Shown here in pieces: positions 1 to 64,000 of a stretch of 64,000 nt of DNA; the stretch's first letter is position 1; every line of letters begins with the position of its first letter. The translations under genes and the position numbers were made by a program. Source of the DNA: Sphingomonadales bacterium 12-68-11 (lineage in GTDB: Bacteria; Pseudomonadota; Alphaproteobacteria; Sphingomonadales; Sphingomonadaceae); assembly GCA_002279825.1 (NCBI GenBank), contig NCCV01000003.1:310001-374000 (forward strand), read 5' to 3'. The notes beneath the pieces were generated by a model. That model ran no database searches. It was not told the origin of the DNA and saw only the letters and a list, made by a program, of their open reading frames with translations.

Positions 1-40
1 TAGGCTCGCCGAAATCCCGCCTGGTGAAGGAACCCGCGCG
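1..40 (+). other. Window edge, possible end of an upstream pur gene
   Basis: The window opens with TAG, which could be the stop codon of a plus-strand gene lying outside it. In many alphaproteobacteria purC precedes purS, so purC is the obvious guess, but nothing of its coding sequence is visible. The rest of the stretch carries a purine-rich GAAGGAA about ten bases before the purS ATG, a reasonable ribosome binding site. Confidence 0.3.
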
Positions 41-292
41 ATGAAAGTCCGCATTCACGTCAGCCTCAAGCCCGGGGTGCTCGATCCGCAGGGGCGCGCG
101 GTGCATCATGCGCTCGAGGGGCTCGGCTTCGCGGGAGTCGAGGACGTCCGCGTGGGCCGGCTGATCGAGCTTACCGTGGCAGATGACACGGCGGACGACG
201 CGCTCGACGCGATGTGCCGGCAGTTGCTCGCCAATCAGGTGATCGAGAACTACCGGATCGAGAAACTGGCCGAGACGGAGAGGGCCGGCTGA
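41..292 (+). CDS. purS: Phosphoribosylformylglycinamidine synthase subunit PurS
   Basis: PurS is the small subunit that bridges PurL and PurQ in the multi-subunit FGAM synthase, fourth step of IMP synthesis. The 83-residue product has the family length and the typical beginning [18 protein letters not shown], a central [13 protein letters not shown] strand and the [10 protein letters not shown] end. Its TGA stop overlaps the purQ ATG as TGATG, so translation of the two is probably coupled. purL is not in the window. The assignment is firm on length, motifs and neighbour. Confidence 0.95.
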
Positions 293-969
293 TGGCGTTC
301 CGCGCGGCGGTCGTCACCTTTCCCGGCTCGAACTGCGACCGCGACATGGCGGTGGCGCTGGAGCAGGTTTCGGGCACCGCGCCGATCCGGGTGTGGCACG
401 GCGACGCCGCCTTGCCCGAACGGCTCGACCTGATCGCGCTGCCCGGCGGCTTTTCCTACGGCGACTATCTGCGCTGCGGCGCGATGGCGGCGCAGAGCCC
501 GGTCATGCGCGCGGTGGCCGCGGCGGCGGGCCGGGGCGTGCCGGTGCTGGGGGTGTGCAACGGCTTCCAGGTGCTGACCGAGGCCGGCCTGCTGCCCGGC
601 GCGCTGCTGCGCAACGCGGGCCTGGCCTTCGTGTGCCGCACCGTGCCGCTCACGGTCGAGAACAACCAGTCGCTGTTCACCGCCGGCTACCAGGCGGGCG
701 AGGCGATCCGCCTGCCGGTGGCGCATCATGACGGCAACTACTTCGCCGATGCGGCGACGCTGGAGCGGCTCGAAGGCGAAGGGCGCGTGGCGTTCCGCTA
801 CGGCGAGGACGTCAATGGCTCGCAGGGGCGCATCGCGGGGGTGTTGAACGATGCCGGCACCGTGCTCGGCATGATGCCGCATCCCGAGCGCGCGATCGAA
901 CCGGCGCATGGCGGCAGCGACGGGCGCGCGCTGTTCGCCGGCGCGATCGGCGCGTTGGTCGGCGCTTAG
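292..969 (+). CDS. purQ: FGAM synthase glutaminase subunit PurQ
   Basis: PurQ is the class I glutamine amidotransferase that feeds ammonia to PurL. The 225-residue protein starts [18 protein letters not shown] and has the nucleophile elbow GVCNGFQ with Cys89. Near the C terminus it has the PHPE motif with the catalytic His and Glu. The start at 292 is chosen because it overlaps the purS stop and gives the usual length; an upstream in-frame ATG at 214 lies inside purS. All catalytic residues are present. Confidence 0.96.
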
Positions 970-990
970 GCGGGTCTCAGGGGGCGAGGC

Positions 991-3345
991 TCAGGCGGCG
1001 GCGGTCAGGTTCGGCCGCGCGAGCATCGCCAGCGCTTCGGCCGGCTCGACCGGGCGGCCGAAGTAGAAGCCCTGGATCTTGTTGCAGCCGAGCTGCCGGA
1101 TCAGGTTGGCTTCGTCGACCGTCTCGACGCCTTCGGCCGTGGTGGTCATGTCCAGGCTCTGCGCCATCGCCACCACCGCGCGGATGATCGCCAGGCTCTC
1201 GCGGCTGTTCTGCGCCGCGCCTTGGACGAAGCTGCGATCGACCTTGATCGTCGAGAAGCGCAGCGTGCGCAGGTACCCGAGCGACGAGTAGCCGGTGCCG
1301 AAATCGTCGAGCGCAACCGTGCAGCCGAGCGCCATGATCTCCTCGAGCACCTGCCGCGCCGCCCGCGCATCGCGCACGAAAATGCTCTCGGTCACTTCGA
1401 CTTCGAGGCGGTAGGATGGCAACCCGCTGTCGGCGAGCGCGCGGACCACCTCGTTGGAGAACCCGGGTTCGAGCAGTTGCTCGCCCGAGACGTTGACCGC
1501 GACCTTGATATGGCTCGGCCAGGCCACCGCCTGCCGGCACGCCTCGCGCAGCACCCATTCGCCGATCGGCACGATCAGGCGGGTATCCTCGGCCAGCGGG
1601 ATGAACTTGCCCGGGCTGACCACGCCGTGCTCCTTGCTGTGCCAGCGCAGCAAGGCCTCGAAGCTGACGATCTTCTCGCTGTGCGCGTCGACCACCGGCT
1701 GGAAGTTTAGCCTGAGCTCCTCGTTGCCGATCGCCTGGCGCAAGGAGAGTTCGAGCTTGCGCCGCTCCTCGGCGTTGGCGTGGAGCGTCGGCTCGTAGCT
1801 GCAGTGCGCGTTGCCGCCGTCGTCCTTGGCCTGGTACAGCGCGAGATCGGCGTTGCGCATCAGCGTTTCGACCGACGTGCCGTCGCGCGGGCCGATCGCC
1901 GAGCCGATGCTCGCACCGATGAACAGCTTGTGGTTATCGACATCGTAAGGCTGCGAGAGCGCCTCGATGAGCGCTGTCGCGAGCCGTTCGACGCAGCCGA
2001 TTTCGGAAGCGTCGCGGATCACGATCGCGAACTCGTCGCCGCCCAACCGGCCGCACTGCTCGTTCTCGCCGATCGCGCTGCGCAGCCGCTGCGAGACTTG
2101 CGCCAGCAGCCGGTCGCCGACCATGTGACCGAGCGAATCGTTGACCGACTTGAAGCGGTCGAGATCGATCATCAGGAAGGCACAGCGCGTGCGCCACTGA
2201 TCGGCATAGCGCATCGCCTCGCCGAGCGCTTCGGTCAGCATCAGCCGGTTCGGCAGCCCGGTCAGCGTGTCGTAGCGCGCGAGATAGGCGATCTTCTCGT
2301 CCGACTCGCGCTGCTCGGTGACATCGGAACCGACCCCGCGGAAGCCAATGAAAGTGCCGTTTGCATCGAGCATCGGCGTACCCGACAGCTCCCACCAGCG
2401 ACGTCCGGCGGCGACGTCGACGCGCACCAGCAGGTTGGAGAAGCTTTCGCGGCGCTTGAACCGCTCGGCCAGGTCATGAAGGCTCGCCGGGAACTGGCCC
2501 GACTGCCAGGCATCGCCCGAGATCAGCTGAATGAACGACTGTCCGTCGACCGACGCGCAATCGCTGCCGAGCGCGAAGGCGAAGCGCGGCGAGCACGCCC
2601 GGACGCGGCGGTTGGTATCGATCTGCCACAACCAGTCGGCCTCGTTCTCCTCGAACTCGCGCAACAGCAGCGAGACGACTTCTTCCTTCTCGGCCACTCC
2701 GGCTTCGGCGATGCGCGCCGCAAGATAGGTTCGCGCGGCCTCGATCGTACCGCCCACCGCGATCGTCAGGAACGCGCCGGTCGCCGCCGCGAAGGCGTAC
2801 GCGCCGGCGAGCACGAAGCCGACCATCGCTACCCCCCCGGTGATGGCCGCGAACAACACGGTGGCGATCGGCGCGCCCGCACGCGTGACCGACATCCCCG
2901 CGATCAGCATCGCGACCAGGGTCCACAGCGCGAAGTGATCGGCAGCCGTGCCGTAGGGAACGAACAGGATGAGCGGGATCGCCCACGCGATCGCGCACAG
3001 CCCCACTCCCTGCGCCTGGCGCATGAATTCCTGGCGGGTCATGAACCGGCGATCCATGTCGGCGAGGCCGCGATCGATCCGCGACGCATTCCAGACCGAG
3101 CCGACCACCGCCGCCGCCCAGAGCGCAAGGCCCGGCAACGGCACTTTGCCGAGATACATGCCGAGCGTGATAAGCAGCGCCAAAGCGTGGCTGATCGCGC
3201 GCGTCAGCACCTGCCGGTGGATCTGCGAGTATTGCAGCGCGCGCAGGCGCGCCCAGTCGTCACCCTCCGGGCTGCGCAGCCCGAGGATTTCCAGCGCTCC
3301 GAGCCGAAGCGGAAGCGTCGGCAGAGGGGCGGAGTTTCGCGTCAC
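991..3345 (-). CDS. Membrane PAS-GGDEF-EAL cyclic-di-GMP enzyme
   Basis: A 784-residue bifunctional cyclic-di-GMP protein. Several hydrophobic helices lie at about residues 45-205, in MASE-like arrangement. A PAS domain follows at about 230-345, a GGDEF domain at about 355-515 with intact GRLGGDEF, and an EAL domain at about 530-775. The EAL domain shows FEALLRW, VNVSGEQL, the DDFGTGYSS loop, IKVD and the TTAEGVET glutamate, so phosphodiesterase residues look complete. The usual RxxD inhibitory site before GGDEF is not seen (ENEQ occupies that stretch). Both activities could therefore be present; which dominates cannot be read. It stands alone, with a CtrA-like box just upstream. Confidence 0.93.
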   Translation of the reverse strand: MTRNSAPLPTLPLRLGALEILGLRSPEGDDWARLRALQYSQIHRQVLTRAISHALALLITLGMYLGKVPLPGLALWAAAVVGSVWNASRIDRGLADMDRRFMTRQEFMRQAQGVGLCAIAWAIPLILFVPYGTAADHFALWTLVAMLIAGMSVTRAGAPIATVLFAAITGGVAMVGFVLAGAYAFAAATGAFLTIAVGGTIEAARTYLAARIAEAGVAEKEEVVSLLLREFEENEADWLWQIDTNRRVRACSPRFAFALGSDCASVDGQSFIQLISGDAWQSGQFPASLHDLAERFKRRESFSNLLVRVDVAAGRRWWELSGTPMLDANGTFIGFRGVGSDVTEQRESDEKIAYLARYDTLTGLPNRLMLTEALGEAMRYADQWRTRCAFLMIDLDRFKSVNDSLGHMVGDRLLAQVSQRLRSAIGENEQCGRLGGDEFAIVIRDASEIGCVERLATALIEALSQPYDVDNHKLFIGASIGSAIGPRDGTSVETLMRNADLALYQAKDDGGNAHCSYEPTLHANAEERRKLELSLRQAIGNEELRLNFQPVVDAHSEKIVSFEALLRWHSKEHGVVSPGKFIPLAEDTRLIVPIGEWVLREACRQAVAWPSHIKVAVNVSGEQLLEPGFSNEVVRALADSGLPSYRLEVEVTESIFVRDARAARQVLEEIMALGCTVALDDFGTGYSSLGYLRTLRFSTIKVDRSFVQGAAQNSRESLAIIRAVVAMAQSLDMTTTAEGVETVDEANLIRQLGCNKIQGFYFGRPVEPAEALAMLARPNLTAAA

Positions 3346-3368
3346 CCCGCTTGGATAGCGGGAGACTG

Positions 3369-3384
3369 GTTAGGACAGCGTTAA
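3369..3384 (-). promoter_or_regulatory. Candidate CtrA box before the GGDEF-EAL gene
   Basis: Read on the minus strand the sequence is TTAACGCTGTCCTAAC. This is TTAAC-N6-CTAAC, one mismatch from the full alphaproteobacterial CtrA box TTAAC-N6-TTAAC. It lies 24 bases upstream of the start codon at 3345, a position that suits control of transcription. The motif identity is seen; CtrA binding is inferred. Confidence 0.5.
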
Positions 3385-3418
3385 GGTCTGCGGCGCTCGC
3401 ATGCGCGACGGCCGCTCC

Positions 3419-5242
3419 TCACTCCACCGTGACCGATTTCGCCAGATTGCGCGGCTGATCCACGTCGGTGCCCTTCGCCACGGCCACGTGGTAGGCCAGC
3501 AGCTGCACCGGCACGGCATAGACCAGCGGCGCGATCAGCGGGTGGACGCGCGGCATCTCGATCGTCGCCAGGCACCCCTCGCCCGCTTCGGCCAGTCCGT
3601 CGCGATCGGAAATCAGCACGATCTTGCCGCCGCGCGCCCGCACTTCCTGCATGTTGGAGACGGTCTTCTCGAACAGCGCTCCGGAGGGCGCCAGTACGAT
3701 GACCGGTACGGCTTCGTCGATCAGCGCGATGGGGCCGTGCTTCATTTCACCCGAAGCGTAACCTTCCGCATGTATATAACTGATTTCTTTCAGCTTAAGA
3801 GCGCCTTCGAGTGCCAGCGGGAAGTCCGGTCCGCGGCCGAGGTAGAGCACGTCGCGCGCCGGCGCGATCAGGTGCGCCATCGCCGCGATCTCGTCGTCGT
3901 GCGCGAGCGCCGCGTTGAGCGCGGCTGGCGCTTCCAGCAGGTGCTGGACGATTTCCGCCTCCTCCGCCGCCGTGATCCGCCCTTTCACCGCGGCGAAGTG
4001 GGTGGCGAGCGCGGCCAACACCGCAAGCTGGCAGGTGAAAGCCTTGGTGCTGGCGACACCGATCTCCGGCCCGGCGTGCGTGGGCAGCAGCAGGTCCGCC
4101 TCGCGCGCCATCGAACTGGTCGGGACGTTGACGACCACCGCGATGGTCTGCCCCTCGGCCTTGCAATGGCGCAGCGCGGCCAGCGTGTCGGCCGTCTCGC
4201 CGCTTTGCGAGATGAACAGCGCGAGCCCGCCCGGCGGCAGCACCGGGTCGCGGTAGCGGAACTCGCTCGCGTAATCGATGTCGACCGGGACGCGCGCGAA
4301 CCGTTCGAACCAGTACTTGGCGACCATCCCCGCGTAGTAACTGGTGCCGCACGCCACGATGGTCACGCGGTCGATCGCCGAAATGTCGAAGTCGATCTGC
4401 GGCAGGGCCACCTTCTGCTCGACCGGGCGCAAGTAGGAGCGAAGCGTCTGGGCGACCACGGTCGGCTGCTCAAAGATCTCCTTCTGCATAAAGTGCCGGT
4501 AGTGGCCGCGCTCGATGGCCGCTGCCGATGCCCCCGAGATGGTAACTTCGCGCTCTACGGGATTGTTATCCTTGTCAAAGATAGTCGCTCCGGCCCGCGT
4601 GACGACTACCCAGTCGCCTTCGTCGAGATAAGCGATGCGCTGCGTCAGCGGGGCCAGCGCGAGCGCGTCCGAACCGAGATAGGTCTCCCCATCCCCGTAG
4701 CCGACCACGAGCGGCGAGCCGAGGCGGGCGCCGATCAGCATGTCGGGATGCTCCCGGAACGCGATCGCCAGCGCGAAGGCGCCGCGCAGCCGCGGCAGCA
4801 CAGCCTTGACGGCGTCCTGGGGCGATGCTCCGGCTTCGACCTGCTCGGACACCAGATGCGCGACGATTTCGGTGTCGGTCTCGCTTTCGAGCTTGCGCCC
4901 GCGCGCCAGCAGTTCCTCGCGCAGCGGCCGAAAATTCTCGATGATGCCGTTGTGCACGAGCGCGAGTTCGCCGGTCGCGTGCGGATGCGCGTTGTTGGCG
5001 GTCGGCGCGCCGTGCGTCGCCCACCGGGTATGCGCGATGCCGACTTCGCCCGGCGCAGGCTCGCGCTCGAGCGCGCGGATCAGGTTGGCGAGCTTGCCTT
5101 CGGCGCGGCGCCGGTCGAGCAGCCCGTCATGCAGCGTGCAGATCCCAGCGCTGTCGTAGCCTCGATACTCCATCCGCCGCAGCCCCTCCACGAGCCGCGC
5201 CGCGACGGGCTGGTTGCCGACGATACCGATGATGCCGCACAT
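3419..5242 (-). CDS. glmS: Glutamine-fructose-6-phosphate aminotransferase GlmS
   Basis: GlmS makes glucosamine-6-phosphate from fructose-6-phosphate and glutamine, the entry step to UDP-GlcNAc, peptidoglycan and LPS. The 607 residues match the family. MCGIIGIVG places the catalytic Cys at residue 2, RRMEYRGYDSAGI follows, two SIS domains fill the C-terminal half (CGTSYYAGMVAKYWFE, LGRGPDFPLALEGALKLKE), and the protein ends DQPRNLAKSVTVE. It starts only two bases after the stop of the PIN toxin gene, so it is probably co-transcribed with the toxin-antitoxin pair. No glmS ribozyme or leader is apparent. Confidence 0.97.
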   Translation of the reverse strand: MCGIIGIVGNQPVAARLVEGLRRMEYRGYDSAGICTLHDGLLDRRRAEGKLANLIRALEREPAPGEVGIAHTRWATHGAPTANNAHPHATGELALVHNGIIENFRPLREELLARGRKLESETDTEIVAHLVSEQVEAGASPQDAVKAVLPRLRGAFALAIAFREHPDMLIGARLGSPLVVGYGDGETYLGSDALALAPLTQRIAYLDEGDWVVVTRAGATIFDKDNNPVEREVTISGASAAAIERGHYRHFMQKEIFEQPTVVAQTLRSYLRPVEQKVALPQIDFDISAIDRVTIVACGTSYYAGMVAKYWFERFARVPVDIDYASEFRYRDPVLPPGGLALFISQSGETADTLAALRHCKAEGQTIAVVVNVPTSSMAREADLLLPTHAGPEIGVASTKAFTCQLAVLAALATHFAAVKGRITAAEEAEIVQHLLEAPAALNAALAHDDEIAAMAHLIAPARDVLYLGRGPDFPLALEGALKLKEISYIHAEGYASGEMKHGPIALIDEAVPVIVLAPSGALFEKTVSNMQEVRARGGKIVLISDRDGLAEAGEGCLATIEMPRVHPLIAPLVYAVPVQLLAYHVAVAKGTDVDQPRNLAKSVTVE

Positions 5243-5244
5243 GG

Positions 5245-5637
5245 CTATGCTTCCGTTTCAAGCGTGTAAGGGATGCGAATTCCCGGCATGCTGGCCGGAA
5301 AATCTCGCGTGTTGCGCGTCACGAGGATACGGCCTCGGATCTGTGAAGTGGCGAGTATGATCGCGTCCGGCGCCTTCAACCGGGGCCGCTCGCGACGCAG
5401 AGCCGCGGCCCGGTATGAAATCTCGTCGTCGATCTCATCGAGACCGAAGCGATCGAGAAACTGAACGGCATCGCGCACGATCGCATCGGTGCCTTTGGAA
5501 AGGACCGCGATCCAGGCCATTCGGCTGATCCACATCCGCGTACCGCGTTCTGCAATGCGCTTCATCTCTACGTGCGCCGGCTTATGGTCCAGCAACGCAT
5601 CGATGAGGATGTTCGCGTCCAGGCTGTAGCCGCTCAT
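5245..5637 (-). CDS. vapC: VapC-family PIN toxin, one acidic residue replaced
   Basis: A 130-residue PIN-domain protein, the ribonuclease toxin of a type II toxin-antitoxin pair. D7 (SLDANILIDAL), D91 (LKAPDAIILA) and D112 (TRNTRDFP) match three conserved acidic positions. At the fourth, where relatives normally carry Glu in a WISRMxWIEV-like segment, this protein has Ala44 (RMAWIAVLSKG). A GAG-to-GCG change would explain it. The metal site may be weakened and the toxin inactive. The gene overlaps the antitoxin by four bases and ends two bases before glmS. Confidence 0.85.
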   Translation of the reverse strand: MSGYSLDANILIDALLDHKPAHVEMKRIAERGTRMWISRMAWIAVLSKGTDAIVRDAVQFLDRFGLDEIDDEISYRAAALRRERPRLKAPDAIILATSQIRGRILVTRNTRDFPASMPGIRIPYTLETEA

Positions 5638-5996
5638 GCAATGCCTTGCTTGCGCTTGCTGGCGGCCTTCTTGCTCAACGCGAGATAATGGGCGCGCTCC
5701 TTGTCGTCCTCTTCGGTGAAGAACTCAGGCGATTCGGCGCGCACTTGCTCGTAATCGTCGTCCCAGGGCCGCGTCCATTCCGCGCGCCGTTGCCGATCAT
5801 ATTCCGCCGGATCGACGGAAATACCATGCCGCGCCCAGAGGCCGAACCCTGCTTCCAGCCAATCCTTGGGCGTTTCGGCCCGATAAGCTGCGACTGCCTC
5901 GCGCAGTAGCGCGGCGCGCGACTTACCCTGCTGTTCTGCGAGGCGGTCGAGCCACTCAATGTCATCGTCAGGCAGGTCGGCAAGAATGCGCGTCAT
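5634..5996 (-). CDS. Ribbon-helix-helix antitoxin partner of VapC
   Basis: A 120-residue protein with an N-terminal ribbon-helix-helix domain at about residues 1-42: a short strand TRILADLPDDD, then WLDRLAEQQGKSRAALLREAVAAY. The C-terminal part is charged, rich in Trp, Asp and Glu (RPWDDDYEQVRAESPEFFTEED), with a basic tail, as expected for a toxin-neutralising segment. The ATG overlap with the PIN gene supports a toxin-antitoxin operon. The RHH domain probably binds the palindrome nine bases upstream to repress the operon. Family placement (VapB/RelB-like, CopG fold) is secure; the exact subfamily is not. Confidence 0.85.
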   Translation of the reverse strand: MTRILADLPDDDIEWLDRLAEQQGKSRAALLREAVAAYRAETPKDWLEAGFGLWARHGISVDPAEYDRQRRAEWTRPWDDDYEQVRAESPEFFTEEDDKERAHYLALSKKAASKRKQGIA

Positions 5997-6004
5997 GAAA
6001 TCTC

Positions 6005-6023
6005 GATATCATATCGTGATATC
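6005..6023 (-). promoter_or_regulatory. Palindromic operator of the toxin-antitoxin operon
   Basis: GATATCA-TATCG-TGATATC is a perfect 7-bp inverted repeat with a 5-bp spacer, ending nine bases before the antitoxin start. It lies in a short AT-rich island within GC-rich DNA and probably overlaps the promoter. Such sites are typical autoregulatory targets of RHH antitoxins. Confidence 0.7.
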
Positions 6024-6125
6024 AAATCAAGCGCCTAGGCGCGCTAGTCCATATCAGTCGGACTTGTCCGTTGCCGGTACCCAGGATCAGGCAAGCCACG
6101 TTCCCGAGCGACTCGATCCCGCTAC

Positions 6126-7499
6126 TCACCGCTTCCCGTCGGCCTTTTTGCGCTTCATCGCGTCGTGGAAGCGGTCGGCCCAGCCGGGCTTCACCAGTTG
6201 TTCGGCGCGGACCATACGCAGTTCGCCGTCGGCGACATCGCGGCTGACCGCGCTGCCGGCCGCGACGATCGCGTCGGCGCCGATCGAGACGGGCGCGATC
6301 AACGCGCTGTTCGAGCCGATGAAGGCGCGTGGGCCGATCGTGGTCTGGTGCTTGAAGTAGCCGTCGTAATTGCAGGTGATCGTACCCGCGCCGATGTTCG
6401 CGCCGGCCCCCACGGTGGCGTCGCCCAGATAAGTCAGGTGGTTGGCCTTGGCACCTTCGCCGAGCACGGCGTTCTTGATCTCGACGAAATTGCCCACGCG
6501 CGAGCCCGCCGCGAGCCGGGTCCCCGGCCGCAGCCGGGCGAACGGGCCGACCGAAACGCCCTCGCCCACCTCAGCGCCTTCAAGGTGGCAGAACGCATGG
6601 ATCGTCGCCCCGTCGGCCACGCTGACGCCCGGGCCGAACACCACGTTGGGCTCGACCGTCACGTCGCGGCCGAGGCGCGTATCCCAGGCGAAGAACACCG
6701 TCTCGGGCGCGACCAAGGTGGCACCGCCGGCCATGGCCTCGATGCGGCGCGCGGCCTGCCAGCGCGCTTCGGCCGCCGCCAGTTCGCCGCGCGAATTGAT
6801 CCCGGCAACTTCATCGGGACCGTCGGTCACGACCACCGCGCAGACCCCGCCTTCCGCGATCGCCACGTTGACCACGTCGGGCAGGTAGTATTCGCCCTGC
6901 GCGTTGTCGTTGCCGACTTTGCCGAGCAGCGCGAACAGCGCCTCGCCGCGCGCCGCCAACAGTCCGGAGTTGCAGAGCCGGCTGGCGCGCTCGCGCTCGT
7001 CGGCGTCCTTGTATTCGACCATCCAGGCGATGCGGCCGCCTTCGGCGATAATCCGGCCATAGTGCAGCGGATCCTCGGGCTCAAACCCGAGCACGACCGC
7101 CGCCGGCGCGTCGGGCGCGTGGAGCCGCTCGATCAGCCGCCGCATCGTGTCCGCGCGCACGAACGGCACGTCCCCATAGAGCACCAGCACGTCGCCTGCG
7201 AACCCGGCCAGCGCGGCTTCGGCCTGCTGGACGGCGTGACCGGTGCCGAGCTGCGGCGCCTGAACCGCGAATTCGGCGCGGCCGGCGAGCGCGCTCTCGA
7301 GCTGCTCGCGGCCTTCGCCGACCACCACCACCGTGCGCGCGGGCGAAAGCTCGGCCAGCGATGCCAGCAGATGCTCGATCATCGGCCGCCCGGCGACGGG
7401 GTGAAGCACCTTGTGTGTGGCGCTTTTCATCCGGGTCCCCTTGCCGGCGGCGAGGACGATAGCGGCGATCGGTCGGGGGGCTGCCATGCGCGCGGCCAT
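6126..7499 (-). CDS. glmU: Bifunctional UDP-GlcNAc pyrophosphorylase / acetyltransferase GlmU
   Basis: GlmU acetylates glucosamine-1-phosphate and couples it to UTP, giving UDP-GlcNAc. The 457-residue product has the nucleotidyltransferase signature LAAGKGTRMKS near the N terminus, LYGDVPFV, and from about residue 250 a left-handed beta-helix with GNFVEIKNA, KANHLTYLGDA and GAGTITCNYDGYFKH. The ATG at 7499 is preferred over a TTG at 7532; an ATG at 7487 is also possible. It precedes the toxin-antitoxin pair and glmS in the same direction, after a gap of about 130 bases. Confidence 0.96.
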   Translation of the reverse strand: MAARMAAPRPIAAIVLAAGKGTRMKSATHKVLHPVAGRPMIEHLLASLAELSPARTVVVVGEGREQLESALAGRAEFAVQAPQLGTGHAVQQAEAALAGFAGDVLVLYGDVPFVRADTMRRLIERLHAPDAPAAVVLGFEPEDPLHYGRIIAEGGRIAWMVEYKDADERERASRLCNSGLLAARGEALFALLGKVGNDNAQGEYYLPDVVNVAIAEGGVCAVVVTDGPDEVAGINSRGELAAAEARWQAARRIEAMAGGATLVAPETVFFAWDTRLGRDVTVEPNVVFGPGVSVADGATIHAFCHLEGAEVGEGVSVGPFARLRPGTRLAAGSRVGNFVEIKNAVLGEGAKANHLTYLGDATVGAGANIGAGTITCNYDGYFKHQTTIGPRAFIGSNSALIAPVSIGADAIVAAGSAVSRDVADGELRMVRAEQLVKPGWADRFHDAMKRKKADGKR

Positions 7500-7549
7500 G
7501 CCATCATTCGGTTGCGGTTTCCACCGGGCCAAGCCAAGGCCGGCAGGCG

Positions 7550-8221
7550 ATGAACAGATTTCCTTTCGCGATCGTCGGCTTCGACCTCGACGGCACTTTG
7601 GTCGATTCGAACCGTGACCTGGCGCCGGCCATCAACCACGCGCTCGGCCTGATCGGCCGCGCTCCGATTTCGCCCGATGCCACCCGCCAGTTGATCGGCG
7701 GCGGCGCCCGCAAGATGCTCGAGCGCGCGGTAATCCTGACCGGCGGACCGGTCCCCGAGGCTGAGTTCGAAGCGATCCACGTCGAACTGCTGAATCACTA
7801 CGAAGCGCACATCGCCGATCACACGGTGCCTTACCCCGGCTGCCTGGAGGCGCTCGATGTGTTGGCCCAACGCGGCTGCACGCTGGCGGTGGTGACCAAC
7901 AAGATCGAAGTCCTGTCGCGCAAACTGCTCGATGCACTCGGCATGACCGGCCGCTTCGCCTGCGTGATCGGAGGCGACACGCTCGGGCCCGGCCGCGCCA
8001 AACCCGCGCCCGACATGATCGAGGAAGCGATCCGGCGGTGTGGCGGGGGCACGTTCGCGATGGTCGGCGATTCGACTTACGACGTTCGCGCGGCAAAGGC
8101 CGCCGGCGTGCCGGTGGTGGCGCTCAGCTTCGGCTACAACGACGTGCCGGCGGGCGAGCTTGGCGCGGATGCGGTGATCGACGACTACGGAGATCTTGTC
8201 CCGGCGTTGGAGCGGCTTTGA
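7550..8221 (+). CDS. gph: Phosphoglycolate phosphatase
   Basis: A 223-residue HAD-superfamily phosphatase. Motif I is FDLDGTLVDS with the catalytic aspartates at residues 12 and 14. Further on are TNK (motif II), the lysine in GRAKPAPDM (motif III) and VGDSTYDVRAAKAAG (motif IV). Cap-domain size and the VDSNRDLAPAINHAL start fit Gph, which removes 2-phosphoglycolate formed by DNA repair or oxygenation. It is divergent from glmU with about 50 bases between the starts. Other HAD phosphatases are possible, but Gph is the best fit. Confidence 0.88.
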   Translation: MNRFPFAIVGFDLDGTLVDSNRDLAPAINHALGLIGRAPISPDATRQLIGGGARKMLERAVILTGGPVPEAEFEAIHVELLNHYEAHIADHTVPYPGCLEALDVLAQRGCTLAVVTNKIEVLSRKLLDALGMTGRFACVIGGDTLGPGRAKPAPDMIEEAIRRCGGGTFAMVGDSTYDVRAAKAAGVPVVALSFGYNDVPAGELGADAVIDDYGDLVPALERL

Positions 8222-8260
8222 CGGGGCCACTGAGGGGGGCCGAACCGAACTGACGAGCCT

Positions 8261-8626
8261 CTACCCCTCCACCACCTTCAGCAGCCGCCGCTCGATGGGT
8301 GCCAAGACGCCCGCCAGTTCGTGCCCGCGCTTCAGGACCTGGCCCTGTTCGCCGAACAGCGCCCACATGCCCTGCCGCTGGCGCAGCTCGGGGCGTTTCT
8401 CGACGCGCATTTGCGGCGTATCGGCGGTGCGGCGGAAAGCGGAGAATACCGCAAAGTCGCGGGTGAAGTCCATCGCGTAGTCGCGCCATTCGCCGGCGGC
8501 GACCATGCGGCCGTAGAGGTCGAGGATGCGCGCCAGTTCCGCGCGTTCGAACCCGACCTGGCCCGAGGCGACTTGGGGCCTGCCGCCGGGAAACGGAACG
8601 ACCGTGCCAAACCCGGCTCCGAGCAT
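8261..8626 (-). CDS. DUF2794 family protein
   Basis: A 121-residue soluble protein with the typical DUF2794 segment VGFERAELARILDLYGRMVA followed by AGEWRDYAMDF, then RRTADTPQMRVEKRPELRQRQGMWALF. The family is confined mainly to alphaproteobacteria and has no established function. No signal peptide or membrane segment is seen. Its start codon overlaps the end of the upstream acetyltransferase gene by one base, so the two are probably co-transcribed. Confidence 0.85.
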   Translation of the reverse strand: MLGAGFGTVVPFPGGRPQVASGQVGFERAELARILDLYGRMVAAGEWRDYAMDFTRDFAVFSAFRRTADTPQMRVEKRPELRQRQGMWALFGEQGQVLKRGHELAGVLAPIERRLLKVVEG

Positions 8627-9378
8627 CAGGGCTTGGCGCTCCGCTTGCGGACGATCGGTTCGACCTTGTCGCCGGCGGGTTGGGCTTCGCCCCCTTCGAC
8701 AAGCTCAGGCTGAGCGGGCGCCCTTGCCGCCTTGAGCGCCTCGACTTCCTCGCGCAGCATGGCGAGCTCGAACTCGAGGCTCTGGACGCGTTCGGCGGAA
8801 GGTTCGCAGGGCTCGTCGCACGGGGTGCCGTAGGGGATGAACTCGCGCGCCCAGGTCTCGACCGGGATCAGCGTCGAGCGCGCCTTGAGGCCGATCATGG
8901 TCGCGCCTTCGGGCACGTCCTCGGTCACAACGGCATTGGCGCCGATGCGGGCGCGGGCACCGACCACGATCGGGCCGATGACCTGCGCGCCCGAGCCGAC
9001 GATGACGTTGTCGCTGAGCGTGGGGTGGCGCTTGCCGGCCTTGCCGTTGGTCGGATTGGTCCCGCCGAGCGTCACGCACTGGTAGATTGTTACGTTGTCA
9101 CCGATCTCGGCGGTCTCGCCGATCACCGTGAAGCCGTGATCGATGAAGAAGTTCTTGCCGATCTTGGCGCCCGGATGGATGTCGATCGCGGTCAACCAGC
9201 GGCTGAAATGATTGACGAAACGGGCGAGAAAATAGAGCTCGCCTTCGAACAGCCAGTGCGCGGCGCGGTGGAAGGCAAGCGCCCAGACCCCCGGATAGAG
9301 CAGGATCTCCGCCCGCGAGCGGGGAGCCGGGTCACGCGCACGGACCGAATCCAGGTAGGCGGTCAGCCGGTCCAGCAT
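8626..9378 (-). CDS. cysE: Serine O-acetyltransferase (EpsC/CysE type)
   Basis: It transfers acetyl from acetyl-CoA to serine, first step of cysteine synthesis. The 250-residue protein has a short N-terminal helical part and hexapeptide repeats with IDIHPGAKIGKNFFIDHG, IYQCVTLGGTNP, KRHPTLSDNVIVGSGAQVIG and ANAVV, the EpsC-type SAT pattern. After the beta-helix there is a predicted coiled coil (SLEFELAMLREEVEALKAAR) and a tail containing QPELVEG, encoded by a dispersed repeat. The tail is not needed by the enzyme fold and may be a recent insertion. Confidence 0.92.
   Translation of the reverse strand: MLDRLTAYLDSVRARDPAPRSRAEILLYPGVWALAFHRAAHWLFEGELYFLARFVNHFSRWLTAIDIHPGAKIGKNFFIDHGFTVIGETAEIGDNVTIYQCVTLGGTNPTNGKAGKRHPTLSDNVIVGSGAQVIGPIVVGARARIGANAVVTEDVPEGATMIGLKARSTLIPVETWAREFIPYGTPCDEPCEPSAERVQSLEFELAMLREEVEALKAARAPAQPELVEGGEAQPAGDKVEPIVRKRSAKP
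8692..8717. repeat. Dispersed repeat inside cysE encoding QPELVEG
   Basis: The segment CCTTCGACAAGCTCAGGCTG and its flanks match a short repeat widely scattered in sphingomonad and other proteobacterial genomes. On the minus strand, in frame with cysE, it encodes the recognisable peptide QPELVEG. Only this copy is visible in the window. The recognition rests on recalled knowledge of the repeat. Confidence 0.6.
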
Positions 9379-9437
9379 GGTCCCCTATACTCCCACCAAG
9401 CCCCTGCCAAAGCAAGAACGGCCGACACTCCGGTGCG

Positions 9438-10040
9438 CTAGAACAGCCGGGGCTCTTCCGGCCCGAGCATCGCCTCGAGCGCGGCGCGCCACACAGAGTG
9501 GGTAGCCGGCGCCATCCGTTCAAGGCTGAGCCGGTCGATCGTGGCGACCAGCCGCTCGAGCGCGGCGAACGAGCGCGGCGCGCGCGGAACCAGATAGGAT
9601 GCCGCTTCCGGACCGAGCGCGAGGCCGCGCTGCTCGGCGAGCGCGAGCAGCAGGTCCTCGGCCATCGCGTCGTCGGGCTGGCCGATCTCGAGCTGGAGCG
9701 CGGCGCCGAGGCGCGAGCGCAAGTCGGGCAACGCGATGTCCCACGGCGGCTCGCCGCCGACGATCAAGAGCGCGGTGCCCTGCTCCTGCGCGCGGTTCCA
9801 GCGGTGGAACAGGTCGGCTTCGGGCAGCGCTCGAGCATCGTCGATCGCCTCGCCCTTCCCAGTCGCGACGAACCAGCGCGCGAGCAGCGACTTGCCCGAG
9901 CGCGGCGGGCCGGTGAGCACGGCGGTGCGGAACGGCCAGGATTCGGGATGGGCCAGCGCCTCGGAAACGCGCGCGTTGGCGTTGCCGACCACAACGCGCG
10001 TCGGGCCGGCGGCCGCGAGCGGGAGCGCGATCTGGCTCAT
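9438..10040 (-). CDS. hdaA: DnaA-related regulator HdaA
   Basis: A 200-residue AAA+ protein resembling the ATPase part of DnaA. It has a Walker-A-like loop GPPRSGKSLLARW, a weakened Walker B region (LLIVGGEPPWD) and a DnaA-like lid region LVPRAPRSFAALERLVATID. The start MSQIALPL resembles the Hda clamp-binding motif (QxxLPL), which recruits it to the beta clamp. In alphaproteobacteria HdaA stimulates ATP hydrolysis by DnaA and stops re-initiation. The ATG at 10040 is chosen for that motif. The gene follows an 87-bp palindromic repeat. Confidence 0.88.
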   Translation of the reverse strand: MSQIALPLAAAGPTRVVVGNANARVSEALAHPESWPFRTAVLTGPPRSGKSLLARWFVATGKGEAIDDARALPEADLFHRWNRAQEQGTALLIVGGEPPWDIALPDLRSRLGAALQLEIGQPDDAMAEDLLLALAEQRGLALGPEAASYLVPRAPRSFAALERLVATIDRLSLERMAPATHSVWRAALEAMLGPEEPRLF

Positions 10041-10051
10041 TGCCTTTCCAT

Positions 10052-10138
10052 CGTCATCGCGAGGGACCGGAGGTACTGCCGCAAGCCTGAGCGACCAGCA
10101 CAACGGCCCTGGATCGCTTCGCTTCGCTCGCAATGACG
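10052..10138. repeat. Palindromic repeat, copy A
   Basis: About 87 bp that starts CGTCATCGCGAG and ends CTGGATCGCTTCGCTTC then GCTCGCAATGACG. The ends are inverted copies of each other, so the RNA could form a long hairpin. Three further copies are at 15770, 22208 and 49002. It occupies the gap between hdaA and its upstream neighbour. Confidence 0.8.
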
Positions 10139-10157
10139 AATAGACAGCACGCGCGCC

Positions 10158-11441
10158 TCAGCGCGAGATGCCGAGCGCGTTGCTGCCCTGGCTCACGCTC
10201 CAGCCGCGACCGCGCAGCGCCTGCGCGAGGTCGCCGATCTCGCCGCCATAGGTCACCCGCAGCACCGACGTGCCGCCGATGGCGATGCTGCTGGCGGCGA
10301 CCCCGCGCACGCCCGGCGCGCTGCGTACCGAGGCGAGCGCGGCGTCGATCGAGGCGGCATCGGGAGTCGCGACCTGCACGGTAAAGGTCGCCGCGGCGGC
10401 GGGCTCGCCCTGGGCGGGCGGCACCGAAGGATCGAGCGGCCCTTCCCCGATGGTCGGCGGGAGCACGCCGTCGACCGGGATCCCGGCGGCTTCGGCCTCG
10501 GCCGCGACGCGCGCGGCGTCGATCAGCGCGCGGATCTCGGGGGCCAGCTGGATGGTGTCGAGCGACAGGCTCGGGTCGGGCGTGAGCTTACCCTCGGCGA
10601 GCGCGCGCGCGAACAGCGCGTCGAACTGGCGCACCGCGCGCGCCAGCATCGCGGGGAGCTGCTCGGGGCTTTCCGCGCGCATCGTGAAACGGCCGAGGTA
10701 GCGGCTGTCGGGCCCGTAGCGGGCGGTGAATTCGCCGACGACCGGGCCGCCCGGCCACTCCCAGCGCAAATTGGCGATCGGCACCAGCACGTCGGCCGCG
10801 CCGAACTGGCCGAGCACGTCGCCCCACCAGGCGCGGCTGCGGCGGCCGGTCTGGCCATAGGTCAGCAGCAGCGATTCGCCGCCCGCACCCATCGGCCGGA
10901 CGTAATCGATCGCGCTCGCCCCCGCCTGGAACTCGGCCCAGGCGCGCTGCCACGGATTGCGCACTTCGAACATCGTCTGCGTGCCGCCGCTGATCAGCAC
11001 CGGCAATGTCAGCATCGGCGCCGAACGCGCCCGCTCGCCGCCCTGGCCGAGCAGGCCGCCAGCGCGGGCGCGATCGAAGATCACGCCGAGCGTGGCGATG
11101 TAGCGGCGCGGCCCGAGCTGCTCGCGCTCGATAACGATGGCCGAGACCAGCGCGTTGATACGGCCCGCGGGCAGGTCCGGCCCGCCGATCTGCTTCCAGG
11201 CCAGCCCGGCGGCCTCATCCCAGCCGTTCTGGCGCGCTTCTTCAGCCGTATCGCCGGTGACGTTAACCGCGATTCCGCTGACTTCGATGTCGGTACTGGT
11301 CGCCACCGGGGCGATGCCGCGCTCGCCCGAGACTTGCGCCCACAGCACCGCGCCGGCCAGCGCCAGCAGCAGCGCTGCCCCGGCCAGCGCGATCGGCAGG
11401 CGGCGCGCGGTACGGGCGGGAGGGAGGGTCAGACTGGCCAT
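10158..11441 (-). CDS. Membrane-anchored exported protein of unknown function
   Basis: A 427-residue protein with an N-terminal hydrophobic segment at about residues 13-34 (signal anchor or uncleaved signal) and a large exported part. It has no motif I can name with certainty. Visible are a conserved-looking start ATSTDIEVSGIAVNVTGDTAEEARQNGWDEAA, here split as ATSTDIEVSGIAV and TAEEARQNGWDEA, a middle with several Trp and Gly, and a C-terminal region (TFTVQVATPDAASIDAALAS) reminiscent of a heavy-metal-associated ferredoxin-like fold. It sits between hdaA and purM, divergent from purM. The ATG at 11441 is preferred to a TTG at 11486. Confidence 0.7.
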   Translation of the reverse strand: MASLTLPPARTARRLPIALAGAALLLALAGAVLWAQVSGERGIAPVATSTDIEVSGIAVNVTGDTAEEARQNGWDEAAGLAWKQIGGPDLPAGRINALVSAIVIEREQLGPRRYIATLGVIFDRARAGGLLGQGGERARSAPMLTLPVLISGGTQTMFEVRNPWQRAWAEFQAGASAIDYVRPMGAGGESLLLTYGQTGRRSRAWWGDVLGQFGAADVLVPIANLRWEWPGGPVVGEFTARYGPDSRYLGRFTMRAESPEQLPAMLARAVRQFDALFARALAEGKLTPDPSLSLDTIQLAPEIRALIDAARVAAEAEAAGIPVDGVLPPTIGEGPLDPSVPPAQGEPAAAATFTVQVATPDAASIDAALASVRSAPGVRGVAASSIAIGGTSVLRVTYGGEIGDLAQALRGRGWSVSQGSNALGISR

Positions 11442-11512
11442 CGGGGAAATCGCCGGCCTTTTGCCCAAGGGCGAGTGGAAATCCAAGCGCGAATGGATAA
11501 AGCGGGCGGCCT

Positions 11513-12607
11513 ATGATCAGCAATGAACCTTATACCTATGCCAAGGCCGGCGTCTCGATCGATGCCGGCAACGCGCTGGTCAAGGCGATCGGGCCGCTCG
11601 TCCGCGCGACGCGCCGCCCCGGTGCCGACGCCGAAATCGGCGGGTTCGGCGGGTTTTTCGATCCCAAGGCGGCGGGCTACGCCGATCCGCTGCTGGTCGC
11701 GGCCAACGACGGGGTCGGCACCAAGCTCAAGCTGGCGATCGACAGCGGCCGGCACGACACCGTCGGGATCGACCTGGTCGCGATGTGTGCCAACGATCTG
11801 ATCGTGCAGGGTGCCGAGCCGCTGTTCTTCCTCGATTACTTCGCGACCGGGAAACTGGACAACGGCGTGGCCGAGCGCGTGATCGCCGGGATCGCCGAAG
11901 GCTGCCGGATCGCCGGCTGCGCGCTGATCGGTGGCGAGACCGCCGAGATGCCGGGGATGTATGCGGCGGGCGATTACGACCTTGCGGGGTTCTGCGTCGG
12001 CGCGGTCGAACGCGGCGAGCAAGTGACGGGCGAGAAGGTCGCGCCGGGGCACGTATTGCTCGGGCTCGCCAGTTCGGGGGTTCACTCGAACGGCTTCTCG
12101 CTGGTCCGGCGGTTGGCGGCGGACAAAGCCTGGAACCTCGACCGCCCGGCCCTGTTCGACCCCGACGTGCTGCTGATCGAGGCGCTGATGGCGCCGACGC
12201 GGATCTACGTCCGCTCGCTGCTGCCCACGGTCCGCGCCCAGAAGATCGACGCGCTGGCCCATATCACTGGCGGCGGCTTGCTTGAAAACGTGCCGCGCGT
12301 ACTGCCGCAGGGCGCGCACGCGGTGATCGATGCCGATGCGTGGGAGCAGCCGCGGCTGATGGCGTTCCTCCAAGCGCAGGGAAACATCGAGCCGGGCGAG
12401 ATGGCGCGCACTTTCAACTGCGGCATCGGGATGGTGCTCGCAGTGCCGAGCGAGCTGGCGCGCGAAGTCGCCGCCGAACTGGAAGCCGCGGGCGAGGTCG
12501 TGGTCCGGATCGGCGAGGTGATCGAGGGCCCGCGCGGCTGCACGGTGCGCGGCGCGGCCGGCACGTGGAGCGCGCGCGCGGAGTGGGAAGCGCGCCACGA
12601 TGCCTAA
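11513..12607 (+). CDS. purM: Phosphoribosylformylglycinamidine cyclo-ligase (AIR synthetase)
   Basis: PurM closes the imidazole ring, fifth step of IMP synthesis. The 364-residue protein shows [74 protein letters not shown] and [16 protein letters not shown], the complete PurM signature set. It overlaps purN by eight bases, the common purM-purN arrangement. Confidence 0.97.
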
Positions 12608-13550
12608 GGCGCGCGTCGCCGCCCTGATCTCGGGGACCGGCACGACGATGTCCGCGCTGCTCTACGCCTCGCGGCTTCCCGACTGTCCTTACGAACTGGT
12701 CGCGGTCGGCAGCAATGCACCCGATGCGCCCGGGCTCAAGCTGGCGGCCGCCGAGGGGATCGCGACGTTCGCGCACGATCATCGCGGCATGGCACGCGAA
12801 GCCCACGAGGCGCTGATCGAAGGAGAGCTGCGCCAGAGCGGCGCCGAGTACCTCGCGCTGGCCGGCTACATGCGCATTCTCACGCCGGCCTTCGTCGCGC
12901 GCTGGGCCGGGCGGATCGTCAACACGCACCCCTCGTTGCTGCCCAAGTATCCGGGGCTGCACACGCACCAGCGCGCGATCGAGGCCGGCGACAGCCACGG
13001 CGGCTGCTCGGTTCACGTGGTCACCGCCGAACTCGACGCGGGTCCGCTGCTCGGCCAGGTGCCGGTCGCGATCCTGCCCGGCGACGATGCCGACGCGCTC
13101 GCCCGCCGGGTGCTGATGGCCGAATACCAGCTCTATCCGCGTATGCTGGCCGGTTACGTCGAGCGCGAGCGGTCACCCGATTTCCTCGTTGGGCAAGTGC
13201 GCGAGCGCGCCTTGGCCCTGCCCGAGGCCGACGAAGTCACCTCGCACGGCATGCCGTGCTTCGGGGTGATCAAGGGCAAGAAGTTCGCTTATGTCAGCCT
13301 CGATCACCACGGCGACGGCAAGACCGCGCTGCTGGTCAAGATCAGCGGGCCCGACGAGCAAGCGCACCTGATCGAGAATGACCCCGAGCGGTTCTATCGC
13401 CCGGCCTACTTCGGCGACGGCTGGGTCGGCATCCGCCTCGACCTGGGCGACACCGACTGGGATACCATTGCCGACTGGCTGCACCGCAGCTGGCGGGCTG
13501 TCGCCCCCGCGCGGCTGACCCGCCTGCTCGACGTGGCGGACGCGTTCTAG
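12600..13550 (+). CDS. purN: PurN glycinamide formyltransferase fused to a YjbR domain
   Basis: Residues 1 to about 190 are GAR transformylase: [30 protein letters not shown] with downstream [23 protein letters not shown] (seen in two parts), [15 protein letters not shown]. This domain adds the C8 formyl group from 10-formyl-THF. PurN alone is near 190-210 residues. Here about 120 more follow, from [18 protein letters not shown] through [20 protein letters not shown] to [13 protein letters not shown], which match the MmcQ/YjbR DNA-binding-like family. No stop or frameshift separates the parts. What the extra domain does for PurN is unknown. Confidence 0.9.
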
Positions 13551-14746
13551 TGGCCGCCCCGGCCCGCTCGCACGCGTTGGCGCGTTCGCCCTGGGTCGAG
13601 CGGCTGTGCCACTGGCTCGAAAGTGCCTGGCGCGCCGGGATCTGCAGCCGGCCCTCGCTCGACCCCGAGGCGCTCTGGGCCAGAGCCTGCCTGACGGTCT
13701 CGCCGGCAGGAGAAACCGGCGGGCGCGACGTCGAGGATGTGGCCGATTTCCGGCAGCGGCTCGAACGGCTGTGCGGGGCGCTCGAAGGCGAGGCCGCGCT
13801 CAACCCGCTCGGGCGGACAATGGCGCACGGGCAGCTTGTTCGGGTCATCCGGCAGCGGCTGCGGCTCGGTGCATTGTGGCGCAAGCGGCCCGATCTGCTC
13901 GAGACGCGCCTCGCCCCGCCGATCCTGGTGGTCGGCCAGATGCGCGCCGGCACCACCCGCGTCCACCGGCTGCTGGCCGCCGACCCCGCGCACGCCGCGA
14001 CGCGGTTCTGCGACAGCTGGTATCCGCTGCCCGAAACGCCCGACTTTCGGCCGGTCTGGGCTATCGGCACCCTCGCTTTTGCGCGGCTGCTCGATCCCTG
14101 GCTCGATACGATCCACCCGTTCGGCACCGCGCGCGCCGACGAGGAACTCGGCTGGCTGGCCGAAGCGCTGAGCCCGTGCGCCTACGAGGCGCAGTGGCGC
14201 GTGCCCTCGTTCGTCGCCTGGTCGGAAGCGCGCGATCCGCTGCCGGTCTATCGCGAGTTCGCCCGCCTGCTGGCGACCGATGCCGCGCATCGCGGAAACT
14301 CGCACAAGCCCCGCGTACTCAAGGTGCCTCAGTTCGCGGAAGACCTGCCCGCGCTGCTGACGCTGTTTCCGCAGGCCCGCGTGGTCGTCGCGCGGCGCGG
14401 GCCGGAACAGGTTTCGGCCAGCGCGGTCTCGCTCGTCGCCAACCAGATGGCGATCCAGTCCGACCAAGCCGACCTCGCCTGGATCAAAGCCGAATGCGCC
14501 CGCAAAGTGGCGCTGCGCGAACGGCGGATGAATGCGGCGGTGGCGAACTGGCCCGGTGCTGCCGCCGGGGTCGAGTACAACGCGCTCGACCGCGACTGGC
14601 TCTCGGCGATCGCCGGGATCTATCGCGAACTCGAGCTGGACCTAACCCCCGCGGCGCTGGCGGCGATGCGGGTTGAGCAAGGGCGTGCGAGCCGTTCGCG
14701 GCATACCGCGCATAGCCAGGCCTACGGGGGCTTCGCCCGGACCTAG
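13550..14746 (+). CDS. Sulfotransferase family protein
   Basis: A 398-residue protein with the 5'-phosphosulfate loop ILVVGQMRAGTTRVHRLLA at about residue 125, the PAPS-dependent sulfotransferase P-loop-like motif, and a later FPQARVVVARRGPEQVSAS segment fitting the 3'-phosphate site. Family members sulfate lipids, sugars or small molecules; the acceptor cannot be told. It begins with GTG overlapping the purN stop by one base, suggesting translational coupling with the purM-purN operon, although no functional link is evident. Confidence 0.82.
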   Translation: MAAPARSHALARSPWVERLCHWLESAWRAGICSRPSLDPEALWARACLTVSPAGETGGRDVEDVADFRQRLERLCGALEGEAALNPLGRTMAHGQLVRVIRQRLRLGALWRKRPDLLETRLAPPILVVGQMRAGTTRVHRLLAADPAHAATRFCDSWYPLPETPDFRPVWAIGTLAFARLLDPWLDTIHPFGTARADEELGWLAEALSPCAYEAQWRVPSFVAWSEARDPLPVYREFARLLATDAAHRGNSHKPRVLKVPQFAEDLPALLTLFPQARVVVARRGPEQVSASAVSLVANQMAIQSDQADLAWIKAECARKVALRERRMNAAVANWPGAAAGVEYNALDRDWLSAIAGIYRELELDLTPAALAAMRVEQGRASRSRHTAHSQAYGGFART

Positions 14747-14765
14747 CGATCCGCCGATCGGCGCC

Positions 14766-14801
14766 GCCTCGGCGAACGGCCCCTTCGCCGTTCGGCGAGG
14801 C
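14766..14801. terminator. Hairpin between converging sulfotransferase and ndk genes
   Basis: GCCTCGGCGAACGGC and GCCGTTCGGCGAGGC pair over 15 positions with one mismatch around a CCCTTC loop. There is no clear T tract. Lying between two converging stop codons, it probably serves both directions. Confidence 0.55.
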
Positions 14802-14808
14802 TAGTCGC

Positions 14809-15231
14809 TCAGCCTACGATTTCGTCCGGCTTGAAGAAGTAGGCGATCTCGATCGCGGCGTTCTCGTCGCTGTCGGAGCCGTGGACCGTGTTGGCCTCGA
14901 TGCTCTCGGCAAAGGTCTTGCGGATCGTGCCTTCGTCGGCATTGGCCGGATTGGTCGCGCCCATCACCGTCCGGTTGCGCAGCACCGCGTCGTCGCCTTC
15001 GAGGACCTGGACCACGACCGGGCCGCTGATCATGAAGTCGCACAGTTCGCCGAAGAAGGGGCGTTCTTTGTGGACGGCATAAAAGCCTTCGGCCTGTTCG
15101 CGGCTCATCTGGATGCGCTTGGAAGCGACTACGCGCAGCCCGGCGTCTTCGAGCATCTTGGTGACCGCGCCGGTCAGGTTGCGGCGGGTGGCATCGGGCT
15201 TGATGATCGAGAAAGTGCGGGTGACCGCCAT
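14809..15231 (-). CDS. ndk: Nucleoside diphosphate kinase
   Basis: A 140-residue Ndk, which balances NTP and dNTP pools by phosphate transfer through a histidine. [37 protein letters not shown] and [16 protein letters not shown] are all present, and the active-site His is residue 117. The start at 15231 is preferred because it gives the usual length and N terminus; the longer reading adds a basic, non-conserved 23 residues. The gene is monocistronic. Confidence 0.97.
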
Positions 15232-15321
15232 GGGAGTGTCCTTGAAAATACGCGGGCTGAATGCGCGCGAGCGCCTAGCCGGGCCGCCCGACCCGCGCAA
15301 GTCCGGCCGCGCAGAGCCGTG

Positions 15322-15759
15322 CTAGGGGCCTTCGATCCAGCGGGCGCCGTCCTGCTTCCAGAAGTGGCGCTCCACGTCCTCACGCGTGCCGAGCGCCTTC
15401 CAGGCCGCGCGGGCAGCGCCGCGCGAGTCCTCGTTGACGAACAGGAACGCGCGCTCGAAGCCGAGCGCTTCGTCGCGCCACGCGCCGTCGGCGAGTGCGA
15501 TGTGGCGCGCGCCGTTCGCAGCCTCGCAGCTCTCCCCGAGCAGCACCGGCTGGCGCTCGGCGTGCGGCTCGCCGGCAAGGCCGTTGGCGAGGAATTCATC
15601 CGGGAACTGCGCCCACAGCGCCTTGCCCACCGCGCTGAGCTGCGCCGCATCGGCCGAGACCACCAGCAGCCGCTCGCCCGCCGCCTTCACCGATCGCGCG
15701 ATGCGCGGCAGGGCGGCTTCGACGGGATCGCGCGACAGCAGGTAGAAATCGACCCGCAC
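15322..15759 (-). CDS. holC: DNA polymerase III chi subunit
   Basis: A 145-residue HolC. It starts MRVDFYLLSRDPVEAALPRI and has a Rossmann-like core with LLVVSADAAQLSAVGKALW, DEFLANG and the C-terminal RAAWKALGTREDVERHFWKQ typical of alphaproteobacterial chi proteins. In E. coli chi links the clamp loader to SSB. The start codon is GTG. It lies directly downstream of pepA, a common pairing, with repeat copy B between them. Confidence 0.9.
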   Translation of the reverse strand: MRVDFYLLSRDPVEAALPRIARSVKAAGERLLVVSADAAQLSAVGKALWAQFPDEFLANGLAGEPHAERQPVLLGESCEAANGARHIALADGAWRDEALGFERAFLFVNEDSRGAARAAWKALGTREDVERHFWKQDGARWIEGP

Positions 15760-15769
15760 CAGCTCACCT

Positions 15770-15853
15770 CGTCATTGCGAGCGAAGCGAGGCAATCCAGA
15801 GCCATTGCAGAGCCACCGTGGATTGCTTCGTCACTTCGCTCTTCGCGATGACG
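15770..15853. repeat. Palindromic repeat, copy B
   Basis: An 84-bp member of the family found at 10052, 22208 and 49002. It begins CGTCATTGCGAGCGAAGCGA and GGCAATCCAG, and returns as TGGATTGCTTCG ... TTCGCGATGACG. It separates holC from pepA. Confidence 0.85.
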
Positions 15854-15864
15854 AGAGAGTAGCA

Positions 15865-17322
15865 TCAGCCCTCCAGCACGTCGCGCACGAACCGGTCGAG
15901 CAGGCGCACGCCGTAGCCGGTCGCGCCCTTGCCCCAGACCGCGCCGGGCTTGTCGGCCCAGGCCATGCCGGCGATGTCGAGGTGCGCCCAGGGGGTGCCG
16001 TTCTCGACGAAGCGTTGCAGGAACTGCGCGGCGGTGATCGAGCCGCCCCAGCGCGGGCCGACGTTCTTGATGTCGGCGATCTCGCTGTCGATCAGCTTGT
16101 CGTACGCCGGCGAAAGCGGGAACCGCCACAGCTTGTCGCCGCTGGTTCGACCGGCGGCGAGCAACTGGTCGGCGAGCGCGTCGTCGTTGGCGAAGATACC
16201 GGCGTGTTCGTGGCCGAGCGAGATGACCATCGCCCCGGTCAGCGTGGCGAGATCGATCATCCGCGCGGGCGCAAACTCCTTCTGCGCCCAGGTCATCGCA
16301 TCGCACAGCACCAGGCGCCCCTCGGCGTCGGTGTTGATGACCTCGACGGTCTGCCCCGACATCGTCACCACCACGTCGCCCGGACGCTGGGCATTGCCGT
16401 CGGGCATGTTCTCGACGAGCCCGCACACGCCGATCAGGTTGGCCTTGGCCTTGCGCTTAACGAGGGCGAGCATGGCCCCCGCAACCGCGCCGGCGCCGCC
16501 CATGTCCCACTTCATCTCTTCCATGCCCGCCGCGGGTTTGATCGAGATACCGCCGGTGTCGAACGTGACGCCTTTGCCGATGAACGCGGTCGGCTTGTCG
16601 CCCGGCGCGCCGCCGTCCCAGCGAATCGCCAGCATTCGCGCCGGACGCACCGAGCCCTGCGAAACGCCGAGCAAAGCGCCCATCCCGAGCGCCTGCATCT
16701 CGTCCTCGCCGAGCACGGTCAGGGTGGCGCCGGTGCCGGCGAAGCGTTCCTGGCAGCGTTCGACGAAAGTCTCAGGATAGATCACGTTGGGCGGCTCGGC
16801 GACCAGCTCGCGGGTGAACTTGACCCCTTCGACGACGGCCGCCTGCTCGGCCCAGGCCGGCTCGGTTCCCGCGGGCGCGCCGATCACGACCACTTCGGCG
16901 AGCGAGACCTTTTGCTCGGCCTTGAGGCGCGTGCGGTGGATATCGTAGCGCCAGGCGCGCAGCACCAGTCCGGTCAGCACGGCGGCGATCTCGCGCGGAC
17001 CGAGGTCCCCCGCATCGAGCGCCAGCGCGGTCTCCCCGGAGGTCATGTAGCGCGCCGCCAGCGCCGCGCCGGCGCGCTCCAGCGCCGCCTGGCGCGCGTC
17101 GTCCTTGTCCGCGCCCACGCCGACCAGCGCGAGCCGCTCGACCCGGCCGCCGCGCTCGCCGAAGCTTTCGAACAGTTGCCCGGCCTTGCCGCTGAAGCGG
17201 CTTATCGCCGCACCTTCGATCGCCGCCGCGCCGAGCCCGGCCGGCAGCTTGTCGGGCTCGGCGGCGCGCGCCACGAGGCGCGGTGTCGAAGCGTCGGCAG
17301 CGGTGCGGAAGGTGATCTTCAT
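15865..17322 (-). CDS. pepA: Leucyl aminopeptidase
   Basis: A 485-residue M17 zinc aminopeptidase removing N-terminal residues in the cytoplasm. The signature NTDAEGRLVL is intact. Other metal and active-site segments are IGKGVTFDTGGISIKP with the catalytic Lys, KWDMGGAGAVAGAM and the HLDIAGMAWADKP end. The N-terminal macrodomain-like part is variable, as usual. The start MKITFRTA at 17322 has a purine-rich AGAGAG just before it; longer readings run into low-complexity sequence. It probably forms a unit with holC. Confidence 0.95.
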   Translation of the reverse strand: MKITFRTAADASTPRLVARAAEPDKLPAGLGAAAIEGAAISRFSGKAGQLFESFGERGGRVERLALVGVGADKDDARQAALERAGAALAARYMTSGETALALDAGDLGPREIAAVLTGLVLRAWRYDIHRTRLKAEQKVSLAEVVVIGAPAGTEPAWAEQAAVVEGVKFTRELVAEPPNVIYPETFVERCQERFAGTGATLTVLGEDEMQALGMGALLGVSQGSVRPARMLAIRWDGGAPGDKPTAFIGKGVTFDTGGISIKPAAGMEEMKWDMGGAGAVAGAMLALVKRKAKANLIGVCGLVENMPDGNAQRPGDVVVTMSGQTVEVINTDAEGRLVLCDAMTWAQKEFAPARMIDLATLTGAMVISLGHEHAGIFANDDALADQLLAAGRTSGDKLWRFPLSPAYDKLIDSEIADIKNVGPRWGGSITAAQFLQRFVENGTPWAHLDIAGMAWADKPGAVWGKGATGYGVRLLDRFVRDVLEG

Positions 17323-17420
17323 GCTCTCTCCGGAAAACGGTCGCGGGCGCGCGGCGAGCTGCCGCGGAGCGATAGGATGCTGCGTTGCAGTTAGGCCCGG
17401 CCGGTGACATAGGCAAGGCC

Positions 17421-19700
17421 ATGCCCCCCCGCCCGCACCCCGGATTGCAGGCCGTTTTGCAATGCTTGCAACCGTTTCGCGCGGTCGCGGCGGCAGGCGC
17501 GCTGACCCTGGCGTGGAGCCCGGCGCCGTTGCTGGCGCAAGACGCACCGGCCGCCGGCCCGCCGCCTGCCGCACCCTCCGCGCAGCCTCAGGTGCAGCGC
17601 GAGGTGGCGTTCGAAGCCGACGCGGCCAGCTACGATCAAGACAGCGACACGGTTACCGCCGAGGGGAATGTGATCCTTCGTTCGGAGGACCAGTCGGTGC
17701 GCGCGGACCGCGTAAGCTGGAACCGCATGACCGGGCAGATCGTGGCGACCGGCAACATTCGCTTGGTCGACGAGAACGGCAACCAGCTCTTCACCGACAG
17801 CCTCGAGCTGACCGACGAGCTCAAGGCCGGGGCGATGGAGAACCTGCTGCTGGTGTTCCGCGAAGGCGGGCGCCTGGCCGCGGCGCAAGGCCGGCGCAAC
17901 GCGGAAGGCGACATAGAGCTCGAGCGCGCGGCCTACTCGGGCTGCGCGGTGGTCGACGGCGAAGGCTGCGACAAACCGCCGAGCTGGCGCATCACCGCCC
18001 GGCGGGTGGTCTACGACGAGCAGACCAAGCGGATCCGCTTCGAAGGCGCCTTCTTCGAACTGTTCGGGCTGCGCGTGCTGCCGCTGCCCGGTCTGGTGGT
18101 GCGCGCCGACAACGAGGCGACCTCGGGCATTCTGGTGCCCGAGATCGAGCTGACCGCTTCGAACGGCATCGAGCTGACCGGCAGCTACTACTGGCGCCTC
18201 GCACCCAACCGCGACCTCGCCCTGACCGGCTACCTCTATACCGCGGAAGCGCCGATGGTTTCGGGCCAGTACCGCGAGCTGACCTCGAGCGGCGCCTATC
18301 AGGTGACCGGCTTCGCGACGTACGGCCAGCGTATCCCGCTGGGCGGCCTGGCGCCGGTCGCCGAGGAAGACCTGCGCGGCTACATCGACGCGAATGGGCG
18401 GTTCCAGCTCAGCCCCCACTGGAGCGTGAGCGGCTCGTTCCGGGTCGCGACGGACCGCACGTTCCTGCGCCGGTACGACATCAGCCGCGACGACCGGCTG
18501 CGCTCGACGCTCAATCTCGAGCGGATCGACGACGACAGCTATTTCTCGGTCGCCGGCTGGGTGACGCAACTGCTGCTGGTGCGCCAGCCGCAGGGCGCGG
18601 TGCCGATCGCGCTGCCCGTGATCGACTATCGCCGCCGCATCGCCGATCCCGTGCTGGGCGGGCAGTTCGAGCTTCAGGCCAACTCGCTCGCGCTCACACG
18701 AACCGACGGGCAGGATACGCAGCGCGCCTTTGCCCGGGCGGAATGGAACTGGCGGCGGATCACTCCACTCGGGCAAGAGATCACTGCGACAGCGATGCTG
18801 CGCGGCGATATCTATCACTCGGACGACAATCTGCTCACGCAGAACCCGGCCTATCGCGGCACGTCGGGCTGGCAGGGACGCGGCGTCGCGATCGGCGCAG
18901 TCGACGTGAAGTGGCCGTTCGTGGGCAGTTTTCTCGGCGGCACCCAGCTTGTGACCCCGCGCCTGCAGTTCGTGGCCAGCCCGCCGATCCGCAATCTGGA
19001 CATTCCCAATGAGGACGCCCGGGCGATCGATCTGGAGGATTCCAACCTGTTCGCGCTCAACCGCTTCCCCGGCTACGACCGGGTCGAGGACGGCGCGCGC
19101 GTGACGTACGGACTCGACTGGCAGCTCGATTTGCCCGGCTGGCGGATCAAGACCTCTGTCGGCCAATCCTATCGCCTGACCGACGAACCGGCCCTGTTTC
19201 CCCAGGGCACAGGGCTGACCGAGGAGTTCTCCGACTTCGTCGGCCGCACCGAAGTGCGCTACCAGAACTTCCTCAAGCTGACGCACCGCTTCCGGCTCGA
19301 CAAAGACTCGCTGGCGATCCGCCGCAACGAGATCGACGCCACGATCGGCTCGGACGCGACCTATCTCGAGCTCGGCTACTTGCGGCTCAACCGCGACATC
19401 GACTTCGCGTTCGAGGATCTGCAGGACCGCGAGGAAGTGCGCGCGGCGGGACGGGTGGCCTTCGCGGGCAACTGGTCGGTGTTCGGCGCGGCGGTGGTCA
19501 ACCTGACAGACCGCGACGAGGACCCCAGCCTCACCGCGGACGGATTCGAACCGCTGCGCACCCGGCTCGGCATCGCTTACGAGGACGACTGCCTGGAGAT
19601 CGGCGTGGTGTGGCGGCGCGACTATGTCGCGGTGGCCGACTCGCAGGAAGGCGACATCTTTCGCGTCTACTTCAACCTCAAGAACCTGGGCTTCCGGTAG
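17421..19700 (+). CDS. lptD: LPS-assembly outer membrane protein LptD
   Basis: LptD is the beta-barrel that, with LptE, inserts LPS into the outer leaflet. The 759-residue product has a signal peptide (about residues 1-40, ending SPAPLLAQ), an OstA/LptA-like jellyroll (YDQDSDTVTAEGNVILR, VRADRVSWNRMTGQIVATGN) and a long C-terminal barrel ending FRVYFNLKNLGFR with a terminal aromatic pattern. Cysteines flanking the jellyroll (SGCAVVDGEGC) are present. The ATG at 17421 is preferred to a TTG at 17385. surA, whose product helps LptD fold, is the next gene. Confidence 0.93.
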   Translation: MPPRPHPGLQAVLQCLQPFRAVAAAGALTLAWSPAPLLAQDAPAAGPPPAAPSAQPQVQREVAFEADAASYDQDSDTVTAEGNVILRSEDQSVRADRVSWNRMTGQIVATGNIRLVDENGNQLFTDSLELTDELKAGAMENLLLVFREGGRLAAAQGRRNAEGDIELERAAYSGCAVVDGEGCDKPPSWRITARRVVYDEQTKRIRFEGAFFELFGLRVLPLPGLVVRADNEATSGILVPEIELTASNGIELTGSYYWRLAPNRDLALTGYLYTAEAPMVSGQYRELTSSGAYQVTGFATYGQRIPLGGLAPVAEEDLRGYIDANGRFQLSPHWSVSGSFRVATDRTFLRRYDISRDDRLRSTLNLERIDDDSYFSVAGWVTQLLLVRQPQGAVPIALPVIDYRRRIADPVLGGQFELQANSLALTRTDGQDTQRAFARAEWNWRRITPLGQEITATAMLRGDIYHSDDNLLTQNPAYRGTSGWQGRGVAIGAVDVKWPFVGSFLGGTQLVTPRLQFVASPPIRNLDIPNEDARAIDLEDSNLFALNRFPGYDRVEDGARVTYGLDWQLDLPGWRIKTSVGQSYRLTDEPALFPQGTGLTEEFSDFVGRTEVRYQNFLKLTHRFRLDKDSLAIRRNEIDATIGSDATYLELGYLRLNRDIDFAFEDLQDREEVRAAGRVAFAGNWSVFGAAVVNLTDRDEDPSLTADGFEPLRTRLGIAYEDDCLEIGVVWRRDYVAVADSQEGDIFRVYFNLKNLGFR

Positions 19701-19843
19701 CCGCGTCCGGGCGGCGTTGGCAGCCCGCGGCAAACGCGCTATCGGACGGCTAGGCTCAGCTACGGTTAAGCCGGGGAGAGCGATGCGGCCGGCGGTAGCG
19801 CGCGAACGGCGGCAGGCCCATCACACAATTGCGGGAACAGTGA

Positions 19844-21193
19844 GTGAGCGAAGCGACTAGACTATTGAACAGGATCGCGTTGTCCGGAGCGCTGGCGCTG
19901 ATCGTGGCGGGGCCAGTGGCCGGCCAGGACGGCCAGCAGTCCGCCGCCAACGTGCTGACCATTCCCGACGATGTCGTGATCCTCGGTCCGACGGACACCA
20001 CCCGCCGGCCGACCGCGGTGGTCAACGGCACTATCATCACCGGGACCGACGTCGATCAGCGCACGGCGCTGCTGATCGCAGCCAGCGAACAGGGGCCGCC
20101 GCCGCCTGCCGAGCTGCAACGCCTGCGCCTCACGGTGTTGCGGACCCTGATCGACGAGACGCTGCAGATCCAGGAGGCCGAGGCGCTCGAGGTCGAAGTG
20201 ACTCCCGACGAGATCGACGGCGCGTTCGAGCGGCTGGCGAGCGAGCGCTTCAACCGCACGGTTCCGGCGATGAACGCCTGGCTGACCGAGGTCGGCTCCT
20301 CGCCGCAGTCGCTCCGGCGCCAAATCGAAGGCGAACTGTCCTGGAACCGGCTGCTGCGGCGCAATGTCGCGCCGTTCGTCAACGTCTCGGCCAGCGAAGT
20401 GAACGACATGGTCCAGCGCTTGGAAGCGCAGCGCGGGACGACCGAGTATCGGCTAGCGGAAATCTTCTTGCGATCGACACCGGAGACGCACGAGACCGTG
20501 CGCGCCAACGCGCAGCGCATCTTCGACCAGCTACGCCAAGAGAGCAGCTTCACGGAGATGGCGCGCAGGTTCTCGCAGGCTAGCACCGCGGCCCGTGGCG
20601 GCGACCTCGGCTGGGTCACGCTCGAGCGGCTGCAGAACCCGCAGCTCGCGGCGGTCGCGCAGGAGATGACGCCCGGCCAGATGGTCGGCCCGGTCGAGAT
20701 CGCGGGCGGCTTCGAGATACTGTTCCTGATCGACCGGCGCCAGGTCGGCATGGCCGATCCGCGCGATTCGCTCCTCAGCCTCAAGCAGATCGCGATCGAT
20801 TTCCCCGCCGGGACAACCGCGGAGGCGGCCAGAACCAGGGCCACCGCGTTCCAGCAGGCGGTGCAGCAAATCCGCGGTTGCGGCGAAGCCGATGCGGCCG
20901 CCGCGCACCTTGGCGCGCAAGTCGTCGACAACGATCAGGTCCGCATTCGCGATCTGCCCGAGCCGCTGCAACCGCTCATGCTGCAATTGAGCGTCGGCGA
21001 ATCGACGCCGCCGTTCGGGTCGCTGGAAGAGGGCGTGCGCGCACTGGTGTTGTGCGGGCGCGACGAACCCGAGGCGACAGGCATGCCCGACACTGCGCGA
21101 GTCATGGCGACGTTGCAGGACGACCGTATCGAGAAGCGCGCCCAGCGTTACTTGCGCGATCTGCGCCGCGACGCCGTGATCGAATACAACTGA
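19844..21193 (+). CDS. surA: Periplasmic peptidyl-prolyl isomerase SurA
   Basis: A 449-residue chaperone. It has a signal peptide (LNRIALSGALALIVAGPVAGQ), a SurA N-terminal domain with AVVNGTIITGTDVDQRTAL, and a parvulin domain at about residues 195-290 (YRLAEIFLRS, FTEMARRFSQASTAARGGDLGWV, GPVEIAGGFEILFLIDRR). A second, degenerate isomerase-like part follows. It assists outer membrane protein folding, LptD included. The GTG at 19844 is chosen from frame and the signal peptide. pdxA follows within five bases. Confidence 0.9.
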   Translation: MSEATRLLNRIALSGALALIVAGPVAGQDGQQSAANVLTIPDDVVILGPTDTTRRPTAVVNGTIITGTDVDQRTALLIAASEQGPPPPAELQRLRLTVLRTLIDETLQIQEAEALEVEVTPDEIDGAFERLASERFNRTVPAMNAWLTEVGSSPQSLRRQIEGELSWNRLLRRNVAPFVNVSASEVNDMVQRLEAQRGTTEYRLAEIFLRSTPETHETVRANAQRIFDQLRQESSFTEMARRFSQASTAARGGDLGWVTLERLQNPQLAAVAQEMTPGQMVGPVEIAGGFEILFLIDRRQVGMADPRDSLLSLKQIAIDFPAGTTAEAARTRATAFQQAVQQIRGCGEADAAAAHLGAQVVDNDQVRIRDLPEPLQPLMLQLSVGESTPPFGSLEEGVRALVLCGRDEPEATGMPDTARVMATLQDDRIEKRAQRYLRDLRRDAVIEYN

Positions 21194-21197
21194 CGCT

Positions 21198-22202
21198 ATG
21201 ACAGCACCGCTCGCCGTGTCGCTGGGCGATCCGGCGGGGGTGGGTCCCGAGCTGATCGCCGAAACCTGGGCGAGACGCGCCGGGGAACGGCTGCATCCGT
21301 TTTTCGTGTGCGGCGGAGCGAGCGTGCTACGCGAAGCAGCCGCGCTGCGCGGCATCGCCCTCGACCTGGAACTGATCGAAAACCCTGGCGAAGCGCGGGC
21401 CGCGTTCGCGCGGGCCCTTCCCGTGCTCGGTGGCGGCGACGGAGCATACCGACCGGGATTTCCCGATGATCCGGGCGCGCGACTGGCGCTGGCTTCGTTG
21501 GAAGCGGCCGCGGCGCTAACCCATGCCGGGGCAGCGGCCGGGCTGGTCACCGGGCCGATTGCCAAGGCGGCACTGGCCGCGGTGGGCTTCGCTTTTCCCG
21601 GCCAGACCGAGTTCGTGGCGCACGTCTGCGGGGTTGCGGCCGAAGACGCGGTGATGATGCTGGCCGGCCCCTCGCTGCGCACCGTACCGCTGACCGTGCA
21701 TATCGCTCTCGCCGAGGTGCCCGCGCGGCTGTCCGCTGAGTTGATCGTGCGCCGCGCGCGCATCGTGGCTGCGGGCCTGCAGCGCGATTTCGGCATCGCG
21801 GCGCCGCGTCTGGCGATCTGCGGCCTCAACCCGCATGCGGGAGAGAACGGACGTATGGGCCGCGAAGAGATCGAAATCATCGCCCCGGCCATCGCCGCGC
21901 TGCGCGCCGCGGGCATCGACGCCACCGGCCCGCATCCGGCGGATACGCTGTTTGCGCCGCGCCTGCGTGCGACTTACGACGTGGCCATCGCGATGTATCA
22001 CGATCAGGCCCTCGTTCCGATCAAGGCGCTCGACTTCGACCAAGGCGTCAACGTCACGCTCGGGCTACCGATCGTGCGGACCTCGCCCGACCATGGCACC
22101 GCGTTCGGCATTGCCGGAACCGGCACAGCCGATCCCGGTGCGATGATCGCTGCAATCCGCATGGCAGGCGAAATGGCGGCGCGGCGTGCAGCTTCTGACT
22201 AG
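21198..22202 (+). CDS. pdxA: 4-hydroxythreonine-4-phosphate dehydrogenase
   Basis: PdxA oxidises 4-phosphohydroxy-L-threonine in pyridoxal phosphate synthesis. The 334-residue protein has SLGDPAGVGPEL, LVTGPIAKAAL, GQTEFVAHVC, CGLNPHAGENGRMG, HPADTLF and YDVAIAMYHDQALVPIKAL, covering the zinc-binding histidines and substrate loop. It sits in the lptD-surA-pdxA-rsmA order that is widespread in proteobacteria. Confidence 0.95.
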   Translation: MTAPLAVSLGDPAGVGPELIAETWARRAGERLHPFFVCGGASVLREAAALRGIALDLELIENPGEARAAFARALPVLGGGDGAYRPGFPDDPGARLALASLEAAAALTHAGAAAGLVTGPIAKAALAAVGFAFPGQTEFVAHVCGVAAEDAVMMLAGPSLRTVPLTVHIALAEVPARLSAELIVRRARIVAAGLQRDFGIAAPRLAICGLNPHAGENGRMGREEIEIIAPAIAALRAAGIDATGPHPADTLFAPRLRATYDVAIAMYHDQALVPIKALDFDQGVNVTLGLPIVRTSPDHGTAFGIAGTGTADPGAMIAAIRMAGEMAARRAASD

Positions 22203-22207
22203 ACTTT

Positions 22208-22289
22208 CGTCTTTGCGAGGAGCGCAGCGACGACGCAATCCAGGGCAGCCCCAACCGTCCTGGATTGCATCGCTTCGCTCGCAATGACG
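22208..22289. repeat. Palindromic repeat, copy C, touching the rsmA start
   Basis: An 82-bp copy beginning CGTCTTTGCGAGGAGCGCAG and ending TGGATTGCATCGCTTCGCTC then GCAATGACG. It ends one base before the rsmA ATG and starts six bases after pdxA ends, so it fills the place where rsmA's ribosome binding site should be. Confidence 0.85.
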
Positions 22290-22290
22290 C

Positions 22291-23121
22291 ATGGATAGGC
22301 CCTCCCTCCCCCCCTTGCGCGAAGTGATCGCCGCACACGGCCTCAGCGCCTCGAAAGCGCTCGGGCAGAACTTCCTGTTCGACGAGCAATTGCTGGCGCG
22401 GATCGCGGCCATTCCCGGCGAGCTCCAGGACCGCGCGGTGCTCGAGATCGGGCCCGGGCCGGGCGGGCTGACCCGTGCCCTGCTGCGCGCGGGCGCGCGC
22501 GTGACCGCGATCGAGATGGACCGCCGCTGCCTGCCGGCGCTCGCAGAACTAGGCGAAGCTTTCCCCGGCAAGCTCCGCGTAGTTGAGGGCGACGCGCTCA
22601 AGATCGATCACCGCGAGCTGATGCGCGAGCCCTTCGCCGTGGTCGCCAACCTGCCCTACAACGTCGGCACCGCGCTGTTCGTCGGCTGGCTGTCCGGGGA
22701 GACTTGGCCGCCGCAGTGGACCTCGCTGACGCTGATGTTCCAGCAGGAAGTCGCGCAGCGGATCGTGGCCGCGCCCGATAGCTCGGCCTATGGGCGGCTG
22801 GCGGTGCTGGCGCAGTGGCGCGCGGCGCCGAAGCTGGCGATGAAAGTCCACCGCAGCGCATTCACGCCCCCGCCCAAAGTGATGAGCGCGATCGTTCACG
22901 TGACGCCCGAAGACATGCCGACCGCCGTTCGCGCCCGCGTGCTCGAACGCGTGACCGAGGCGGCGTTCGGCCAGCGCCGCAAGATGCTCCGGCAAAGCCT
23001 CAAGGGGCTGCCGGGCGCCGTCGCTGCGCTCGAAGCGCTTGGCATCGATTCGCAGCGGCGCGCGGAAACGCTGGCGGTCGGGGAGTTCGTCGCGCTGGCG
23101 CGAACGCTCTCTCAAACGTAG
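22291..23121 (+). CDS. rsmA: 16S rRNA dimethyladenosine transferase RsmA
   Basis: RsmA (KsgA) dimethylates A1518 and A1519 of 16S rRNA. The 276-residue protein has [11 protein letters not shown], the SAM-binding [22 protein letters not shown] and the catalytic NLPYNV motif, then [14 protein letters not shown] near the C terminus. No Shine-Dalgarno is seen because a palindromic repeat abuts the start codon. The end overlaps the converging amj-like gene by ten bases. Confidence 0.95.
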
Positions 23122-23859
23122 TTAGCAACCCAGGCGATCGCCATCGCCGCGGGCAGCAGCAGTGCTTGCGCCAGCACGGTGCCGACCAGCCGGCTCAGCG
23201 AGATCCACACGATCGTGCGGCGGAATAGCGGCTCGGACACTTTACCTTCGACCACGTCGTCGGTCATGACCGAGAGCTGCGGGTCGATCAGCGCGAACAG
23301 AAGGATGGTGGCGAAGCCGTTGACCACCGCCGAGAGCTGCGAGGCGGTGACCCGGAACTCCGGATTGAGATAACCGGCGTAAAGCGAGGCGAGCACACCC
23401 ACCGTAAGCAGCGCCTGCGCGGCGCAATTCGCCAGCAGCACGCCCCAGCCGACGCCGCGCGGCTTGCCGAGTTCGCGCAGCTGCGACACCCGGGGCACGC
23501 ACAACGCATGGCGGATGGTGCGCAGCCCGGCCGGCGAGGCGCTGCGCAGGATCATCCGCCCGGTCGAGCGGTGCTGCTGGAAATAGCCGATCGCGCGCGA
23601 GAACAGCCGCTGCCCCGTGGGCACCAGTACGATGCCGATCAGCACCGCGGCCGAGGCCGACCACAGCACCATGCTTGGCGAGGAAAGGCCCGAGGAAACC
23701 GTTCGACGTGCGGCTGACCAGCACGAGGATGTTGAATAGCGCGAAGCTCATCGCGATGCGCCGGGTGCGCACCCCGGCGATGCGCGCGGCATACGCGAGC
23801 GTGCCGATCAGGTTGATGCCCGCGGTCAGCAGGCAGATCGTCACCAGCTGGGCGTCCAT
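23112..23859 (-). pseudogene. amj: Frame-disrupted Amj-like lipid II flippase gene
   Basis: Two minus-strand reading frames together resemble Amj (DUF2837), the alternative lipid II flippase. The N-terminal part from 23859 (about 63 residues: INLIGTLAYAARIAGVRTRR, SFALFNILVLVSRTSNGFLG, PFLAK) is in one frame. The C-terminal part from about 23672 (LVPTGQRLFSRAIGYFQQHR, helices to WVANYV) is in another. The span is 748 bases, one more than a multiple of three. Relatives usually have a loop between these parts, so a small deletion at about 23670 fits. A sequencing error cannot be excluded. Confidence 0.7.
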
Positions 23860-23911
23860 GGCCGCTACGTAAGCCCGCGGGCGAATCGCCGCCAGCCGCC
23901 GGAGGGGGTTA

Positions 23912-26056
23912 TCACCCCTCGCCCTTCACGCGCCGACGCCAAGCGTGGAGCAGCGGTTCGGTGTAGCCGTTGGGCTGTTCGAGGCCCTTGAACACCAGTT
24001 CGCGCGCGGCGAGGAAGGCGGGATGCGTGTCCCACTGGCCGGCCATCGGGTGATAGGCGGGGTCGCCCGCATTCTGCGCATCGACTTTGGCGGCCATGCG
24101 CTTGAGCGCCTCCATCACCTGCTCGCCGCTGACCACGCCATGCAGCAGCCAGTTGGCGAGATGCTGGCTGGAAATGCGCAGCGTGGCGCGGTCCTCCATA
24201 AGGCCCACATCGGCGATGTCCGGCACTTTGGAGCAACCGATCCCCTGGTCGATCCAGCGCACCACGTAACCGAGCAGGCCCTGGCAGTTGTTGTCGAGTT
24301 CCTCGGCGATCTCGGCCTCGCTCCAGTTGACGCCATCGGCGAGCGGCAGGGTCAGCAGCGCGTCGAGGTCGGGTGCGGGGCCCAGTTCGTGCTGCACGGC
24401 GAACACATCGGCGGCGTGGTAGTGCAGTGCATGGAGCACGGCGGCGGTCGGTGACGGCACCCAGGCGGTGTTGGCGCCGGCCTGGAGATGCGCCCCCTTC
24501 TCCGCCAGCATCGCCTGCATCCGGTCAGGCGCGGCCCACATGCCCTTGCCGATTTGCGCATGGCCGGAAAGGCCATGCGCGAGGCCGATCGCAACGTTGC
24601 GCTTCTCGTAAGCGTCGAGCCAGGCCGACTGTTTCATCGCGCCTTTGCGGATCATCGGCCCGGCACGCATCGCGGTGTGGATCTCGTCCCCGGTACGGTC
24701 GAGGAAGCCGGTGTTGATGAACGCGATGCGGTCCTTCACCGCGTGGATGCAGGCGGAAAGGTTGGCGCTGGTGCGCCGCTCCTCGTCCATCACCCCGACT
24801 TTGATCGTATGGCGCGGGAGGCCGATCAGGTCCTCGACGGCATCGAACAGCTCGTTGGTGAAGGCGCACTCCTCGGGCCCGTGCATCTTCGGTTTGACGA
24901 TGTAGATCGAGCCGCAGGCGCTGTTGGTCACCGGCACGCGCCGTTCCACATCGAGGGCGCCGATCGCGGCGGCGACGACCGCGTCCATGATCCCTTCGGG
25001 GATCTCGGCCCCGCCCGGCAGGAGAATCGCCGGATTGGTCATCAGGTGGCCGACGTTGCGGACGAACAGCACGCTGCGCGCGGGGAATGTCAGCTCGCGG
25101 CCATTCGGGCAGGACACCGCGAAATCCGGCTCGAGCCTGCGGGTCAGCGTCTCCCCGCCCTTGGTGAAAGTCTCCTCGAGATCGCCGCGCATCAGCCCGA
25201 GCCAGTTGCGGTAACCGGCGAGCTTGTCCTCGGCATCGACCGCGGCCACCGAGTCCTCGAGATCGACGATCGTGGTCAGCGCCGCTTCGAGGCGGATGTC
25301 GGCGATGCCCGCGGCATCCCCCCGACCGATCGGATGATTGCGGTCGAACACCACTTCGAGATGCAGTCCGTTGTTGCAGAACAGCAAGCCGCGTGCAGTC
25401 CGCCCTGCGAACTGCGCCGGATCGCATAAATCGATCGTGTCAGGTCCGGCGAGGTCGCACCAGGAGCTTTCGGCGAGCGGAACCGCGAGATCGAGGAAAG
25501 CGCGGCCCGCCGCGATCACCGCCGCACCGCGCGCCGCGTCGTAGCCTGTCCCGGTGGCGACGGGGGCATCGGGGAGCGCGTCGGTGCCGTAGTAGGCATC
25601 GTAGAGGCTGCCCCAGCGGGCGTTGGCGGCGTTGAGCACGAAGCGGGCATTAAGCGCGGGCACCACGAGTTGCGGCCCGGCCAGCGCGGCGATCTCGCGG
25701 TCGACGTTGTGGGTGCCGATCGTGAACTCACCGGGCTCGGGCATGAGATAGCCGATCTCTTCGAGAAACGCCCGATAAGCTGCGGCATCGTGCGGCTGCC
25801 CGCGCCGCTCGGCGTGCCACAAGTCGATCCGCCGCTGCAGGTCGTCGCGCCGCGCTAGCAGCGCCTGGTTGCGCGGCGCGAAGCCGCGCAGCAGTTCGGC
25901 GAACGCGCTCCAGAACGGCGCCGCGTCGCGCTCGAGAGGCGCCAGCACATCGCCTTCTATGAATGCCGCCATTGCGGCATCGACTTGCAGCCCGCTCCGC
26001 TCGACCCGATCGCGCAATGCCCTACTCCTTGTTGCCGTGCTTCTACGGTGCGGCAT
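23912..26056 (-). CDS. glcB: Malate synthase G
   Basis: It condenses glyoxylate with acetyl-CoA to malate, completing the glyoxylate bypass. The 714 residues match the G isoform. Motifs include [86 protein letters not shown] and the C-terminal [24 protein letters not shown] (in parts). The ATG at 26056 is chosen over one at 26080. The gene stands alone; isocitrate lyase is not in the window. Confidence 0.96.
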
Positions 26057-26223
26057 GCGCTTTTGACAGTGGCGCGGCAAAGCCCGCCGGGCCCGTCCGC
26101 CTGTCCGCGCCGTCCCCTGTCGGGACGTTTGACACCTGTGCCGCCGTTAACCACGCTTTGCGCTGGAATTCGGGAGCCGGCACAGTCATTGCTGTATTGC
26201 CGTTAAGGATCGGAAGGACCGGA

Positions 26224-26472
26224 ATGTTCGCCAAGATTGCACGGCTGTTCAAGATCAAGACCCGGCTCGAAGCGTTCCTGATCATCTACGCGCTGGCGCT
26301 CGGCGCGACGACGCGCGGCGCGCACTATCTCGAGACTTATCCGGGTTTCGGCGGCTGGCTGCTGTTCCTCGCCTGCTCGGGCGCGGTGTTCATGGCCGGC
26401 GGCAAGATTCTCGACTGCATCCGCATGGAGCGGGAGCGTCAGGCTCCGTTGCCCTCATCCAACTCCGACTAA
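26224..26472 (+). CDS. Small conserved membrane protein
   Basis: An 82-residue protein with a basic start (MFAKIARLFKIKTR), a hydrophobic helix at about residues 17-30 (AFLIIYALALGATT) and another at about 43-60 (GGWLLFLACSGAVFMAGG), then a charged tail. I recognise similar small proteins in other sphingomonads but know of no function. A good ribosome binding site (GGAAGGA) precedes the ATG. It is divergent from glcB. Confidence 0.72.
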   Translation: MFAKIARLFKIKTRLEAFLIIYALALGATTRGAHYLETYPGFGGWLLFLACSGAVFMAGGKILDCIRMERERQAPLPSSNSD

Positions 26473-26498
26473 GCCGCATGGCGGCGAAGTCGGCGTAT

Positions 26499-26519
26499 CC
26501 TTCTCCCATCGGGAGAAGG
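26499..26519. repeat. Inverted repeat hairpin beyond ssrA
   Basis: CCTTCTCCC-ATC-GGGAGAAGG is a perfect 9-bp inverted repeat. It begins a longer element (to about 26571, with GATAGCGAAGCTT and TTGGATGAGAGTGAG) that resembles another repeat scattered in sphingomonad genomes. Lying just downstream of the 3' end of ssrA, it may help terminate that transcript, though there is no T tract. Confidence 0.55.
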
Positions 26520-26579
26520 ATAGCGAAGCTTGTCGCGCAGCGACTAGCGTAGCTTGGATGAGAGTGAGGTGGGGGTTTC

Positions 26580-26925
26580 TGTTGCTACGTACCCCCGGAC
26601 GCCCGGTTTCCGATTCTGTTACCCGGTTCGGTCCGAACCGTGCTCTTTGCTTTGTAATGTCAGGCCGTTAGGCCGTCAGGTTACGCAGCGAGAGCAAGTG
26701 CTTCGTTATCGTTGGCACTTGTGGGTTTTGAGCCTTTAACGGGTTACTCAGCCCGGGCGAAAACAATGCCTTTCAACACACGTCGATCCTAGTTCGACCC
26801 CGTCAGGAAGCGCCCTGTCACCGAAGCTCGGGACGCTTTTTGGTGGAGCCGCCGGGTACTGCCCCCGGGTCCGCTGCGCCTATTACACACTACCATTTAT
26901 CGCCATATCCGGCCGAAGCCGGCGA
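26580..26925 (-). ncRNA. ssrA: tmRNA, circularly permuted two-piece form
   Basis: On the minus strand the acceptor piece comes first and ends with encoded CCA (26843-26841) after a T-arm-like segment. The coding piece starts at 26802 with GGGGTCG. These seven bases pair with CGGCTCC (26851-26845) and give a G3:U70 wobble, the alanyl-tRNA synthetase identity mark. An intervening segment of about 38 bases (26803-26840) would be removed. The tag frame at 26716-26681 reads GCC AAC GAT AAC GAA GCA CTT GCT CTC GCT GCG TAA, that is ANDNEALALAA. Outer ends are approximate. tmRNA rescues stalled ribosomes and marks products for proteolysis. Confidence 0.93.
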
Positions 26926-26931
26926 GGACCG

Positions 26932-26958
26932 ATATAAGCCTCTGGCGCCTAATGTGAA
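26932..26958 (-). promoter_or_regulatory. Putative ssrA promoter
   Basis: On the minus strand TTCACA (26958-26953) and TTATAT (26937-26932) are 15 bases apart, a slightly short sigma-70-type pair. A start near 26925 would place the acceptor piece at the 5' end of the precursor. Confidence 0.4.
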
Positions 26959-27004
26959 GTGTATCGCGCGCGCTCCCCCGCCGCTTGCGGGAGGGGGGGA
27001 TCGA

Positions 27005-27415
27005 TCAACGCTTGCGCAGCTCGTCCCTGATCTCGGTCAGCAGATCGACGTCGGTCGGGCCGGCGGGCGCGTCGGGCGCCTTGCGGAGCGTCTTGTTGGC
27101 CGCCTTGACGATCAGGAAGATGATCCAGGCGAGAATTGCAAAGTTGATGATCGCGCTGATGAACGACCCCCAGGCGAGCACGTTGGCACCCGCCGCGCGC
27201 GCGGCTTCGAGCGAAGTGCCGGGCGCCACAGCGCCGCTGAGCACCACGTACTGATCCGAGAAATCGAGCCCGCCGAACAGGCGCCCGATCACCGGCATGA
27301 TCACGTCGTCGGTCAGCGACGTGACGATCTTGCCGAACGCCGCGCCGATGATGACGCCGACCGCGAGGTCGAGCACATTGCCGCGGGCGATGAACTCGCG
27401 AAATTCATTGAACAT
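27005..27415 (-). CDS. mscL: Large-conductance mechanosensitive channel
   Basis: A 136-residue inner membrane channel that releases solutes under hypo-osmotic shock. It begins [20 protein letters not shown], with first helix [17 protein letters not shown], then a periplasmic loop, a second helix ([20 protein letters not shown]) and a C-terminal helix ending [12 protein letters not shown]. The ATG at 27415 is preferred to one at 27433 by the conserved start. It is transcribed toward ssrA. Confidence 0.96.
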
Positions 27416-27574
27416 GGCGTCCTCCCCAAACACTGCGCCGACCCATAGCTGCCACTTACCCGGCCTAGCAACAAGCCGAGCGCATTTGAACGCGGCCCAT
27501 TGAATGGCGAGCCGCGTGTGCTATTTAGCTAACACAGCGGGGCGCGCCCCCGTGTTTGAGAGGGATTGAAGCCG

Positions 27575-28258
27575 ATGTCCGTCATGTCCTCGATTCGCGT
27601 TGTGATCGTCGCGGCCGCCGCGCTGGCGCTGACCGCCTGCGGCATCAACTCGGTGCCGGCGGCCGAAGAGAACGCCAAGGCCCGCTGGGCGGACGTGCAG
27701 AGCGCCTATCAGCGGCGCGCCGACCTCATCCCCAACCTGGTCTCCACCGTCCGCGGCGCCGCCGCGTCCGAAACGCAGATCCTCACCCAGGTTACCGAGG
27801 CGCGCAGCCGCGCCACTTCGATCAACATCACCACCGACGACCTGTCGAACCCGGCCGAGTTCCAGCGCTTTCAGGACGCGCAGAACCAGCTCACCCAGGC
27901 GCTCGGCCAGCTCCGCACGGTGGTCGAGAACTACCCTGAGCTGAAGAGCCAGGGCCGCTTCCAGGACCTGATGCAGTCGCTCGAAGGCACCGAGAACCAG
28001 GTCAACGTCGCGCGCGTGCGCTACAACGAGGCGGTGCAGGCCTATAACACCGAGATCCGCACCTTCCCGTCGATCATCGGCGCCAGGATCGTCCACGGCG
28101 CCCAGCCGATGACCCCGTTCGAAGCGAGCGCCACCGCACAGACCGCGCCGACCGTGAACCTCGACGACATCGGCACGGCTCCGGCTGCCGCCCCCGCCCA
28201 GCCCGTCGCTAACGACAACGCCCCGGCGGCGGACGAACCCGCAGCCGCGGCGAACTGA
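27575..28258 (+). CDS. lemA: LemA family lipoprotein
   Basis: A 227-residue LemA protein. The signal sequence ends in a lipobox (LALTACG), so it is probably lipid-anchored. The conserved core is ARWADVQSAYQRRADLIPNL, then VSTVRGAAASETQILTQVTEARS, QNQLTQALGQL and the end of the domain TFPSIIGA. The C-terminal 50 residues are Ala/Pro-rich and disordered. LemA's biochemical role is not settled. It is followed by two TPM-domain genes, a conserved trio. Confidence 0.92.
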   Translation: MSVMSSIRVVIVAAAALALTACGINSVPAAEENAKARWADVQSAYQRRADLIPNLVSTVRGAAASETQILTQVTEARSRATSINITTDDLSNPAEFQRFQDAQNQLTQALGQLRTVVENYPELKSQGRFQDLMQSLEGTENQVNVARVRYNEAVQAYNTEIRTFPSIIGARIVHGAQPMTPFEASATAQTAPTVNLDDIGTAPAAAPAQPVANDNAPAADEPAAAAN

Positions 28259-28269
28259 TCGGCGCCTAG

Positions 28270-29088
28270 ATGCGCCAGATCCTGGTCTGGCTGGCCCTGC
28301 TGGCGGCGCTGATCGGCGCCCCGGCAGCGGCCCAGCTACAATTCCCGCCGCGCCCGGAGGGGCCGGTCTACGACGCGGCGGATATCCTGCCTCCCGCCGA
28401 AGAGGCCGCGCTCGATGCCCGGCTGCGCGAGTACAACGCGCGCACTGGGCGGTCGCTGATCGTCGCGACGGTGCCGACGCTGCAGGAAGACACCATCGAG
28501 AACTATGCGGTCCGGCTGTTCGAGGCCTGGGGGATCGGCGGCGCCGAGACCGATCAGGGCTTGCTGCTGCTGGTCGCTCCGAACGAGCGCAAAGTGCGGA
28601 TCGAGGTCGGCTACGGCCTCCACCAGTATGTCACCGACATCCTGTCGGGCCGGATCGTCCGCAATGAGATCACGCCGCGGTTCCGCGAAGGCAACTACGC
28701 CGCCGGCATCACTGCCGGGGTCGGCGCGCTGATCACCCAGCTCGACCGCGATCCTGCGGAAGCCCGCGCGATCGCCGAAGCGGCGGCGGCGGCCGAGCGG
28801 CAGCGCGGCCAGGGCGACAACGAAGTGGCCTTTGCGGCGCTGATCGTGCCGCTGTTCTTCCTCGCGATCTTCCTGTTCACCGTCGGACGGCGCGGGCGGC
28901 GTTACGGTGGCCGCAGCACCGCCGGCGCAGTCGGCGAAGTCCTGTTGTGGACCGCCATCAACGCCGCGATGAACAGCCGCGGCGGAGACGGCGGCGGCTG
29001 GGGCGGAGGCGGCGGTGGTGGAGGCGGCGGCTTCGGCGGGTTCGGCGGCGGCATGTCCGGCGGCGGCGGCGCGAGCGGGAGCTGGTAG
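28270..29088 (+). CDS. TPM domain protein, YgcG-like
   Basis: A 272-residue protein with a signal peptide (to APAAAQ), a TPM/YgcG domain at about residues 30-150 (VYDAADILPPAEEAALDARL, GRSLIVATVPTLQ, LLLVAPNERKVRIEVGYGL), a transmembrane helix at about 187-207 and a glycine-rich tail ending SGGGGASGSW. The domain should face the periplasm. The family is repeatedly linked with LemA, but no catalytic activity can be assigned. Confidence 0.88.
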   Translation: MRQILVWLALLAALIGAPAAAQLQFPPRPEGPVYDAADILPPAEEAALDARLREYNARTGRSLIVATVPTLQEDTIENYAVRLFEAWGIGGAETDQGLLLLVAPNERKVRIEVGYGLHQYVTDILSGRIVRNEITPRFREGNYAAGITAGVGALITQLDRDPAEARAIAEAAAAAERQRGQGDNEVAFAALIVPLFFLAIFLFTVGRRGRRYGGRSTAGAVGEVLLWTAINAAMNSRGGDGGGWGGGGGGGGGGFGGFGGGMSGGGGASGSW

Positions 29089-29766
29089 ATGGCGGGCTAT
29101 CTGACCGACATCGAGCACGAACGCGTTACCGGCGCGGTCGGGGCGGCCGAAATGCAGACCGCGGGCGAAATCGTGACCGTGGTGGCCGATCGCTCCGATG
29201 GCTACAGCGACATCGCGCTGCTGTGGGCGGCGGTGGTGGCCTTGGTCTCAATCGCCGCGCTGGCGCTTCTGCCCGATTTCTATCTCGGCCTGATCGACTG
29301 GGCGCTCGGCCTGTGGGGCCATGCCTGGACTCCGGGCGAAGTGCTGGCGGTGGCGGCGATCGTCGCTTCGGCCAAGTTCCTGGGGATGTGGCTGCTGCAG
29401 CTATGGCAGCCGCTGAAGTTTGCCCTGATCCCGGCGCCGATCAAGACGCTGCGCTGCCGCGCCCGCGCCATCAGCCTGTTCAAGGTCGGTGCCGAACGCC
29501 GCACCAACGGCCGCACGGGTATCCTGATCTATCTGTCGATGCGCGAGCACCGCGCCGAGATCGTCGCCGACGAGGCGATCACCAGCAAAGTTTCCCCCGA
29601 GACCTGGGGCGAGGCGATGGCGGCGATGCTGGTGCACATCAAGGACGGGCGCCTCGCCGACGGCATGATCGCGGCGGTCGAGCAAGTCGGCGCGGTGCTC
29701 GCCGAGCACTTCCCGCGCGATGCCGACGACACCAACGAGTTGCCCGACCGGCTGATCGAACTATAG
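29089..29766 (+). CDS. Second TPM domain membrane protein
   Basis: A 225-residue protein starting on the base after the previous stop. An early segment (EIVTVVADRSDGYSD) and the later part (GILIYLSMREHRAEIVADEA, WGEAMAAMLVHIKDGRLADG) form a split TPM-type domain around two hydrophobic regions at about residues 45-70 and 85-110. It lacks a signal peptide and the Gly-rich tail. It completes the lemA-TPM-TPM unit. Confidence 0.85.
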   Translation: MAGYLTDIEHERVTGAVGAAEMQTAGEIVTVVADRSDGYSDIALLWAAVVALVSIAALALLPDFYLGLIDWALGLWGHAWTPGEVLAVAAIVASAKFLGMWLLQLWQPLKFALIPAPIKTLRCRARAISLFKVGAERRTNGRTGILIYLSMREHRAEIVADEAITSKVSPETWGEAMAAMLVHIKDGRLADGMIAAVEQVGAVLAEHFPRDADDTNELPDRLIEL

Positions 29767-29775
29767 GCCGCAGGG

Positions 29776-30336
29776 GTGAACGCCCCCCTGCTCCCGCCTG
29801 ACGCCGACGCCCCCGAACAGATCGAATGGGCCGGCAAGTTTGTCGTCGCCAAGCGCCGCGGCCGCTGGGAATACGCCGCGCGCCCGCCCGGGATCCGCGC
29901 GGCAGTGATTCTGGCAGTCGATGCGGGCGACGTGGTTTTGGTCGAACAGTACCGCGTGCCGATCGGGCGCCGCTGCCTCGAGCTGCCGGCCGGGCTGATC
30001 GGTGACGAAGCGGACTTCGCGGGCGAAACCGCCCTGGCTTCCGCCGAGCGCGAGCTCGAGGAGGAGACCGGCTACCGCGCCGCGCAGTGGGAGGAGCTCG
30101 GCGAGTTCTATTCGAGCTCGGGCATGCTCAGCGAGAGCTTCACGCTGGTCCGTGCGAGCGGCCTGACCCGCGCAGGCGACGGCGGCGGGACCGAGCACGA
30201 GGACATCGTGGTCCACCGCGTCGCGCTCGCGCAAATGGCGACGTTCGTCGCGGCCAAGCGCGCCGAAGGCGTCGGGATCGACGTCAAGCTGCTGCTGCTG
30301 CTGGGCGCCGGGATGCTGGAGGAGAGCGCGCAATGA
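29776..30336 (+). CDS. Nudix hydrolase, ADP-ribose pyrophosphatase type
   Basis: A 186-residue Nudix protein with GTG start. The box is [25 protein letters not shown] (read as GDEADFAGE and [10 protein letters not shown]), with the metal-binding REL-EEE-G pattern intact. [23 protein letters not shown] precedes it, as in ADP-ribose and sugar-nucleotide pyrophosphatases. The true substrate is unproven. The stop overlaps the ATG of the next gene (ATGA). Confidence 0.85.
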
Positions 30337-31256
30337 ACGTCCTCATCCTGGGCTCGGGCGCGATGGGCTGCCTCTACGGCGCCGCGTTCCACCGCGCCGG
30401 CTGCGCGGTCACGCTGGTCGATGTGAACGCCGCGCACGTCGCGGCGATCAACGCGAACGGGCTCGAACTCGATCTGCGCGGCGGCATCGAGCGGCTCCCG
30501 ATCCCTGCACGCCTGCCACATGAAGTGAGCGAGCCCGCCGACCTGGTAGTAGTGTTCACCAAGACCTTTCACACCGACGGCGCGCTGGCCGGCATTAAGG
30601 GCGCGATCGGACCTGAAACCTGGCTGCTCAGTCTGCAGAACGGCCTCGGCAACGACGCGCGCCTCGCCGAGCATGCCGCGCCGGAACGGGTCCTGGTCGG
30701 CGCCAGCACGCTTCCTGCCGACCTGGTCGGCCCGGGCAAAGTGCGCAGCCACGGCGACGGCGGGTCGAAGCTCTATCCGGCGTTTGGGGGCGATCCTGCG
30801 TTCGCGCAGGACGTGGCTGACGCGCTAAGCAAGGGCGGACTCCCGGCGGTGCTCGATCCGCAGATTCAAGCCGCTATCTGGTCGAAGGCGATCTTCAACG
30901 CGGCGATGAACCCGCTCTGTGCCCTCACCCGCCGCACCCCCGGCTTCCTCGGCGCGAACGCCGAAAGCCGCGCGCTTTATGGCGCGGTGGTCGAGGAAGG
31001 CGTGGCGGTGGCCCAGGCCTGCGGAATCGCGATTGAAGCCAAGCCGATCCACGACCTCACCGAAATCTCGGTGACCGACCACGCCGACCACGAAGCCTCG
31101 ATGCTGCAGGACGTGAAGGCCGGGCGGCGCACCGAGGTCGACGCCATCAACGGCGCGATCGTCGAGGCCGGACGCGCGGCAGGCGTCGCCGCGCCGGTGA
31201 CCGAGACGCTGTGGCGGCTGGTGAAGCTGGAGGAAGCTAAGCTGGCGCAGTCCTAA
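30333..31256 (+). CDS. panE: 2-dehydropantoate 2-reductase family protein
   Basis: A 307-residue NADPH-dependent reductase of the ketopantoate reductase family, pantothenate pathway. The Rossmann loop is [20 protein letters not shown], followed by VVFTKTFHT and [15 protein letters not shown]. The C-terminal domain has [15 protein letters not shown] with the catalytic Lys and [20 protein letters not shown] with the conserved Glu region. Several paralogues of this family act on other 2-oxoacids, so the symbol is likely rather than certain. Confidence 0.85.
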
Positions 31257-31483
31257 GTGTCGCGCTTGGTGAGCCGCTCTCGATGCCGCATCCAGGCCGC
31301 CAAGGCGATCTCCCCTCCAATGAGCAATAGACCAGCCAAAAGCACGATACGGTCTTGAGAGCAGGTTCCGATCTCATGACAAGACGCGGTGCCCGCGATC
31401 ATCGCATAAAAGCCGACGCCGGCAACGGTCAGGACGCACAGGAGCGCAAACACCACCCACTTGAGTGTTCGCGCTATGCTCAT
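31253..31483 (-). CDS. Small two-helix membrane protein
   Basis: A 76-residue protein with two hydrophobic segments, about 9-31 (VVFALLCVLTVAGVGFYAMI) and 46-64 (IVLLAGLLLIGGEIALAAWM), separated by a loop with two Cys (CHEIGTC), possibly a disulfide. The end is basic. No family recognised. It overlaps the 2OG oxygenase gene by four bases (ATGA), supporting real translation. Confidence 0.6.
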   Translation of the reverse strand: MSIARTLKWVVFALLCVLTVAGVGFYAMIAGTASCHEIGTCSQDRIVLLAGLLLIGGEIALAAWMRHRERLTKRDT

Positions 31484-32394
31484 GCCAGCTTGATCTCGCG
31501 CAGCCGCTGCTGGAGATATTCGTGCGCGGTGATCGGCGTCTCACCGCCATCCAGTCCCAGTTCCTTCTCCGGATCGATCAGGAAGTCCGGGCGGAAATGC
31601 AGGAAGAACGGCATCGAATAGCGCGCTCGGCGTGCCGCCGGGCCGACGGGATTGACGACCCGGTGCGTAGTCGAGCGCAGCTGGCCCGCGGTCAGCCGCT
31701 GCAGCATGTCGCCGATGTTGACCGCCAGCGCACCGGGCGGGGGTGAGACCGGCTTCCAGGTGCCGTCCTTGGCCAGCAGTTCGAGCCCGGCCTCCTCGGC
31801 TCCGAGCAGCAGCGTGATGGTGTTGATGTCCTCGTGCGCGGCGGCGCGGATCTCCCCCTCCGCGGCCTCGGAAATCGGCGGATAGTGCAGCAGGCGCAGC
31901 ACCGAATTGCCCTTGTCGACGGTAGCGTCGAAGTAATGCTCGTCGAGCCCGAGGTGCAGCGCGATCGCCGAAAGAATGCGCGCGCCCGACGCCTCCAGCG
32001 CCGCGAACAGCGCTTCGAAGGTTTCGCGAAATCCCGGCACTTCGCTCGGCCACACGTTCGGGGGCATGAACTCCTCGAGCGGATCGCCCGGCGGCAGTTC
32101 GCGCCCGACGTGCCAGAATTCCTTGAGGTCGCGCGCGGTGGCGCCCTTGGCGGTCTCGATCCCGAACGGGGTGTAGCCGCGCGCGCCGCCGCCACCCTCG
32201 ATCTTGTACTGGCGCTTGACCGCCTCGGGCAGCGCGAAGAATGCGCGCGCCTTGTCCTCGGCCCGCGCGATCAAATCCTGCGGCACGCCGTGATCGCGGA
32301 CCACGGCAAAGCCGTATTCCTCGAACGATTCCCCGAGCTCTTCGGAGAAGGTCGGCAGCGGGCGTTCGAGCGAAACGGAGGCAAGTTCGGGCAT
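31480..32394 (-). CDS. 2-oxoglutarate/Fe(II) oxygenase, isopenicillin-N-synthase-like
   Basis: A 304-residue member of the IPNS/2OG-Fe(II) family. The iron ligands are H187 and D189 (AAHEDINTITLL) and H244 (RSTTHRVVNP). The 2-oxoglutarate-binding pair is R258 and S260 (RARYSMPFF). An N-terminal DIOX_N-like part (ESFEEYGFAVVRDHGVP) is present. Such enzymes hydroxylate or oxidise small molecules; the substrate is unknown. Confidence 0.88.
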   Translation of the reverse strand: MPELASVSLERPLPTFSEELGESFEEYGFAVVRDHGVPQDLIARAEDKARAFFALPEAVKRQYKIEGGGGARGYTPFGIETAKGATARDLKEFWHVGRELPPGDPLEEFMPPNVWPSEVPGFRETFEALFAALEASGARILSAIALHLGLDEHYFDATVDKGNSVLRLLHYPPISEAAEGEIRAAAHEDINTITLLLGAEEAGLELLAKDGTWKPVSPPPGALAVNIGDMLQRLTAGQLRSTTHRVVNPVGPAARRARYSMPFFLHFRPDFLIDPEKELGLDGGETPITAHEYLQQRLREIKLA

Positions 32395-32404
32395 GGCACC
32401 CGCT

Positions 32405-33724
32405 TTACACCGGCATGAACACGCCTGCCAGCGCCGCGCTCATCAGGTTGGCCAGCGATCCCGCCGCCAGCGCGCGCAGGCCGAGCTTCGCGATCACCGG
32501 CCGCTGGTTGGGCGCAAGGCCGCCGGTCACCGCCATCTGGATCGCGATCGAGCTGACATTGGCGAACCCGCACAGGGCAAAGGTGACGATCGCCCGGGTC
32601 CGGTCGCTCAGCACCTCGGCGCCCATCTGGCCGAGGTCGATGAAGGCGACGAATTCGTTGAGCACGATCTTGGTGCCGAACAGGCCGCCGGCGGTCACCG
32701 CCTCGTTCCACGGGATGCCGAGCAGCCACATCACCGGCGCGAACAGGCTGCCGATCAGGCCCTGGAACGACAGGTCGGGATAGCCGAACCAGCCGCCGAT
32801 CCCGCCGACCACGCCGTTGGCAAGCGCCACCAGGGCGACGAACGCCAGCACCATCGCGCCGACCGCGACCGCCAGCCGCACGCCGGTCTGTGCGCCCTGC
32901 GCGGCGGCTTCGATAATGTTGGCGGCCCGGCCGTGCTCGTCGAACGTCTCGGCGGCGAGGACCTCGTGGGGCGGTTCGCCCTCGGTGATCGCGGCGGGTC
33001 CCTCGGCGCTGATGCGGCCCTTGGGCAGCGCGATCCGGCCCTCCACGTCGGGCGGCTCGGGCAACTGGTCGGGCATCATGATCTTGGCCATCAGGATCCC
33101 GCCCGGCGCGGACATGAACGCGGCGGCGAGGAGGAACGGCAGGTATTCCGGCCCGAGCAGGCTGGCGTAGGCGGCGAGGATCGTGCCCGCGACCCCGGCC
33201 ATGCCGACGGTCATCACGGTGAACAGCCGCTCGGGCGTCAGCGCCGCCAGATAGGGCCGCACCACCAGCGGGCTCTCCGACTGGCCGACGAAGATGTTGG
33301 CCGCGGCGGCGAGCGATTCGACCTGGCTGATCCCGGTCACCCAGCCGATCGCCCCGCCGACCCAGCGCACGACCTTCTGCATGACGCCGACGTGGTAGAG
33401 GATCGAGACCAGCGCGGCGAAGAAGATGATCACCGGCAAGGCGCCCAGCGCGAACGTGCCGGCGAGCGGGTTGTCGGCGGTCGCGCCGAACAGGAACTCG
33501 GTCCCGGTGGTGGCGTACGACAGCAGCGCCGAGACCCCGTCGGCCATCGCCTGGATCGCCGCCCGGCCCCACGGCGTGCGCATCACCAACAGCGCCAGGA
33601 CCGCCTGCAACGCGAACGCCGCCCCGACCACGCGCAGGCGGATCCGCCGCTTCCCGTTCGAGAGCAGGAAGGCGATCAGCAGGATCGCGGCGATCCCCGC
33701 GAGCGAAATCAGCTGTGGCGGCAT
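32405..33724 (-). CDS. Concentrative nucleoside transporter (CNT/NupC family)
   Basis: A 439-residue inner membrane protein with about ten helices. Family signatures are GALPVIIFFAALVSILYHVG, GQSESPLVVRPYLAALT with the substrate-binding QSE stretch, MTVGMAGVAGTILAAYA, LFGTKIVLNEFVAF and CGFANVSSIAIQMAV. CNT proteins import nucleosides with Na+ or H+. The ATG at 33724 is chosen because the upstream in-frame reading is basic and not membrane-like. Confidence 0.92.
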   Translation of the reverse strand: MPPQLISLAGIAAILLIAFLLSNGKRRIRLRVVGAAFALQAVLALLVMRTPWGRAAIQAMADGVSALLSYATTGTEFLFGATADNPLAGTFALGALPVIIFFAALVSILYHVGVMQKVVRWVGGAIGWVTGISQVESLAAAANIFVGQSESPLVVRPYLAALTPERLFTVMTVGMAGVAGTILAAYASLLGPEYLPFLLAAAFMSAPGGILMAKIMMPDQLPEPPDVEGRIALPKGRISAEGPAAITEGEPPHEVLAAETFDEHGRAANIIEAAAQGAQTGVRLAVAVGAMVLAFVALVALANGVVGGIGGWFGYPDLSFQGLIGSLFAPVMWLLGIPWNEAVTAGGLFGTKIVLNEFVAFIDLGQMGAEVLSDRTRAIVTFALCGFANVSSIAIQMAVTGGLAPNQRPVIAKLGLRALAAGSLANLMSAALAGVFMPV

Positions 33725-33828
33725 TGGTCCCCCTGCCCGGCCCGTGCAAACCCGGTTCATCGCCGCATTGGGCGCGGAAAGCAAACGTCCTTCCCTTTTG
33801 CCGCGCCACCCCATAGCACTGCGCGCCA

Positions 33829-34500
33829 ATGTCCGGACTCAGCCCCGCACCGCGCTCGGTGCCTCTCCCGCTGTTCGCCTTCGCCCTGCTTTACGGCGGC
33901 ATGACCTGCATCGCCGGGGTGCTGGGGTTCAAGCAAGTCGCGCTCGGGCCGCTGGCCGTCGAGGCCGGGATCTTCGCGTTCCTGATGCTGGTGGTGATCT
34001 CCAGCTCGGTCGCGCAGCTTTACGGCGCGGCGACCGCCAATCGCATGGTGCGGTGGGGCTTCGTGCCGCTGGCGCTATCGATTGTGCTGATCGGGATCGT
34101 CTTGAGCCTGCCGCCCGCACCGACCATGCCGGCGGAGAACGTCACCGCGTTCGAGACCGTGCTGACGCAGACCCCGCGGATCATGGCTGCCGGGCCGGTC
34201 GCTTACTTCGTCTCGCTGTGGCTCAATGTGAAGATCTTCTCGGCGCTGCGCGGCAGCGCGGAGCGGCCCGGATCGGGCGGCGGCTGGTGGATGCTGGCGC
34301 GCGGCGCGATTGCCTCGGCGCTGAGCCAGGTGGTCGACACGCTGATCTTCATCACCCTGGCATTCTACGGCGAGTTTCCGATCGGCCCCCTCCTGCTCGG
34401 CCAGGCGCTCGCCAAGGTCGCGCTGTCGATCGTGCTGGTGCCGCCGTTGATCGCGCTGTTCGTCGGCCTCGGCCGCCGCTGGGGCGATAAGACCGCATAA
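33829..34500 (+). CDS. Queuosine precursor transporter (YhhQ/VUT family)
   Basis: A 223-residue membrane protein of the DUF165/VUT family, about six helices. Typical segments are LFAFALLYGGMTCIAGVLGF, GIFAFLMLVVISSSVAQLYG and a later ASALSQVVDTLIFITLAFYG carrying the conserved Gln and Asp. YhhQ in E. coli takes up preQ0/preQ1 for queuosine in tRNA. Here no queuosine biosynthesis genes lie nearby. Confidence 0.88.
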   Translation: MSGLSPAPRSVPLPLFAFALLYGGMTCIAGVLGFKQVALGPLAVEAGIFAFLMLVVISSSVAQLYGAATANRMVRWGFVPLALSIVLIGIVLSLPPAPTMPAENVTAFETVLTQTPRIMAAGPVAYFVSLWLNVKIFSALRGSAERPGSGGGWWMLARGAIASALSQVVDTLIFITLAFYGEFPIGPLLLGQALAKVALSIVLVPPLIALFVGLGRRWGDKTA

Positions 34501-34526
34501 CGACAAGACACGCCTGGAGAGGGCCG

Positions 34527-35363
34527 ATGGCCAAGGACAACACGATCACGTTCTACGATCTGGCGCTGGCGACGGGCGCGACGATCAGCCCGTTTGTGTG
34601 GGCGACCAAGTATGCGCTCAAGCACAAGGGCTTCGAGCTCGACGTGGTGCCGGGCGGGTTCACCGGCATTCTCGAGCGGACCGGCGGGCAGACCGAACGG
34701 CTGCCGGCGATCGTCGACGACGGCAAGTGGGTGCTCGATAGCTGGGGCATCGTCGAATACCTCGACCAGACTTATCCCGACCGGCCCGCGCTGATCCCGC
34801 ACGAGAGCGTCGCCACGTTGACCCGCGCGCTCGACGCGTGGTTCTGGCGCGCGGCGGTGGGGCCGTGGATGCGCAGCTATTGCGCGGATTACCGCGACCA
34901 ATGCCTCGAGTGCGACAAGGACTACGTCACCACCAGCCGCGAGATCATGCTCGGAATGAAGCTGGAGGACATGCAGGCCGGCCGCGAGGAGCGGCTGCCG
35001 AAGATTTCGGCCGAACTCGAGCCGCTGCGCATGGCGCTGCGCGACAGTCCGTGGCTGGGTGGAGCCGCGCCGAACTACGCCGACTACCGCGTCCTCGGTT
35101 CCGTGCTGTGGCTGGCCTCGGTCGCGCGCACCCCGCCGCTCTCGGCCGAAGACCCGCTGCGCGACTGGATCGAGCGCGGGCGCGACTTGTTCGACGGCCT
35201 CGGGCGCCATCCGGGGCTCAACACGCTCTACGGGCTCGAGCCGCGCGACGGCGACCCCGAACCGTTCATGAAGGTCGGCGGTGCCGCTGGCGGCATCTTC
35301 AAGCGCAACACCGGCCCCGCCTCCACGCAGGCGGAGACCCGCAAGATCACCGCGAAAGCTTGA
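34527..35363 (+). CDS. LigE-type glutathione S-transferase (beta-etherase family)
   Basis: A 278-residue GST very close in pattern to LigE, the glutathione-dependent beta-aryl etherase of Sphingobium SYK-6. Shared features are NTITFYDLALATGATISPFV, KYALKHKGFELDVVPGGFTG, ILERTGGQTERLPAIVDDG, WVLDSWGIVEYLDQTYPDRP, the C-terminal LEDMQAGREERLP, SVARTPPL and DLFDGLGRHPGLN. LigE cleaves beta-O-4 ethers in lignin-derived dimers. No ligD, ligF or ligG is next to it, so activity on lignin dimers is inferred only. Confidence 0.8.
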   Translation: MAKDNTITFYDLALATGATISPFVWATKYALKHKGFELDVVPGGFTGILERTGGQTERLPAIVDDGKWVLDSWGIVEYLDQTYPDRPALIPHESVATLTRALDAWFWRAAVGPWMRSYCADYRDQCLECDKDYVTTSREIMLGMKLEDMQAGREERLPKISAELEPLRMALRDSPWLGGAAPNYADYRVLGSVLWLASVARTPPLSAEDPLRDWIERGRDLFDGLGRHPGLNTLYGLEPRDGDPEPFMKVGGAAGGIFKRNTGPASTQAETRKITAKA

Positions 35364-35371
35364 GACCGGAG

Positions 35372-36331
35372 ATGCGGGTTCTAGTCACCCGGCGCTGGCC
35401 GGTCGAAGTCGAACGGGCGCTAGGCGAGCGCTTCGACGTCGTGCTCAATGCGGGCGACCGCCCGTTGAGCCAGGCTGAGCTGGCGCGCGCGATGGGCGAG
35501 TTCGACGTGCTGTGCCCGACGGTTTCGGACAAGATCGACGCGGCGGTGATCGCGGGGGGCCATAAAGTCAGGCTGATCGCCAACTACGGCGTCGGCTTCG
35601 ACCATATCGACCTCGCGGCGGCGAAGGCGGCCAGCGTGGCCGTCACCAACACCCCGGGCGTGCTGACCGACGCCACAGCCGACATCGCGCTGACCTTGCT
35701 CCTGATGGCCGCGCGCCGTGCGGGCGAAGGCGAGCGCGAACTGCGCGACGGGCGCTGGAGCGGGTGGCGGCCGACGCATCTCATCGGTTCGGCGCTCATG
35801 GGCAAGACGCTGGGCCTCGTGGGTATGGGCCGCATCGCCATCGCCACCGCGCGCCGGGCCCACCACGGCTTCGGGATGAAAATCTCCTATTACGGCCGCC
35901 GCGAATGCGATCCGGCGGTGGCGGCCGAGCTGAAGGCTGAGTTCTTTCCGGAACTTGCCAGCCTGCTCGGCGCATCGGACTTCGTCTCGCTGCATGTCCC
36001 CGGCGGCGCCGAAACCGCCAATCTGATCGATGCGGCAGCGCTCGCGGCGATGAAGCCGGGCAGCTACCTTATCAACACCGCGCGCGGCGGCATCGTCAAT
36101 CACACCGCGCTCGCCGACGCGCTCGACCGCGGCCACCTCGCCGGCGCCGGGCTCGACGTCTATCCGCACGAACCGCAAGTCCCCGGCGTGCTGCTCGGGC
36201 TCGAGAACGTGGTCCTGCTGCCGCACCTCGGCAGCGCCAACGCCGAGACGCGGATCGCGATGGGCATGAAGGCGCTCGCCAACGTCGAGGCCTTCGCCGC
36301 CGGCGAGCCGCTGCCCGACCGGGTGGCATGA
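35372..36331 (+). CDS. D-2-hydroxyacid dehydrogenase (glyoxylate/hydroxypyruvate reductase type)
   Basis: A 319-residue NAD(P)-dependent dehydrogenase. The nucleotide loop is LGLVGMGRIAIATARRA. Catalytic segments are INTARGGIVNHTALADAL (Arg), GLDVYPHEPQVP (Glu) and LLPHLGSANAETR (His). NYGVGFDHIDLAAAKAASVAVTN fits glycerate/glyoxylate reductases. The next gene encodes a glycerate kinase and overlaps by ATGA, suggesting hydroxypyruvate or tartronate semialdehyde reduction to D-glycerate followed by phosphorylation. Confidence 0.88.
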   Translation: MRVLVTRRWPVEVERALGERFDVVLNAGDRPLSQAELARAMGEFDVLCPTVSDKIDAAVIAGGHKVRLIANYGVGFDHIDLAAAKAASVAVTNTPGVLTDATADIALTLLLMAARRAGEGERELRDGRWSGWRPTHLIGSALMGKTLGLVGMGRIAIATARRAHHGFGMKISYYGRRECDPAVAAELKAEFFPELASLLGASDFVSLHVPGGAETANLIDAAALAAMKPGSYLINTARGGIVNHTALADALDRGHLAGAGLDVYPHEPQVPGVLLGLENVVLLPHLGSANAETRIAMGMKALANVEAFAAGEPLPDRVA

Positions 36332-37188
36332 ACCCGGAGGCGATCGAGGCGCTGATCGCCGCCGAAGGGCTGCCGGCGGACTACCGCGCGGTGGTCGAGC
36401 ACCACTGGGCGCCGCTCGCCGACCGTATCGCCACGCTGCCCCGGCCCTCGGTGGTCGGTATCAACGGCGCGCAAGGCTCGGGCAAGACCACGCTGTGCCG
36501 GTTCCTCGAACCGCAGCTCGCGGGGCGCGGCGTGCGGGCGGCGACGGTGTCGCTCGACGACCTCTATCTGACCCGAAGCGAGAGGCGGCGGCTCGCGGCC
36601 AATGTGCATCCTCTGTTCGCGACACGCGGTGTGCCTGGCACGCACGACATTGCTCTGGGTGAGACGCTGTTCGACACCCTTCTGCAGCATTCTGGCGCCG
36701 TGGTGCCGCGGTTCGACAAGGCCCGCGACGACCGGGCTCCCGATGGGCGCGCGATCGCCGGGCCGCTCGATGTCGTGCTGTTCGAAGGCTGGTGCGTCGG
36801 AGCGATCCCGCAGCCTGCCGCTGCGCTGGCGGAGCCGGCAAACCGGCTCGAAGCCGAAGAGGACCAGCGCGGCATCTGGCGGCGCGAGGTCAACCGCCGG
36901 CTTTCCACCGACTACGCGGCGCTGTTCGCGCGGATCGATTGGCTGGTCATGCTCAAAGTAGAGAGCTTCGCCGCCGTGCGCGCCAACCGGCTGCTGCAGG
37001 AACGAAAGCTGGCCCTCGCCCAGCCCGGCGGCGCGGCGCTGATGGACGAAGCCGCGCTCGATCGCTTCGTGCAGCATTACGAGCGGCTGACGCGCTGGCA
37101 ACTCGCGGAGATGCCGACCCGCGCCGACCTGGCGATCTCCATCGGCCCCGACCAGCGCCCCAGTGGAAGCGGCAGGCAGATTGTTTAG
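36328..37188 (+). CDS. D-glycerate 3-kinase (GLYK family)
   Basis: A 286-residue P-loop kinase of the GLYK/uridine-kinase-like group. It has GINGAQGSGKTTLCRFLEPQ (Walker A), SLDDLYLTRSERRRLAANVH, TRGVPGTHDI, RFDKARDDRAP and DVVLFEGWCVG, the ordered set seen in plant and cyanobacterial glycerate 3-kinases. It would make 3-phosphoglycerate from D-glycerate supplied by the preceding dehydrogenase. The stop codon lies within the palindrome at 37183. Confidence 0.85.
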   Translation: MNPEAIEALIAAEGLPADYRAVVEHHWAPLADRIATLPRPSVVGINGAQGSGKTTLCRFLEPQLAGRGVRAATVSLDDLYLTRSERRRLAANVHPLFATRGVPGTHDIALGETLFDTLLQHSGAVVPRFDKARDDRAPDGRAIAGPLDVVLFEGWCVGAIPQPAAALAEPANRLEAEEDQRGIWRREVNRRLSTDYAALFARIDWLVMLKVESFAAVRANRLLQERKLALAQPGGAALMDEAALDRFVQHYERLTRWQLAEMPTRADLAISIGPDQRPSGSGRQIV

Positions 37189-37197
37189 TCCCTAAAC
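37183..37197. promoter_or_regulatory. LysR-type T-N11-A palindrome before the first quinoprotein gene
   Basis: GTTTAG-TCC-CTAAAC is a perfect 6-bp inverted repeat containing the T-N11-A signature of LysR-type regulator boxes. It overlaps the glycerate kinase stop and lies 77 bases before the quinoprotein start. The 9-mer ATTGTTTAG at its left side recurs at 60992-61000 in the leader of the aromatic operon. Confidence 0.5.
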
Positions 37198-37273
37198 TAT
37201 TTGCTGCCTATCGAATGGCGCGCTATCGTCCGGGAGACGGCCGCAATGGCGGCGGATTCGGAAGGGATGCCCG

Positions 37274-39238
37274 ATGCGCAAGTTCTGGGCCGCGGCGGTA
37301 AGCGCGGCGTTGGTGTCGACCTCGGTGCAGGCCCAGCAGGCGGCCTCGCTGCAGCCCCGGCCCGACGACTGGCCGCGTTACGCGCGCGACCTCCAGGGAA
37401 CGCGCTTCTCGCCGCTCGACCAGATCAACACCGGCAACGTCGGCCAGCTCAAGGAGGCGTGGAGCTTCCGGCTGAGGCCCGAGGGCGGCGCCGGCATCCT
37501 TGGCGGCACGGTTCCGATCGTGGTCGACGGTATCATGTACCTGCCGCTGGGCAATGCCATCGTCGCGCTCGACCCGACCAACGGGACCGAACTGTGGCGC
37601 CACCGGCTGGCGAGCGGCATCGCCCGCCGGACGGTCAGCTATTGGCCGGGTGACGGGACGCTGAAGCCGCGCCTGTTCTATTCGACTGGCAGCACGCTGG
37701 TGGCGATCCAGGCCGCCAACGGCGAGATCGACCCCGCGTTCGGCGAGAACGGCGTGATGCAGATCGACGGCACGCCCTATTCCTACCCGCCGAGCGTGTT
37801 CAAAAACGTGCTGGTGATCGGCGCCAGCAACGCCGAGATGTCGCGCGGCCCCAATGGCAACACTCGCGCTTACGACGCGCGCACCGGGCGCAAGCTATGG
37901 GAGTTCAACTCGGTCCCGCAGCCGGGCGAGGTCGGCCACGAGACCTGGCTAGACGACGGGTGGAAGGACCGCTCGGGCACCAACATGTGGATCTGGTACA
38001 TCACCGCCGATCCCGACACCGACACGCTGTACATCACTATCGGCAGCCCCTCGCCCAACTATTACGGCGGCGACCGGCCGGGTGCGAACCTGTTCGGCAA
38101 TTCGATCGTCGCGCTCGACGCCCAGACCGGCAAGCACAAGTGGCACTTCCAGACGATCCACCACGATCTGTGGGATTGGGACCTGCCCGCCCCGCCCACC
38201 CTGCTCGATGTCACGGTAAACGGGCGCAAGATCCCGGCGCTCGCCGAGACCGGCAAGCCGGGCCTCATGTACATCCTCAACCGCGAGACCGGCGAGCCGA
38301 TCCACGGCGTCGAGGAACGTCCGGTGGCGAAGGGGGACGTGCCGGGCGAGTGGTACAGCCCGACCCAACCGTTCCCGGTCAAGCCCGAGCAGCTCAACCG
38401 CGGCGTGTGGACTCCCGAGGACGTGGTGACCGCCGCCGACACCACGCCCGAACATGTCGCCGCCTGCCGCAAGCTGCTCGATTCCTACGGCGGCACGTTC
38501 TTCAACCAGGGCAGCTTCACGCCGTTCTTCCTCCACACCCCGGGCGATACACCCAAGGCCTCGATCAACATGCCGCACAACGGCGGTTCGGTGTGGGGCG
38601 GCAGCGCCGCCGATCCGCGCCGCGGGATCGTCTATGTCAACACCAGCGAGAGCGGTTCGATCGGGTGGATCGAAAAGCGCACCGCCGACGGCGACTACGG
38701 GCGCGGCACCGCCGGCTCGACGCAGCTTTACGACCGCGGCAGCCTGTCAGGACCGGGCGCCTATTCGTCGTTCTCCGCGCCGCAGGGCGGCTATGACGCG
38801 AACAACCGGCCGGTCGGGCCGAGCCTGCCGTGCATCCGTCCGCCGTGGGGCCGGTTGCTGGCGGTCGATGCCAACTCGGGCGAAATCCTGTGGGCAAGCA
38901 AGCTGGGCCTGACCGAGAGCCTGCCTGCGGGCAAGCAGGACACCGGGAGCAACAACGCCTCGGGCGGTGCCACCGTTACCGCCGGCGGGCTGGTGTTCAT
39001 CGGCGCAACCGGCGACGGCTTTTTCCGCGCTTTCGGCGCCAGCGACGGCAAGCTGCTGTGGCAGACCAAGCTGACCTATCCTGCGATGACCTTGCCGATC
39101 AGCTATCGCGGCAAGGACGGAAAGCAGTATATTGCGGTGGTCGCGGTCGGTTCCGGTCTTGGCGGGCCCGGCCCGCGCGGAGCGGACGGGCGGCCGCTCA
39201 ACGAGGAATCGGTGATCGCCTGGGCCCTGCCGAACTGA
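37274..39238 (+). CDS. Periplasmic PQQ quinoprotein dehydrogenase 1 (glucose/quinate DH-like)
   Basis: A 654-residue eight-bladed propeller quinoprotein with a signal peptide (about 1-21, ending SVQAQ). Repeated W-docking motifs (ALDPTNGTELWRH, AYDARTGRKLWEF, ALDAQTGKHKWHF) and the segment WHFQTIHHDLWDWDLP match the PQQ-GDH/quinate dehydrogenase group, whose catalytic Asp lies here. It lacks the membrane helices of true GDH and has no haem motif, so electrons must pass to a separate cytochrome. The substrate is an alcohol or sugar-like compound, not identifiable. It opens the quinoprotein cluster. Confidence 0.9.
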   Translation: MRKFWAAAVSAALVSTSVQAQQAASLQPRPDDWPRYARDLQGTRFSPLDQINTGNVGQLKEAWSFRLRPEGGAGILGGTVPIVVDGIMYLPLGNAIVALDPTNGTELWRHRLASGIARRTVSYWPGDGTLKPRLFYSTGSTLVAIQAANGEIDPAFGENGVMQIDGTPYSYPPSVFKNVLVIGASNAEMSRGPNGNTRAYDARTGRKLWEFNSVPQPGEVGHETWLDDGWKDRSGTNMWIWYITADPDTDTLYITIGSPSPNYYGGDRPGANLFGNSIVALDAQTGKHKWHFQTIHHDLWDWDLPAPPTLLDVTVNGRKIPALAETGKPGLMYILNRETGEPIHGVEERPVAKGDVPGEWYSPTQPFPVKPEQLNRGVWTPEDVVTAADTTPEHVAACRKLLDSYGGTFFNQGSFTPFFLHTPGDTPKASINMPHNGGSVWGGSAADPRRGIVYVNTSESGSIGWIEKRTADGDYGRGTAGSTQLYDRGSLSGPGAYSSFSAPQGGYDANNRPVGPSLPCIRPPWGRLLAVDANSGEILWASKLGLTESLPAGKQDTGSNNASGGATVTAGGLVFIGATGDGFFRAFGASDGKLLWQTKLTYPAMTLPISYRGKDGKQYIAVVAVGSGLGGPGPRGADGRPLNEESVIAWALPN

Positions 39239-39300
39239 ACGGGTCCAACCAAGAGGCCCGACTGGGCCCCGAACGAGACGCAACCGTGGAGAGACGTGCC

Positions 39301-40296
39301 ATGAACCGAATCAAGATCGCCGTCGCGGCGGGCCTGCTGGGAACGGCCGGCGCCGTCTATGCGCAGACCATCACGACTCCGGAAGGCGCGCGCATGACCG
39401 CGGCGACCGACCTCGCTTACAAGCCCGGTCAGTTGACCCCGGCGCAGTTAAACGCGTCAATGCGCGATTCCTTTTCGCAGAACTCCATGAACGTGTTCCG
39501 GCGCTTTCCGCGCGAAGACACCGCCACGATGGTCAAGTTTTACGTCGATGCACTCGGTCTGCGTTCGCTGCAGCCAATCCAGCTGACTTCTAGCCAGCAG
39601 ATGATTCTGACGGGCGTCGGCAGCGGGCAAATCAAGCTCTCGGCCGGCCAGGGCGGCAGTCGCAAGTACAACCTCGAAGGCGGTTACAAAGCCGGCACCG
39701 GTATCCGGTTCTTTGCCCTGACCTACCCCGATGCGAACGCGGTGCGCCAGCGCTTCACTGCGGCGGGCTTCCCCGCGCCGCAGTTCACCGATCAGGGGAA
39801 CGGCACCCAGTCGGCGGTGGTCAAAGACCCAGGCGGTTTCGACATCCAGATCACGATCAAACCGGGCGCAAAGGACGGTTCAAACGACGGGGTAGGTGTC
39901 GGTATCGGCACGTCCGACCTTGCGAAGAGCCGCGCATTCTACCGCGAGTTCGTCGGCCTTGACGAGCGGCCGGCCATTCAAGACCGCGTGCTTGGCCTGA
40001 CGCTCTATCCCTATCGCCACAACGAGACGACGCTCTATCTCTACGAAACGGGCACGAACCGGACCGTCGATAACGGCAGCGCGGGTATCCAGTACGTGGT
40101 GCGCGACGCCCCCCTTGCCGATGCGCGCGCCAAGCACCGCGGCGGAATCGCCGTCGAAACCCCGCTCAACAAGCTGGGTGGGTTCGACCTCGTCACCGTG
40201 TGGCTGAACGATCCCGACGGGGTCACCAACTACTTCGCGCAAGTGGGCCCGAGCAGCCGCACCGCACAGCAAGCCCGCGCCGGCGGGGGCAACTGA
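39301..40296 (+). CDS. Secreted two-domain VOC (glyoxalase/dioxygenase-fold) protein
   Basis: A 331-residue protein with a clear signal peptide (MNRIKIAVAAGLLGTAGAVYAQ) and two vicinal-oxygen-chelate modules, about residues 60-185 (MVKFYVDALGLRSLQP, AVVKDPGGFDIQITI) and 195-320 (GIGTSDLAKSRAFYREFVGL, VTVWLNDPDGVTNYF). VOC enzymes are usually cytoplasmic, so export is odd. Metal ligands cannot be assigned with confidence, and the protein may bind rather than turn over its ligand. It lies 62 bases after quinoprotein 1. Confidence 0.82.
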   Translation: MNRIKIAVAAGLLGTAGAVYAQTITTPEGARMTAATDLAYKPGQLTPAQLNASMRDSFSQNSMNVFRRFPREDTATMVKFYVDALGLRSLQPIQLTSSQQMILTGVGSGQIKLSAGQGGSRKYNLEGGYKAGTGIRFFALTYPDANAVRQRFTAAGFPAPQFTDQGNGTQSAVVKDPGGFDIQITIKPGAKDGSNDGVGVGIGTSDLAKSRAFYREFVGLDERPAIQDRVLGLTLYPYRHNETTLYLYETGTNRTVDNGSAGIQYVVRDAPLADARAKHRGGIAVETPLNKLGGFDLVTVWLNDPDGVTNYFAQVGPSSRTAQQARAGGGN

Positions 40297-40303
40297 CGCC
40301 GCG

Positions 40304-40338
40304 GCGAACTTCCCCGGGCCGACTCCGGGGAGGTTCGC
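40304..40338. terminator. Strong hairpin between converging VOC and cytochrome c genes
   Basis: GCGAACTTCCCCGG and CCGGGGAGGTTCGC pair over 14 positions with one mismatch around GCCGACT. It lies exactly between the two converging stop codons and probably ends both transcripts. Confidence 0.65.
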
Positions 40339-40344
40339 CCGCGG

Positions 40345-40704
40345 TTACTTCTTCACCTGGACGATGTAGTCGGCGATGAGGTCGATATCGGCGGGATCGA
40401 GCCAGCCGAAGCCGGGCATCGGGCCGGAGCCATTGGTCACCCGATCGACCACGAAGGCCTTGTCGAGATTGGCATTGCCGTCGAGCGCCGGCCCGACCGC
40501 ACCGGCCGCTTCGGCATCGGCGAGCAGATGGCAGGCATTGCAGCCGTTTTCGTTGAACAGGCCCCGTGCCTTGTCCACCTGCTCGGCGGTCAGTTCCACC
40601 GGCGCGTCCTGCGCGACCGCGAAAGCGCCGGCAGCGGGCAGCCCGATGGCGGCGGTAGCAAGCGCGGCGACGGCAAACTTGGCGCGGACGGACTTGGCAA
40701 TCAT
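40345..40704 (-). CDS. Periplasmic class I cytochrome c
   Basis: A 119-residue monohaem cytochrome with signal peptide (to about residue 32). The haem site is CNACH (C55, C58, H59), and a likely axial Met lies in GPMPGFGW. AAGAVGPALDGNANLDKAF and YIVQVKK complete the class I fold. It is the natural electron acceptor for the neighbouring quinoproteins, which lack haem. The ATG at 40704 has AAAGGT upstream and is preferred to 40755. Confidence 0.88.
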   Translation of the reverse strand: MIAKSVRAKFAVAALATAAIGLPAAGAFAVAQDAPVELTAEQVDKARGLFNENGCNACHLLADAEAAGAVGPALDGNANLDKAFVVDRVTNGSGPMPGFGWLDPADIDLIADYIVQVKK

Positions 40705-40899
40705 CTTGTTACCTTTCACAGTGGCTCCGCCAGCGCGGATAAGGCCATCGGTCAAGTCCCGGCCCTAAAGCGTGCCAGCTTTACCGCAGATTTACATGGT
40801 CCCTTTGTTTCGGACAAAGTCAATTTGCAAGCGGAAAACATGCGTCGACGATCCGCTTTCGCGCTGGACGCTATCCCTCGCCGATCGCCATGTCTCGGT

Positions 40900-40916
40900 G
40901 TAACGGGCACGGTTAC
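40900..40916. promoter_or_regulatory. Inverted repeat GTAAC-N7-GTTAC, copy 1
   Basis: GTAAC-GGGCACG-GTTAC lies between the divergent cytochrome genes starting at 40704 and 40998. The same arms with the same seven-base spacing recur at 52404, also between divergent genes of this cluster. It is probably the operator of an unidentified regulator. GTCAATTTGC at 40819-40828 in the same gap is repeated at 42938-42947. Confidence 0.5.
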
Positions 40917-40997
40917 GGTAATTAACTCGGCAGACCGCTCACCGGCGGTCAAGGATGCGGCCAAAGCGCGGCGCCCGCCGTTCGTGGGAGAGAAACC

Positions 40998-41474
40998 TTG
41001 AAAAGAGCCAGCGCGTTCATCCTGTCCACTCTGCTGCTCGGCGCCTGCGGCAGCGACGTCACGCCCGAATTGACGGCGCAGCAGCTTATGGCGCAGCGGG
41101 TCCAGCCGACCGCCGAGATCTATTGGGATGCGGTGCGTTACGAAAGCGTGCTGGAAAACGGCGAACCGGTCCAGCGCGACATCGAGCCGCAGACCGACGC
41201 GGACTGGAAAAAGGTGCAGGACGCCGCCATCGAGCTCGGCAAGCTCGGCGAGCTGCTCAAGACCCCGGGCTATACCGATGGCCGCGGCGACGACTGGACC
41301 ACTTTCGCTCAGGCGCTCGTCGACGTCAGCAAACGCGCCGAGGCCGCGGCTGCCGCCAAGGATCCCGCGGCCGTGTTCGAGGTCGGCGGGACCGTCTACA
41401 GCGTCTGCACGGCCTGCCACGGGGTCTATCCGCCTGCCGCCGGGACCGGCACGGAAGCGGCGCCCGGCGCCTGA
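40998..41474 (+). CDS. c-type cytochrome lipoprotein, cytochrome c556/c'-like
   Basis: A 158-residue protein with a lipoprotein signal (STLLLGAC, Cys17) and a C-terminal haem motif CTACH (C137, C140, H141). A helical body with one haem near the C terminus is the layout of cytochrome c'/c556. It should sit on the periplasmic face of a membrane. The start is TTG with GGGAGAG upstream. It heads a three-gene unit with the HupE-like and anchored proteins that follow. Confidence 0.8.
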   Translation: MKRASAFILSTLLLGACGSDVTPELTAQQLMAQRVQPTAEIYWDAVRYESVLENGEPVQRDIEPQTDADWKKVQDAAIELGKLGELLKTPGYTDGRGDDWTTFAQALVDVSKRAEAAAAAKDPAAVFEVGGTVYSVCTACHGVYPPAAGTGTEAAPGA

Positions 41475-41479
41475 TTGCG

Positions 41480-42199
41480 GTGCCTGACCGCCTGCCCTCG
41501 TGGCTCGTGCAGCGCCGCGCGTTGGCGATCGCGGCCGCGATCGCGTTCGTCTTGGTGTGGATCGAGGGATCGGCCGCCTGGGCGCACGACATTTCGCAGG
41601 CTGATCGCGCCGCGGTACAGCGCATCGAGGGGCCGGCGCCCTTCGCATTCCTGTACCTCGGTGCCAAGCACATGGTCACCGGCATCGACCACGTGCTATT
41701 CCTGATCGGGGTGGTGTTCTTCCTCTATCGCCTGCGCGACGTAGTGATCTACGTCTCGCTGTTCACGCTCGGCCATTCGCTGACGCTGCTCGGCGGCGTG
41801 CTGTTCGATACCGGCGCCAATGCCTTTATCGTCGATGCGATCATCGGCTTCTCGGTGGTCTATAAGGCGTTCGAGAACCTCGGCGGCTTCCGCAAGCTGG
41901 GCTTGGCGATAGACACCCGGCTGGCGGTGCTGGTGTTCGGGCTGTTCCACGGCCTCGGCCTCGCCACTAAAGTCCGCGACTTGGGGCTGTCGGAAGACGG
42001 CCTGTTGGTGAACCTGGTCTCGTTCAATGTCGGGGTTGAAGTCGGACAGGTCCTGGTCCTCGCGGTGGTCGTCACACTGTTCAACCTCTGGCGTCCGACG
42101 CGCTCGTTCGCGGCCGGCGCCTTCTATGCCAACCTGGCCCTGATGACGGGCGGTATCGTCCTCATGGGCTATCAACTGACAGGATACCTGACATCATGA
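41480..42199 (+). CDS. HupE/UreJ-like membrane protein
   Basis: A 239-residue protein with N-terminal signal (to SAAWAHD) and about six helices. The motif KHMVTGIDHVLFLIG matches HxxxGxDHxLF of the HupE/UreJ family, whose members are nickel or metal permeases or of unknown role; FGLFHGLGLA is the second conserved loop. The start GTG at 41480 is inferred from frame and signal sequence. The ATGA overlap links it to the next gene. Metal transport is possible but not shown. Confidence 0.82.
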   Translation: MPDRLPSWLVQRRALAIAAAIAFVLVWIEGSAAWAHDISQADRAAVQRIEGPAPFAFLYLGAKHMVTGIDHVLFLIGVVFFLYRLRDVVIYVSLFTLGHSLTLLGGVLFDTGANAFIVDAIIGFSVVYKAFENLGGFRKLGLAIDTRLAVLVFGLFHGLGLATKVRDLGLSEDGLLVNLVSFNVGVEVGQVLVLAVVVTLFNLWRPTRSFAAGAFYANLALMTGGIVLMGYQLTGYLTS

Positions 42200-42936
42200 C
42201 CGAACCCCAGATCACCCCGCCATCCGCAACGTCGAGCCGGAAGCTGCTGATCGGATCGGGCGTCGCCGTGGCGGTCGCGGGCGCCGCCCTGGTCGCCTTC
42301 GTGCTGCCGGCCGAATACGGCATTGATCCGACCGGGATCGGGACCGCGCTCGGCGTGACCAAGCTGTCCGAGCCTGCCGAGTCCGACGAAGTGCGCCGCG
42401 GCAAGCTGCGCACCAACGTGCTGCTCCCACTCGACGCCGCGACCGAGCCGACCGAGGCGACGCTGACTGCCACGCTGGCGGACAAGAGCATCCCCCTGCC
42501 CGCCGGGGTAACGCTGGTCGGCGATCGCTATACGATCGAGCTGCCGCCGTTCGAGAGCATCGAGATGAAGTACGAACTGGCGCAGGGCGCGCCGATGATC
42601 TTCCGGTGGAGCGCCACCGATACGGTCAATGTCGACATGCATTCGCACCCGTACGACGGCGGCACCGAACTGACCGAGACTTTCGCGCTGACCGACACGC
42701 CGGGGCAGTCCGGGGTTTACGTCGCGCCGTTTACCGGCATCCACGGCTGGTACTGGCAGAACCGCACGCTCGATCCGGTGACCGTGACGGTGGATGCACT
42801 GGGCGCGATGACCAAGTCGATGACGTTCGACAAGGCGGGCGAGCACCCCCGCGCGATGACCCCCGCCGCCGCGCCCAGAGAACCGGCCGCGCCCGCCCCC
42901 GAAGTCGCCGCACCGAGCGAGGCGCCGACCGGATAG
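42196..42936 (+). CDS. Membrane-anchored periplasmic protein
   Basis: A 246-residue protein with a short cytoplasmic start, one helix at about residues 17-36 (LLIGSGVAVAVAGAALVAFV), and a periplasmic part with beta-like segments (NVDMHSHPYDGGTE, HGWYWQNRTLDPVTVTV). The His-rich MHSHPY patch and the GWYWQN stretch are notable and might bind metal or haem. The last 35 residues are Ala/Pro-rich. Related proteins are annotated only as transmembrane anchors. It overlaps the HupE-like gene. Confidence 0.72.
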   Translation: MTEPQITPPSATSSRKLLIGSGVAVAVAGAALVAFVLPAEYGIDPTGIGTALGVTKLSEPAESDEVRRGKLRTNVLLPLDAATEPTEATLTATLADKSIPLPAGVTLVGDRYTIELPPFESIEMKYELAQGAPMIFRWSATDTVNVDMHSHPYDGGTELTETFALTDTPGQSGVYVAPFTGIHGWYWQNRTLDPVTVTVDALGAMTKSMTFDKAGEHPRAMTPAAAPREPAAPAPEVAAPSEAPTG

Positions 42937-43044
42937 AGTCAATTTGCGACAGTTTGCACCCTTGTTGACTCGCGCGCTCCTCGGCTAGGCTTTCCCGTGG
43001 TCGCGCCAGCAACGGCGGACACAGAGAGACCGGGGAGTCTGGGA

Positions 43045-45027
43045 GTGGATCGTTTGCCGCGTGCCTTTTCGTCTTATCGCCTTGCCGCGCTGATCGGCCG
43101 GCCGCTGGTCGCCGTATCGCTTGCGGCGCTCGCCTCGGCTTGCGCTACGGCGCAGGACCGGGCCGCGCCCGCCACGGCGTCTGCGACGGCTTCCGCCCCG
43201 CTGCCGCGCGAGGCTTTCGACTACAAGGGGTGGGACGCCTATCTCGGCGGCGTCGACAGTGCGCAGTTCTCGGCGCTGACGCAGATCAACAAGGACAACG
43301 TCAAGCAACTGCAGGTCGCGTGGGAGTATCCCACCGGCCAGGGCCAGCCCACCGCGTTCAACCCAATCGTCGTTCACGGCATCATGTATGTCACCAGCGG
43401 CGACGGCAAGATCGTCGCGCTCGATCCGGCCACCGGCCGCGAGCTGTGGAAGAGCGAGACCACCGGCCGGATCAGCGGGCGCGGAGTCAACTACTGGCAG
43501 AGCGCCGACGGTGCCGATCGGCGGCTGGTGTTCCTCAACGACGGGCTGGTGCGCGCCATCGACGCGCGCACGGGCAAGTATATCCCGAACTTCAGCATCG
43601 ATTTGCGCGAAGCGCTGCCCGAAGGCCATGCACCGACCGCGCGGCCGCTGATGACCAACAATCCGGGCCGCATCTTCGAGGATACCTACATCGTTTCGCT
43701 GCCCGCGGGCGCCTACGACTACGCTTCGGCCCCGGCCGACATCCAGGCCTACGACATCCGTACCGGGGCACTGAAGTGGGTGTTCAACGTGGTGCCGCGC
43801 GTCGGCGAGTTCGGCTCCGATACCTGGCCGGAGAAGGACCGCGAGAAGTTCGGCGGGGTCCACAACTGGTCGGAGTTCACGATCGATCCCGAACTGGGCA
43901 TCGCCTACATCCCGACCGGCACCGCGCGCTACGACTTCTACGGCGGCAACCGGCCGGGCGACAACCTGTTCGCCAACTCGATCGTCGCGCTCGACGCGCG
44001 CACCGGCAAGCGGGTGTGGCATTTCCAGACCATCCACCACGACTTGTGGGACATGGACCTTCCCAACGCGCCCAAGCTGATGACCATCACCAAGGACGGC
44101 AAGAAGATCCCGGTGGTGATCGTCGCTGCCAAGCACGGTTTCGTGTTCGTGTTCGATCGCCGCACCGGCGAACCGGTGTGGCCGATCGAGGAGCGCCCGG
44201 TGCCCGCCTCGGACGTTCCGGGCGAGCGAGCTTCGCCGACCCAGCCGTTCCCGACCTGGCCGTTGCCGTTCGCGCGCCAGTCGTTCACCGAGGCCGATAT
44301 CAACCCCCTGCTGCCCGAGGCCGATCAGGCGGCGCTGCGCGAAAAGCTGCGCGGCAGCCGCAACGAAGGGCTGTTCACCCCGCCGAGCGTGCGCGGGTCG
44401 GTCCACATGCCCGGCCACAACGGCGGCGTGAACTTCGGCAACAGCGCGGTCGATCCGCTCAACCAGAGGTTCTTCGTGGTCAGCCGCGAAATCCCGGTGA
44501 TCATCAAGCTCAACGAGATTCCTGAAGCTCGGCTGGCTACCGCCCGGGCCGCCATGCCCAACGGCAGCGCGGAGACTTATCCCTATACTTCGCCGGTCGA
44601 TTTCATGCTCCAGCCGAACGGCATGGTGGCCATCAAGCCGCCGTTCTCGTTCCTCACCGCCTACGACATGAACACCGGCAACATCCTGTACCGGATCGCC
44701 AATGGCGAGAGCTTGGCGACCCAGGCGCAAGGCCTCACCGACATCGGCTCGCAGGCCCCGCGCGGCGGGCCGGTTGCCACCGCCAGTGGGCTGCTGTTCG
44801 TCGGCACGGCGGGCGATCGCACCTTCCGGGCGCGCGACGCGGCCACGGGCACGGTCCTGTGGGAGCACAAGTTCGACGCGGCAACCGAGGGCGTACCCGC
44901 CATCTACGAGGTGAATGGCCGGCAATACATCACCCTGCCGGTCGGCGGTGACGGTCTATTCGCCCAGCGCGGCAACCCCGCCCCCGGCCCCAGCCGCTAC
45001 GTAACCTTCGCGCTTCCCGCGCGCTGA
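43045..45027 (+). CDS. PQQ quinoprotein dehydrogenase 2, lipoprotein-like signal
   Basis: A 660-residue quinoprotein. The signal ends LASACATAQD, a plausible lipobox, so it may be lipid-anchored. Propeller motifs (ALDPATGRELWKSE, ALDARTGKRVWHF) and WHFQTIHHDLWDMDLP place it with the glucose/quinate DH-like group, and HMPGHNGGVNFGNSAVDP marks the C-terminal blades. No haem motif is present. The GTG at 43045 has GGGGAG upstream; a GTG at 42997 is possible. It heads a unit with two secreted unknown proteins. Confidence 0.88.
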   Translation: MDRLPRAFSSYRLAALIGRPLVAVSLAALASACATAQDRAAPATASATASAPLPREAFDYKGWDAYLGGVDSAQFSALTQINKDNVKQLQVAWEYPTGQGQPTAFNPIVVHGIMYVTSGDGKIVALDPATGRELWKSETTGRISGRGVNYWQSADGADRRLVFLNDGLVRAIDARTGKYIPNFSIDLREALPEGHAPTARPLMTNNPGRIFEDTYIVSLPAGAYDYASAPADIQAYDIRTGALKWVFNVVPRVGEFGSDTWPEKDREKFGGVHNWSEFTIDPELGIAYIPTGTARYDFYGGNRPGDNLFANSIVALDARTGKRVWHFQTIHHDLWDMDLPNAPKLMTITKDGKKIPVVIVAAKHGFVFVFDRRTGEPVWPIEERPVPASDVPGERASPTQPFPTWPLPFARQSFTEADINPLLPEADQAALREKLRGSRNEGLFTPPSVRGSVHMPGHNGGVNFGNSAVDPLNQRFFVVSREIPVIIKLNEIPEARLATARAAMPNGSAETYPYTSPVDFMLQPNGMVAIKPPFSFLTAYDMNTGNILYRIANGESLATQAQGLTDIGSQAPRGGPVATASGLLFVGTAGDRTFRARDAATGTVLWEHKFDAATEGVPAIYEVNGRQYITLPVGGDGLFAQRGNPAPGPSRYVTFALPAR

Positions 45028-45038
45028 GGAGAGGACCG

Positions 45039-46067
45039 ATGCTGAGAGCTATCCTGCTGGCCGCGGGCTGCATGCTGGCGATCCCGGCGTTCGCACAGCA
45101 GCCGGACTTGACCCAAATCGCTCCAGTCCCGACCGGCTATCAGGCCAAGACCACCGCGTGGGGCGAACCCGATCTGCGCGGCGGATGGCCGATCGACCAC
45201 CTGAACGGCCGCACGCCGCTGCAGCGCGACCCGAAGTACGGCAACCGGGCCTACCTGACCGACGAGGAATTCGCCCAGCGCGACCAGGAAGTGCAGGCAC
45301 TGGCGCGGCGCTACCAGAACGAAGACAGCCAGGGGACGATGGGCATCGGGCACTGGGCGGAAGTGGCCAACGCCAATCGCCGGACAAGCTGGATCACCTC
45401 CCCCGCCAACGGCCGCCTCCCGGAGTATACCGCCGAGGGCAAGAAGCTGTCGGGCGAGATGCGCTCCACCTGGCGGCGCGGCCAGCCGTTCGAGTGGACC
45501 AACGATTTCGACAGCTGGGACCGCTGCATCACGCGCGGCCTGCCGGCGTCGATGTTCCCGTTCATGTACAACAACGGGATGCGCATCTTCCAGTCGCCGG
45601 GGATCGTGGCGCTGCAGATGGAAATGGTCCACGAGACGCGGATCATCCCCACCGACGGGCGCAAGGCCATTCCCACCCAGATCCAGAACTGGCTGGGCGA
45701 GAGCCGCGGCCGTTGGGAAAACGGCAACACCCTGGTGGTCGAAACCACCAACTTCCGCGCCGGTCCATCCGCCACCAACATCGGCACCACCGGGTCCCCT
45801 GGCGAAAACGATACCCCGGTGAGCGAGCAAGCGCGCCTGACCGAGCGCTTCACGATGACCGGCCCGGATTCGATCATCTACGAATTCACCTGGACCGATC
45901 CGGTGGTGTTCGCCCAGCCGTGGTCCGCGCGGCTCGAATGGCAGCGCGACGACGGCTTCGGGATTTACGAGTACGCGTGCCACGAAGGCAACGTTCAGAT
46001 CCGCAACTATATCAATGCCTCGCGTGCCGAACGGGCCGCGGCGCAGCAGGCCGGAGGACAACCATGA
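45039..46067 (+). CDS. Secreted protein of unknown function, PDLRGxW family, member 1
   Basis: A 342-residue protein with signal peptide (LLAAGCMLAIPAFAQ). It has AWGEPDLRGGWPIDHLNGRT, NDFDSWDRCITRGLPASMFP, YNNGMRIFQSPGIVALQMEM, RGRWENGNTLVVETTNF and a last part DDGFGIYEYACHEGNVQIRN. The same landmarks occur in the next gene and, more distantly, at 54589. No catalytic motif is recognised. Two conserved Cys (DRC and YAC) may form a disulfide. It overlaps the next gene by ATGA. Confidence 0.78.
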   Translation: MLRAILLAAGCMLAIPAFAQQPDLTQIAPVPTGYQAKTTAWGEPDLRGGWPIDHLNGRTPLQRDPKYGNRAYLTDEEFAQRDQEVQALARRYQNEDSQGTMGIGHWAEVANANRRTSWITSPANGRLPEYTAEGKKLSGEMRSTWRRGQPFEWTNDFDSWDRCITRGLPASMFPFMYNNGMRIFQSPGIVALQMEMVHETRIIPTDGRKAIPTQIQNWLGESRGRWENGNTLVVETTNFRAGPSATNIGTTGSPGENDTPVSEQARLTERFTMTGPDSIIYEFTWTDPVVFAQPWSARLEWQRDDGFGIYEYACHEGNVQIRNYINASRAERAAAQQAGGQP

Positions 46068-47167
46068 ACCGCAAGTACCTGGCCGCCGCGCTGCTCGGGG
46101 CCAGCCTGTTGGCGGCGCCGGGCCTCGCCCAGGCCCAGACCCCGCAGGACCTTACCACCATCGGGCCCGTTGCCACCGACTTCCAGCCGAAGAAGACCGC
46201 TTGGGGCGATCCGGATCTGCGCGGCACCTGGCCGATCAACGACGTCGCCGAAATGCCGGTCAGCCGCCCCGATCAGTTCGGTAACCGCTTCTTCAAGACC
46301 GACGAGGAATTGGCGCGCGAACAGGCCCGCGTCGAACAGCTCGAAACCGGCTACAAGAAGGAAGAGGACGAGCAGACTATCGGCAGCGGGCACTGGATCG
46401 AGTACCAGGCCGGATCGCGCCGCACCTCGATGGTGGTCGATCCGCCGAGCGGCAAGCTGCCGGCGATGACCCCGCAGGCCGATGCCGTCTATCGCGCAGG
46501 CCGCTCGAGCTGGACGCCCAACACCGCGTTCGATTGGGTGACCGATTTCGACAGCTGGGACCGCTGCGTCAGCCGTGGGTTCCCCGCTTCGATGCTGCCG
46601 TTCCGCTACAACAACGGCATTCGCATCTACCAGTCGCCGGGCTACGTCACGATCAATCTCGAGATGCTCGGCAGCCGGATCGTGCCGATCCGCAGTGGCG
46701 ATCCGAAGCATTGGCCCAAGGAAGTCGAAGCCTGGCTCGGCAACAGCGTCGGGCACTGGGACGGCAACACGCTGGTCATCGAGACCACCAACCTCAAGAC
46801 CGGCGACAGCGCCACCCGCAACGCCTATGCGCGCAACGGCTCGCCGCTCAACATGGCGACACGCGGCGTGCCGGCGTGGAATACCATCCCGACCAGCGCC
46901 CAGGCCAAAGTGACCGAGCGCCTGACGATGACCGGCGCGAACACGATCACCTACGAAATGACCTATGCCGACGCCGAGGTGTTCACCGCGCCGTGGACGA
47001 TTCGCTTCGACTGGACGCGCGACGACGATTACGCGTTCTACGAATACGCCTGCCACGAAGGCAACGTGCAGGTCCGCAACTACATCACGGCATCGCGCGC
47101 CGGCCGCCTGCCGCAGGCGACAGCCGAGGAGCTCGCCGAAGAGGCGGGCGGCGGCGGCGGTCGTTAG
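46064..47167 (+). CDS. Secreted protein of unknown function, PDLRGxW family, member 2
   Basis: A 367-residue tandem paralogue of the preceding gene with signal peptide (ending GLAQAQ). Shared landmarks are AWGDPDLRGTWPIND, TDFDSWDRCVSRGFPASMLP, YNNGIRIYQSPGYVTINLEM, VGHWDGNTLVIETTNL and FYEYACHEGNVQVRN. A Gly-rich tail ends the protein. The pair clearly arose by duplication. The constant link to PQQ enzymes suggests a binding or assembly role in the periplasm, but nothing in the sequence proves that. Confidence 0.78.
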   Translation: MNRKYLAAALLGASLLAAPGLAQAQTPQDLTTIGPVATDFQPKKTAWGDPDLRGTWPINDVAEMPVSRPDQFGNRFFKTDEELAREQARVEQLETGYKKEEDEQTIGSGHWIEYQAGSRRTSMVVDPPSGKLPAMTPQADAVYRAGRSSWTPNTAFDWVTDFDSWDRCVSRGFPASMLPFRYNNGIRIYQSPGYVTINLEMLGSRIVPIRSGDPKHWPKEVEAWLGNSVGHWDGNTLVIETTNLKTGDSATRNAYARNGSPLNMATRGVPAWNTIPTSAQAKVTERLTMTGANTITYEMTYADAEVFTAPWTIRFDWTRDDDYAFYEYACHEGNVQVRNYITASRAGRLPQATAEELAEEAGGGGGR

Positions 47168-47240
47168 GCGATCGGTTCAACCGAATAGAACAGGGTTTCG
47201 CGCGGTGCGCGCGACTAAGGCTTGAGAGGGAAGAGGCACC

Positions 47241-48983
47241 ATGACCATCGCCAGAAAAATCCGCTACGCCGTGGCCGGCGCGCTGCTGGCCACATCGTCG
47301 CTCGCCGTCCAGGCGCAGAGCGTCACCGACACCGTGCGCACCCAGCAGGGTGAGATCCGCGGTACCGCCGGCAAGCAGCCGGGCGTGCGGGTGTTTAAGA
47401 ACATCCCGTTCGCAGCCGCTCCGGTCGGCAAGCTGCGTTGGCAGCCGGCGCAGGCGCCGACCGCCTGGCAAGGGGTGCGTGATGGGACCAAGTACGGCCA
47501 CGTCTGCATGCAGAATCCGGCCCCGCAGCGCTTTCCGCCGAACGGCGCGACCGATACGCCGAACTTCACCGGGATGAGCGAGGATTGCCTCAACCTCAAC
47601 ATCTGGACCCCCGCCAAGACCGCAGGCGAGAAGCTGCCGGTGATGGTCTGGCTCTACGGCGGCGCCTATAACGAAGGCGGCGGCAACGCGCCCTTCAGCG
47701 AAGGCGACAACCTCGCCGCCAAGGGCGTGGTCATGGTCACGTTCAACTACCGCGTTGGCAACCTCGGGTTCTTCTCGCACCCCGAACTGACCGCCGAAGG
47801 CGGCGGCGCGGCGGGCAACCAGGGGCTCAGCGACGCGATCGCCGCGTTCAAGTGGCTCAAGGCCAATGTCGCGACGTTCGGCGGCGATCCCAACAACATC
47901 ACGCTGTTCGGCGAGAGCGCCGGCGCGGCTATGAACGGCGGGCTCGTCGGCGCGGCCGGCGCGCGCGGCACGTTCGAGCGGGCCATCGCGCAGAGCGGCG
48001 CGTGGATGGGACTGGGCATCGGCACGATGCTGCCGAACCACGTTCCCGGCGCCACGCTTCCCCCGCCGCCTCCGCCGCCCCCCGCGGGCCAGGCCCCGGC
48101 CGGCGGGCCCGGTGGCGGTGGCGGGCCCGGCGGCGGCTTCGGCCCGCAGCCGCCCTCGGCCGAACTGCGCGGTCTCGCCGCGGCGCGCCGCGCCGGCGCC
48201 GAGACACTCGCGGCGCTGCGTGCGCTGCCCGCGGAGCAAGCCCAGCGGCTCGGTGGCCAGGGGATGATCATCGACGGCAAGATCATCACCGAGGACCTGT
48301 CGAAGACATTCGCGGCTGGGCGCCAGAACCCGGTCGATGTGATCGCCGGCTCGAACGCCGACGAGGGTTCGTTCACCGCCGGCGCGCCGGCGACGCTCGA
48401 GTCCTGGACCCGCGGCGAGCGCGGTCGCTGGGGCGACCTGGTCGAACTCGGTCGCGCCGCCTATCCCGCGAGCACCGACGCCGAGGCGGCCGCCAACGCG
48501 CCGATGCCGTTCTCGGACACCCTCGCTTGGCACATGCGGCTGTTCGCCGACCAGCAGGCCAAGATCGGCAAGAACGCCTGGCACTACTGGTTCATGCACG
48601 CCCCGGCCTATGACGAAGGGGTCCCGAACCTGGGCGCGGGCCATACCGTCGAAATCCCCTACGCGTTCGACAACCTCGCGGCACCGCGCACTTATCCGGC
48701 CGGCAGCTCGGTCCGGCAGATGGCGGGTAACCCGCGCGAGGAAGCGCTCGCGGATCAGGTCTCGCAGTATTGGGTCAACTTCGCCCGCACCGGCAACCCG
48801 AACGGGCCCGGCCTGCCGAAGTGGCCTTCGATGCGCGAGCTCGGGCCGACCGAAACGATGCGGCTCGATGCCGACAACAAGTCGGGCAAGGGTCCGTGGC
48901 TGACCGCACCTAAAGTCGCGCTCTACAAGGCGCTGTACAACGAGCGCGTAGCCAAGACGCTGAGCATCCCGCCGGCACCGTAG
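47241..48983 (+). CDS. Secreted type-B carboxylesterase
   Basis: A 580-residue alpha/beta hydrolase with signal peptide (ending LAVQAQ). The nucleophile is S226 in LFGESAGAAMNGG; EDCLNLNIWTP and the oxyanion region WLYGGAYNEGG are typical of type-B carboxylesterases. Glu in SNADEGSF and His in GAGHTVEIPYAFDN complete the triad. Between about residues 275 and 310 is an insert of eight prolines followed by glycine runs, probably a flexible linker. It would hydrolyse an ester in the periplasm, releasing an alcohol for the quinoproteins. Confidence 0.9.
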   Translation: MTIARKIRYAVAGALLATSSLAVQAQSVTDTVRTQQGEIRGTAGKQPGVRVFKNIPFAAAPVGKLRWQPAQAPTAWQGVRDGTKYGHVCMQNPAPQRFPPNGATDTPNFTGMSEDCLNLNIWTPAKTAGEKLPVMVWLYGGAYNEGGGNAPFSEGDNLAAKGVVMVTFNYRVGNLGFFSHPELTAEGGGAAGNQGLSDAIAAFKWLKANVATFGGDPNNITLFGESAGAAMNGGLVGAAGARGTFERAIAQSGAWMGLGIGTMLPNHVPGATLPPPPPPPPAGQAPAGGPGGGGGPGGGFGPQPPSAELRGLAAARRAGAETLAALRALPAEQAQRLGGQGMIIDGKIITEDLSKTFAAGRQNPVDVIAGSNADEGSFTAGAPATLESWTRGERGRWGDLVELGRAAYPASTDAEAAANAPMPFSDTLAWHMRLFADQQAKIGKNAWHYWFMHAPAYDEGVPNLGAGHTVEIPYAFDNLAAPRTYPAGSSVRQMAGNPREEALADQVSQYWVNFARTGNPNGPGLPKWPSMRELGPTETMRLDADNKSGKGPWLTAPKVALYKALYNERVAKTLSIPPAP

Positions 48984-49001
48984 GGCGGACAAGTCTTCTT
49001 T

Positions 49002-49083
49002 CGTCATTGCGAGGCATGTAGCGACGAAGCAATCTAGGGCGGCAGACGGGGCCCTGGATTGCTTCGCTGCGCTCGCAATGACG
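49002..49083. repeat. Palindromic repeat, copy D
   Basis: An 82-bp copy beginning CGTCATTGCGAGGCATGTAG and ending CTGGATTGCTTCGCTGC then GCTCGCAATGACG. It lies between the carboxylesterase and quinoprotein 3, showing that the accessory cluster carries the same repeat family as the core region. Confidence 0.85.
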
Positions 49084-49096
49084 AGGGAGGGGAGTT

Positions 49097-51217
49097 ATGG
49101 GGACATTGACGACGGCGGCGCTGTCGCTCGGGGCGGCTACGCTGGCCTTGGCCAGTTTCGGAGCCGGGTCGGGCGCGATGGCGCAAGCGGCGCCAAGCTT
49201 CGCCGCGCAAGTCGAGGCCGGCCGCACCGCCTACGCGCAGAACTGCGCCTCCTGCCACGGCGCGGCGCTGAACGACGGCCAGTTCGCCCCCGGTCTCAAG
49301 GGTCCGGGCTTCCTCGCCAAGTGGGGCCGGCAGCCGCTCGCCGACCTGGACCGCTACATCCGCGCCTCGATGCCGCCGGGCACGGCGGGGCGGCTGCCCG
49401 ATGCGAGTTACGCCGCGCTGGCGGCTCTGATCCTCAGCGAGAACGGCGGCGCTGCGACGGTCGCCCTGTCCGCCGATCGCGCTGCTCTGGCGGCGCTCAC
49501 CTTGCCCGCGGCGCCGGCGCTGGCGCGCCGGGAGTCCGCCGTGGGGGGCCTGTCTACCCGGCTATACCCGCTGCCGCCGGGGCCGGTGCTGCCCGATCGG
49601 TTCGCCGGCTTCACGCCGGTCACGCAAGCGGAGCTAGCCGATCCCGCGCCCGAGGACTGGCCGGCCTGGCGCCGCAGCCACCTCGGGCTCGGCTATTCCC
49701 CGCTCGACGAGATCACCACCGCCAACGTCGACCGGCTGCGGATTGCCTGGGCACAGGCCCTGCCCGCCGGGGTCAATATGAACGAGCCGCTGGTGCGGGG
49801 CGGCGTGCTCTACGTGTTCGGCTTCGGCGACCAGGTGTTCGCCTTCGACGCCGCGAGCGGACGGCAACTGTGGCGCTACGAGCGCAAGCTGCCGCAAGGC
49901 ACCGCCGCCAATTCCAAGAAGACGATCGCGCTCTATGGCGACAAGCTCTACGCGGCGACTTCGGACAACCATTTGGTCGCGCTCGATGCCCGCACCGGCC
50001 GCCCGGTCTGGGACGTGGCGATCACCGACCGACCCGGGATGCGCAATCCGGGCGGACCGCTGGTCGCAGACGGCGTGGTGATGCAGGGCCTGACCACCAC
50101 CGTGGCCGGAGGCGGCCTCATCGCCGCGTTCGACGCCGAGACCGGCCGCCACCTATGGACGTTCGAAACCGTCGCCAAGGACGGCCAGCTCGGCGGCGAC
50201 ACCTGGAACGGGCAGCCCAGCGCGGAACGCAAGGGCGGCTCGGTCTGGACCTCGGGCAGTTACGACCCGGTCAACAAGCTGGCGCTGTGGGGCGTGGGCA
50301 ACACCTACGACACCGCCCCGCTGCGCGATCTCAAGCCGGGCCTCAACAACGACGCGCTGTTCATGGAAAGCACGCTGGCGTTCGAACCGCGCACCGGCAG
50401 GCTGGTCTGGTACTACCAGCACAACCGCAACGACCAGTACGACCTCGACTGGGTGTTCGACCGCACCGTCGGCACGCTTGAGATCGACGGACGCCCACGC
50501 CGCGTGGTCATCACCGGCGGCAAGAGCGGCTTGTTCGACGCCCTCGACGCCGCGACCGGGCGCTATCTCAAGACCGTCGACATGGGCATCCAGGACTACA
50601 TCGACTTCATCGATCCGGTGACCGGCGACAAGCGCGTCAAGGCGGGGATGGAGCCGGGCCGCGACAAGGGGCCGGTGTTCATGTGCCCGCATGGCGGGGG
50701 CGGGCGCAACTGGAGCCCGACCTCCTACATCGAAGCGAGCCAGACGCTTTTCGTGACCGCGCGTGACGTCTGCACCGACCTCACGCCTTCGACCAGCGGC
50801 GGGCTGCTCACCACCGGGGTCAATGCGGTCTATGCGGCGCCGCCGAACGGCGACGGCAATTACGGCGTGCTCCAGGCCATCGACATGCGCAGCGGCCGGA
50901 TCCTGTGGGAGACCCGCAACCGCCAGACCCCCGACATGGGCGTGCTGACCACTGCCGGCGGGGTGCTGTTCACCGGCTGGATGGACCGCCAGTTCGTCGC
51001 CTACGATCAGAGCACCGGCAAAGAGCTGTGGCGCACCGGCGTGACCGGCATCCCCAACGCCTCGGCGATCACGTACGCGGTCGACGGCAAGCAATACGTC
51101 GCGATTGTGACCGGGGCCGGCAATCCGCTGTCGCTAGGCATTCCCGACGTGATCCCGGAGACGCAGCTGCCCTCGGTCAACAGCTCGGCGGTCTACGTCT
51201 TCGCCCTGCCCGACTGA
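49097..51217 (+). CDS. Quinohaemoprotein: N-terminal cytochrome c fused to PQQ propeller
   Basis: A 706-residue protein. After a signal peptide (to about residue 30) comes a cytochrome c domain with CASCH (C50, C53, H54) and likely axial Met92 in RASMPPGT. The PQQ propeller follows from about residue 185 (PAWRRSHLGLGYSPLDEITT, AFDAASGRQLWRYE, AYDQSTGKELWRT). Haem at the N terminus differs from type II alcohol dehydrogenases, where it is C-terminal, and recalls polyvinyl alcohol dehydrogenase. WYYQHNRNDQYDLDW replaces the HHD segment of its cluster mates, so it belongs to another quinoprotein branch. Confidence 0.9.
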   Translation: MGTLTTAALSLGAATLALASFGAGSGAMAQAAPSFAAQVEAGRTAYAQNCASCHGAALNDGQFAPGLKGPGFLAKWGRQPLADLDRYIRASMPPGTAGRLPDASYAALAALILSENGGAATVALSADRAALAALTLPAAPALARRESAVGGLSTRLYPLPPGPVLPDRFAGFTPVTQAELADPAPEDWPAWRRSHLGLGYSPLDEITTANVDRLRIAWAQALPAGVNMNEPLVRGGVLYVFGFGDQVFAFDAASGRQLWRYERKLPQGTAANSKKTIALYGDKLYAATSDNHLVALDARTGRPVWDVAITDRPGMRNPGGPLVADGVVMQGLTTTVAGGGLIAAFDAETGRHLWTFETVAKDGQLGGDTWNGQPSAERKGGSVWTSGSYDPVNKLALWGVGNTYDTAPLRDLKPGLNNDALFMESTLAFEPRTGRLVWYYQHNRNDQYDLDWVFDRTVGTLEIDGRPRRVVITGGKSGLFDALDAATGRYLKTVDMGIQDYIDFIDPVTGDKRVKAGMEPGRDKGPVFMCPHGGGGRNWSPTSYIEASQTLFVTARDVCTDLTPSTSGGLLTTGVNAVYAAPPNGDGNYGVLQAIDMRSGRILWETRNRQTPDMGVLTTAGGVLFTGWMDRQFVAYDQSTGKELWRTGVTGIPNASAITYAVDGKQYVAIVTGAGNPLSLGIPDVIPETQLPSVNSSAVYVFALPD

Positions 51218-51227
51218 CAACCAAAAA

Positions 51228-51251
51228 GGGCCGCCTCTCGCGAGGCGGCCC
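51228..51251 (-). terminator. Rho-independent terminator between quinoprotein 3 and the DUF6644 pair
   Basis: GGGCCGCCTC-TCGC-GAGGCGGCCC forms a 10-bp GC-rich stem. On the minus strand it is followed by TTTTT, a classic terminator for the membrane protein genes reading leftward. The stem can also stop the plus-strand transcript. Confidence 0.85.
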
Positions 51252-51274
51252 CGAATATGGCGCAAGCGCGTGCG

Positions 51275-51784
51275 CTAGCCGTCGAAGATGCCGAGCGTGA
51301 ACCCGATCGCGCGGCCGAAGAACAGTACCGCGATCCACAGGATCAGCGACAGACCGCCGGCCAGCTTGACCTTGAGCGGCAGGGGGCCGGTATCCCATTG
51401 GCCGATCGTCCGTGACGTCACGAAGTGGAAGAACAGCATGTTCAGCCCGGCACCGGCCATCGCGGCGCCCTTCCACAGGAAGTACGGGTTGGCCATGTAG
51501 CTGCTCGCCTTGCTGACGAACAGCAGGGTGCCGGTTATCGCGGCCAGCACGAACGCGCCCCAGACCCACGGCAACGTGTCCTTCTCGAGCCGCGAGATCG
51601 GAAACTGGCGGTTCGCAAGGCCGACCAGGCGCAGATCGACAATGGCGATCATGCCGAACACGGTAACCAGCGCGACCACGTGGATCGATTCAAAAGTCGG
51701 GAACATCCAGGTGGACTCGGCGATTCTGATGCCGAGGTCGGAGTACTCGATCCGCTCCCAGATATTGGTTGGTTCAGGATACAT
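51275..51784 (-). CDS. DUF6644-like membrane protein 1
   Basis: A 169-residue protein with four hydrophobic helices at about residues 33-55, 73-92, 100-120 and 141-160. TWMFPTFESIHVVALVTVFG has a His inside the first helix and MLFFHFVTSRTIGQW one in the third; paired His residues in helices could bind haem b, but this is a guess. It lies 13 bases downstream of a related gene and ends at a strong terminator. Function unknown; position suggests a membrane electron-transfer role for the cluster. Confidence 0.75.
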   Translation of the reverse strand: MYPEPTNIWERIEYSDLGIRIAESTWMFPTFESIHVVALVTVFGMIAIVDLRLVGLANRQFPISRLEKDTLPWVWGAFVLAAITGTLLFVSKASSYMANPYFLWKGAAMAGAGLNMLFFHFVTSRTIGQWDTGPLPLKVKLAGGLSLILWIAVLFFGRAIGFTLGIFDG

Positions 51785-51797
51785 CGAAGAGACCCCC

Positions 51798-52322
51798 TTA
51801 GACCGGCGCGTAGGCGATCCAGCGACCGCAGAACATGATCAGGATCCACAGGACGATAAGCAGCAGGACACTCGCCTTACCGCCCGCACCCAGTTCGTCG
51901 TTGGGACCGATCCGGAGCAGGATCCCGCGGCTGAACGCCACGGTGAACAGCACCGCGAACAGCAGCAGCCCCATCTTGATCCAGAAGAATGGATTGATCA
52001 GCTCGCGGATCGGCTCGGCAACGATCATCAGCGAACCCGACAGGACCAGCACAAGGAGAGACCACCACAGCACCTTGAGATAGCGCCGCGACGTCTCGAG
52101 CATCGTGCCGCTGCCGGCGAAGCCGAACATGCGCGCGTTGATCATCAGGATCGAGGAGAACGACGCGGCGATCGCAGCGATGTGGATGCACTGGATGATC
52201 GGGATCGACCAGAAGCGCGTCACCATCCACGCATTGAGCGAGGTTTCGTTCAGCCAGAACGTCACATCGATCAACGGTGTGGTGCGAAGCCACTCCGTGA
52301 AATCAAATAGTAATTGCTCCAT
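51798..52322 (-). CDS. DUF6644-like membrane protein 2
   Basis: A 174-residue protein built like the next gene downstream: an N-terminal amphipathic part (WLRTTPLIDVTFWLNET), then four helices, the first with IPIIQCIHIAAIAASFSSIL and its buried His. FFWIKMGLLLFAVLFTVAF and KASVLLLIVLWILIMFCGRW form the last two. The two proteins may form a complex. The gene diverges from quinoprotein 4 across the promoter region that has the GTAAC-N7-GTTAC element. Confidence 0.75.
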   Translation of the reverse strand: MEQLLFDFTEWLRTTPLIDVTFWLNETSLNAWMVTRFWSIPIIQCIHIAAIAASFSSILMINARMFGFAGSGTMLETSRRYLKVLWWSLLVLVLSGSLMIVAEPIRELINPFFWIKMGLLLFAVLFTVAFSRGILLRIGPNDELGAGGKASVLLLIVLWILIMFCGRWIAYAPV

Positions 52323-52652
52323 TACATCCTTCCCTGTTCAAGCGCCCCGCCTGCGTCGAAGACCCCTTGGGCGCTACGACGGGCCTTGCCGAGTAAAATA
52401 ACCGTAACCGCCCCGGTTACAGGCGTTACAGGCGATCCTTGCCTTACCCGTCGATCCGGGCGTTCGGCTAGCGCGGCCCAGCCGTTGCGCCAAGAGCCAT
52501 TCGGCCGCGAGCGCCCAAATAAGACATTTCGCGACAGTGCTGATACACGAACCGGCATTGTCAAATCCCCCCGTCGAACTTAGGGGACCAAGTCAACTGA
52601 GGCAGCGCGGTCCGCATTGATCCAGCGCAAATGCCGGTGGGAGGAGTGTCCG
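52323..52652. promoter_or_regulatory. Divergent promoter region with GTAAC-N7-GTTAC copy 2
   Basis: This 330-base gap has no convincing gene. At 52404-52420 GTAAC-CGCCCCG-GTTAC matches the element at 40900. It continues into a tandem 9-mer GTTACAGGC GTTACAGGC (52416-52433), a possible extra half-site. ATTTCGCGACAGTGC near 52528 resembles ATTTGCGACAGTTTGC upstream of quinoprotein 2. GGGAGGAG before 52653 is the ribosome binding site of quinoprotein 4. Confidence 0.5.
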
Positions 52653-54560
52653 ATGCGCGTCGCCGGGAGACTGTGGCTGTCAAGCGTGCTCGCGGTTACC
52701 GTGAGCGGCACGGCCGTGGCCCAGCAGGCCATTCCCGACGGCGACTGGCGGACGATCAACCGCGATGCCGGCGCGACCCGCTATTCGCCGCTGCGTGACA
52801 TAAACCGGACCAATGTCGGTCAGCTTACCGAAGCCTGGACCTATACCCTGCGCGCCAACAACAGCGCCGTGCCGCTGGTGATCGACAGCACGATGTACAT
52901 TTCGGCGGGCAACCGCGTGATCGCGCTCGATGCCGACAGCGGGCAGGAAAAGTGGGTCTATACCCTGCCCCCCAACCCGGCTCCGGCCGCCGGCGGCAAC
53001 GCCCCGCCGCGCAACGCGTCCGCGCGCGGGGTGAGCTACTGGCCGGGCGACGCCGCCACCCCTGCACGGATCCTGTTCACGGCGGGGACCAGCCTGGTGG
53101 CGATCGATGCCGCCAGCGGGCAGCCGGTGGCCGGTTTCGGCGAGGCGGGCTTCGTCAATATCCAGACCGGCTTCGGCGGCGTGCCGACGATCGCCGAAGA
53201 CGTCGCGATCCTCGGCGCCGCTACGCAGGAAAACCAGCCCGGCGATCCGGGCAATACGCGCGCCTTCGACGTGCGCACCGGCCGCAAGCTGTGGGAATTC
53301 AATTCGGTGCCGCAGCCTGGCGAGCTCGGCAACGAGACCTGGGGCAACGGCTGGAAAGGCCGCTCGGGTACCAACATGTGGGGGTTCATCGCTCCGGTCG
53401 ATCTGCAGCGCGGCATCGTCATCATCCCGCTCGGCTCGCCCGCGCCGAACTATTGGGGCGGCGAGCGGCCGGGCACGAACCTGTTCGGCAACTCGCTGCT
53501 CGCGCTCGACTACAAGACCGGGCAATACAAGTGGCACTTCCAGACCGTCCATCACGACATCTGGGACATCGACCAGTCGACGGCGGGCGCGCTGATCACG
53601 GTCAAGGGCCGGCCGGTCATCGCTTCGATCAACAAGAGCAGCCTGTTCTTCGTGATCGACCGCGAAACCGGCAAGCCGGCGTTGCCGGTCGAAGAGCGCC
53701 CGGTCCCGGCCGGCGACGTGCCGGGTGAGTACTACCACCCCACCCAGCCTTTCCCGGTCAATACCCCGCCGCTCAGCCGCGTGTCGCTGACCTACGACGA
53801 CATCGTCGATGCCGAAGACACCACGCCCGAACATGCGCGGGCGTGCCGCACGATGTGGGACAAGGCGGGCGGATACCTCAATTTCGGACCGTACACGCCG
53901 TTCATGTACAAGGCGCCGGGCGCGCCGCCGCGTTCGACCATTCAGCTTCCGGGCGGCACCGGCGGGGTCAACTGGGGCGGCCCCGCGGCCGACCCGACGA
54001 CCGGCATGGTCTACGTCAACGCGCAGGACACCTCGCTGGTCGGCTGGGTGGAGCGCAAGGAAACCACCGAAAGCTACAGCTTCGACGCCAACAGCTCTGA
54101 CCAGCCCTATGACCGCGCCAGCGTCGACGGCAAGGGCCCGTTCTTCTCGTTCACCGCGCCGATCTCCGGTCTCTATGACTCGCAGGGCCGCGCGCAGGGG
54201 CCGACCGCGCCATGCTATAAGCCGCCGTGGGGCGAACTCGTCGCGGTCGACGCCAATACCGGCGCGATCAAGTGGTCGGTGCCGCTCGGCATCATGGACT
54301 CGCTTCCTGAAGGCAAGCAACTGGTCGGCAATTCGGGCAGCGCCGGGCCGACCGTGACCGCCGGCGGACTAGTGTTCGTCGGCGCGACCAGCGACCGCCG
54401 ATTCCGCGCATTCGACGCGGCTACCGGGCAGCAGCTTTGGGAAGCCCAGCTTCGCGGCAACGCCAATGCCAATCCGATGAGCTATCGCGGGCGCAGCGGA
54501 AAACAGTATGTTGCCATCAATGCCGGTGGCGCAATCGTGACCTATTCGCTATCGCGCTGA
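52653..54560 (+). CDS. Periplasmic PQQ quinoprotein dehydrogenase 4
   Basis: A 635-residue quinoprotein with signal peptide (MRVAGRLWLSSVLAVTVSGT, then AVAQQ). Motifs ALDADSGQEKWVY, AFDVRTGRKLWEF, WHFQTVHHDIWDID and FDAATGQQLWEAQ put it with quinoproteins 1 and 2; NSVPQPGELGNETW and TPEHARACRTMWDKAGGY closely parallel quinoprotein 1. The Asp-Leu-Pro after the HHD segment is replaced by Asp-Gln-Ser. No haem motif. It is followed by a secreted unknown protein and a DUF6152 gene. Confidence 0.9.
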   Translation: MRVAGRLWLSSVLAVTVSGTAVAQQAIPDGDWRTINRDAGATRYSPLRDINRTNVGQLTEAWTYTLRANNSAVPLVIDSTMYISAGNRVIALDADSGQEKWVYTLPPNPAPAAGGNAPPRNASARGVSYWPGDAATPARILFTAGTSLVAIDAASGQPVAGFGEAGFVNIQTGFGGVPTIAEDVAILGAATQENQPGDPGNTRAFDVRTGRKLWEFNSVPQPGELGNETWGNGWKGRSGTNMWGFIAPVDLQRGIVIIPLGSPAPNYWGGERPGTNLFGNSLLALDYKTGQYKWHFQTVHHDIWDIDQSTAGALITVKGRPVIASINKSSLFFVIDRETGKPALPVEERPVPAGDVPGEYYHPTQPFPVNTPPLSRVSLTYDDIVDAEDTTPEHARACRTMWDKAGGYLNFGPYTPFMYKAPGAPPRSTIQLPGGTGGVNWGGPAADPTTGMVYVNAQDTSLVGWVERKETTESYSFDANSSDQPYDRASVDGKGPFFSFTAPISGLYDSQGRAQGPTAPCYKPPWGELVAVDANTGAIKWSVPLGIMDSLPEGKQLVGNSGSAGPTVTAGGLVFVGATSDRRFRAFDAATGQQLWEAQLRGNANANPMSYRGRSGKQYVAINAGGAIVTYSLSR

Positions 54561-54588
54561 AGGTTCCCAAAGAGAGAGGGTTTAGGGG

Positions 54589-55500
54589 ATGAACAAGTTT
54601 TCCATTCTGTCAGCCGCAGCGGCAGCAAGCCTGGTGGTAAGCCCGGTTGTCGCTCAGGCGCAGGCCGCGCGCCCCGCCGCCCAGCCGGCCCAGATCGACG
54701 GTAAGCCGAATCTCAACGGCATCTGGTTCTCGGCCAGCCGCGCCAACGACAACCTCGAGCCGCACAGCGCCTCGGGCTCGCCGATCCCGGCGGCCGAGCG
54801 GCTGATCGGCACGTTCGCGGCGACTCCCGCCGGCCTTGGCGTGATCGATGGCGACGGCAAGATCCCGTACAAGCCCGAAGCGCTCGCCAAGCTCCAGGAG
54901 CATCGCCAGAACCTGATCTCGTACGATCCGGAAGCGGCCTGCTATCTGCCCGGCATCCCGCGCGCGAGCTACATGGATTACCCGTTCCAAATCATCCAGG
55001 GCGGCGGCGGCGACGACATGCTCATGGTCTATGAGTATGCCAATGCCAACCGCGTGATCGAAATGCGCGATGTCGAAATCCCGCCGATCGATACCTGGAT
55101 GGGCACCTCGTTCGGCGAGTGGGAAGGCAATACGCTGGTCGTCCATACGCTGGCGCAGAGCCCCGGCGAGTACAAGGCGCCGCGCGGCGTGATGTTCGAA
55201 GGCGTGACCTGGCTCGACCGTACGGGCAACTACATCGCCAACACCACCACGGTGCACGAGCGGTTCACGTTGGTCGATCCGACGCATATCCAGTACACCG
55301 CGCGGATCGAAGACGAGAACCTGTTCACCCGTCCGTGGACGATCTCGATGACGCTCTACAAGAACGTCGAACCCAACGCCCAACTGCTTGAATTCCGTTG
55401 CGTCCCGTTCAGCGAGCTGATGCTATACGGCGACCTGTTGGAAAATACCGATCAACCGGCGGCGACGGCAACCCCGTCCAACGCCGCGGCGCCGGAATAA
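54589..55500 (+). CDS. Secreted protein of unknown function, PNLNGIW variant
   Basis: A 303-residue protein with signal peptide (ending VVAQAQ). It has DGKPNLNGIWFSASRAND, FGEWEGNTLVVHTL, VHERFTLVDPTHIQYTARIE and LFTRPWTISMTLYKN. These match in order the landmarks of the two proteins at 45039-47167, so it is a distant member of that family. It lies 28 bases after quinoprotein 4. Function unknown. Confidence 0.78.
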   Translation: MNKFSILSAAAAASLVVSPVVAQAQAARPAAQPAQIDGKPNLNGIWFSASRANDNLEPHSASGSPIPAAERLIGTFAATPAGLGVIDGDGKIPYKPEALAKLQEHRQNLISYDPEAACYLPGIPRASYMDYPFQIIQGGGGDDMLMVYEYANANRVIEMRDVEIPPIDTWMGTSFGEWEGNTLVVHTLAQSPGEYKAPRGVMFEGVTWLDRTGNYIANTTTVHERFTLVDPTHIQYTARIEDENLFTRPWTISMTLYKNVEPNAQLLEFRCVPFSELMLYGDLLENTDQPAATATPSNAAAPE

Positions 55501-55544
55501 CGATAACCAGACCCGCAAATGCAGAAGTCAAGGAGTACCGTGCC

Positions 55545-55976
55545 ATGCAAATGAAGAAGTGGACTGCCGCTGCCCTCGGCGCCGTCCTGGCGGCCGGCGT
55601 CGCCGGCGCTGCCTTCGCTCACCACTCGTTCGCGACTGAGTTCGACCGCACCAAGCCGGTTCGTCTTCAGGGCAAAGTCGTGAAGTTCGAGTGGGTCAAC
55701 CCGCACTCGTGGATCCACATCGACGCCACGATCAACGGCCGCGTGCAGCGCTGGCGCGTTGAAGGCGGCGCGCCGAGCGCGCTGCTGCGCCGCGGCTGGA
55801 ACCGGAACTCGCTGCCCGCGGGCACCGAGATCATCGTGGACGCGTTCCGTTCGCGTGACGGCGACACCCGCGCCTCGGCGGCGGAAATCCGCTTCCCCAA
55901 CGGCCGCGAGCTCTCGCTCGGCAACCCGACGACCGAAGCGGTCGCGGCAGCCGCTCGGCGCACGCAGGGCAACTGA
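55545..55976 (+). CDS. DUF6152 family periplasmic protein
   Basis: A 143-residue protein with signal peptide (to GAAFA) and the hallmark HHSFATEFD right after it, then VRLQGKVVKFEWVNPHSWIH and RWRVEGGAPSALLRRGW. The size, small beta-rich domain and conserved His pair fit DUF6152, often found beside PQQ genes. The His pair at the mature N terminus could bind a metal. AGGAGT precedes the ATG at 55545. Last gene of the quinoprotein block. Confidence 0.85.
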   Translation: MQMKKWTAAALGAVLAAGVAGAAFAHHSFATEFDRTKPVRLQGKVVKFEWVNPHSWIHIDATINGRVQRWRVEGGAPSALLRRGWNRNSLPAGTEIIVDAFRSRDGDTRASAAEIRFPNGRELSLGNPTTEAVAAAARRTQGN

Positions 55977-56013
55977 TCGGGGACTTGCCGCGCGCGGCAA
56001 GGTCCAGACACAC

Positions 56014-56045
56014 AAGGGCTCGCGATCTTCGGATCGCGGGCCTTT
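56014..56045 (+). terminator. Terminator at the end of the quinoprotein block
   Basis: A 14-bp stem with TTCG tetraloop (left arm AAGGGCTCGCGATC, right arm from GATCGCGGGCCTT) ends in TTT. An 18-bp perfect palindrome CTTGCCGCGCGCGGCAAG lies just before it at 55984-56001. Together they separate this block from the converging aromatic operon. Confidence 0.75.
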
Positions 56046-56119
56046 GGCGTTCTTGTGGCTACCGGTACTCAGAGATTCCAATGACGCGAAGCCCCAGTCC
56101 GGATCGGCGTGGGTAGCTG

Positions 56120-57064
56120 TCAGGCCGCGACGACGCGCTGCTCGATCACCCCGAACGGAGATTTTCCGGTGGCACTTTTGGCTTCCATTCGCACGGTGTC
56201 GCCGAAGCGCATGAAGGCGGTCCTGGGTTCGCCTTCATCGACGATCTCGATGCCCCTACGCTCGGCAATGCACGAGGACCCGACCTCGCGAAAGTTGCGG
56301 TTCGACACGGTGCCCGAGCCGATGATCGTGCCGGCCACGAGGTCGCGGGTGCGAGCGGCGCGCGCCACAAGCTCGGGAAAGCCGTAATCCATCGGTTCGC
56401 CGTTCGCGGCGCCGAAGCGCTTGCCGTTCCAGTCGATCAGCAAATCGAGGCATACCCGGCCGCCGCGCCACTCTCCCCCGATCTCGTCGGGAGACACGGC
56501 AAAGGGGGCCATGCTGCAATGCGGCTTGGCCCAGACCCATCCGAATCCGGTCTTCATTTCCGGCCCGGCCAGAGTTCGCAGCGACCAGTCGTTTATCTGC
56601 ACGAGCAGCTTGATGTGATCGAGGGCCTGGTAGGCCCCCGTGCCCATCGGCACCGCGTTCACGATCACCCCGAACTCGCCTTCGAAGTCGATGCCGAGGT
56701 CTTCCGACGGGAATCGCACATCGTCGAGCGGACCGTAGAACTTGTCCGAGGCACCTTGGTACATCAGCGCGAAATCGGTCTTGGGTTTCGCCACGCCAGT
56801 CACCTGGTCCATCAGATCGCCGTGGGCGGGATAAGCAGAGCCGTCGAGCCATTGCCAAGCGCGCGGCATCGGGGCCGACAACAGGGAGGCATCCAACGGC
56901 AAGGGAAATGTCGCGGTCCGAGCGAGTTGCGGCGCGACCGAGTCCCACTGTTCGAGCGCACCCTGCAGCGTGGTGACGGGCGCGAGCGCGAAGCTGTCGT
57001 AGGCGGGCGAGACCACGACCAGCCGGCCGTCGGAGCTGCCGTCGCGCAGCGTAGCGAGGATCAT
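56120..57064 (-). CDS. Fumarylacetoacetate hydrolase family protein
   Basis: A 314-residue FAH-family protein. The C-terminal domain has DLGIDFEGEFGVIVN (metal-binding Glu residues), LVQINDWSLR, LVAGTIIGSGTVSNRN and RFGDTVRME. The family includes hydrolases, hydratases and decarboxylases of meta-cleavage pathways. SNRN follows GSGTV, as in true FAH-like hydrolases. As last gene of the operon it probably acts late on a dicarbonyl acid. The ATG overlaps the cupin stop (ATGA). Confidence 0.85.
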   Translation of the reverse strand: MILATLRDGSSDGRLVVVSPAYDSFALAPVTTLQGALEQWDSVAPQLARTATFPLPLDASLLSAPMPRAWQWLDGSAYPAHGDLMDQVTGVAKPKTDFALMYQGASDKFYGPLDDVRFPSEDLGIDFEGEFGVIVNAVPMGTGAYQALDHIKLLVQINDWSLRTLAGPEMKTGFGWVWAKPHCSMAPFAVSPDEIGGEWRGGRVCLDLLIDWNGKRFGAANGEPMDYGFPELVARAARTRDLVAGTIIGSGTVSNRNFREVGSSCIAERRGIEIVDEGEPRTAFMRFGDTVRMEAKSATGKSPFGVIEQRVVAA

Positions 57065-57639
57065 GCCAGCTTGGCCTCGAGCGCCGCGTCGTACTCCCCG
57101 TCGATCAGAACGAAAGCGATCCGGCAGTTGCGGTCGGAACGGTTCGCCCAGCCGTGGTTGGTGCCCCGCTGGACGACGATGTCGCCGGCTTTAACCGTAG
57201 TCTCGCCTTCATCCATGATCAGGACCACTTCGCCTTCCAGGACGATGCCGTAGTCGATGGTTTCGGTGCGGTGCATGTGCGCGTGGCGCGAACCTGCGCC
57301 GGTGTGCGATGACGCTTCGGCCGCGCCGACCTCGGCAAAGTGGGCGCGCGCCTGTTCGGGAGTTCTGGCGGCGAGACCGGCATCGTCCGGGGGAATGTCG
57401 AGAACCCTGATGCGGGTGCCGTTCCGCGGCGGGGCGAGGCTGATGCCGGGTTCGGCCGGCTCCGGAGAGCTGGCGTCGATGGGCGCGGGCGTGGCCGGCG
57501 TATTCCAGACTTCGTGGAACAGCGGACCTGTCTCGCCGCCGATGCGCCGGACGCGCGCAACCCCGCCATCCTCGAGAATGATCGCGTTTCCCGCCGCATC
57601 GTGACCGGTGACGATGCGCCGAACGGGCTTGCTGTCCAT
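57061..57639 (-). CDS. Cupin domain protein
   Basis: A 192-residue protein with a C-terminal cupin at about residues 115-185: HMHRTETIDYGIVLEGEVVL has the HxHxxxxE-like metal pattern, followed by GDIVVQRGTNHGWANRSD. The N-terminal 100 residues are less conserved. Small cupins in catabolic operons can be dioxygenases, isomerases or sensors; no decision is possible. The ATG at 57639 is chosen since upstream sequence lies within the hydrolase gene. Confidence 0.8.
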   Translation of the reverse strand: MDSKPVRRIVTGHDAAGNAIILEDGGVARVRRIGGETGPLFHEVWNTPATPAPIDASSPEPAEPGISLAPPRNGTRIRVLDIPPDDAGLAARTPEQARAHFAEVGAAEASSHTGAGSRHAHMHRTETIDYGIVLEGEVVLIMDEGETTVKAGDIVVQRGTNHGWANRSDRNCRIAFVLIDGEYDAALEAKLA

Positions 57640-57668
57640 TACTTGCTCCCTTTCGCTGCCCCCGCCGC

Positions 57669-58826
57669 TCACGCCGTCTGCCCGCCGAGCGTTTCCGCGA
57701 ACCAGTCGGCGATGAAGTCGCGCCCGAACGCCATGTTGTCGGCCCCAACGTGTTCGACACCGCCTTCCCGCTCGGTGAAGATCTTGAGCTCGCGGCGCGG
57801 GCAATTGATCAGCTGCTCATAAGCCTGGTGAGCGTAGTCGACACTGATCTGGCGGTCGTGGGCACCGTGAGTCACCAGGAAAGGCACCGTGATGCGGTCC
57901 ATGTGGCCGTTGAGATTCATGTCGGCCGTCTTGCGATGGAAGTCTTCCAGGTCTTCGGCACCGAACACCCACATCACGTGGTTCCAGTAGTGCGGCACGG
58001 GGTTCTCGCCTTCTCGCCGGAGGCGCTTCTGCTGCACTTCCGCCCAGTTGTGGTTGGCGCCCCAACACGCGCCGCTGGCGAAGCGCGGCTCATAGGCGAT
58101 GGCGCGGGGTGCGAAGTGGCCGCCCAGCGAGATCCCGGTCATGCCGATACGCGCGGCGTCGATCTCAGGCCGTTGCGCGAGCCAGTCGACGGCCTTCGAA
58201 GCCCATTGCTCGCTGTGCGGCGTTGCCGGCAGGCCTTGCAGGCGCAGCGTCTCGCCCGTGCCCGGCTGATCGACCGACAAAGTGGAAATGCCGCGCCGCG
58301 CCAGCGCCTCCGGCAGCCGCGACCAGTACAGCAGCTCCTTGCAGCTATCGAGCCCGTTGCAATAGACCACCACCGGAGAGGGGCCCTCCCCCGCCGCGCG
58401 GGTGTAGAGCGCGGGCATGGTGCCGCGCTCGAGAGGTATCTCGACGCGCTCGCGGTTCAGGTGGCCGAGCGCGGTCGACCGGTCGAACGTTTCGCGCGCC
58501 TTCGCATAAGTCTCGGCGCGGCCGGGATGGCCTTGCCCTTGCATCCGTTCCGCCACGAACAAGTACAGCGCGGCGCGTTCGAGCTTGCTCGATGCCGACA
58601 GGCCGCGCCCGCTCGCCTCGTCCTCGGCCGCAAGGTCGATCAACTTGTTCCCCATGGCAGCCCACTGCGCCATGAACTGCGGCGTGCCGGCATCCGCGCC
58701 GCTCGCGGCGGCGTCCCGGATGGGCTGGCACATGTCGATGATTTCGCCGATCTGCGCGCCGCTCTCCACGGCGATCGCGACCGACAGGTTCCAGATATAG
58801 TTGGGGAAGTATTCGAACAGCGCCAC
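57669..58826 (-). CDS. Alpha/beta hydrolase, C-C hydrolase-like (FrsA/DHPON hydrolase group)
   Basis: A 385-residue hydrolase with an N-terminal helical domain of about 130 residues and a C-terminal alpha/beta fold. Triad: S233 (TGISLGGHFAP), D324 (GAHDRQIS), H359 (GVEHVGAD). This layout is that of 2,6-dihydroxypseudooxynicotine hydrolase and relatives that split C-C bonds. Next to an extradiol dioxygenase, hydrolysis of a ring-cleavage product is the likely role. The GTG at 58826 has GGAGGT nine bases upstream. Confidence 0.85.
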   Translation of the reverse strand: MALFEYFPNYIWNLSVAIAVESGAQIGEIIDMCQPIRDAAASGADAGTPQFMAQWAAMGNKLIDLAAEDEASGRGLSASSKLERAALYLFVAERMQGQGHPGRAETYAKARETFDRSTALGHLNRERVEIPLERGTMPALYTRAAGEGPSPVVVYCNGLDSCKELLYWSRLPEALARRGISTLSVDQPGTGETLRLQGLPATPHSEQWASKAVDWLAQRPEIDAARIGMTGISLGGHFAPRAIAYEPRFASGACWGANHNWAEVQQKRLRREGENPVPHYWNHVMWVFGAEDLEDFHRKTADMNLNGHMDRITVPFLVTHGAHDRQISVDYAHQAYEQLINCPRRELKIFTEREGGVEHVGADNMAFGRDFIADWFAETLGGQTA

Positions 58827-58830
58827 GCGA

Positions 58831-59733
58831 TCAGACCTCCGCGGGCTGGAACAGGCAAGGATCGGGGGCCGGCTTCGGCATCGTCTGGGGGCCGCCGATG
58901 CCGATCCCCCATTGGTCCATGACGCGCGGCGCCGGCGCATGCACTTTATGCTCGTGCGTGTCGAAGTCGACCTCTTCGAGCTCGGCGGTGTACTCGACCG
59001 CGAACCCGGCGGGCGTGCAGAAGTAGCTGAAGGTGTTGTTCCCTGCCGTGTGGCGGCCCGGACCCCAGCGCAGGTCGGTGCCGCTCTGCTTCAAACGGCT
59101 GGCCCCGCTCATCATGTCGTCGAGCGTGAGCATGTCATAGGCGACATGGTTGAGGCAGGGCGGACCGGGCAGGAATGCGACTCGGTGGTGCGCCGAGTTG
59201 CAGCGCAGGAAGCACATGAAGTCACCAAGCCAGTCCGAAACGCGGAACCCGAGAACATCGGTGAAAAACCGTACCGCGGCCGGAAGATCGGGCGAATGCA
59301 GCACGATGTGGCTGATCTTGACCGGCATGGCCTCCCAGCGCTCCATGTTGCGCTTGTCTAGGCGGGCCACCTCGGCGGAAATCTCGAAGGGTAGCCCGTC
59401 CGGCGAGAAGAACCGGAAGCCGTAGCCGCCCCCGGGACCCTGCATGGTACCGGGGGCACTGATGATACGGCAACCGGCCGCGGCCACCTGGCCGTGCAGC
59501 GCATCGACGTCGGCGCGAGTGTCGGCTGCCAAGGCGATCACCTCTACGCAGTTGGTTCCGCTCTTGTGCAAGCGAACGACATGGTGCTCGTCGTGACCGT
59601 GGGTCTTGAACCAGGCCAGGCCGTCGCTGGAGGCGACTTCGACGAGGCCCCAGTCCTCGGCGTAGAATTTGCGCTCGGCATCGAAGTTTTCGACCCCATA
59701 CCCAACGTAACGAATCTCGGTGACTCGGCTCAT
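58831..59733 (-). CDS. Extradiol ring-cleavage dioxygenase (VOC type I)
   Basis: A 300-residue two-domain extradiol dioxygenase. Iron ligands fit H142 (ISHIVLHSPD), H196 (LNHVAYDM) and E247 (FAVEYTAEL); H228 and Y237 occupy the usual second-sphere positions. The N-terminal module (VGYGVENFDAERKFYAEDWG) is the non-catalytic repeat. Such enzymes open catechol-type rings next to the hydroxyls. The substrate is unknown. It sits between the monooxygenase and the hydrolase genes, matching pathway order. Confidence 0.9.
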   Translation of the reverse strand: MSRVTEIRYVGYGVENFDAERKFYAEDWGLVEVASSDGLAWFKTHGHDEHHVVRLHKSGTNCVEVIALAADTRADVDALHGQVAAAGCRIISAPGTMQGPGGGYGFRFFSPDGLPFEISAEVARLDKRNMERWEAMPVKISHIVLHSPDLPAAVRFFTDVLGFRVSDWLGDFMCFLRCNSAHHRVAFLPGPPCLNHVAYDMLTLDDMMSGASRLKQSGTDLRWGPGRHTAGNNTFSYFCTPAGFAVEYTAELEEVDFDTHEHKVHAPAPRVMDQWGIGIGGPQTMPKPAPDPCLFQPAEV

Positions 59734-59755
59734 GATCGATCCTTGGACGTCAGTC

Positions 59756-60871
59756 TCAGATGGGCTGTGCGGTGACTTCGAACATCTCCGCAGTCGCTCG
59801 TGCGTTATCTACGGGGGGCCCCTTCCCGATCTGCCCGTGGCAGATGGCGAGCGACTTCTCGACGATGTAGCGGCAGCGCGCCGCCCGCCGATCCCGATAG
59901 GCGGTAAACGCGTCTTCGAGCGTGTCCCGCCCCGCTAACTCTTCGGCCAGCACGATCGAATCTTCGATCGCCATGCCCGCGCCCTGCCCGAGATGGGGCG
60001 TGGTGGTATGAACCGCGTCCCCGAGCAGGACCACCGGGCCCTTGTGCCACGGCCCATCGAGCATGACGGTTTCGAGCGGGCGGTAGACCACCTCTTCATC
60101 GTCGGTGATCTGTTCGGCCAGGTGCCGAATGGCGGGGGCGGTTCGCGCCAGCTTCTCGCGCATGCGCGCGGCAAGCCCATCGCGCGGGTACCAGGGATTC
60201 CCGGGCTCCGGCGTGGTGACATACAAGTACATCAGTTCGGCGCTGATCGGGACCAGGCCCGCCCCGGTCGGCCCGTTGTACACGTGAAGCGCGCCAAGAT
60301 CGGTAGGGCGAGGGAAGTTGTAACGCCAGACCGCCTGTCCGGTGAACTCGGGCCGCGGCGCGTCCGGCATGATCTGCGCGCGCGTTTGCGAGTACACGCC
60401 GTCGGCGCCTACGACGACATCGAAGCGGCCCTGCGAGCCGTCGGAAAAGTCGACGGCGACCCCCTCAGCGCCCATGTCGAGGGCCGCCGCAGTTACTCCG
60501 AGGCGTACGTCTGCCCCTGCGCCCAAGGTGCGCGCCGCGAGCACGGCTTGCAGGGCCTTGCGCGAGATACCGATGTTCGCCGGGTACCCGTCGATCAGCC
60601 GGGCGGATGGCACGTCTGCCACTTTCGTGCCGTCGGGCGCGTGCACCGCGACCGTGTCGAACCCCACTCCGGCGCTCAGATACTCGTCGAGCAGGCCAAG
60701 CTGCTTCATGGCCCGCAGGACATTGGCCTGCTGGATGATCCCGACGCCGTAAACCGCCCACGCCGGGTCCTTCTCGACGACCGTCACACGGTGTCCCTGG
60801 CCGCGCAGCGCGATCGCGGCGGTCAGCCCGCCGATGCCGCCGCCGATGACCAGGATCGAAAGGCGGTGCAT
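59756..60871 (-). CDS. FAD-dependent aromatic monooxygenase
   Basis: A 371-residue class A flavoprotein hydroxylase. GxGxxG is in LVIGGGIGGLTAAIAL, the DG motif in VVVGADGVYSQTRA and the GD motif in LLGDAVHTTTPHLGQGAGMA. Length and pattern fit salicylate hydroxylase and 6-hydroxynicotinate 3-monooxygenase relatives, which put a hydroxyl on an aromatic ring, often with loss of carboxyl. It would make the catechol-like substrate for the next enzyme. The ATG at 60871 has GAGGTC upstream. Confidence 0.88.
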   Translation of the reverse strand: MHRLSILVIGGGIGGLTAAIALRGQGHRVTVVEKDPAWAVYGVGIIQQANVLRAMKQLGLLDEYLSAGVGFDTVAVHAPDGTKVADVPSARLIDGYPANIGISRKALQAVLAARTLGAGADVRLGVTAAALDMGAEGVAVDFSDGSQGRFDVVVGADGVYSQTRAQIMPDAPRPEFTGQAVWRYNFPRPTDLGALHVYNGPTGAGLVPISAELMYLYVTTPEPGNPWYPRDGLAARMREKLARTAPAIRHLAEQITDDEEVVYRPLETVMLDGPWHKGPVVLLGDAVHTTTPHLGQGAGMAIEDSIVLAEELAGRDTLEDAFTAYRDRRAARCRYIVEKSLAICHGQIGKGPPVDNARATAEMFEVTAQPI

Positions 60872-61058
60872 GTGACCTCGTCCCCCTGCGCCTGGAGCCG
60901 GCCGGCGCCGGTGACGGCGAGCCGACAATGTCCAGACAAACCTCTTCCCTGCCGGAGCGTCAGGGATCGCAGAGAGGCTACCATCAGTCCAATTGTTTAG
61001 AGTTATGGAGATTCATCAACGCGGTGCATGGATGCGCGGCGGCTGGTTGCCAGGTGCG
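60872..61058. promoter_or_regulatory. Leader of the aromatic operon with a LysR-like box
   Basis: This 187-base gap between lysR and the monooxygenase probably contains the pathway promoter. ATTGTTTAGAGTTAT at 60992-61006 fits T-N11-A, though its arms are imperfect, and it shares ATTGTTTAG with the palindrome at 37183. No clear -10 is evident. Confidence 0.35.
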
Positions 61059-61964
61059 CTAAGAGCCGCGGGCGATATCGAGCAGTTCGGATCGCAGCCA
61101 GGTCAGGCCTGCATCGGTCGCTCTCGCCTCGTGAAACTGGATCATCTCGCGCAGCCGCGGGAACTCGAACGGCATCGGGGCCCAGGCCAGATCGAACATG
61201 GGCGCCATGGCCTTGGCGAGCCGCTGGTGCAGCACGGCCAGCCGCGTCGTGCCAGTCAGGAACCAGGGCGCGGACGCGAAGCTTGCTACCGCGACCTCGA
61301 TTTTGCGGCTGCGCGGCAGGTGTTGCAGATGCGAATCCGCGAACGCGGGGGTCCTGGCGCTCCCCATGGACACGGTGACGTGGCCCGCGGCGTAGAACTC
61401 CTCCTCGCCAATGCCGCTCGCGAAGGCCGGGTTTCCTGCCCAGCCGACCACGACCTGCTCCTCTTCAAACAGCAGTTCGGACGGGTGCCACGCCGCGAGA
61501 TAGGGCTCTGGCGTTATCAGCAGGTCAAGCTTGCCGTGCTCGAGTGCGGGGACGCTGTCCTCGCCGGGCAGAACCATCTCCAATTGAACGTTCGGGGCGG
61601 CTGCCGACAGCCGCTGCGCAAGCGGAACCAGCACCGCCACCATAATGTAGTCCGAAGTGCTGATCCGGAAGCGCCGGGACGATTTGCGAGGATCGAACGT
61701 GACCGGCGTTGCAATGGCTCGCTCGACCCCCTGCAGGCTGCGCTGAATTTCCGGGAGGAGCATTTCCGCGAACGGCGTGGGATGCATCCGCTTGCCGACC
61801 GCGACGAGGATGTCGTCTCCGAAATAGTCGCGCAGGCGGCGCAGGGCGGCGCTGGCCGCAGGCTGGGTCATGCCAAGCCGTTCCCCTGCCCGCGTGACGC
61901 TCCGGGTGTCCATCAGCGCTTCGAAAATCACCAGCAGGTTGAGATCCAGGCCTTTGAACCGCAT
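61059..61964 (-). CDS. LysR-family transcriptional regulator
   Basis: A 301-residue LysR protein. The winged helix covers residues 1-65 (LDLNLLVIFEALMDTRSVTR, AGERLGMTQPAASAALRRLR) and the effector domain the rest, with STSDYIMVAVLVPLAQRLSA. The LNLL start and MTQPAAS helix resemble the NodD/NahR/LinR branch, often tied to aromatic inducers. It is encoded in the same direction as the genes it probably controls, not divergently, so read-through from lysR is possible. Confidence 0.9.
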   Translation of the reverse strand: MRFKGLDLNLLVIFEALMDTRSVTRAGERLGMTQPAASAALRRLRDYFGDDILVAVGKRMHPTPFAEMLLPEIQRSLQGVERAIATPVTFDPRKSSRRFRISTSDYIMVAVLVPLAQRLSAAAPNVQLEMVLPGEDSVPALEHGKLDLLITPEPYLAAWHPSELLFEEEQVVVGWAGNPAFASGIGEEEFYAAGHVTVSMGSARTPAFADSHLQHLPRSRKIEVAVASFASAPWFLTGTTRLAVLHQRLAKAMAPMFDLAWAPMPFEFPRLREMIQFHEARATDAGLTWLRSELLDIARGS

Positions 61965-62149
<185 letters not shown>

Positions 62150-62344
62150 GCGAAGGGCGAACGGGCCTGTCGGCAGCCCTGGTCGTTGGGAGCGCGGCGG
62201 TTAGCCGAACGCCTAGCGCTTGCCAAGCCTGTCGTGCGCATTTGTCGCGGAGTTTCAGGATCCTTGCCGTGGTCGCGCCCGTTGCTGGGGATTGCCAGCA
62301 CCAGGGAACTTGCCGCTCTCACCGGCGTCTCTATATTTCAGGCT
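62150..62344. other. Spacer between tRNA-Ser and hspQ
   Basis: About 195 bases without a gene I can support. They should hold the divergent promoters of tRNA-Ser and hspQ. No heat-shock (RpoH) motif stands out. Confidence 0.4.
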
Positions 62345-62725
62345 ATGGATCGCGCCCAGTTCTATTCGCCGCAAGCCGGCCGCAGGATCGAGGCGCCCCG
62401 CCACGCGCGGACCCGCTTCGCCATCGGCGATGTCGTGCGTCACCGCACCTTGGACTTCCGCGGGGTCGTGTTCGATATCGACCCGGTCTTCGCCAACAGC
62501 GAGGAATGGTACGAGGCGATCCCGCACGAACTGCGCCCGAACCGCGAGCAGCCGTTCTACCACCTGCTCGCCGAGAACGAGGAATCGGTCTACGTCGCCT
62601 ATGTCAGCCAGCAGAACCTGCTCGAGGACAGCGCCGGCGGGCCGGTCGATCATCCCACCGTGCCGCAACTCTTCGAGACGTTTGCCGCCGGACGCTATCG
62701 CATGCGCCGCAGCCTGACTCACTGA
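62345..62725 (+). CDS. hspQ: HspQ/YccV-like heat shock protein
   Basis: A 126-residue protein with FAIGDVVRHRTLDFRGVVFDIDPVF (two parts), SEEWYEAIPHELRPNREQPFYHLL and VYVAYVSQQNLLEDS, the HspQ/YccV-like domain known to bind hemimethylated DNA and to act as a Lon specificity factor in enterobacteria. The first 20 residues and the basic tail are extra. The ATG at 62345 is the first that leaves the domain whole. Confidence 0.88.
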   Translation: MDRAQFYSPQAGRRIEAPRHARTRFAIGDVVRHRTLDFRGVVFDIDPVFANSEEWYEAIPHELRPNREQPFYHLLAENEESVYVAYVSQQNLLEDSAGGPVDHPTVPQLFETFAAGRYRMRRSLTH

Positions 62726-62735
62726 GCGGGCGCGG

Positions 62736-63653
62736 CTAGCTCTTCAGTTTCCAGCCACTGCGCAGCAGCGCGTACGTCACCAGGCCGAGCGCAAGATTGA
62801 GCGCCCCCACCCCGATCGCCGCCTGAACCACCGCCGCGTTGGTATTGCCGATGTCGCTTTCGCCAATGAAGCCGAAGCGGAAGCCCGAGATCATATAGAA
62901 GAACGGGTTGGCACGGCTGACCGCCTGGAATGCGGGCGAAAGGTCGTGAAGGACGTAGAACGTCCCCGACAGCAGCGAGAGCGGCGCGACCACGAAATTG
63001 GTAACCGCCGCGGCGTGATCGAACTTTTCCGCCCAGAGGCTGGTCAGCAATCCCATCAGCGCCAGCATCAGCGAACCCATCAGCCCGAACCAGACGATCG
63101 CCCAGGGATGCGCGGCCATCATGTCGACCCCAGGCCAGAGCGCCATCGCCAGCGCCACCGCGCCGCCGACCATGACCGCACGCGTGACCGCCGCGGCCAC
63201 GATCCCGATCATCAGTTCGGCATTGCTGAGCGGCGGCATCAGCACGTCGATAATCGTGCCCTGCAGCTTGCCGGCCAGCAGCGAGAAGCTGGAGTTGGCG
63301 AAGGCGTTCTGCATCATCCCCATCATGATCAGGCCGGGCGCAACGAACGTGGCGAAAGAAACGCCGAGCACCGCGCGGTCCCCGCGCCCCATCGCAACGG
63401 TGAAGATGACCAGAAACAGCAGGGTCGTGACCGCCGGGGCCCAGACGGTTTGCGTCTGCACCTTGAGAAACCGGCGCACCTCCTTCATATAAAGGCTCCA
63501 CAGCCCGATCCGGTTGAACCCGACGATCTGCGGCTGGCCTTTGGGTGGAAACCGGCCCCCTGCCCCCGTGTTCGCTTCGAGCGTGTTCGCATCGAGGAAC
63601 TGGGGCGCGGCGCCTGCGCCCTCGGGCGCGGCGGCGGGGACGGTCTCGGCCAT
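62736..63653 (-). CDS. ABC-2 type transporter permease
   Basis: A 305-residue membrane protein with about six helices. An N-terminal soluble stretch is followed by GLWSLYMKEVRRFLKV, then FVAPGLIMMGMMQNAFANSS, VLMPPLSNAELMIG and the ABC-2 signature region PLSLLSGTFYVLHDLSPAF. Such permeases export polysaccharides, lipids or drugs; the ATPase gene is not in the window. The ATG at 63653 is preferred because upstream sequence is basic and unlike the family. It converges on hspQ. Confidence 0.88.
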   Translation of the reverse strand: MAETVPAAAPEGAGAAPQFLDANTLEANTGAGGRFPPKGQPQIVGFNRIGLWSLYMKEVRRFLKVQTQTVWAPAVTTLLFLVIFTVAMGRGDRAVLGVSFATFVAPGLIMMGMMQNAFANSSFSLLAGKLQGTIIDVLMPPLSNAELMIGIVAAAVTRAVMVGGAVALAMALWPGVDMMAAHPWAIVWFGLMGSLMLALMGLLTSLWAEKFDHAAAVTNFVVAPLSLLSGTFYVLHDLSPAFQAVSRANPFFYMISGFRFGFIGESDIGNTNAAVVQAAIGVGALNLALGLVTYALLRSGWKLKS

Positions 63654-63731
63654 GGGCCGGCGCCTATCGGCCGGCACGGGCGCTGGCAAGTCTCGCCGGG
63701 CTAGCGCCCGGCACAACAGAAAGACGATCGA

Positions 63732-64000
63732 TGAGCGTGAACTGGACCGACGAGCGAATCGCGACCCTGACCAAGATGTGGGAAAGCGGCGCAACCGCGA
63801 GCCAGATCGCGGACGAGCTCGGCGGCGTGTCGCGCAATGCGGTGATCGGCAAGGCGCACCGGCTCGGGCTCAAGGCGCGCCCGTCCCCCGTCAAGGCCAA
63901 CGAGCCGAAGGTGGCGGCGAGCCGGGGCGCGGCATCTCCAAGCGACCTTGGGGCCAAGCCGGCGGCCAAGCCCGCCAAGCCAAAGCCCGCGCCCGCGCCG
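63732..64000 (+). CDS. gcrA: GcrA cell cycle regulator, truncated by window edge
   Basis: The first 89 residues of GcrA: WTDERIATLTKMWESGATAS, QIADELGG and VSRNAVIGKAHRLGLKARPS form the DNA-binding domain, and an Ala/Lys/Pro-rich linker begins. GcrA works with sigma-70 at promoters carrying methylated GANTC in alphaproteobacteria. The C-terminal sigma-interacting part lies beyond the window. Confidence 0.94.

Follow-up and report, generated by a model that had tools for sequence, protein, structure and literature searches.

A conserved block of exported quinoproteins in a sphingomonad looks like an undescribed pathway for alcohol oxidation outside the cytoplasm

The breakdown of lignin yields phenolic ketones and alcohols. 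A quinoprotein, a hydrolase and a cytochrome c make up the pva set of Sphingopyxis. For phenolic ketones, the closest described system is the hydroxyphenylethanone pathway, termed Hpe in Rhodococcus rhodochrous GD02 and Acv in Sphingobium SYK-6; the portions of the reports available to us describe six parts, namely a two-component PEP-synthase-like kinase, a biotin carboxyl carrier protein (BCCP), a biotin carboxylase, a carboxyltransferase and a NagD-like phosphatase, and those portions do not mention a periplasmic quinoprotein module for that pathway (PMC9618137, PMC13101465). Scavenging of PQQ without synthesis is common, and the receptor PqqU is reported to be largely absent from Alphaproteobacteria (PMC12124388). 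Here we describe a 16-gene block, with mostly exported products, at positions 37274 to 55976 of a window of 64,000 nucleotides (the whole stretch of DNA analysed) from Sphingomonadales bacterium 12-68-11. Judged from its genes, the block looks like an apparently undescribed pathway in which alcohols are oxidized outside the cytoplasm. No published description of it was found in the literature searched (DUF6152, DUF6644, quinoproteins of sphingomonads and of lignin metabolism, and PQQ in Erythrobacteraceae), and the pinoresinol cluster of Novosphingobium is a different one. The genes named in the first-pass annotation are all present, as confirmed by profile matches and by signal peptides or anchors:

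37274..39238, + strand: PQQ1, exported glucose-dehydrogenase-type quinoprotein, 654 aa, no membrane anchor domain (PF01011, 4e-163; signal peptide)
39301..40296, + strand: VOC, exported two-module VOC protein (PF00903, 9e-14; signal peptide)
40345..40704, - strand: cytA, small exported cytochrome c with CNACH (PF13442, 3e-11)
40998..41474, + strand: cytB, probable lipoprotein cytochrome, CTACH near the C terminus, lipobox-like LLLGAC (cytochrome c' match below threshold)
41480..42199, + strand: HupE/UreJ-like membrane protein, start approximate (PF13795, HupE_UreJ_2, 3e-48)
42196..42936, + strand: HupP, periplasmic partner of HupE anchored at its N terminus (TM segment; no family match)
42997..45027, + strand: PQQ2, exported glucose-dehydrogenase-type quinoprotein, possible lipobox LASAC, start uncertain (PF01011, 1e-174)
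45039..46067, + strand: SU1, secreted, predicted calycin-like barrel (no family match; model)
46064..47167, + strand: SU2, SU1 paralog, 51% identity (start overlaps the SU1 stop by 4 nt)
47241..48983, + strand: EST, secreted type-B carboxylesterase with a Pro/Gly-rich insert (PF00135, 7e-92; GESAG motif)
49097..51217, + strand: cPQQ3, exported quinohemoprotein, N-terminal cytochrome c plus propeller (PF13442, 7e-9; PF01011, 1e-56)
51227..51252, - strand: intrinsic-terminator-like hairpin after the DUF6644 pair, 11 pairs and a T tail (consensus match only)
51275..51784, - strand: DUF6644a, four TM segments, conserved His35 (PF20349, 3e-7, 31.0 bits; cut-off 27)
51798..52322, - strand: DUF6644b, four-TM paralog, His conserved (PF20349, 25.7 bits, just under the cut-off of 27)
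52653..54560, + strand: PQQ4, exported glucose-dehydrogenase-type quinoprotein, 49% identical to PQQ1 (PF01011, 1e-162)
54589..55500, + strand: SU3, distant SU paralog (E 1.5e-7 from SU2)
55545..55976, + strand: DUF6152 protein, small, exported, mature end probably HHSF (PF19649, 1e-32)
56013..56046, + strand: strong terminator-like hairpin at the 3' edge of the cluster, 15 pairs (consensus match only)

A signal peptide or a lipid or TM anchor was visible in every soluble product (hydropathy and inspection, no dedicated predictor). About 11 open reading frames with PQQ-type propellers, one of them probably BamB, occur in the 2.87-Mb genome, so that four within 18.7 kb amount to an enrichment of about 60-fold. 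The block had been proposed to form one dedicated extracytoplasmic system, and this was strongly supported by synteny: at least five of the families occur in the same order in 26 of the 28 loci found through SU1, and we therefore read the block as one such system. All 335 gene copies lie on the expected strand (335/335), the collinear block is found in more than 20 related marine and soil bacteria, and even the reverse-strand placement of cytA is kept in nearly all loci. The cluster edges are sharp, with unrelated flanks in genome G030. Among individual genes, the CxxCH of cytB is conserved in 24 homologs, and the DUF6152 protein is 48 to 87% identical across 11 homologs. VOC is the most cluster-specific marker (27/299 genomes of the family and 2/289 of the class), and in one locus (L088) it is naturally fused to SU1. 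The carriers belong to a few genera (9 genera), mostly in one clade, Erythrobacteraceae. A plasmid-borne origin was rejected: VOC had no match at all in PLSDB, SU1 matches were weak and partial, and the plasmid matches of PQQ1 and cPQQ3 were all below 60% identity, with differing neighbors where examined. A ring-cleavage operon downstream (56120-61964) was likewise rejected as a part of the cluster, since it is convergent, lies behind a terminator-like hairpin and does not adjoin the cluster in any of the seven relatives examined.

The three secreted proteins had been taken as related to one another; SU1 and SU2 are indeed a close pair, and the third is distant (23 to 28% identity). For none of the three did Pfam or NCBIfam give a match over the cut-off, and neither SU nor VOC had a sequence relative in the PDB. 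The SU1 model (pLDDT 85) had CRABP, FABP and nitrophorin as its top PDB folds (best E 1.1e-3), and its Foldseek match to CRABP II (probability 1.0, E 1.1e-3, TM about 0.5 on the target) covered only part of the protein. In its predicted structure SU thus resembles the calycin barrels that bind fatty acids or retinoids, although the similarity is weak. The DUF6644a model (pLDDT 93) gave no significant fold match.

All four quinoproteins have the PF01011 propeller above cut-off, and alignment to E. coli Gcd showed that the equivalents of W404, D466 and K493, i.e., the PQQ-stacking Trp, the catalytic Asp and the PQQ-binding Lys, are conserved in each. PQQ1, PQQ2 and PQQ4 are about 31% identical to Gcd and share its catalytic residues, but unlike Gcd they lack the membrane-anchor domain; they scored 361 to 403 bits against the membrane-bound glucose dehydrogenase model TIGR03074 (cut-off 833), with no N-terminal TM domain. 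The relatives of cPQQ3 are ADH-IIG and sorbose dehydrogenase, and it gave the best score to the methanol/ethanol dehydrogenase model TIGR03075 (312.6 bits against a cut-off of 480). Two cytochromes and a heme-fused quinoprotein would be consistent with the passage of electrons to cytochromes.

Elsewhere in the window genome (approximately G000:C5:155000-161000) lies a distinct operon of the Hpe/Acv type, putatively for carboxylation of hydroxyphenyl ketones and unlinked to the cluster. The same six parts as in Hpe/Acv are present in the co-occurring operon, in G445 as kinase alpha and beta, BCCP, biotin carboxylase, carboxyltransferase and phosphatase; in some Croceibacterium the biotin carboxylase was not called inside it. 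A carboxyltransferase of this type (at least 75% identity) was found in 27/27 VOC-positive and 1/272 VOC-negative genomes, and in the class sample matches to VOC and to the carboxyltransferase were limited to the same two genomes. Moreover, PQQ1-VOC, SU or DUF6644 genes adjoin the carboxylase operon in four genomes: in G445 the PQQ1 start sits on the stop of the hpeD-like phosphatase gene, in G504 that gene is followed by PQQ1-VOC, in G003 an SU paralog directly precedes hpeH, and in G030 the DUF6644 pair lies near the operon. The linked carboxyltransferase shares only about 50% identity with the other type in the family and may therefore act on a substrate that is not acetovanillone-like.

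We propose that the cluster is a periplasmic upper pathway that would supply the Hpe/Acv-like route with a ketone made by oxidation of a phenolic alcohol. The substrate, a hydrophobic phenolic compound that in many species may arrive as an ester and be opened by EST, would be held by the secreted calycin-like SU proteins while PQQ1, PQQ2, PQQ4 and the heme-fused cPQQ3 oxidize one or more of its hydroxyl groups; electrons would pass through cytA and cytB to the respiratory chain, perhaps via the DUF6644 pair, and, as the host apparently has no means of making PQQ, the cofactor would be scavenged. The resulting compound, most probably an aryl ketone, would enter the cytoplasm, there to be phosphorylated, carboxylated and dephosphorylated by the distinct operon. 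This reading draws on the conservation of the block as a unit, the export signals, the active-site residues, the absence of PqqB and PqqC, and the co-occurrence and partial linkage with the carboxylase operon; from these we infer the substrate class, the direction of flow, the electron route and the roles of SU and DUF6644. Taken as a whole, we give this tentative explanation close to an even chance of being right. Hydrolysis of an ester followed by oxidation of the alcohol had been suggested earlier. The esterase does belong to most cluster copies, but reduced versions retain only PQQ1-VOC, with or without a cytochrome, and lack it; oxidation thus appears to be the core activity, with ester cleavage as a peripheral step.

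The substrate might instead be another alcohol or ester (terpenoid, steroid, polyol or mycotoxin-like), with the aryl-ketone operon unrelated and merely common in the same clade. Quinoproteins of these types oxidize many substrates, the relatives of EST in the PDB include pNB esterase and fumonisin B1 esterase, and the SU fold is like that of general carriers of hydrophobic ligands. Because the carriers are mostly of one clade, the 27/27 co-occurrence may reflect shared ancestry and few independent events. Against this stand the direct adjacency in four genomes and a pair from one genus (two genomes only), in which G052 has both cluster and carboxylase whereas G447 (87% complete) has neither. 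We regard a different substrate as a credible but somewhat doubtful possibility.

The cofactor raises a separate question. PqqB and PqqC were absent from every cluster genome tested (positive control in G016), and a search of the window genome at E 1e-15 gave no PqqU homolog. The host thus apparently cannot make PQQ, and the cluster quinoproteins, if occupied by PQQ as we assume, would need an exogenous supply. In this they resemble the known scavengers, which use PqqU; the window genome differs in having none. These absences would also suit propellers that are "empty" or hold another cofactor, the cluster then serving in binding, sensing or structure, and all four proteins do score to the NCBIfam acido-empty-quinoprotein group A (TIGR04528). 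Those scores (214 to 285 bits) are far under the cut-off of 650, however, the three PQQ-site residues are kept in all four proteins, the cytochromes are co-conserved, and scavenging without synthesis is common (PMC12124388), which makes such a role improbable.

A polymer pathway akin to the polyvinyl alcohol operon is more improbable still, although a quinohemoprotein, a secreted hydrolase and a cytochrome in a sphingomonad host form a similar functional set. As described, the pva operon has three genes (PMC4611681), against 16 here, and lacks the three glucose-dehydrogenase-type enzymes as well as SU, VOC, HupE and the DUF genes. That unrelated genes are neighbors by chance is scarcely credible: several do recur alone elsewhere, but 26 loci are collinear with full strand agreement and differing flanks. 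SU-DUF6152 pairs are among the genes seen on their own.

Returning to the periplasmic upper pathway, its fullest form would be an undescribed front end of aryl-ketone catabolism running on scavenged PQQ without the known PqqU, with SU as a new secreted calycin family carrying phenolic alcohols and DUF6644 as a membrane electron acceptor, all feeding a distinct phospho-ketone carboxylase; we think it unlikely that every one of these elements holds. New here are the gap in PQQ synthesis, the calycin-like SU model and the co-occurring, partly linked carboxylase operon. A candidate pathway and a class of substrate are thereby put forward, and it becomes a concrete question how these Alphaproteobacteria operate four or five quinoproteins with neither PQQ synthesis nor a recognizable PQQ receptor. 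The orphan families SU, DUF6152, DUF6644, the secreted VOC protein and the HupE partner gain a shared, testable context and, since phenolic ketones and alcohols come from lignin breakdown, a periplasmic entry route for them would be of practical use.

In the window genome (2.87 Mb; the window is G000:C4:310001-374000), the cluster and its 3' side are arranged as follows:

37274-55976: 16 genes, in the order PQQ1, VOC (secreted VOC protein), cytA (small cytochrome, reverse strand), cytB (small cytochrome), HupE, HupP (anchored HupE partner), PQQ2, SU1 and SU2 (secreted), EST (secreted esterase), cPQQ3 (quinohemoprotein), DUF6644a and DUF6644b (4-TM membrane proteins, reverse strand), PQQ4 (like PQQ1 and PQQ2, a GDH-type quinoprotein), SU3 (secreted), DUF6152 (small, exported)
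56013-56046: terminator-like hairpin of 15 pairs, 3' of DUF6152
56120-61964, reverse strand: convergent aromatic ring-cleavage operon beyond the cluster 3' end, with FAH-family hydrolase, cupin, DHPON-hydrolase-like alpha/beta hydrolase, extradiol dioxygenase (very near PDB 3b59), FAD monooxygenase, and LysR regulator genes

Intergenic gaps were short throughout the cluster, SU1 and SU2 overlapped by 4 nt, and all soluble products carried, by inspection, an export signal or a lipid or membrane anchor. A second terminator-like hairpin was found 3' of the reverse-strand DUF6644 pair. Such hairpins were not significantly in excess across the cluster region as a whole, and what makes these two suggestive is only their position and stem length. 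The ring-cleavage operon was not beside the cluster in the relatives read.

When GTDB genome contigs were scanned with SU1 and all window proteins were mapped, at least 5 of the 16 cluster families were present at 26 of the 28 loci returned and at least 12 at 19 loci; since the loci were chosen via SU1, these counts describe conservation given SU1. Gene order was nearly perfectly collinear, with the expected strand in 335 of 335 gene copies. The cluster-bearing relatives were Croceibacterium, Altererythrobacter, Alteraurantiacibacter, Aurantiacibacter, Erythrobacter, and a few MAGs. Across 40-kb stretches from seven relatives, DUF6152 formed the 3' end of the conserved block and PQQ1 its usual start, and the flanks differed (wholly so in G030). 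The number of SU genes was not constant among cluster copies, and some relatives had an extra cPQQ-like gene just upstream of PQQ1 that is absent from the window. When VOC was used as the marker, 27 of the 299 family genomes, from 9 of 96 genera, had the cluster in full or reduced form; the marker was present in 2 of 289 genomes of a class sample. The first-pass annotation had proposed a dedicated extracytoplasmic pathway, and we consider it very likely that the cluster encodes some kind of pathway dedicated to oxidation in the periplasm.

PQQ1, PQQ2, and PQQ4 showed approximately 31% identity to E. coli Gcd, with the Gcd membrane domain missing, and cPQQ3 belonged to the ADH-IIG/sorbose dehydrogenase branch, with a cytochrome c at the N terminus. 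All four had equivalents of Gcd W404, D466, and K493, and all four had Asp at position +2 from the catalytic Asp. The latter marks lanthanide enzymes in the methanol/ethanol branch; because Gcd has the same Asp, it is not diagnostic here. The search for PQQ synthesis covered PqqB and PqqC. PqqC was absent from 30 of 30 and PqqB from 11 of 11 cluster-bearing genomes tested, in contrast to the PQQ-making relative G016 (382 and 391 bits in the PqqC and PqqB searches, respectively). An E. coli PqqU query found no homolog in the window genome (E ≤ 1e-15) and one distant receptor in genome G003. According to Munder et al. (PMC12124388), PQQ scavenging occurs in many Gram-negative bacteria, and PqqU is largely missing in Alphaproteobacteria.

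The cluster co-occurred with an operon for a putative hydroxyphenyl-ketone kinase/carboxylase/phosphatase route (Hpe/Acv type). In G445 and G504, both of one genus, PQQ1-VOC, alone of the cluster genes, was downstream of a NagD-like phosphatase gene. The PQQ1 start in G445 overlapped the stop of this gene, the last of an operon that also encodes kinase halves, BCCP, biotin carboxylase, and carboxyltransferase. This gene set is that of hpeHICBAD/acvABCDEF, which are reported to act on acetovanillone and 4-hydroxyacetophenone (PMC9618137, PMC13101465). Orthologs of the G445 carboxyltransferase (at least 75% identity) were present in 27 of 27 VOC-positive genomes among the same 299 and in only one VOC-negative genome (G597, 78% complete, of a VOC-positive genus); ten further genomes had only a type approximately 50% identical. 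Fisher's test gave 1e-37 (genomes) and 8e-13 (genera), values that overstate the evidence because the carriers are largely one clade. Independent support for the link came from physical adjacency, in G445 and G504 as well as in G003, with an SU gene just before the carboxylase operon, and G030, with a DUF6644 pair near it. In the window genome, the Hpe/Acv-like operon is on C5, unlike the cluster (C4), and comes with an AraC regulator (G000:C5:130000-169999; L092 and L093). Its neighbors are methylmalonyl-CoA epimerase-like, methylmalonyl-CoA mutase, biotin synthase, and propionyl-CoA carboxylase genes, which, speculatively, might point to a C3 side chain. A quinohemoprotein with its heme at the C terminus is encoded on the same stretch, together with an SU-like gene and a molybdopterin hydroxylase.

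The SU proteins matched no Pfam family, PDB sequence, or NCBIfam model above cutoff. An AlphaFold model of SU1 (pLDDT 85) has a barrel in its C-terminal part, and its best PDB fold matches were all calycin-like (CRABP II, FABPs, nitrophorin, NanoLuc, and streptavidin; best E value, 1.1e-3), which is weakly consistent with hydrophobic-ligand binding. SU-type proteins are expanded in the window genome and its genus relatives (11 to 19 matches per genome). The DUF6644a model, a membrane bundle of four helices (pLDDT 93), had no significant fold matches; the protein has an invariant His, and a role for DUF6644 in electron transfer would be a guess. After signal peptide removal, DUF6152 (55545-55976) probably begins with HHSF, conserved in aligned homologs and possibly a metal-binding end in this HupE-containing cluster.

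Partial gene sets also occurred. G408 and G474 had PQQ1-VOC-cytA without the remaining genes, and in G494 VOC is naturally fused to an SU1-type partner in one ORF (L088:9563-11521, forward strand), which has PQQ1 and a TonB receptor gene next to it. A Euryhalocaulis MAG (L046) had SU1-SU-EST-SU3-DUF6152, and a Croceibacterium atlanticum plasmid (L105:6847-11046) had DUF6152-DUF6152-SU-TonB receptor, which suggests that SU and DUF6152 also recur together outside the cluster. In a Novosphingobium MAG copy, a gene for an exported protein of metallo-beta-lactamase fold, judged by eye (L039:4370-5446, forward strand), replaces cytB-HupE-HupP between cytA and PQQ2. The reduced forms make the cluster look modular, with PQQ1-VOC-cytochrome as an oxidation module and SU-DUF6152 as a second one.

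The analysis shows that the genes are conserved as one unit, that their products have export signals and the quinoproteins the expected active-site residues, that PqqB and PqqC are absent, and that the cluster and the carboxylase operon co-occur; from this we infer the substrate of the pathway and its direction of flow. EST would, as an optional step, release an alcohol from an ester; the quinoproteins would oxidize the alcohol to a ketone in the periplasm, with SU proteins as putative carriers and electrons passing to the cytochromes; and the ketone would enter the cytoplasm for phosphorylation and carboxylation. For this full route, from ester through alcohol and ketone to the cytoplasmic steps, we put the chances at close to even.
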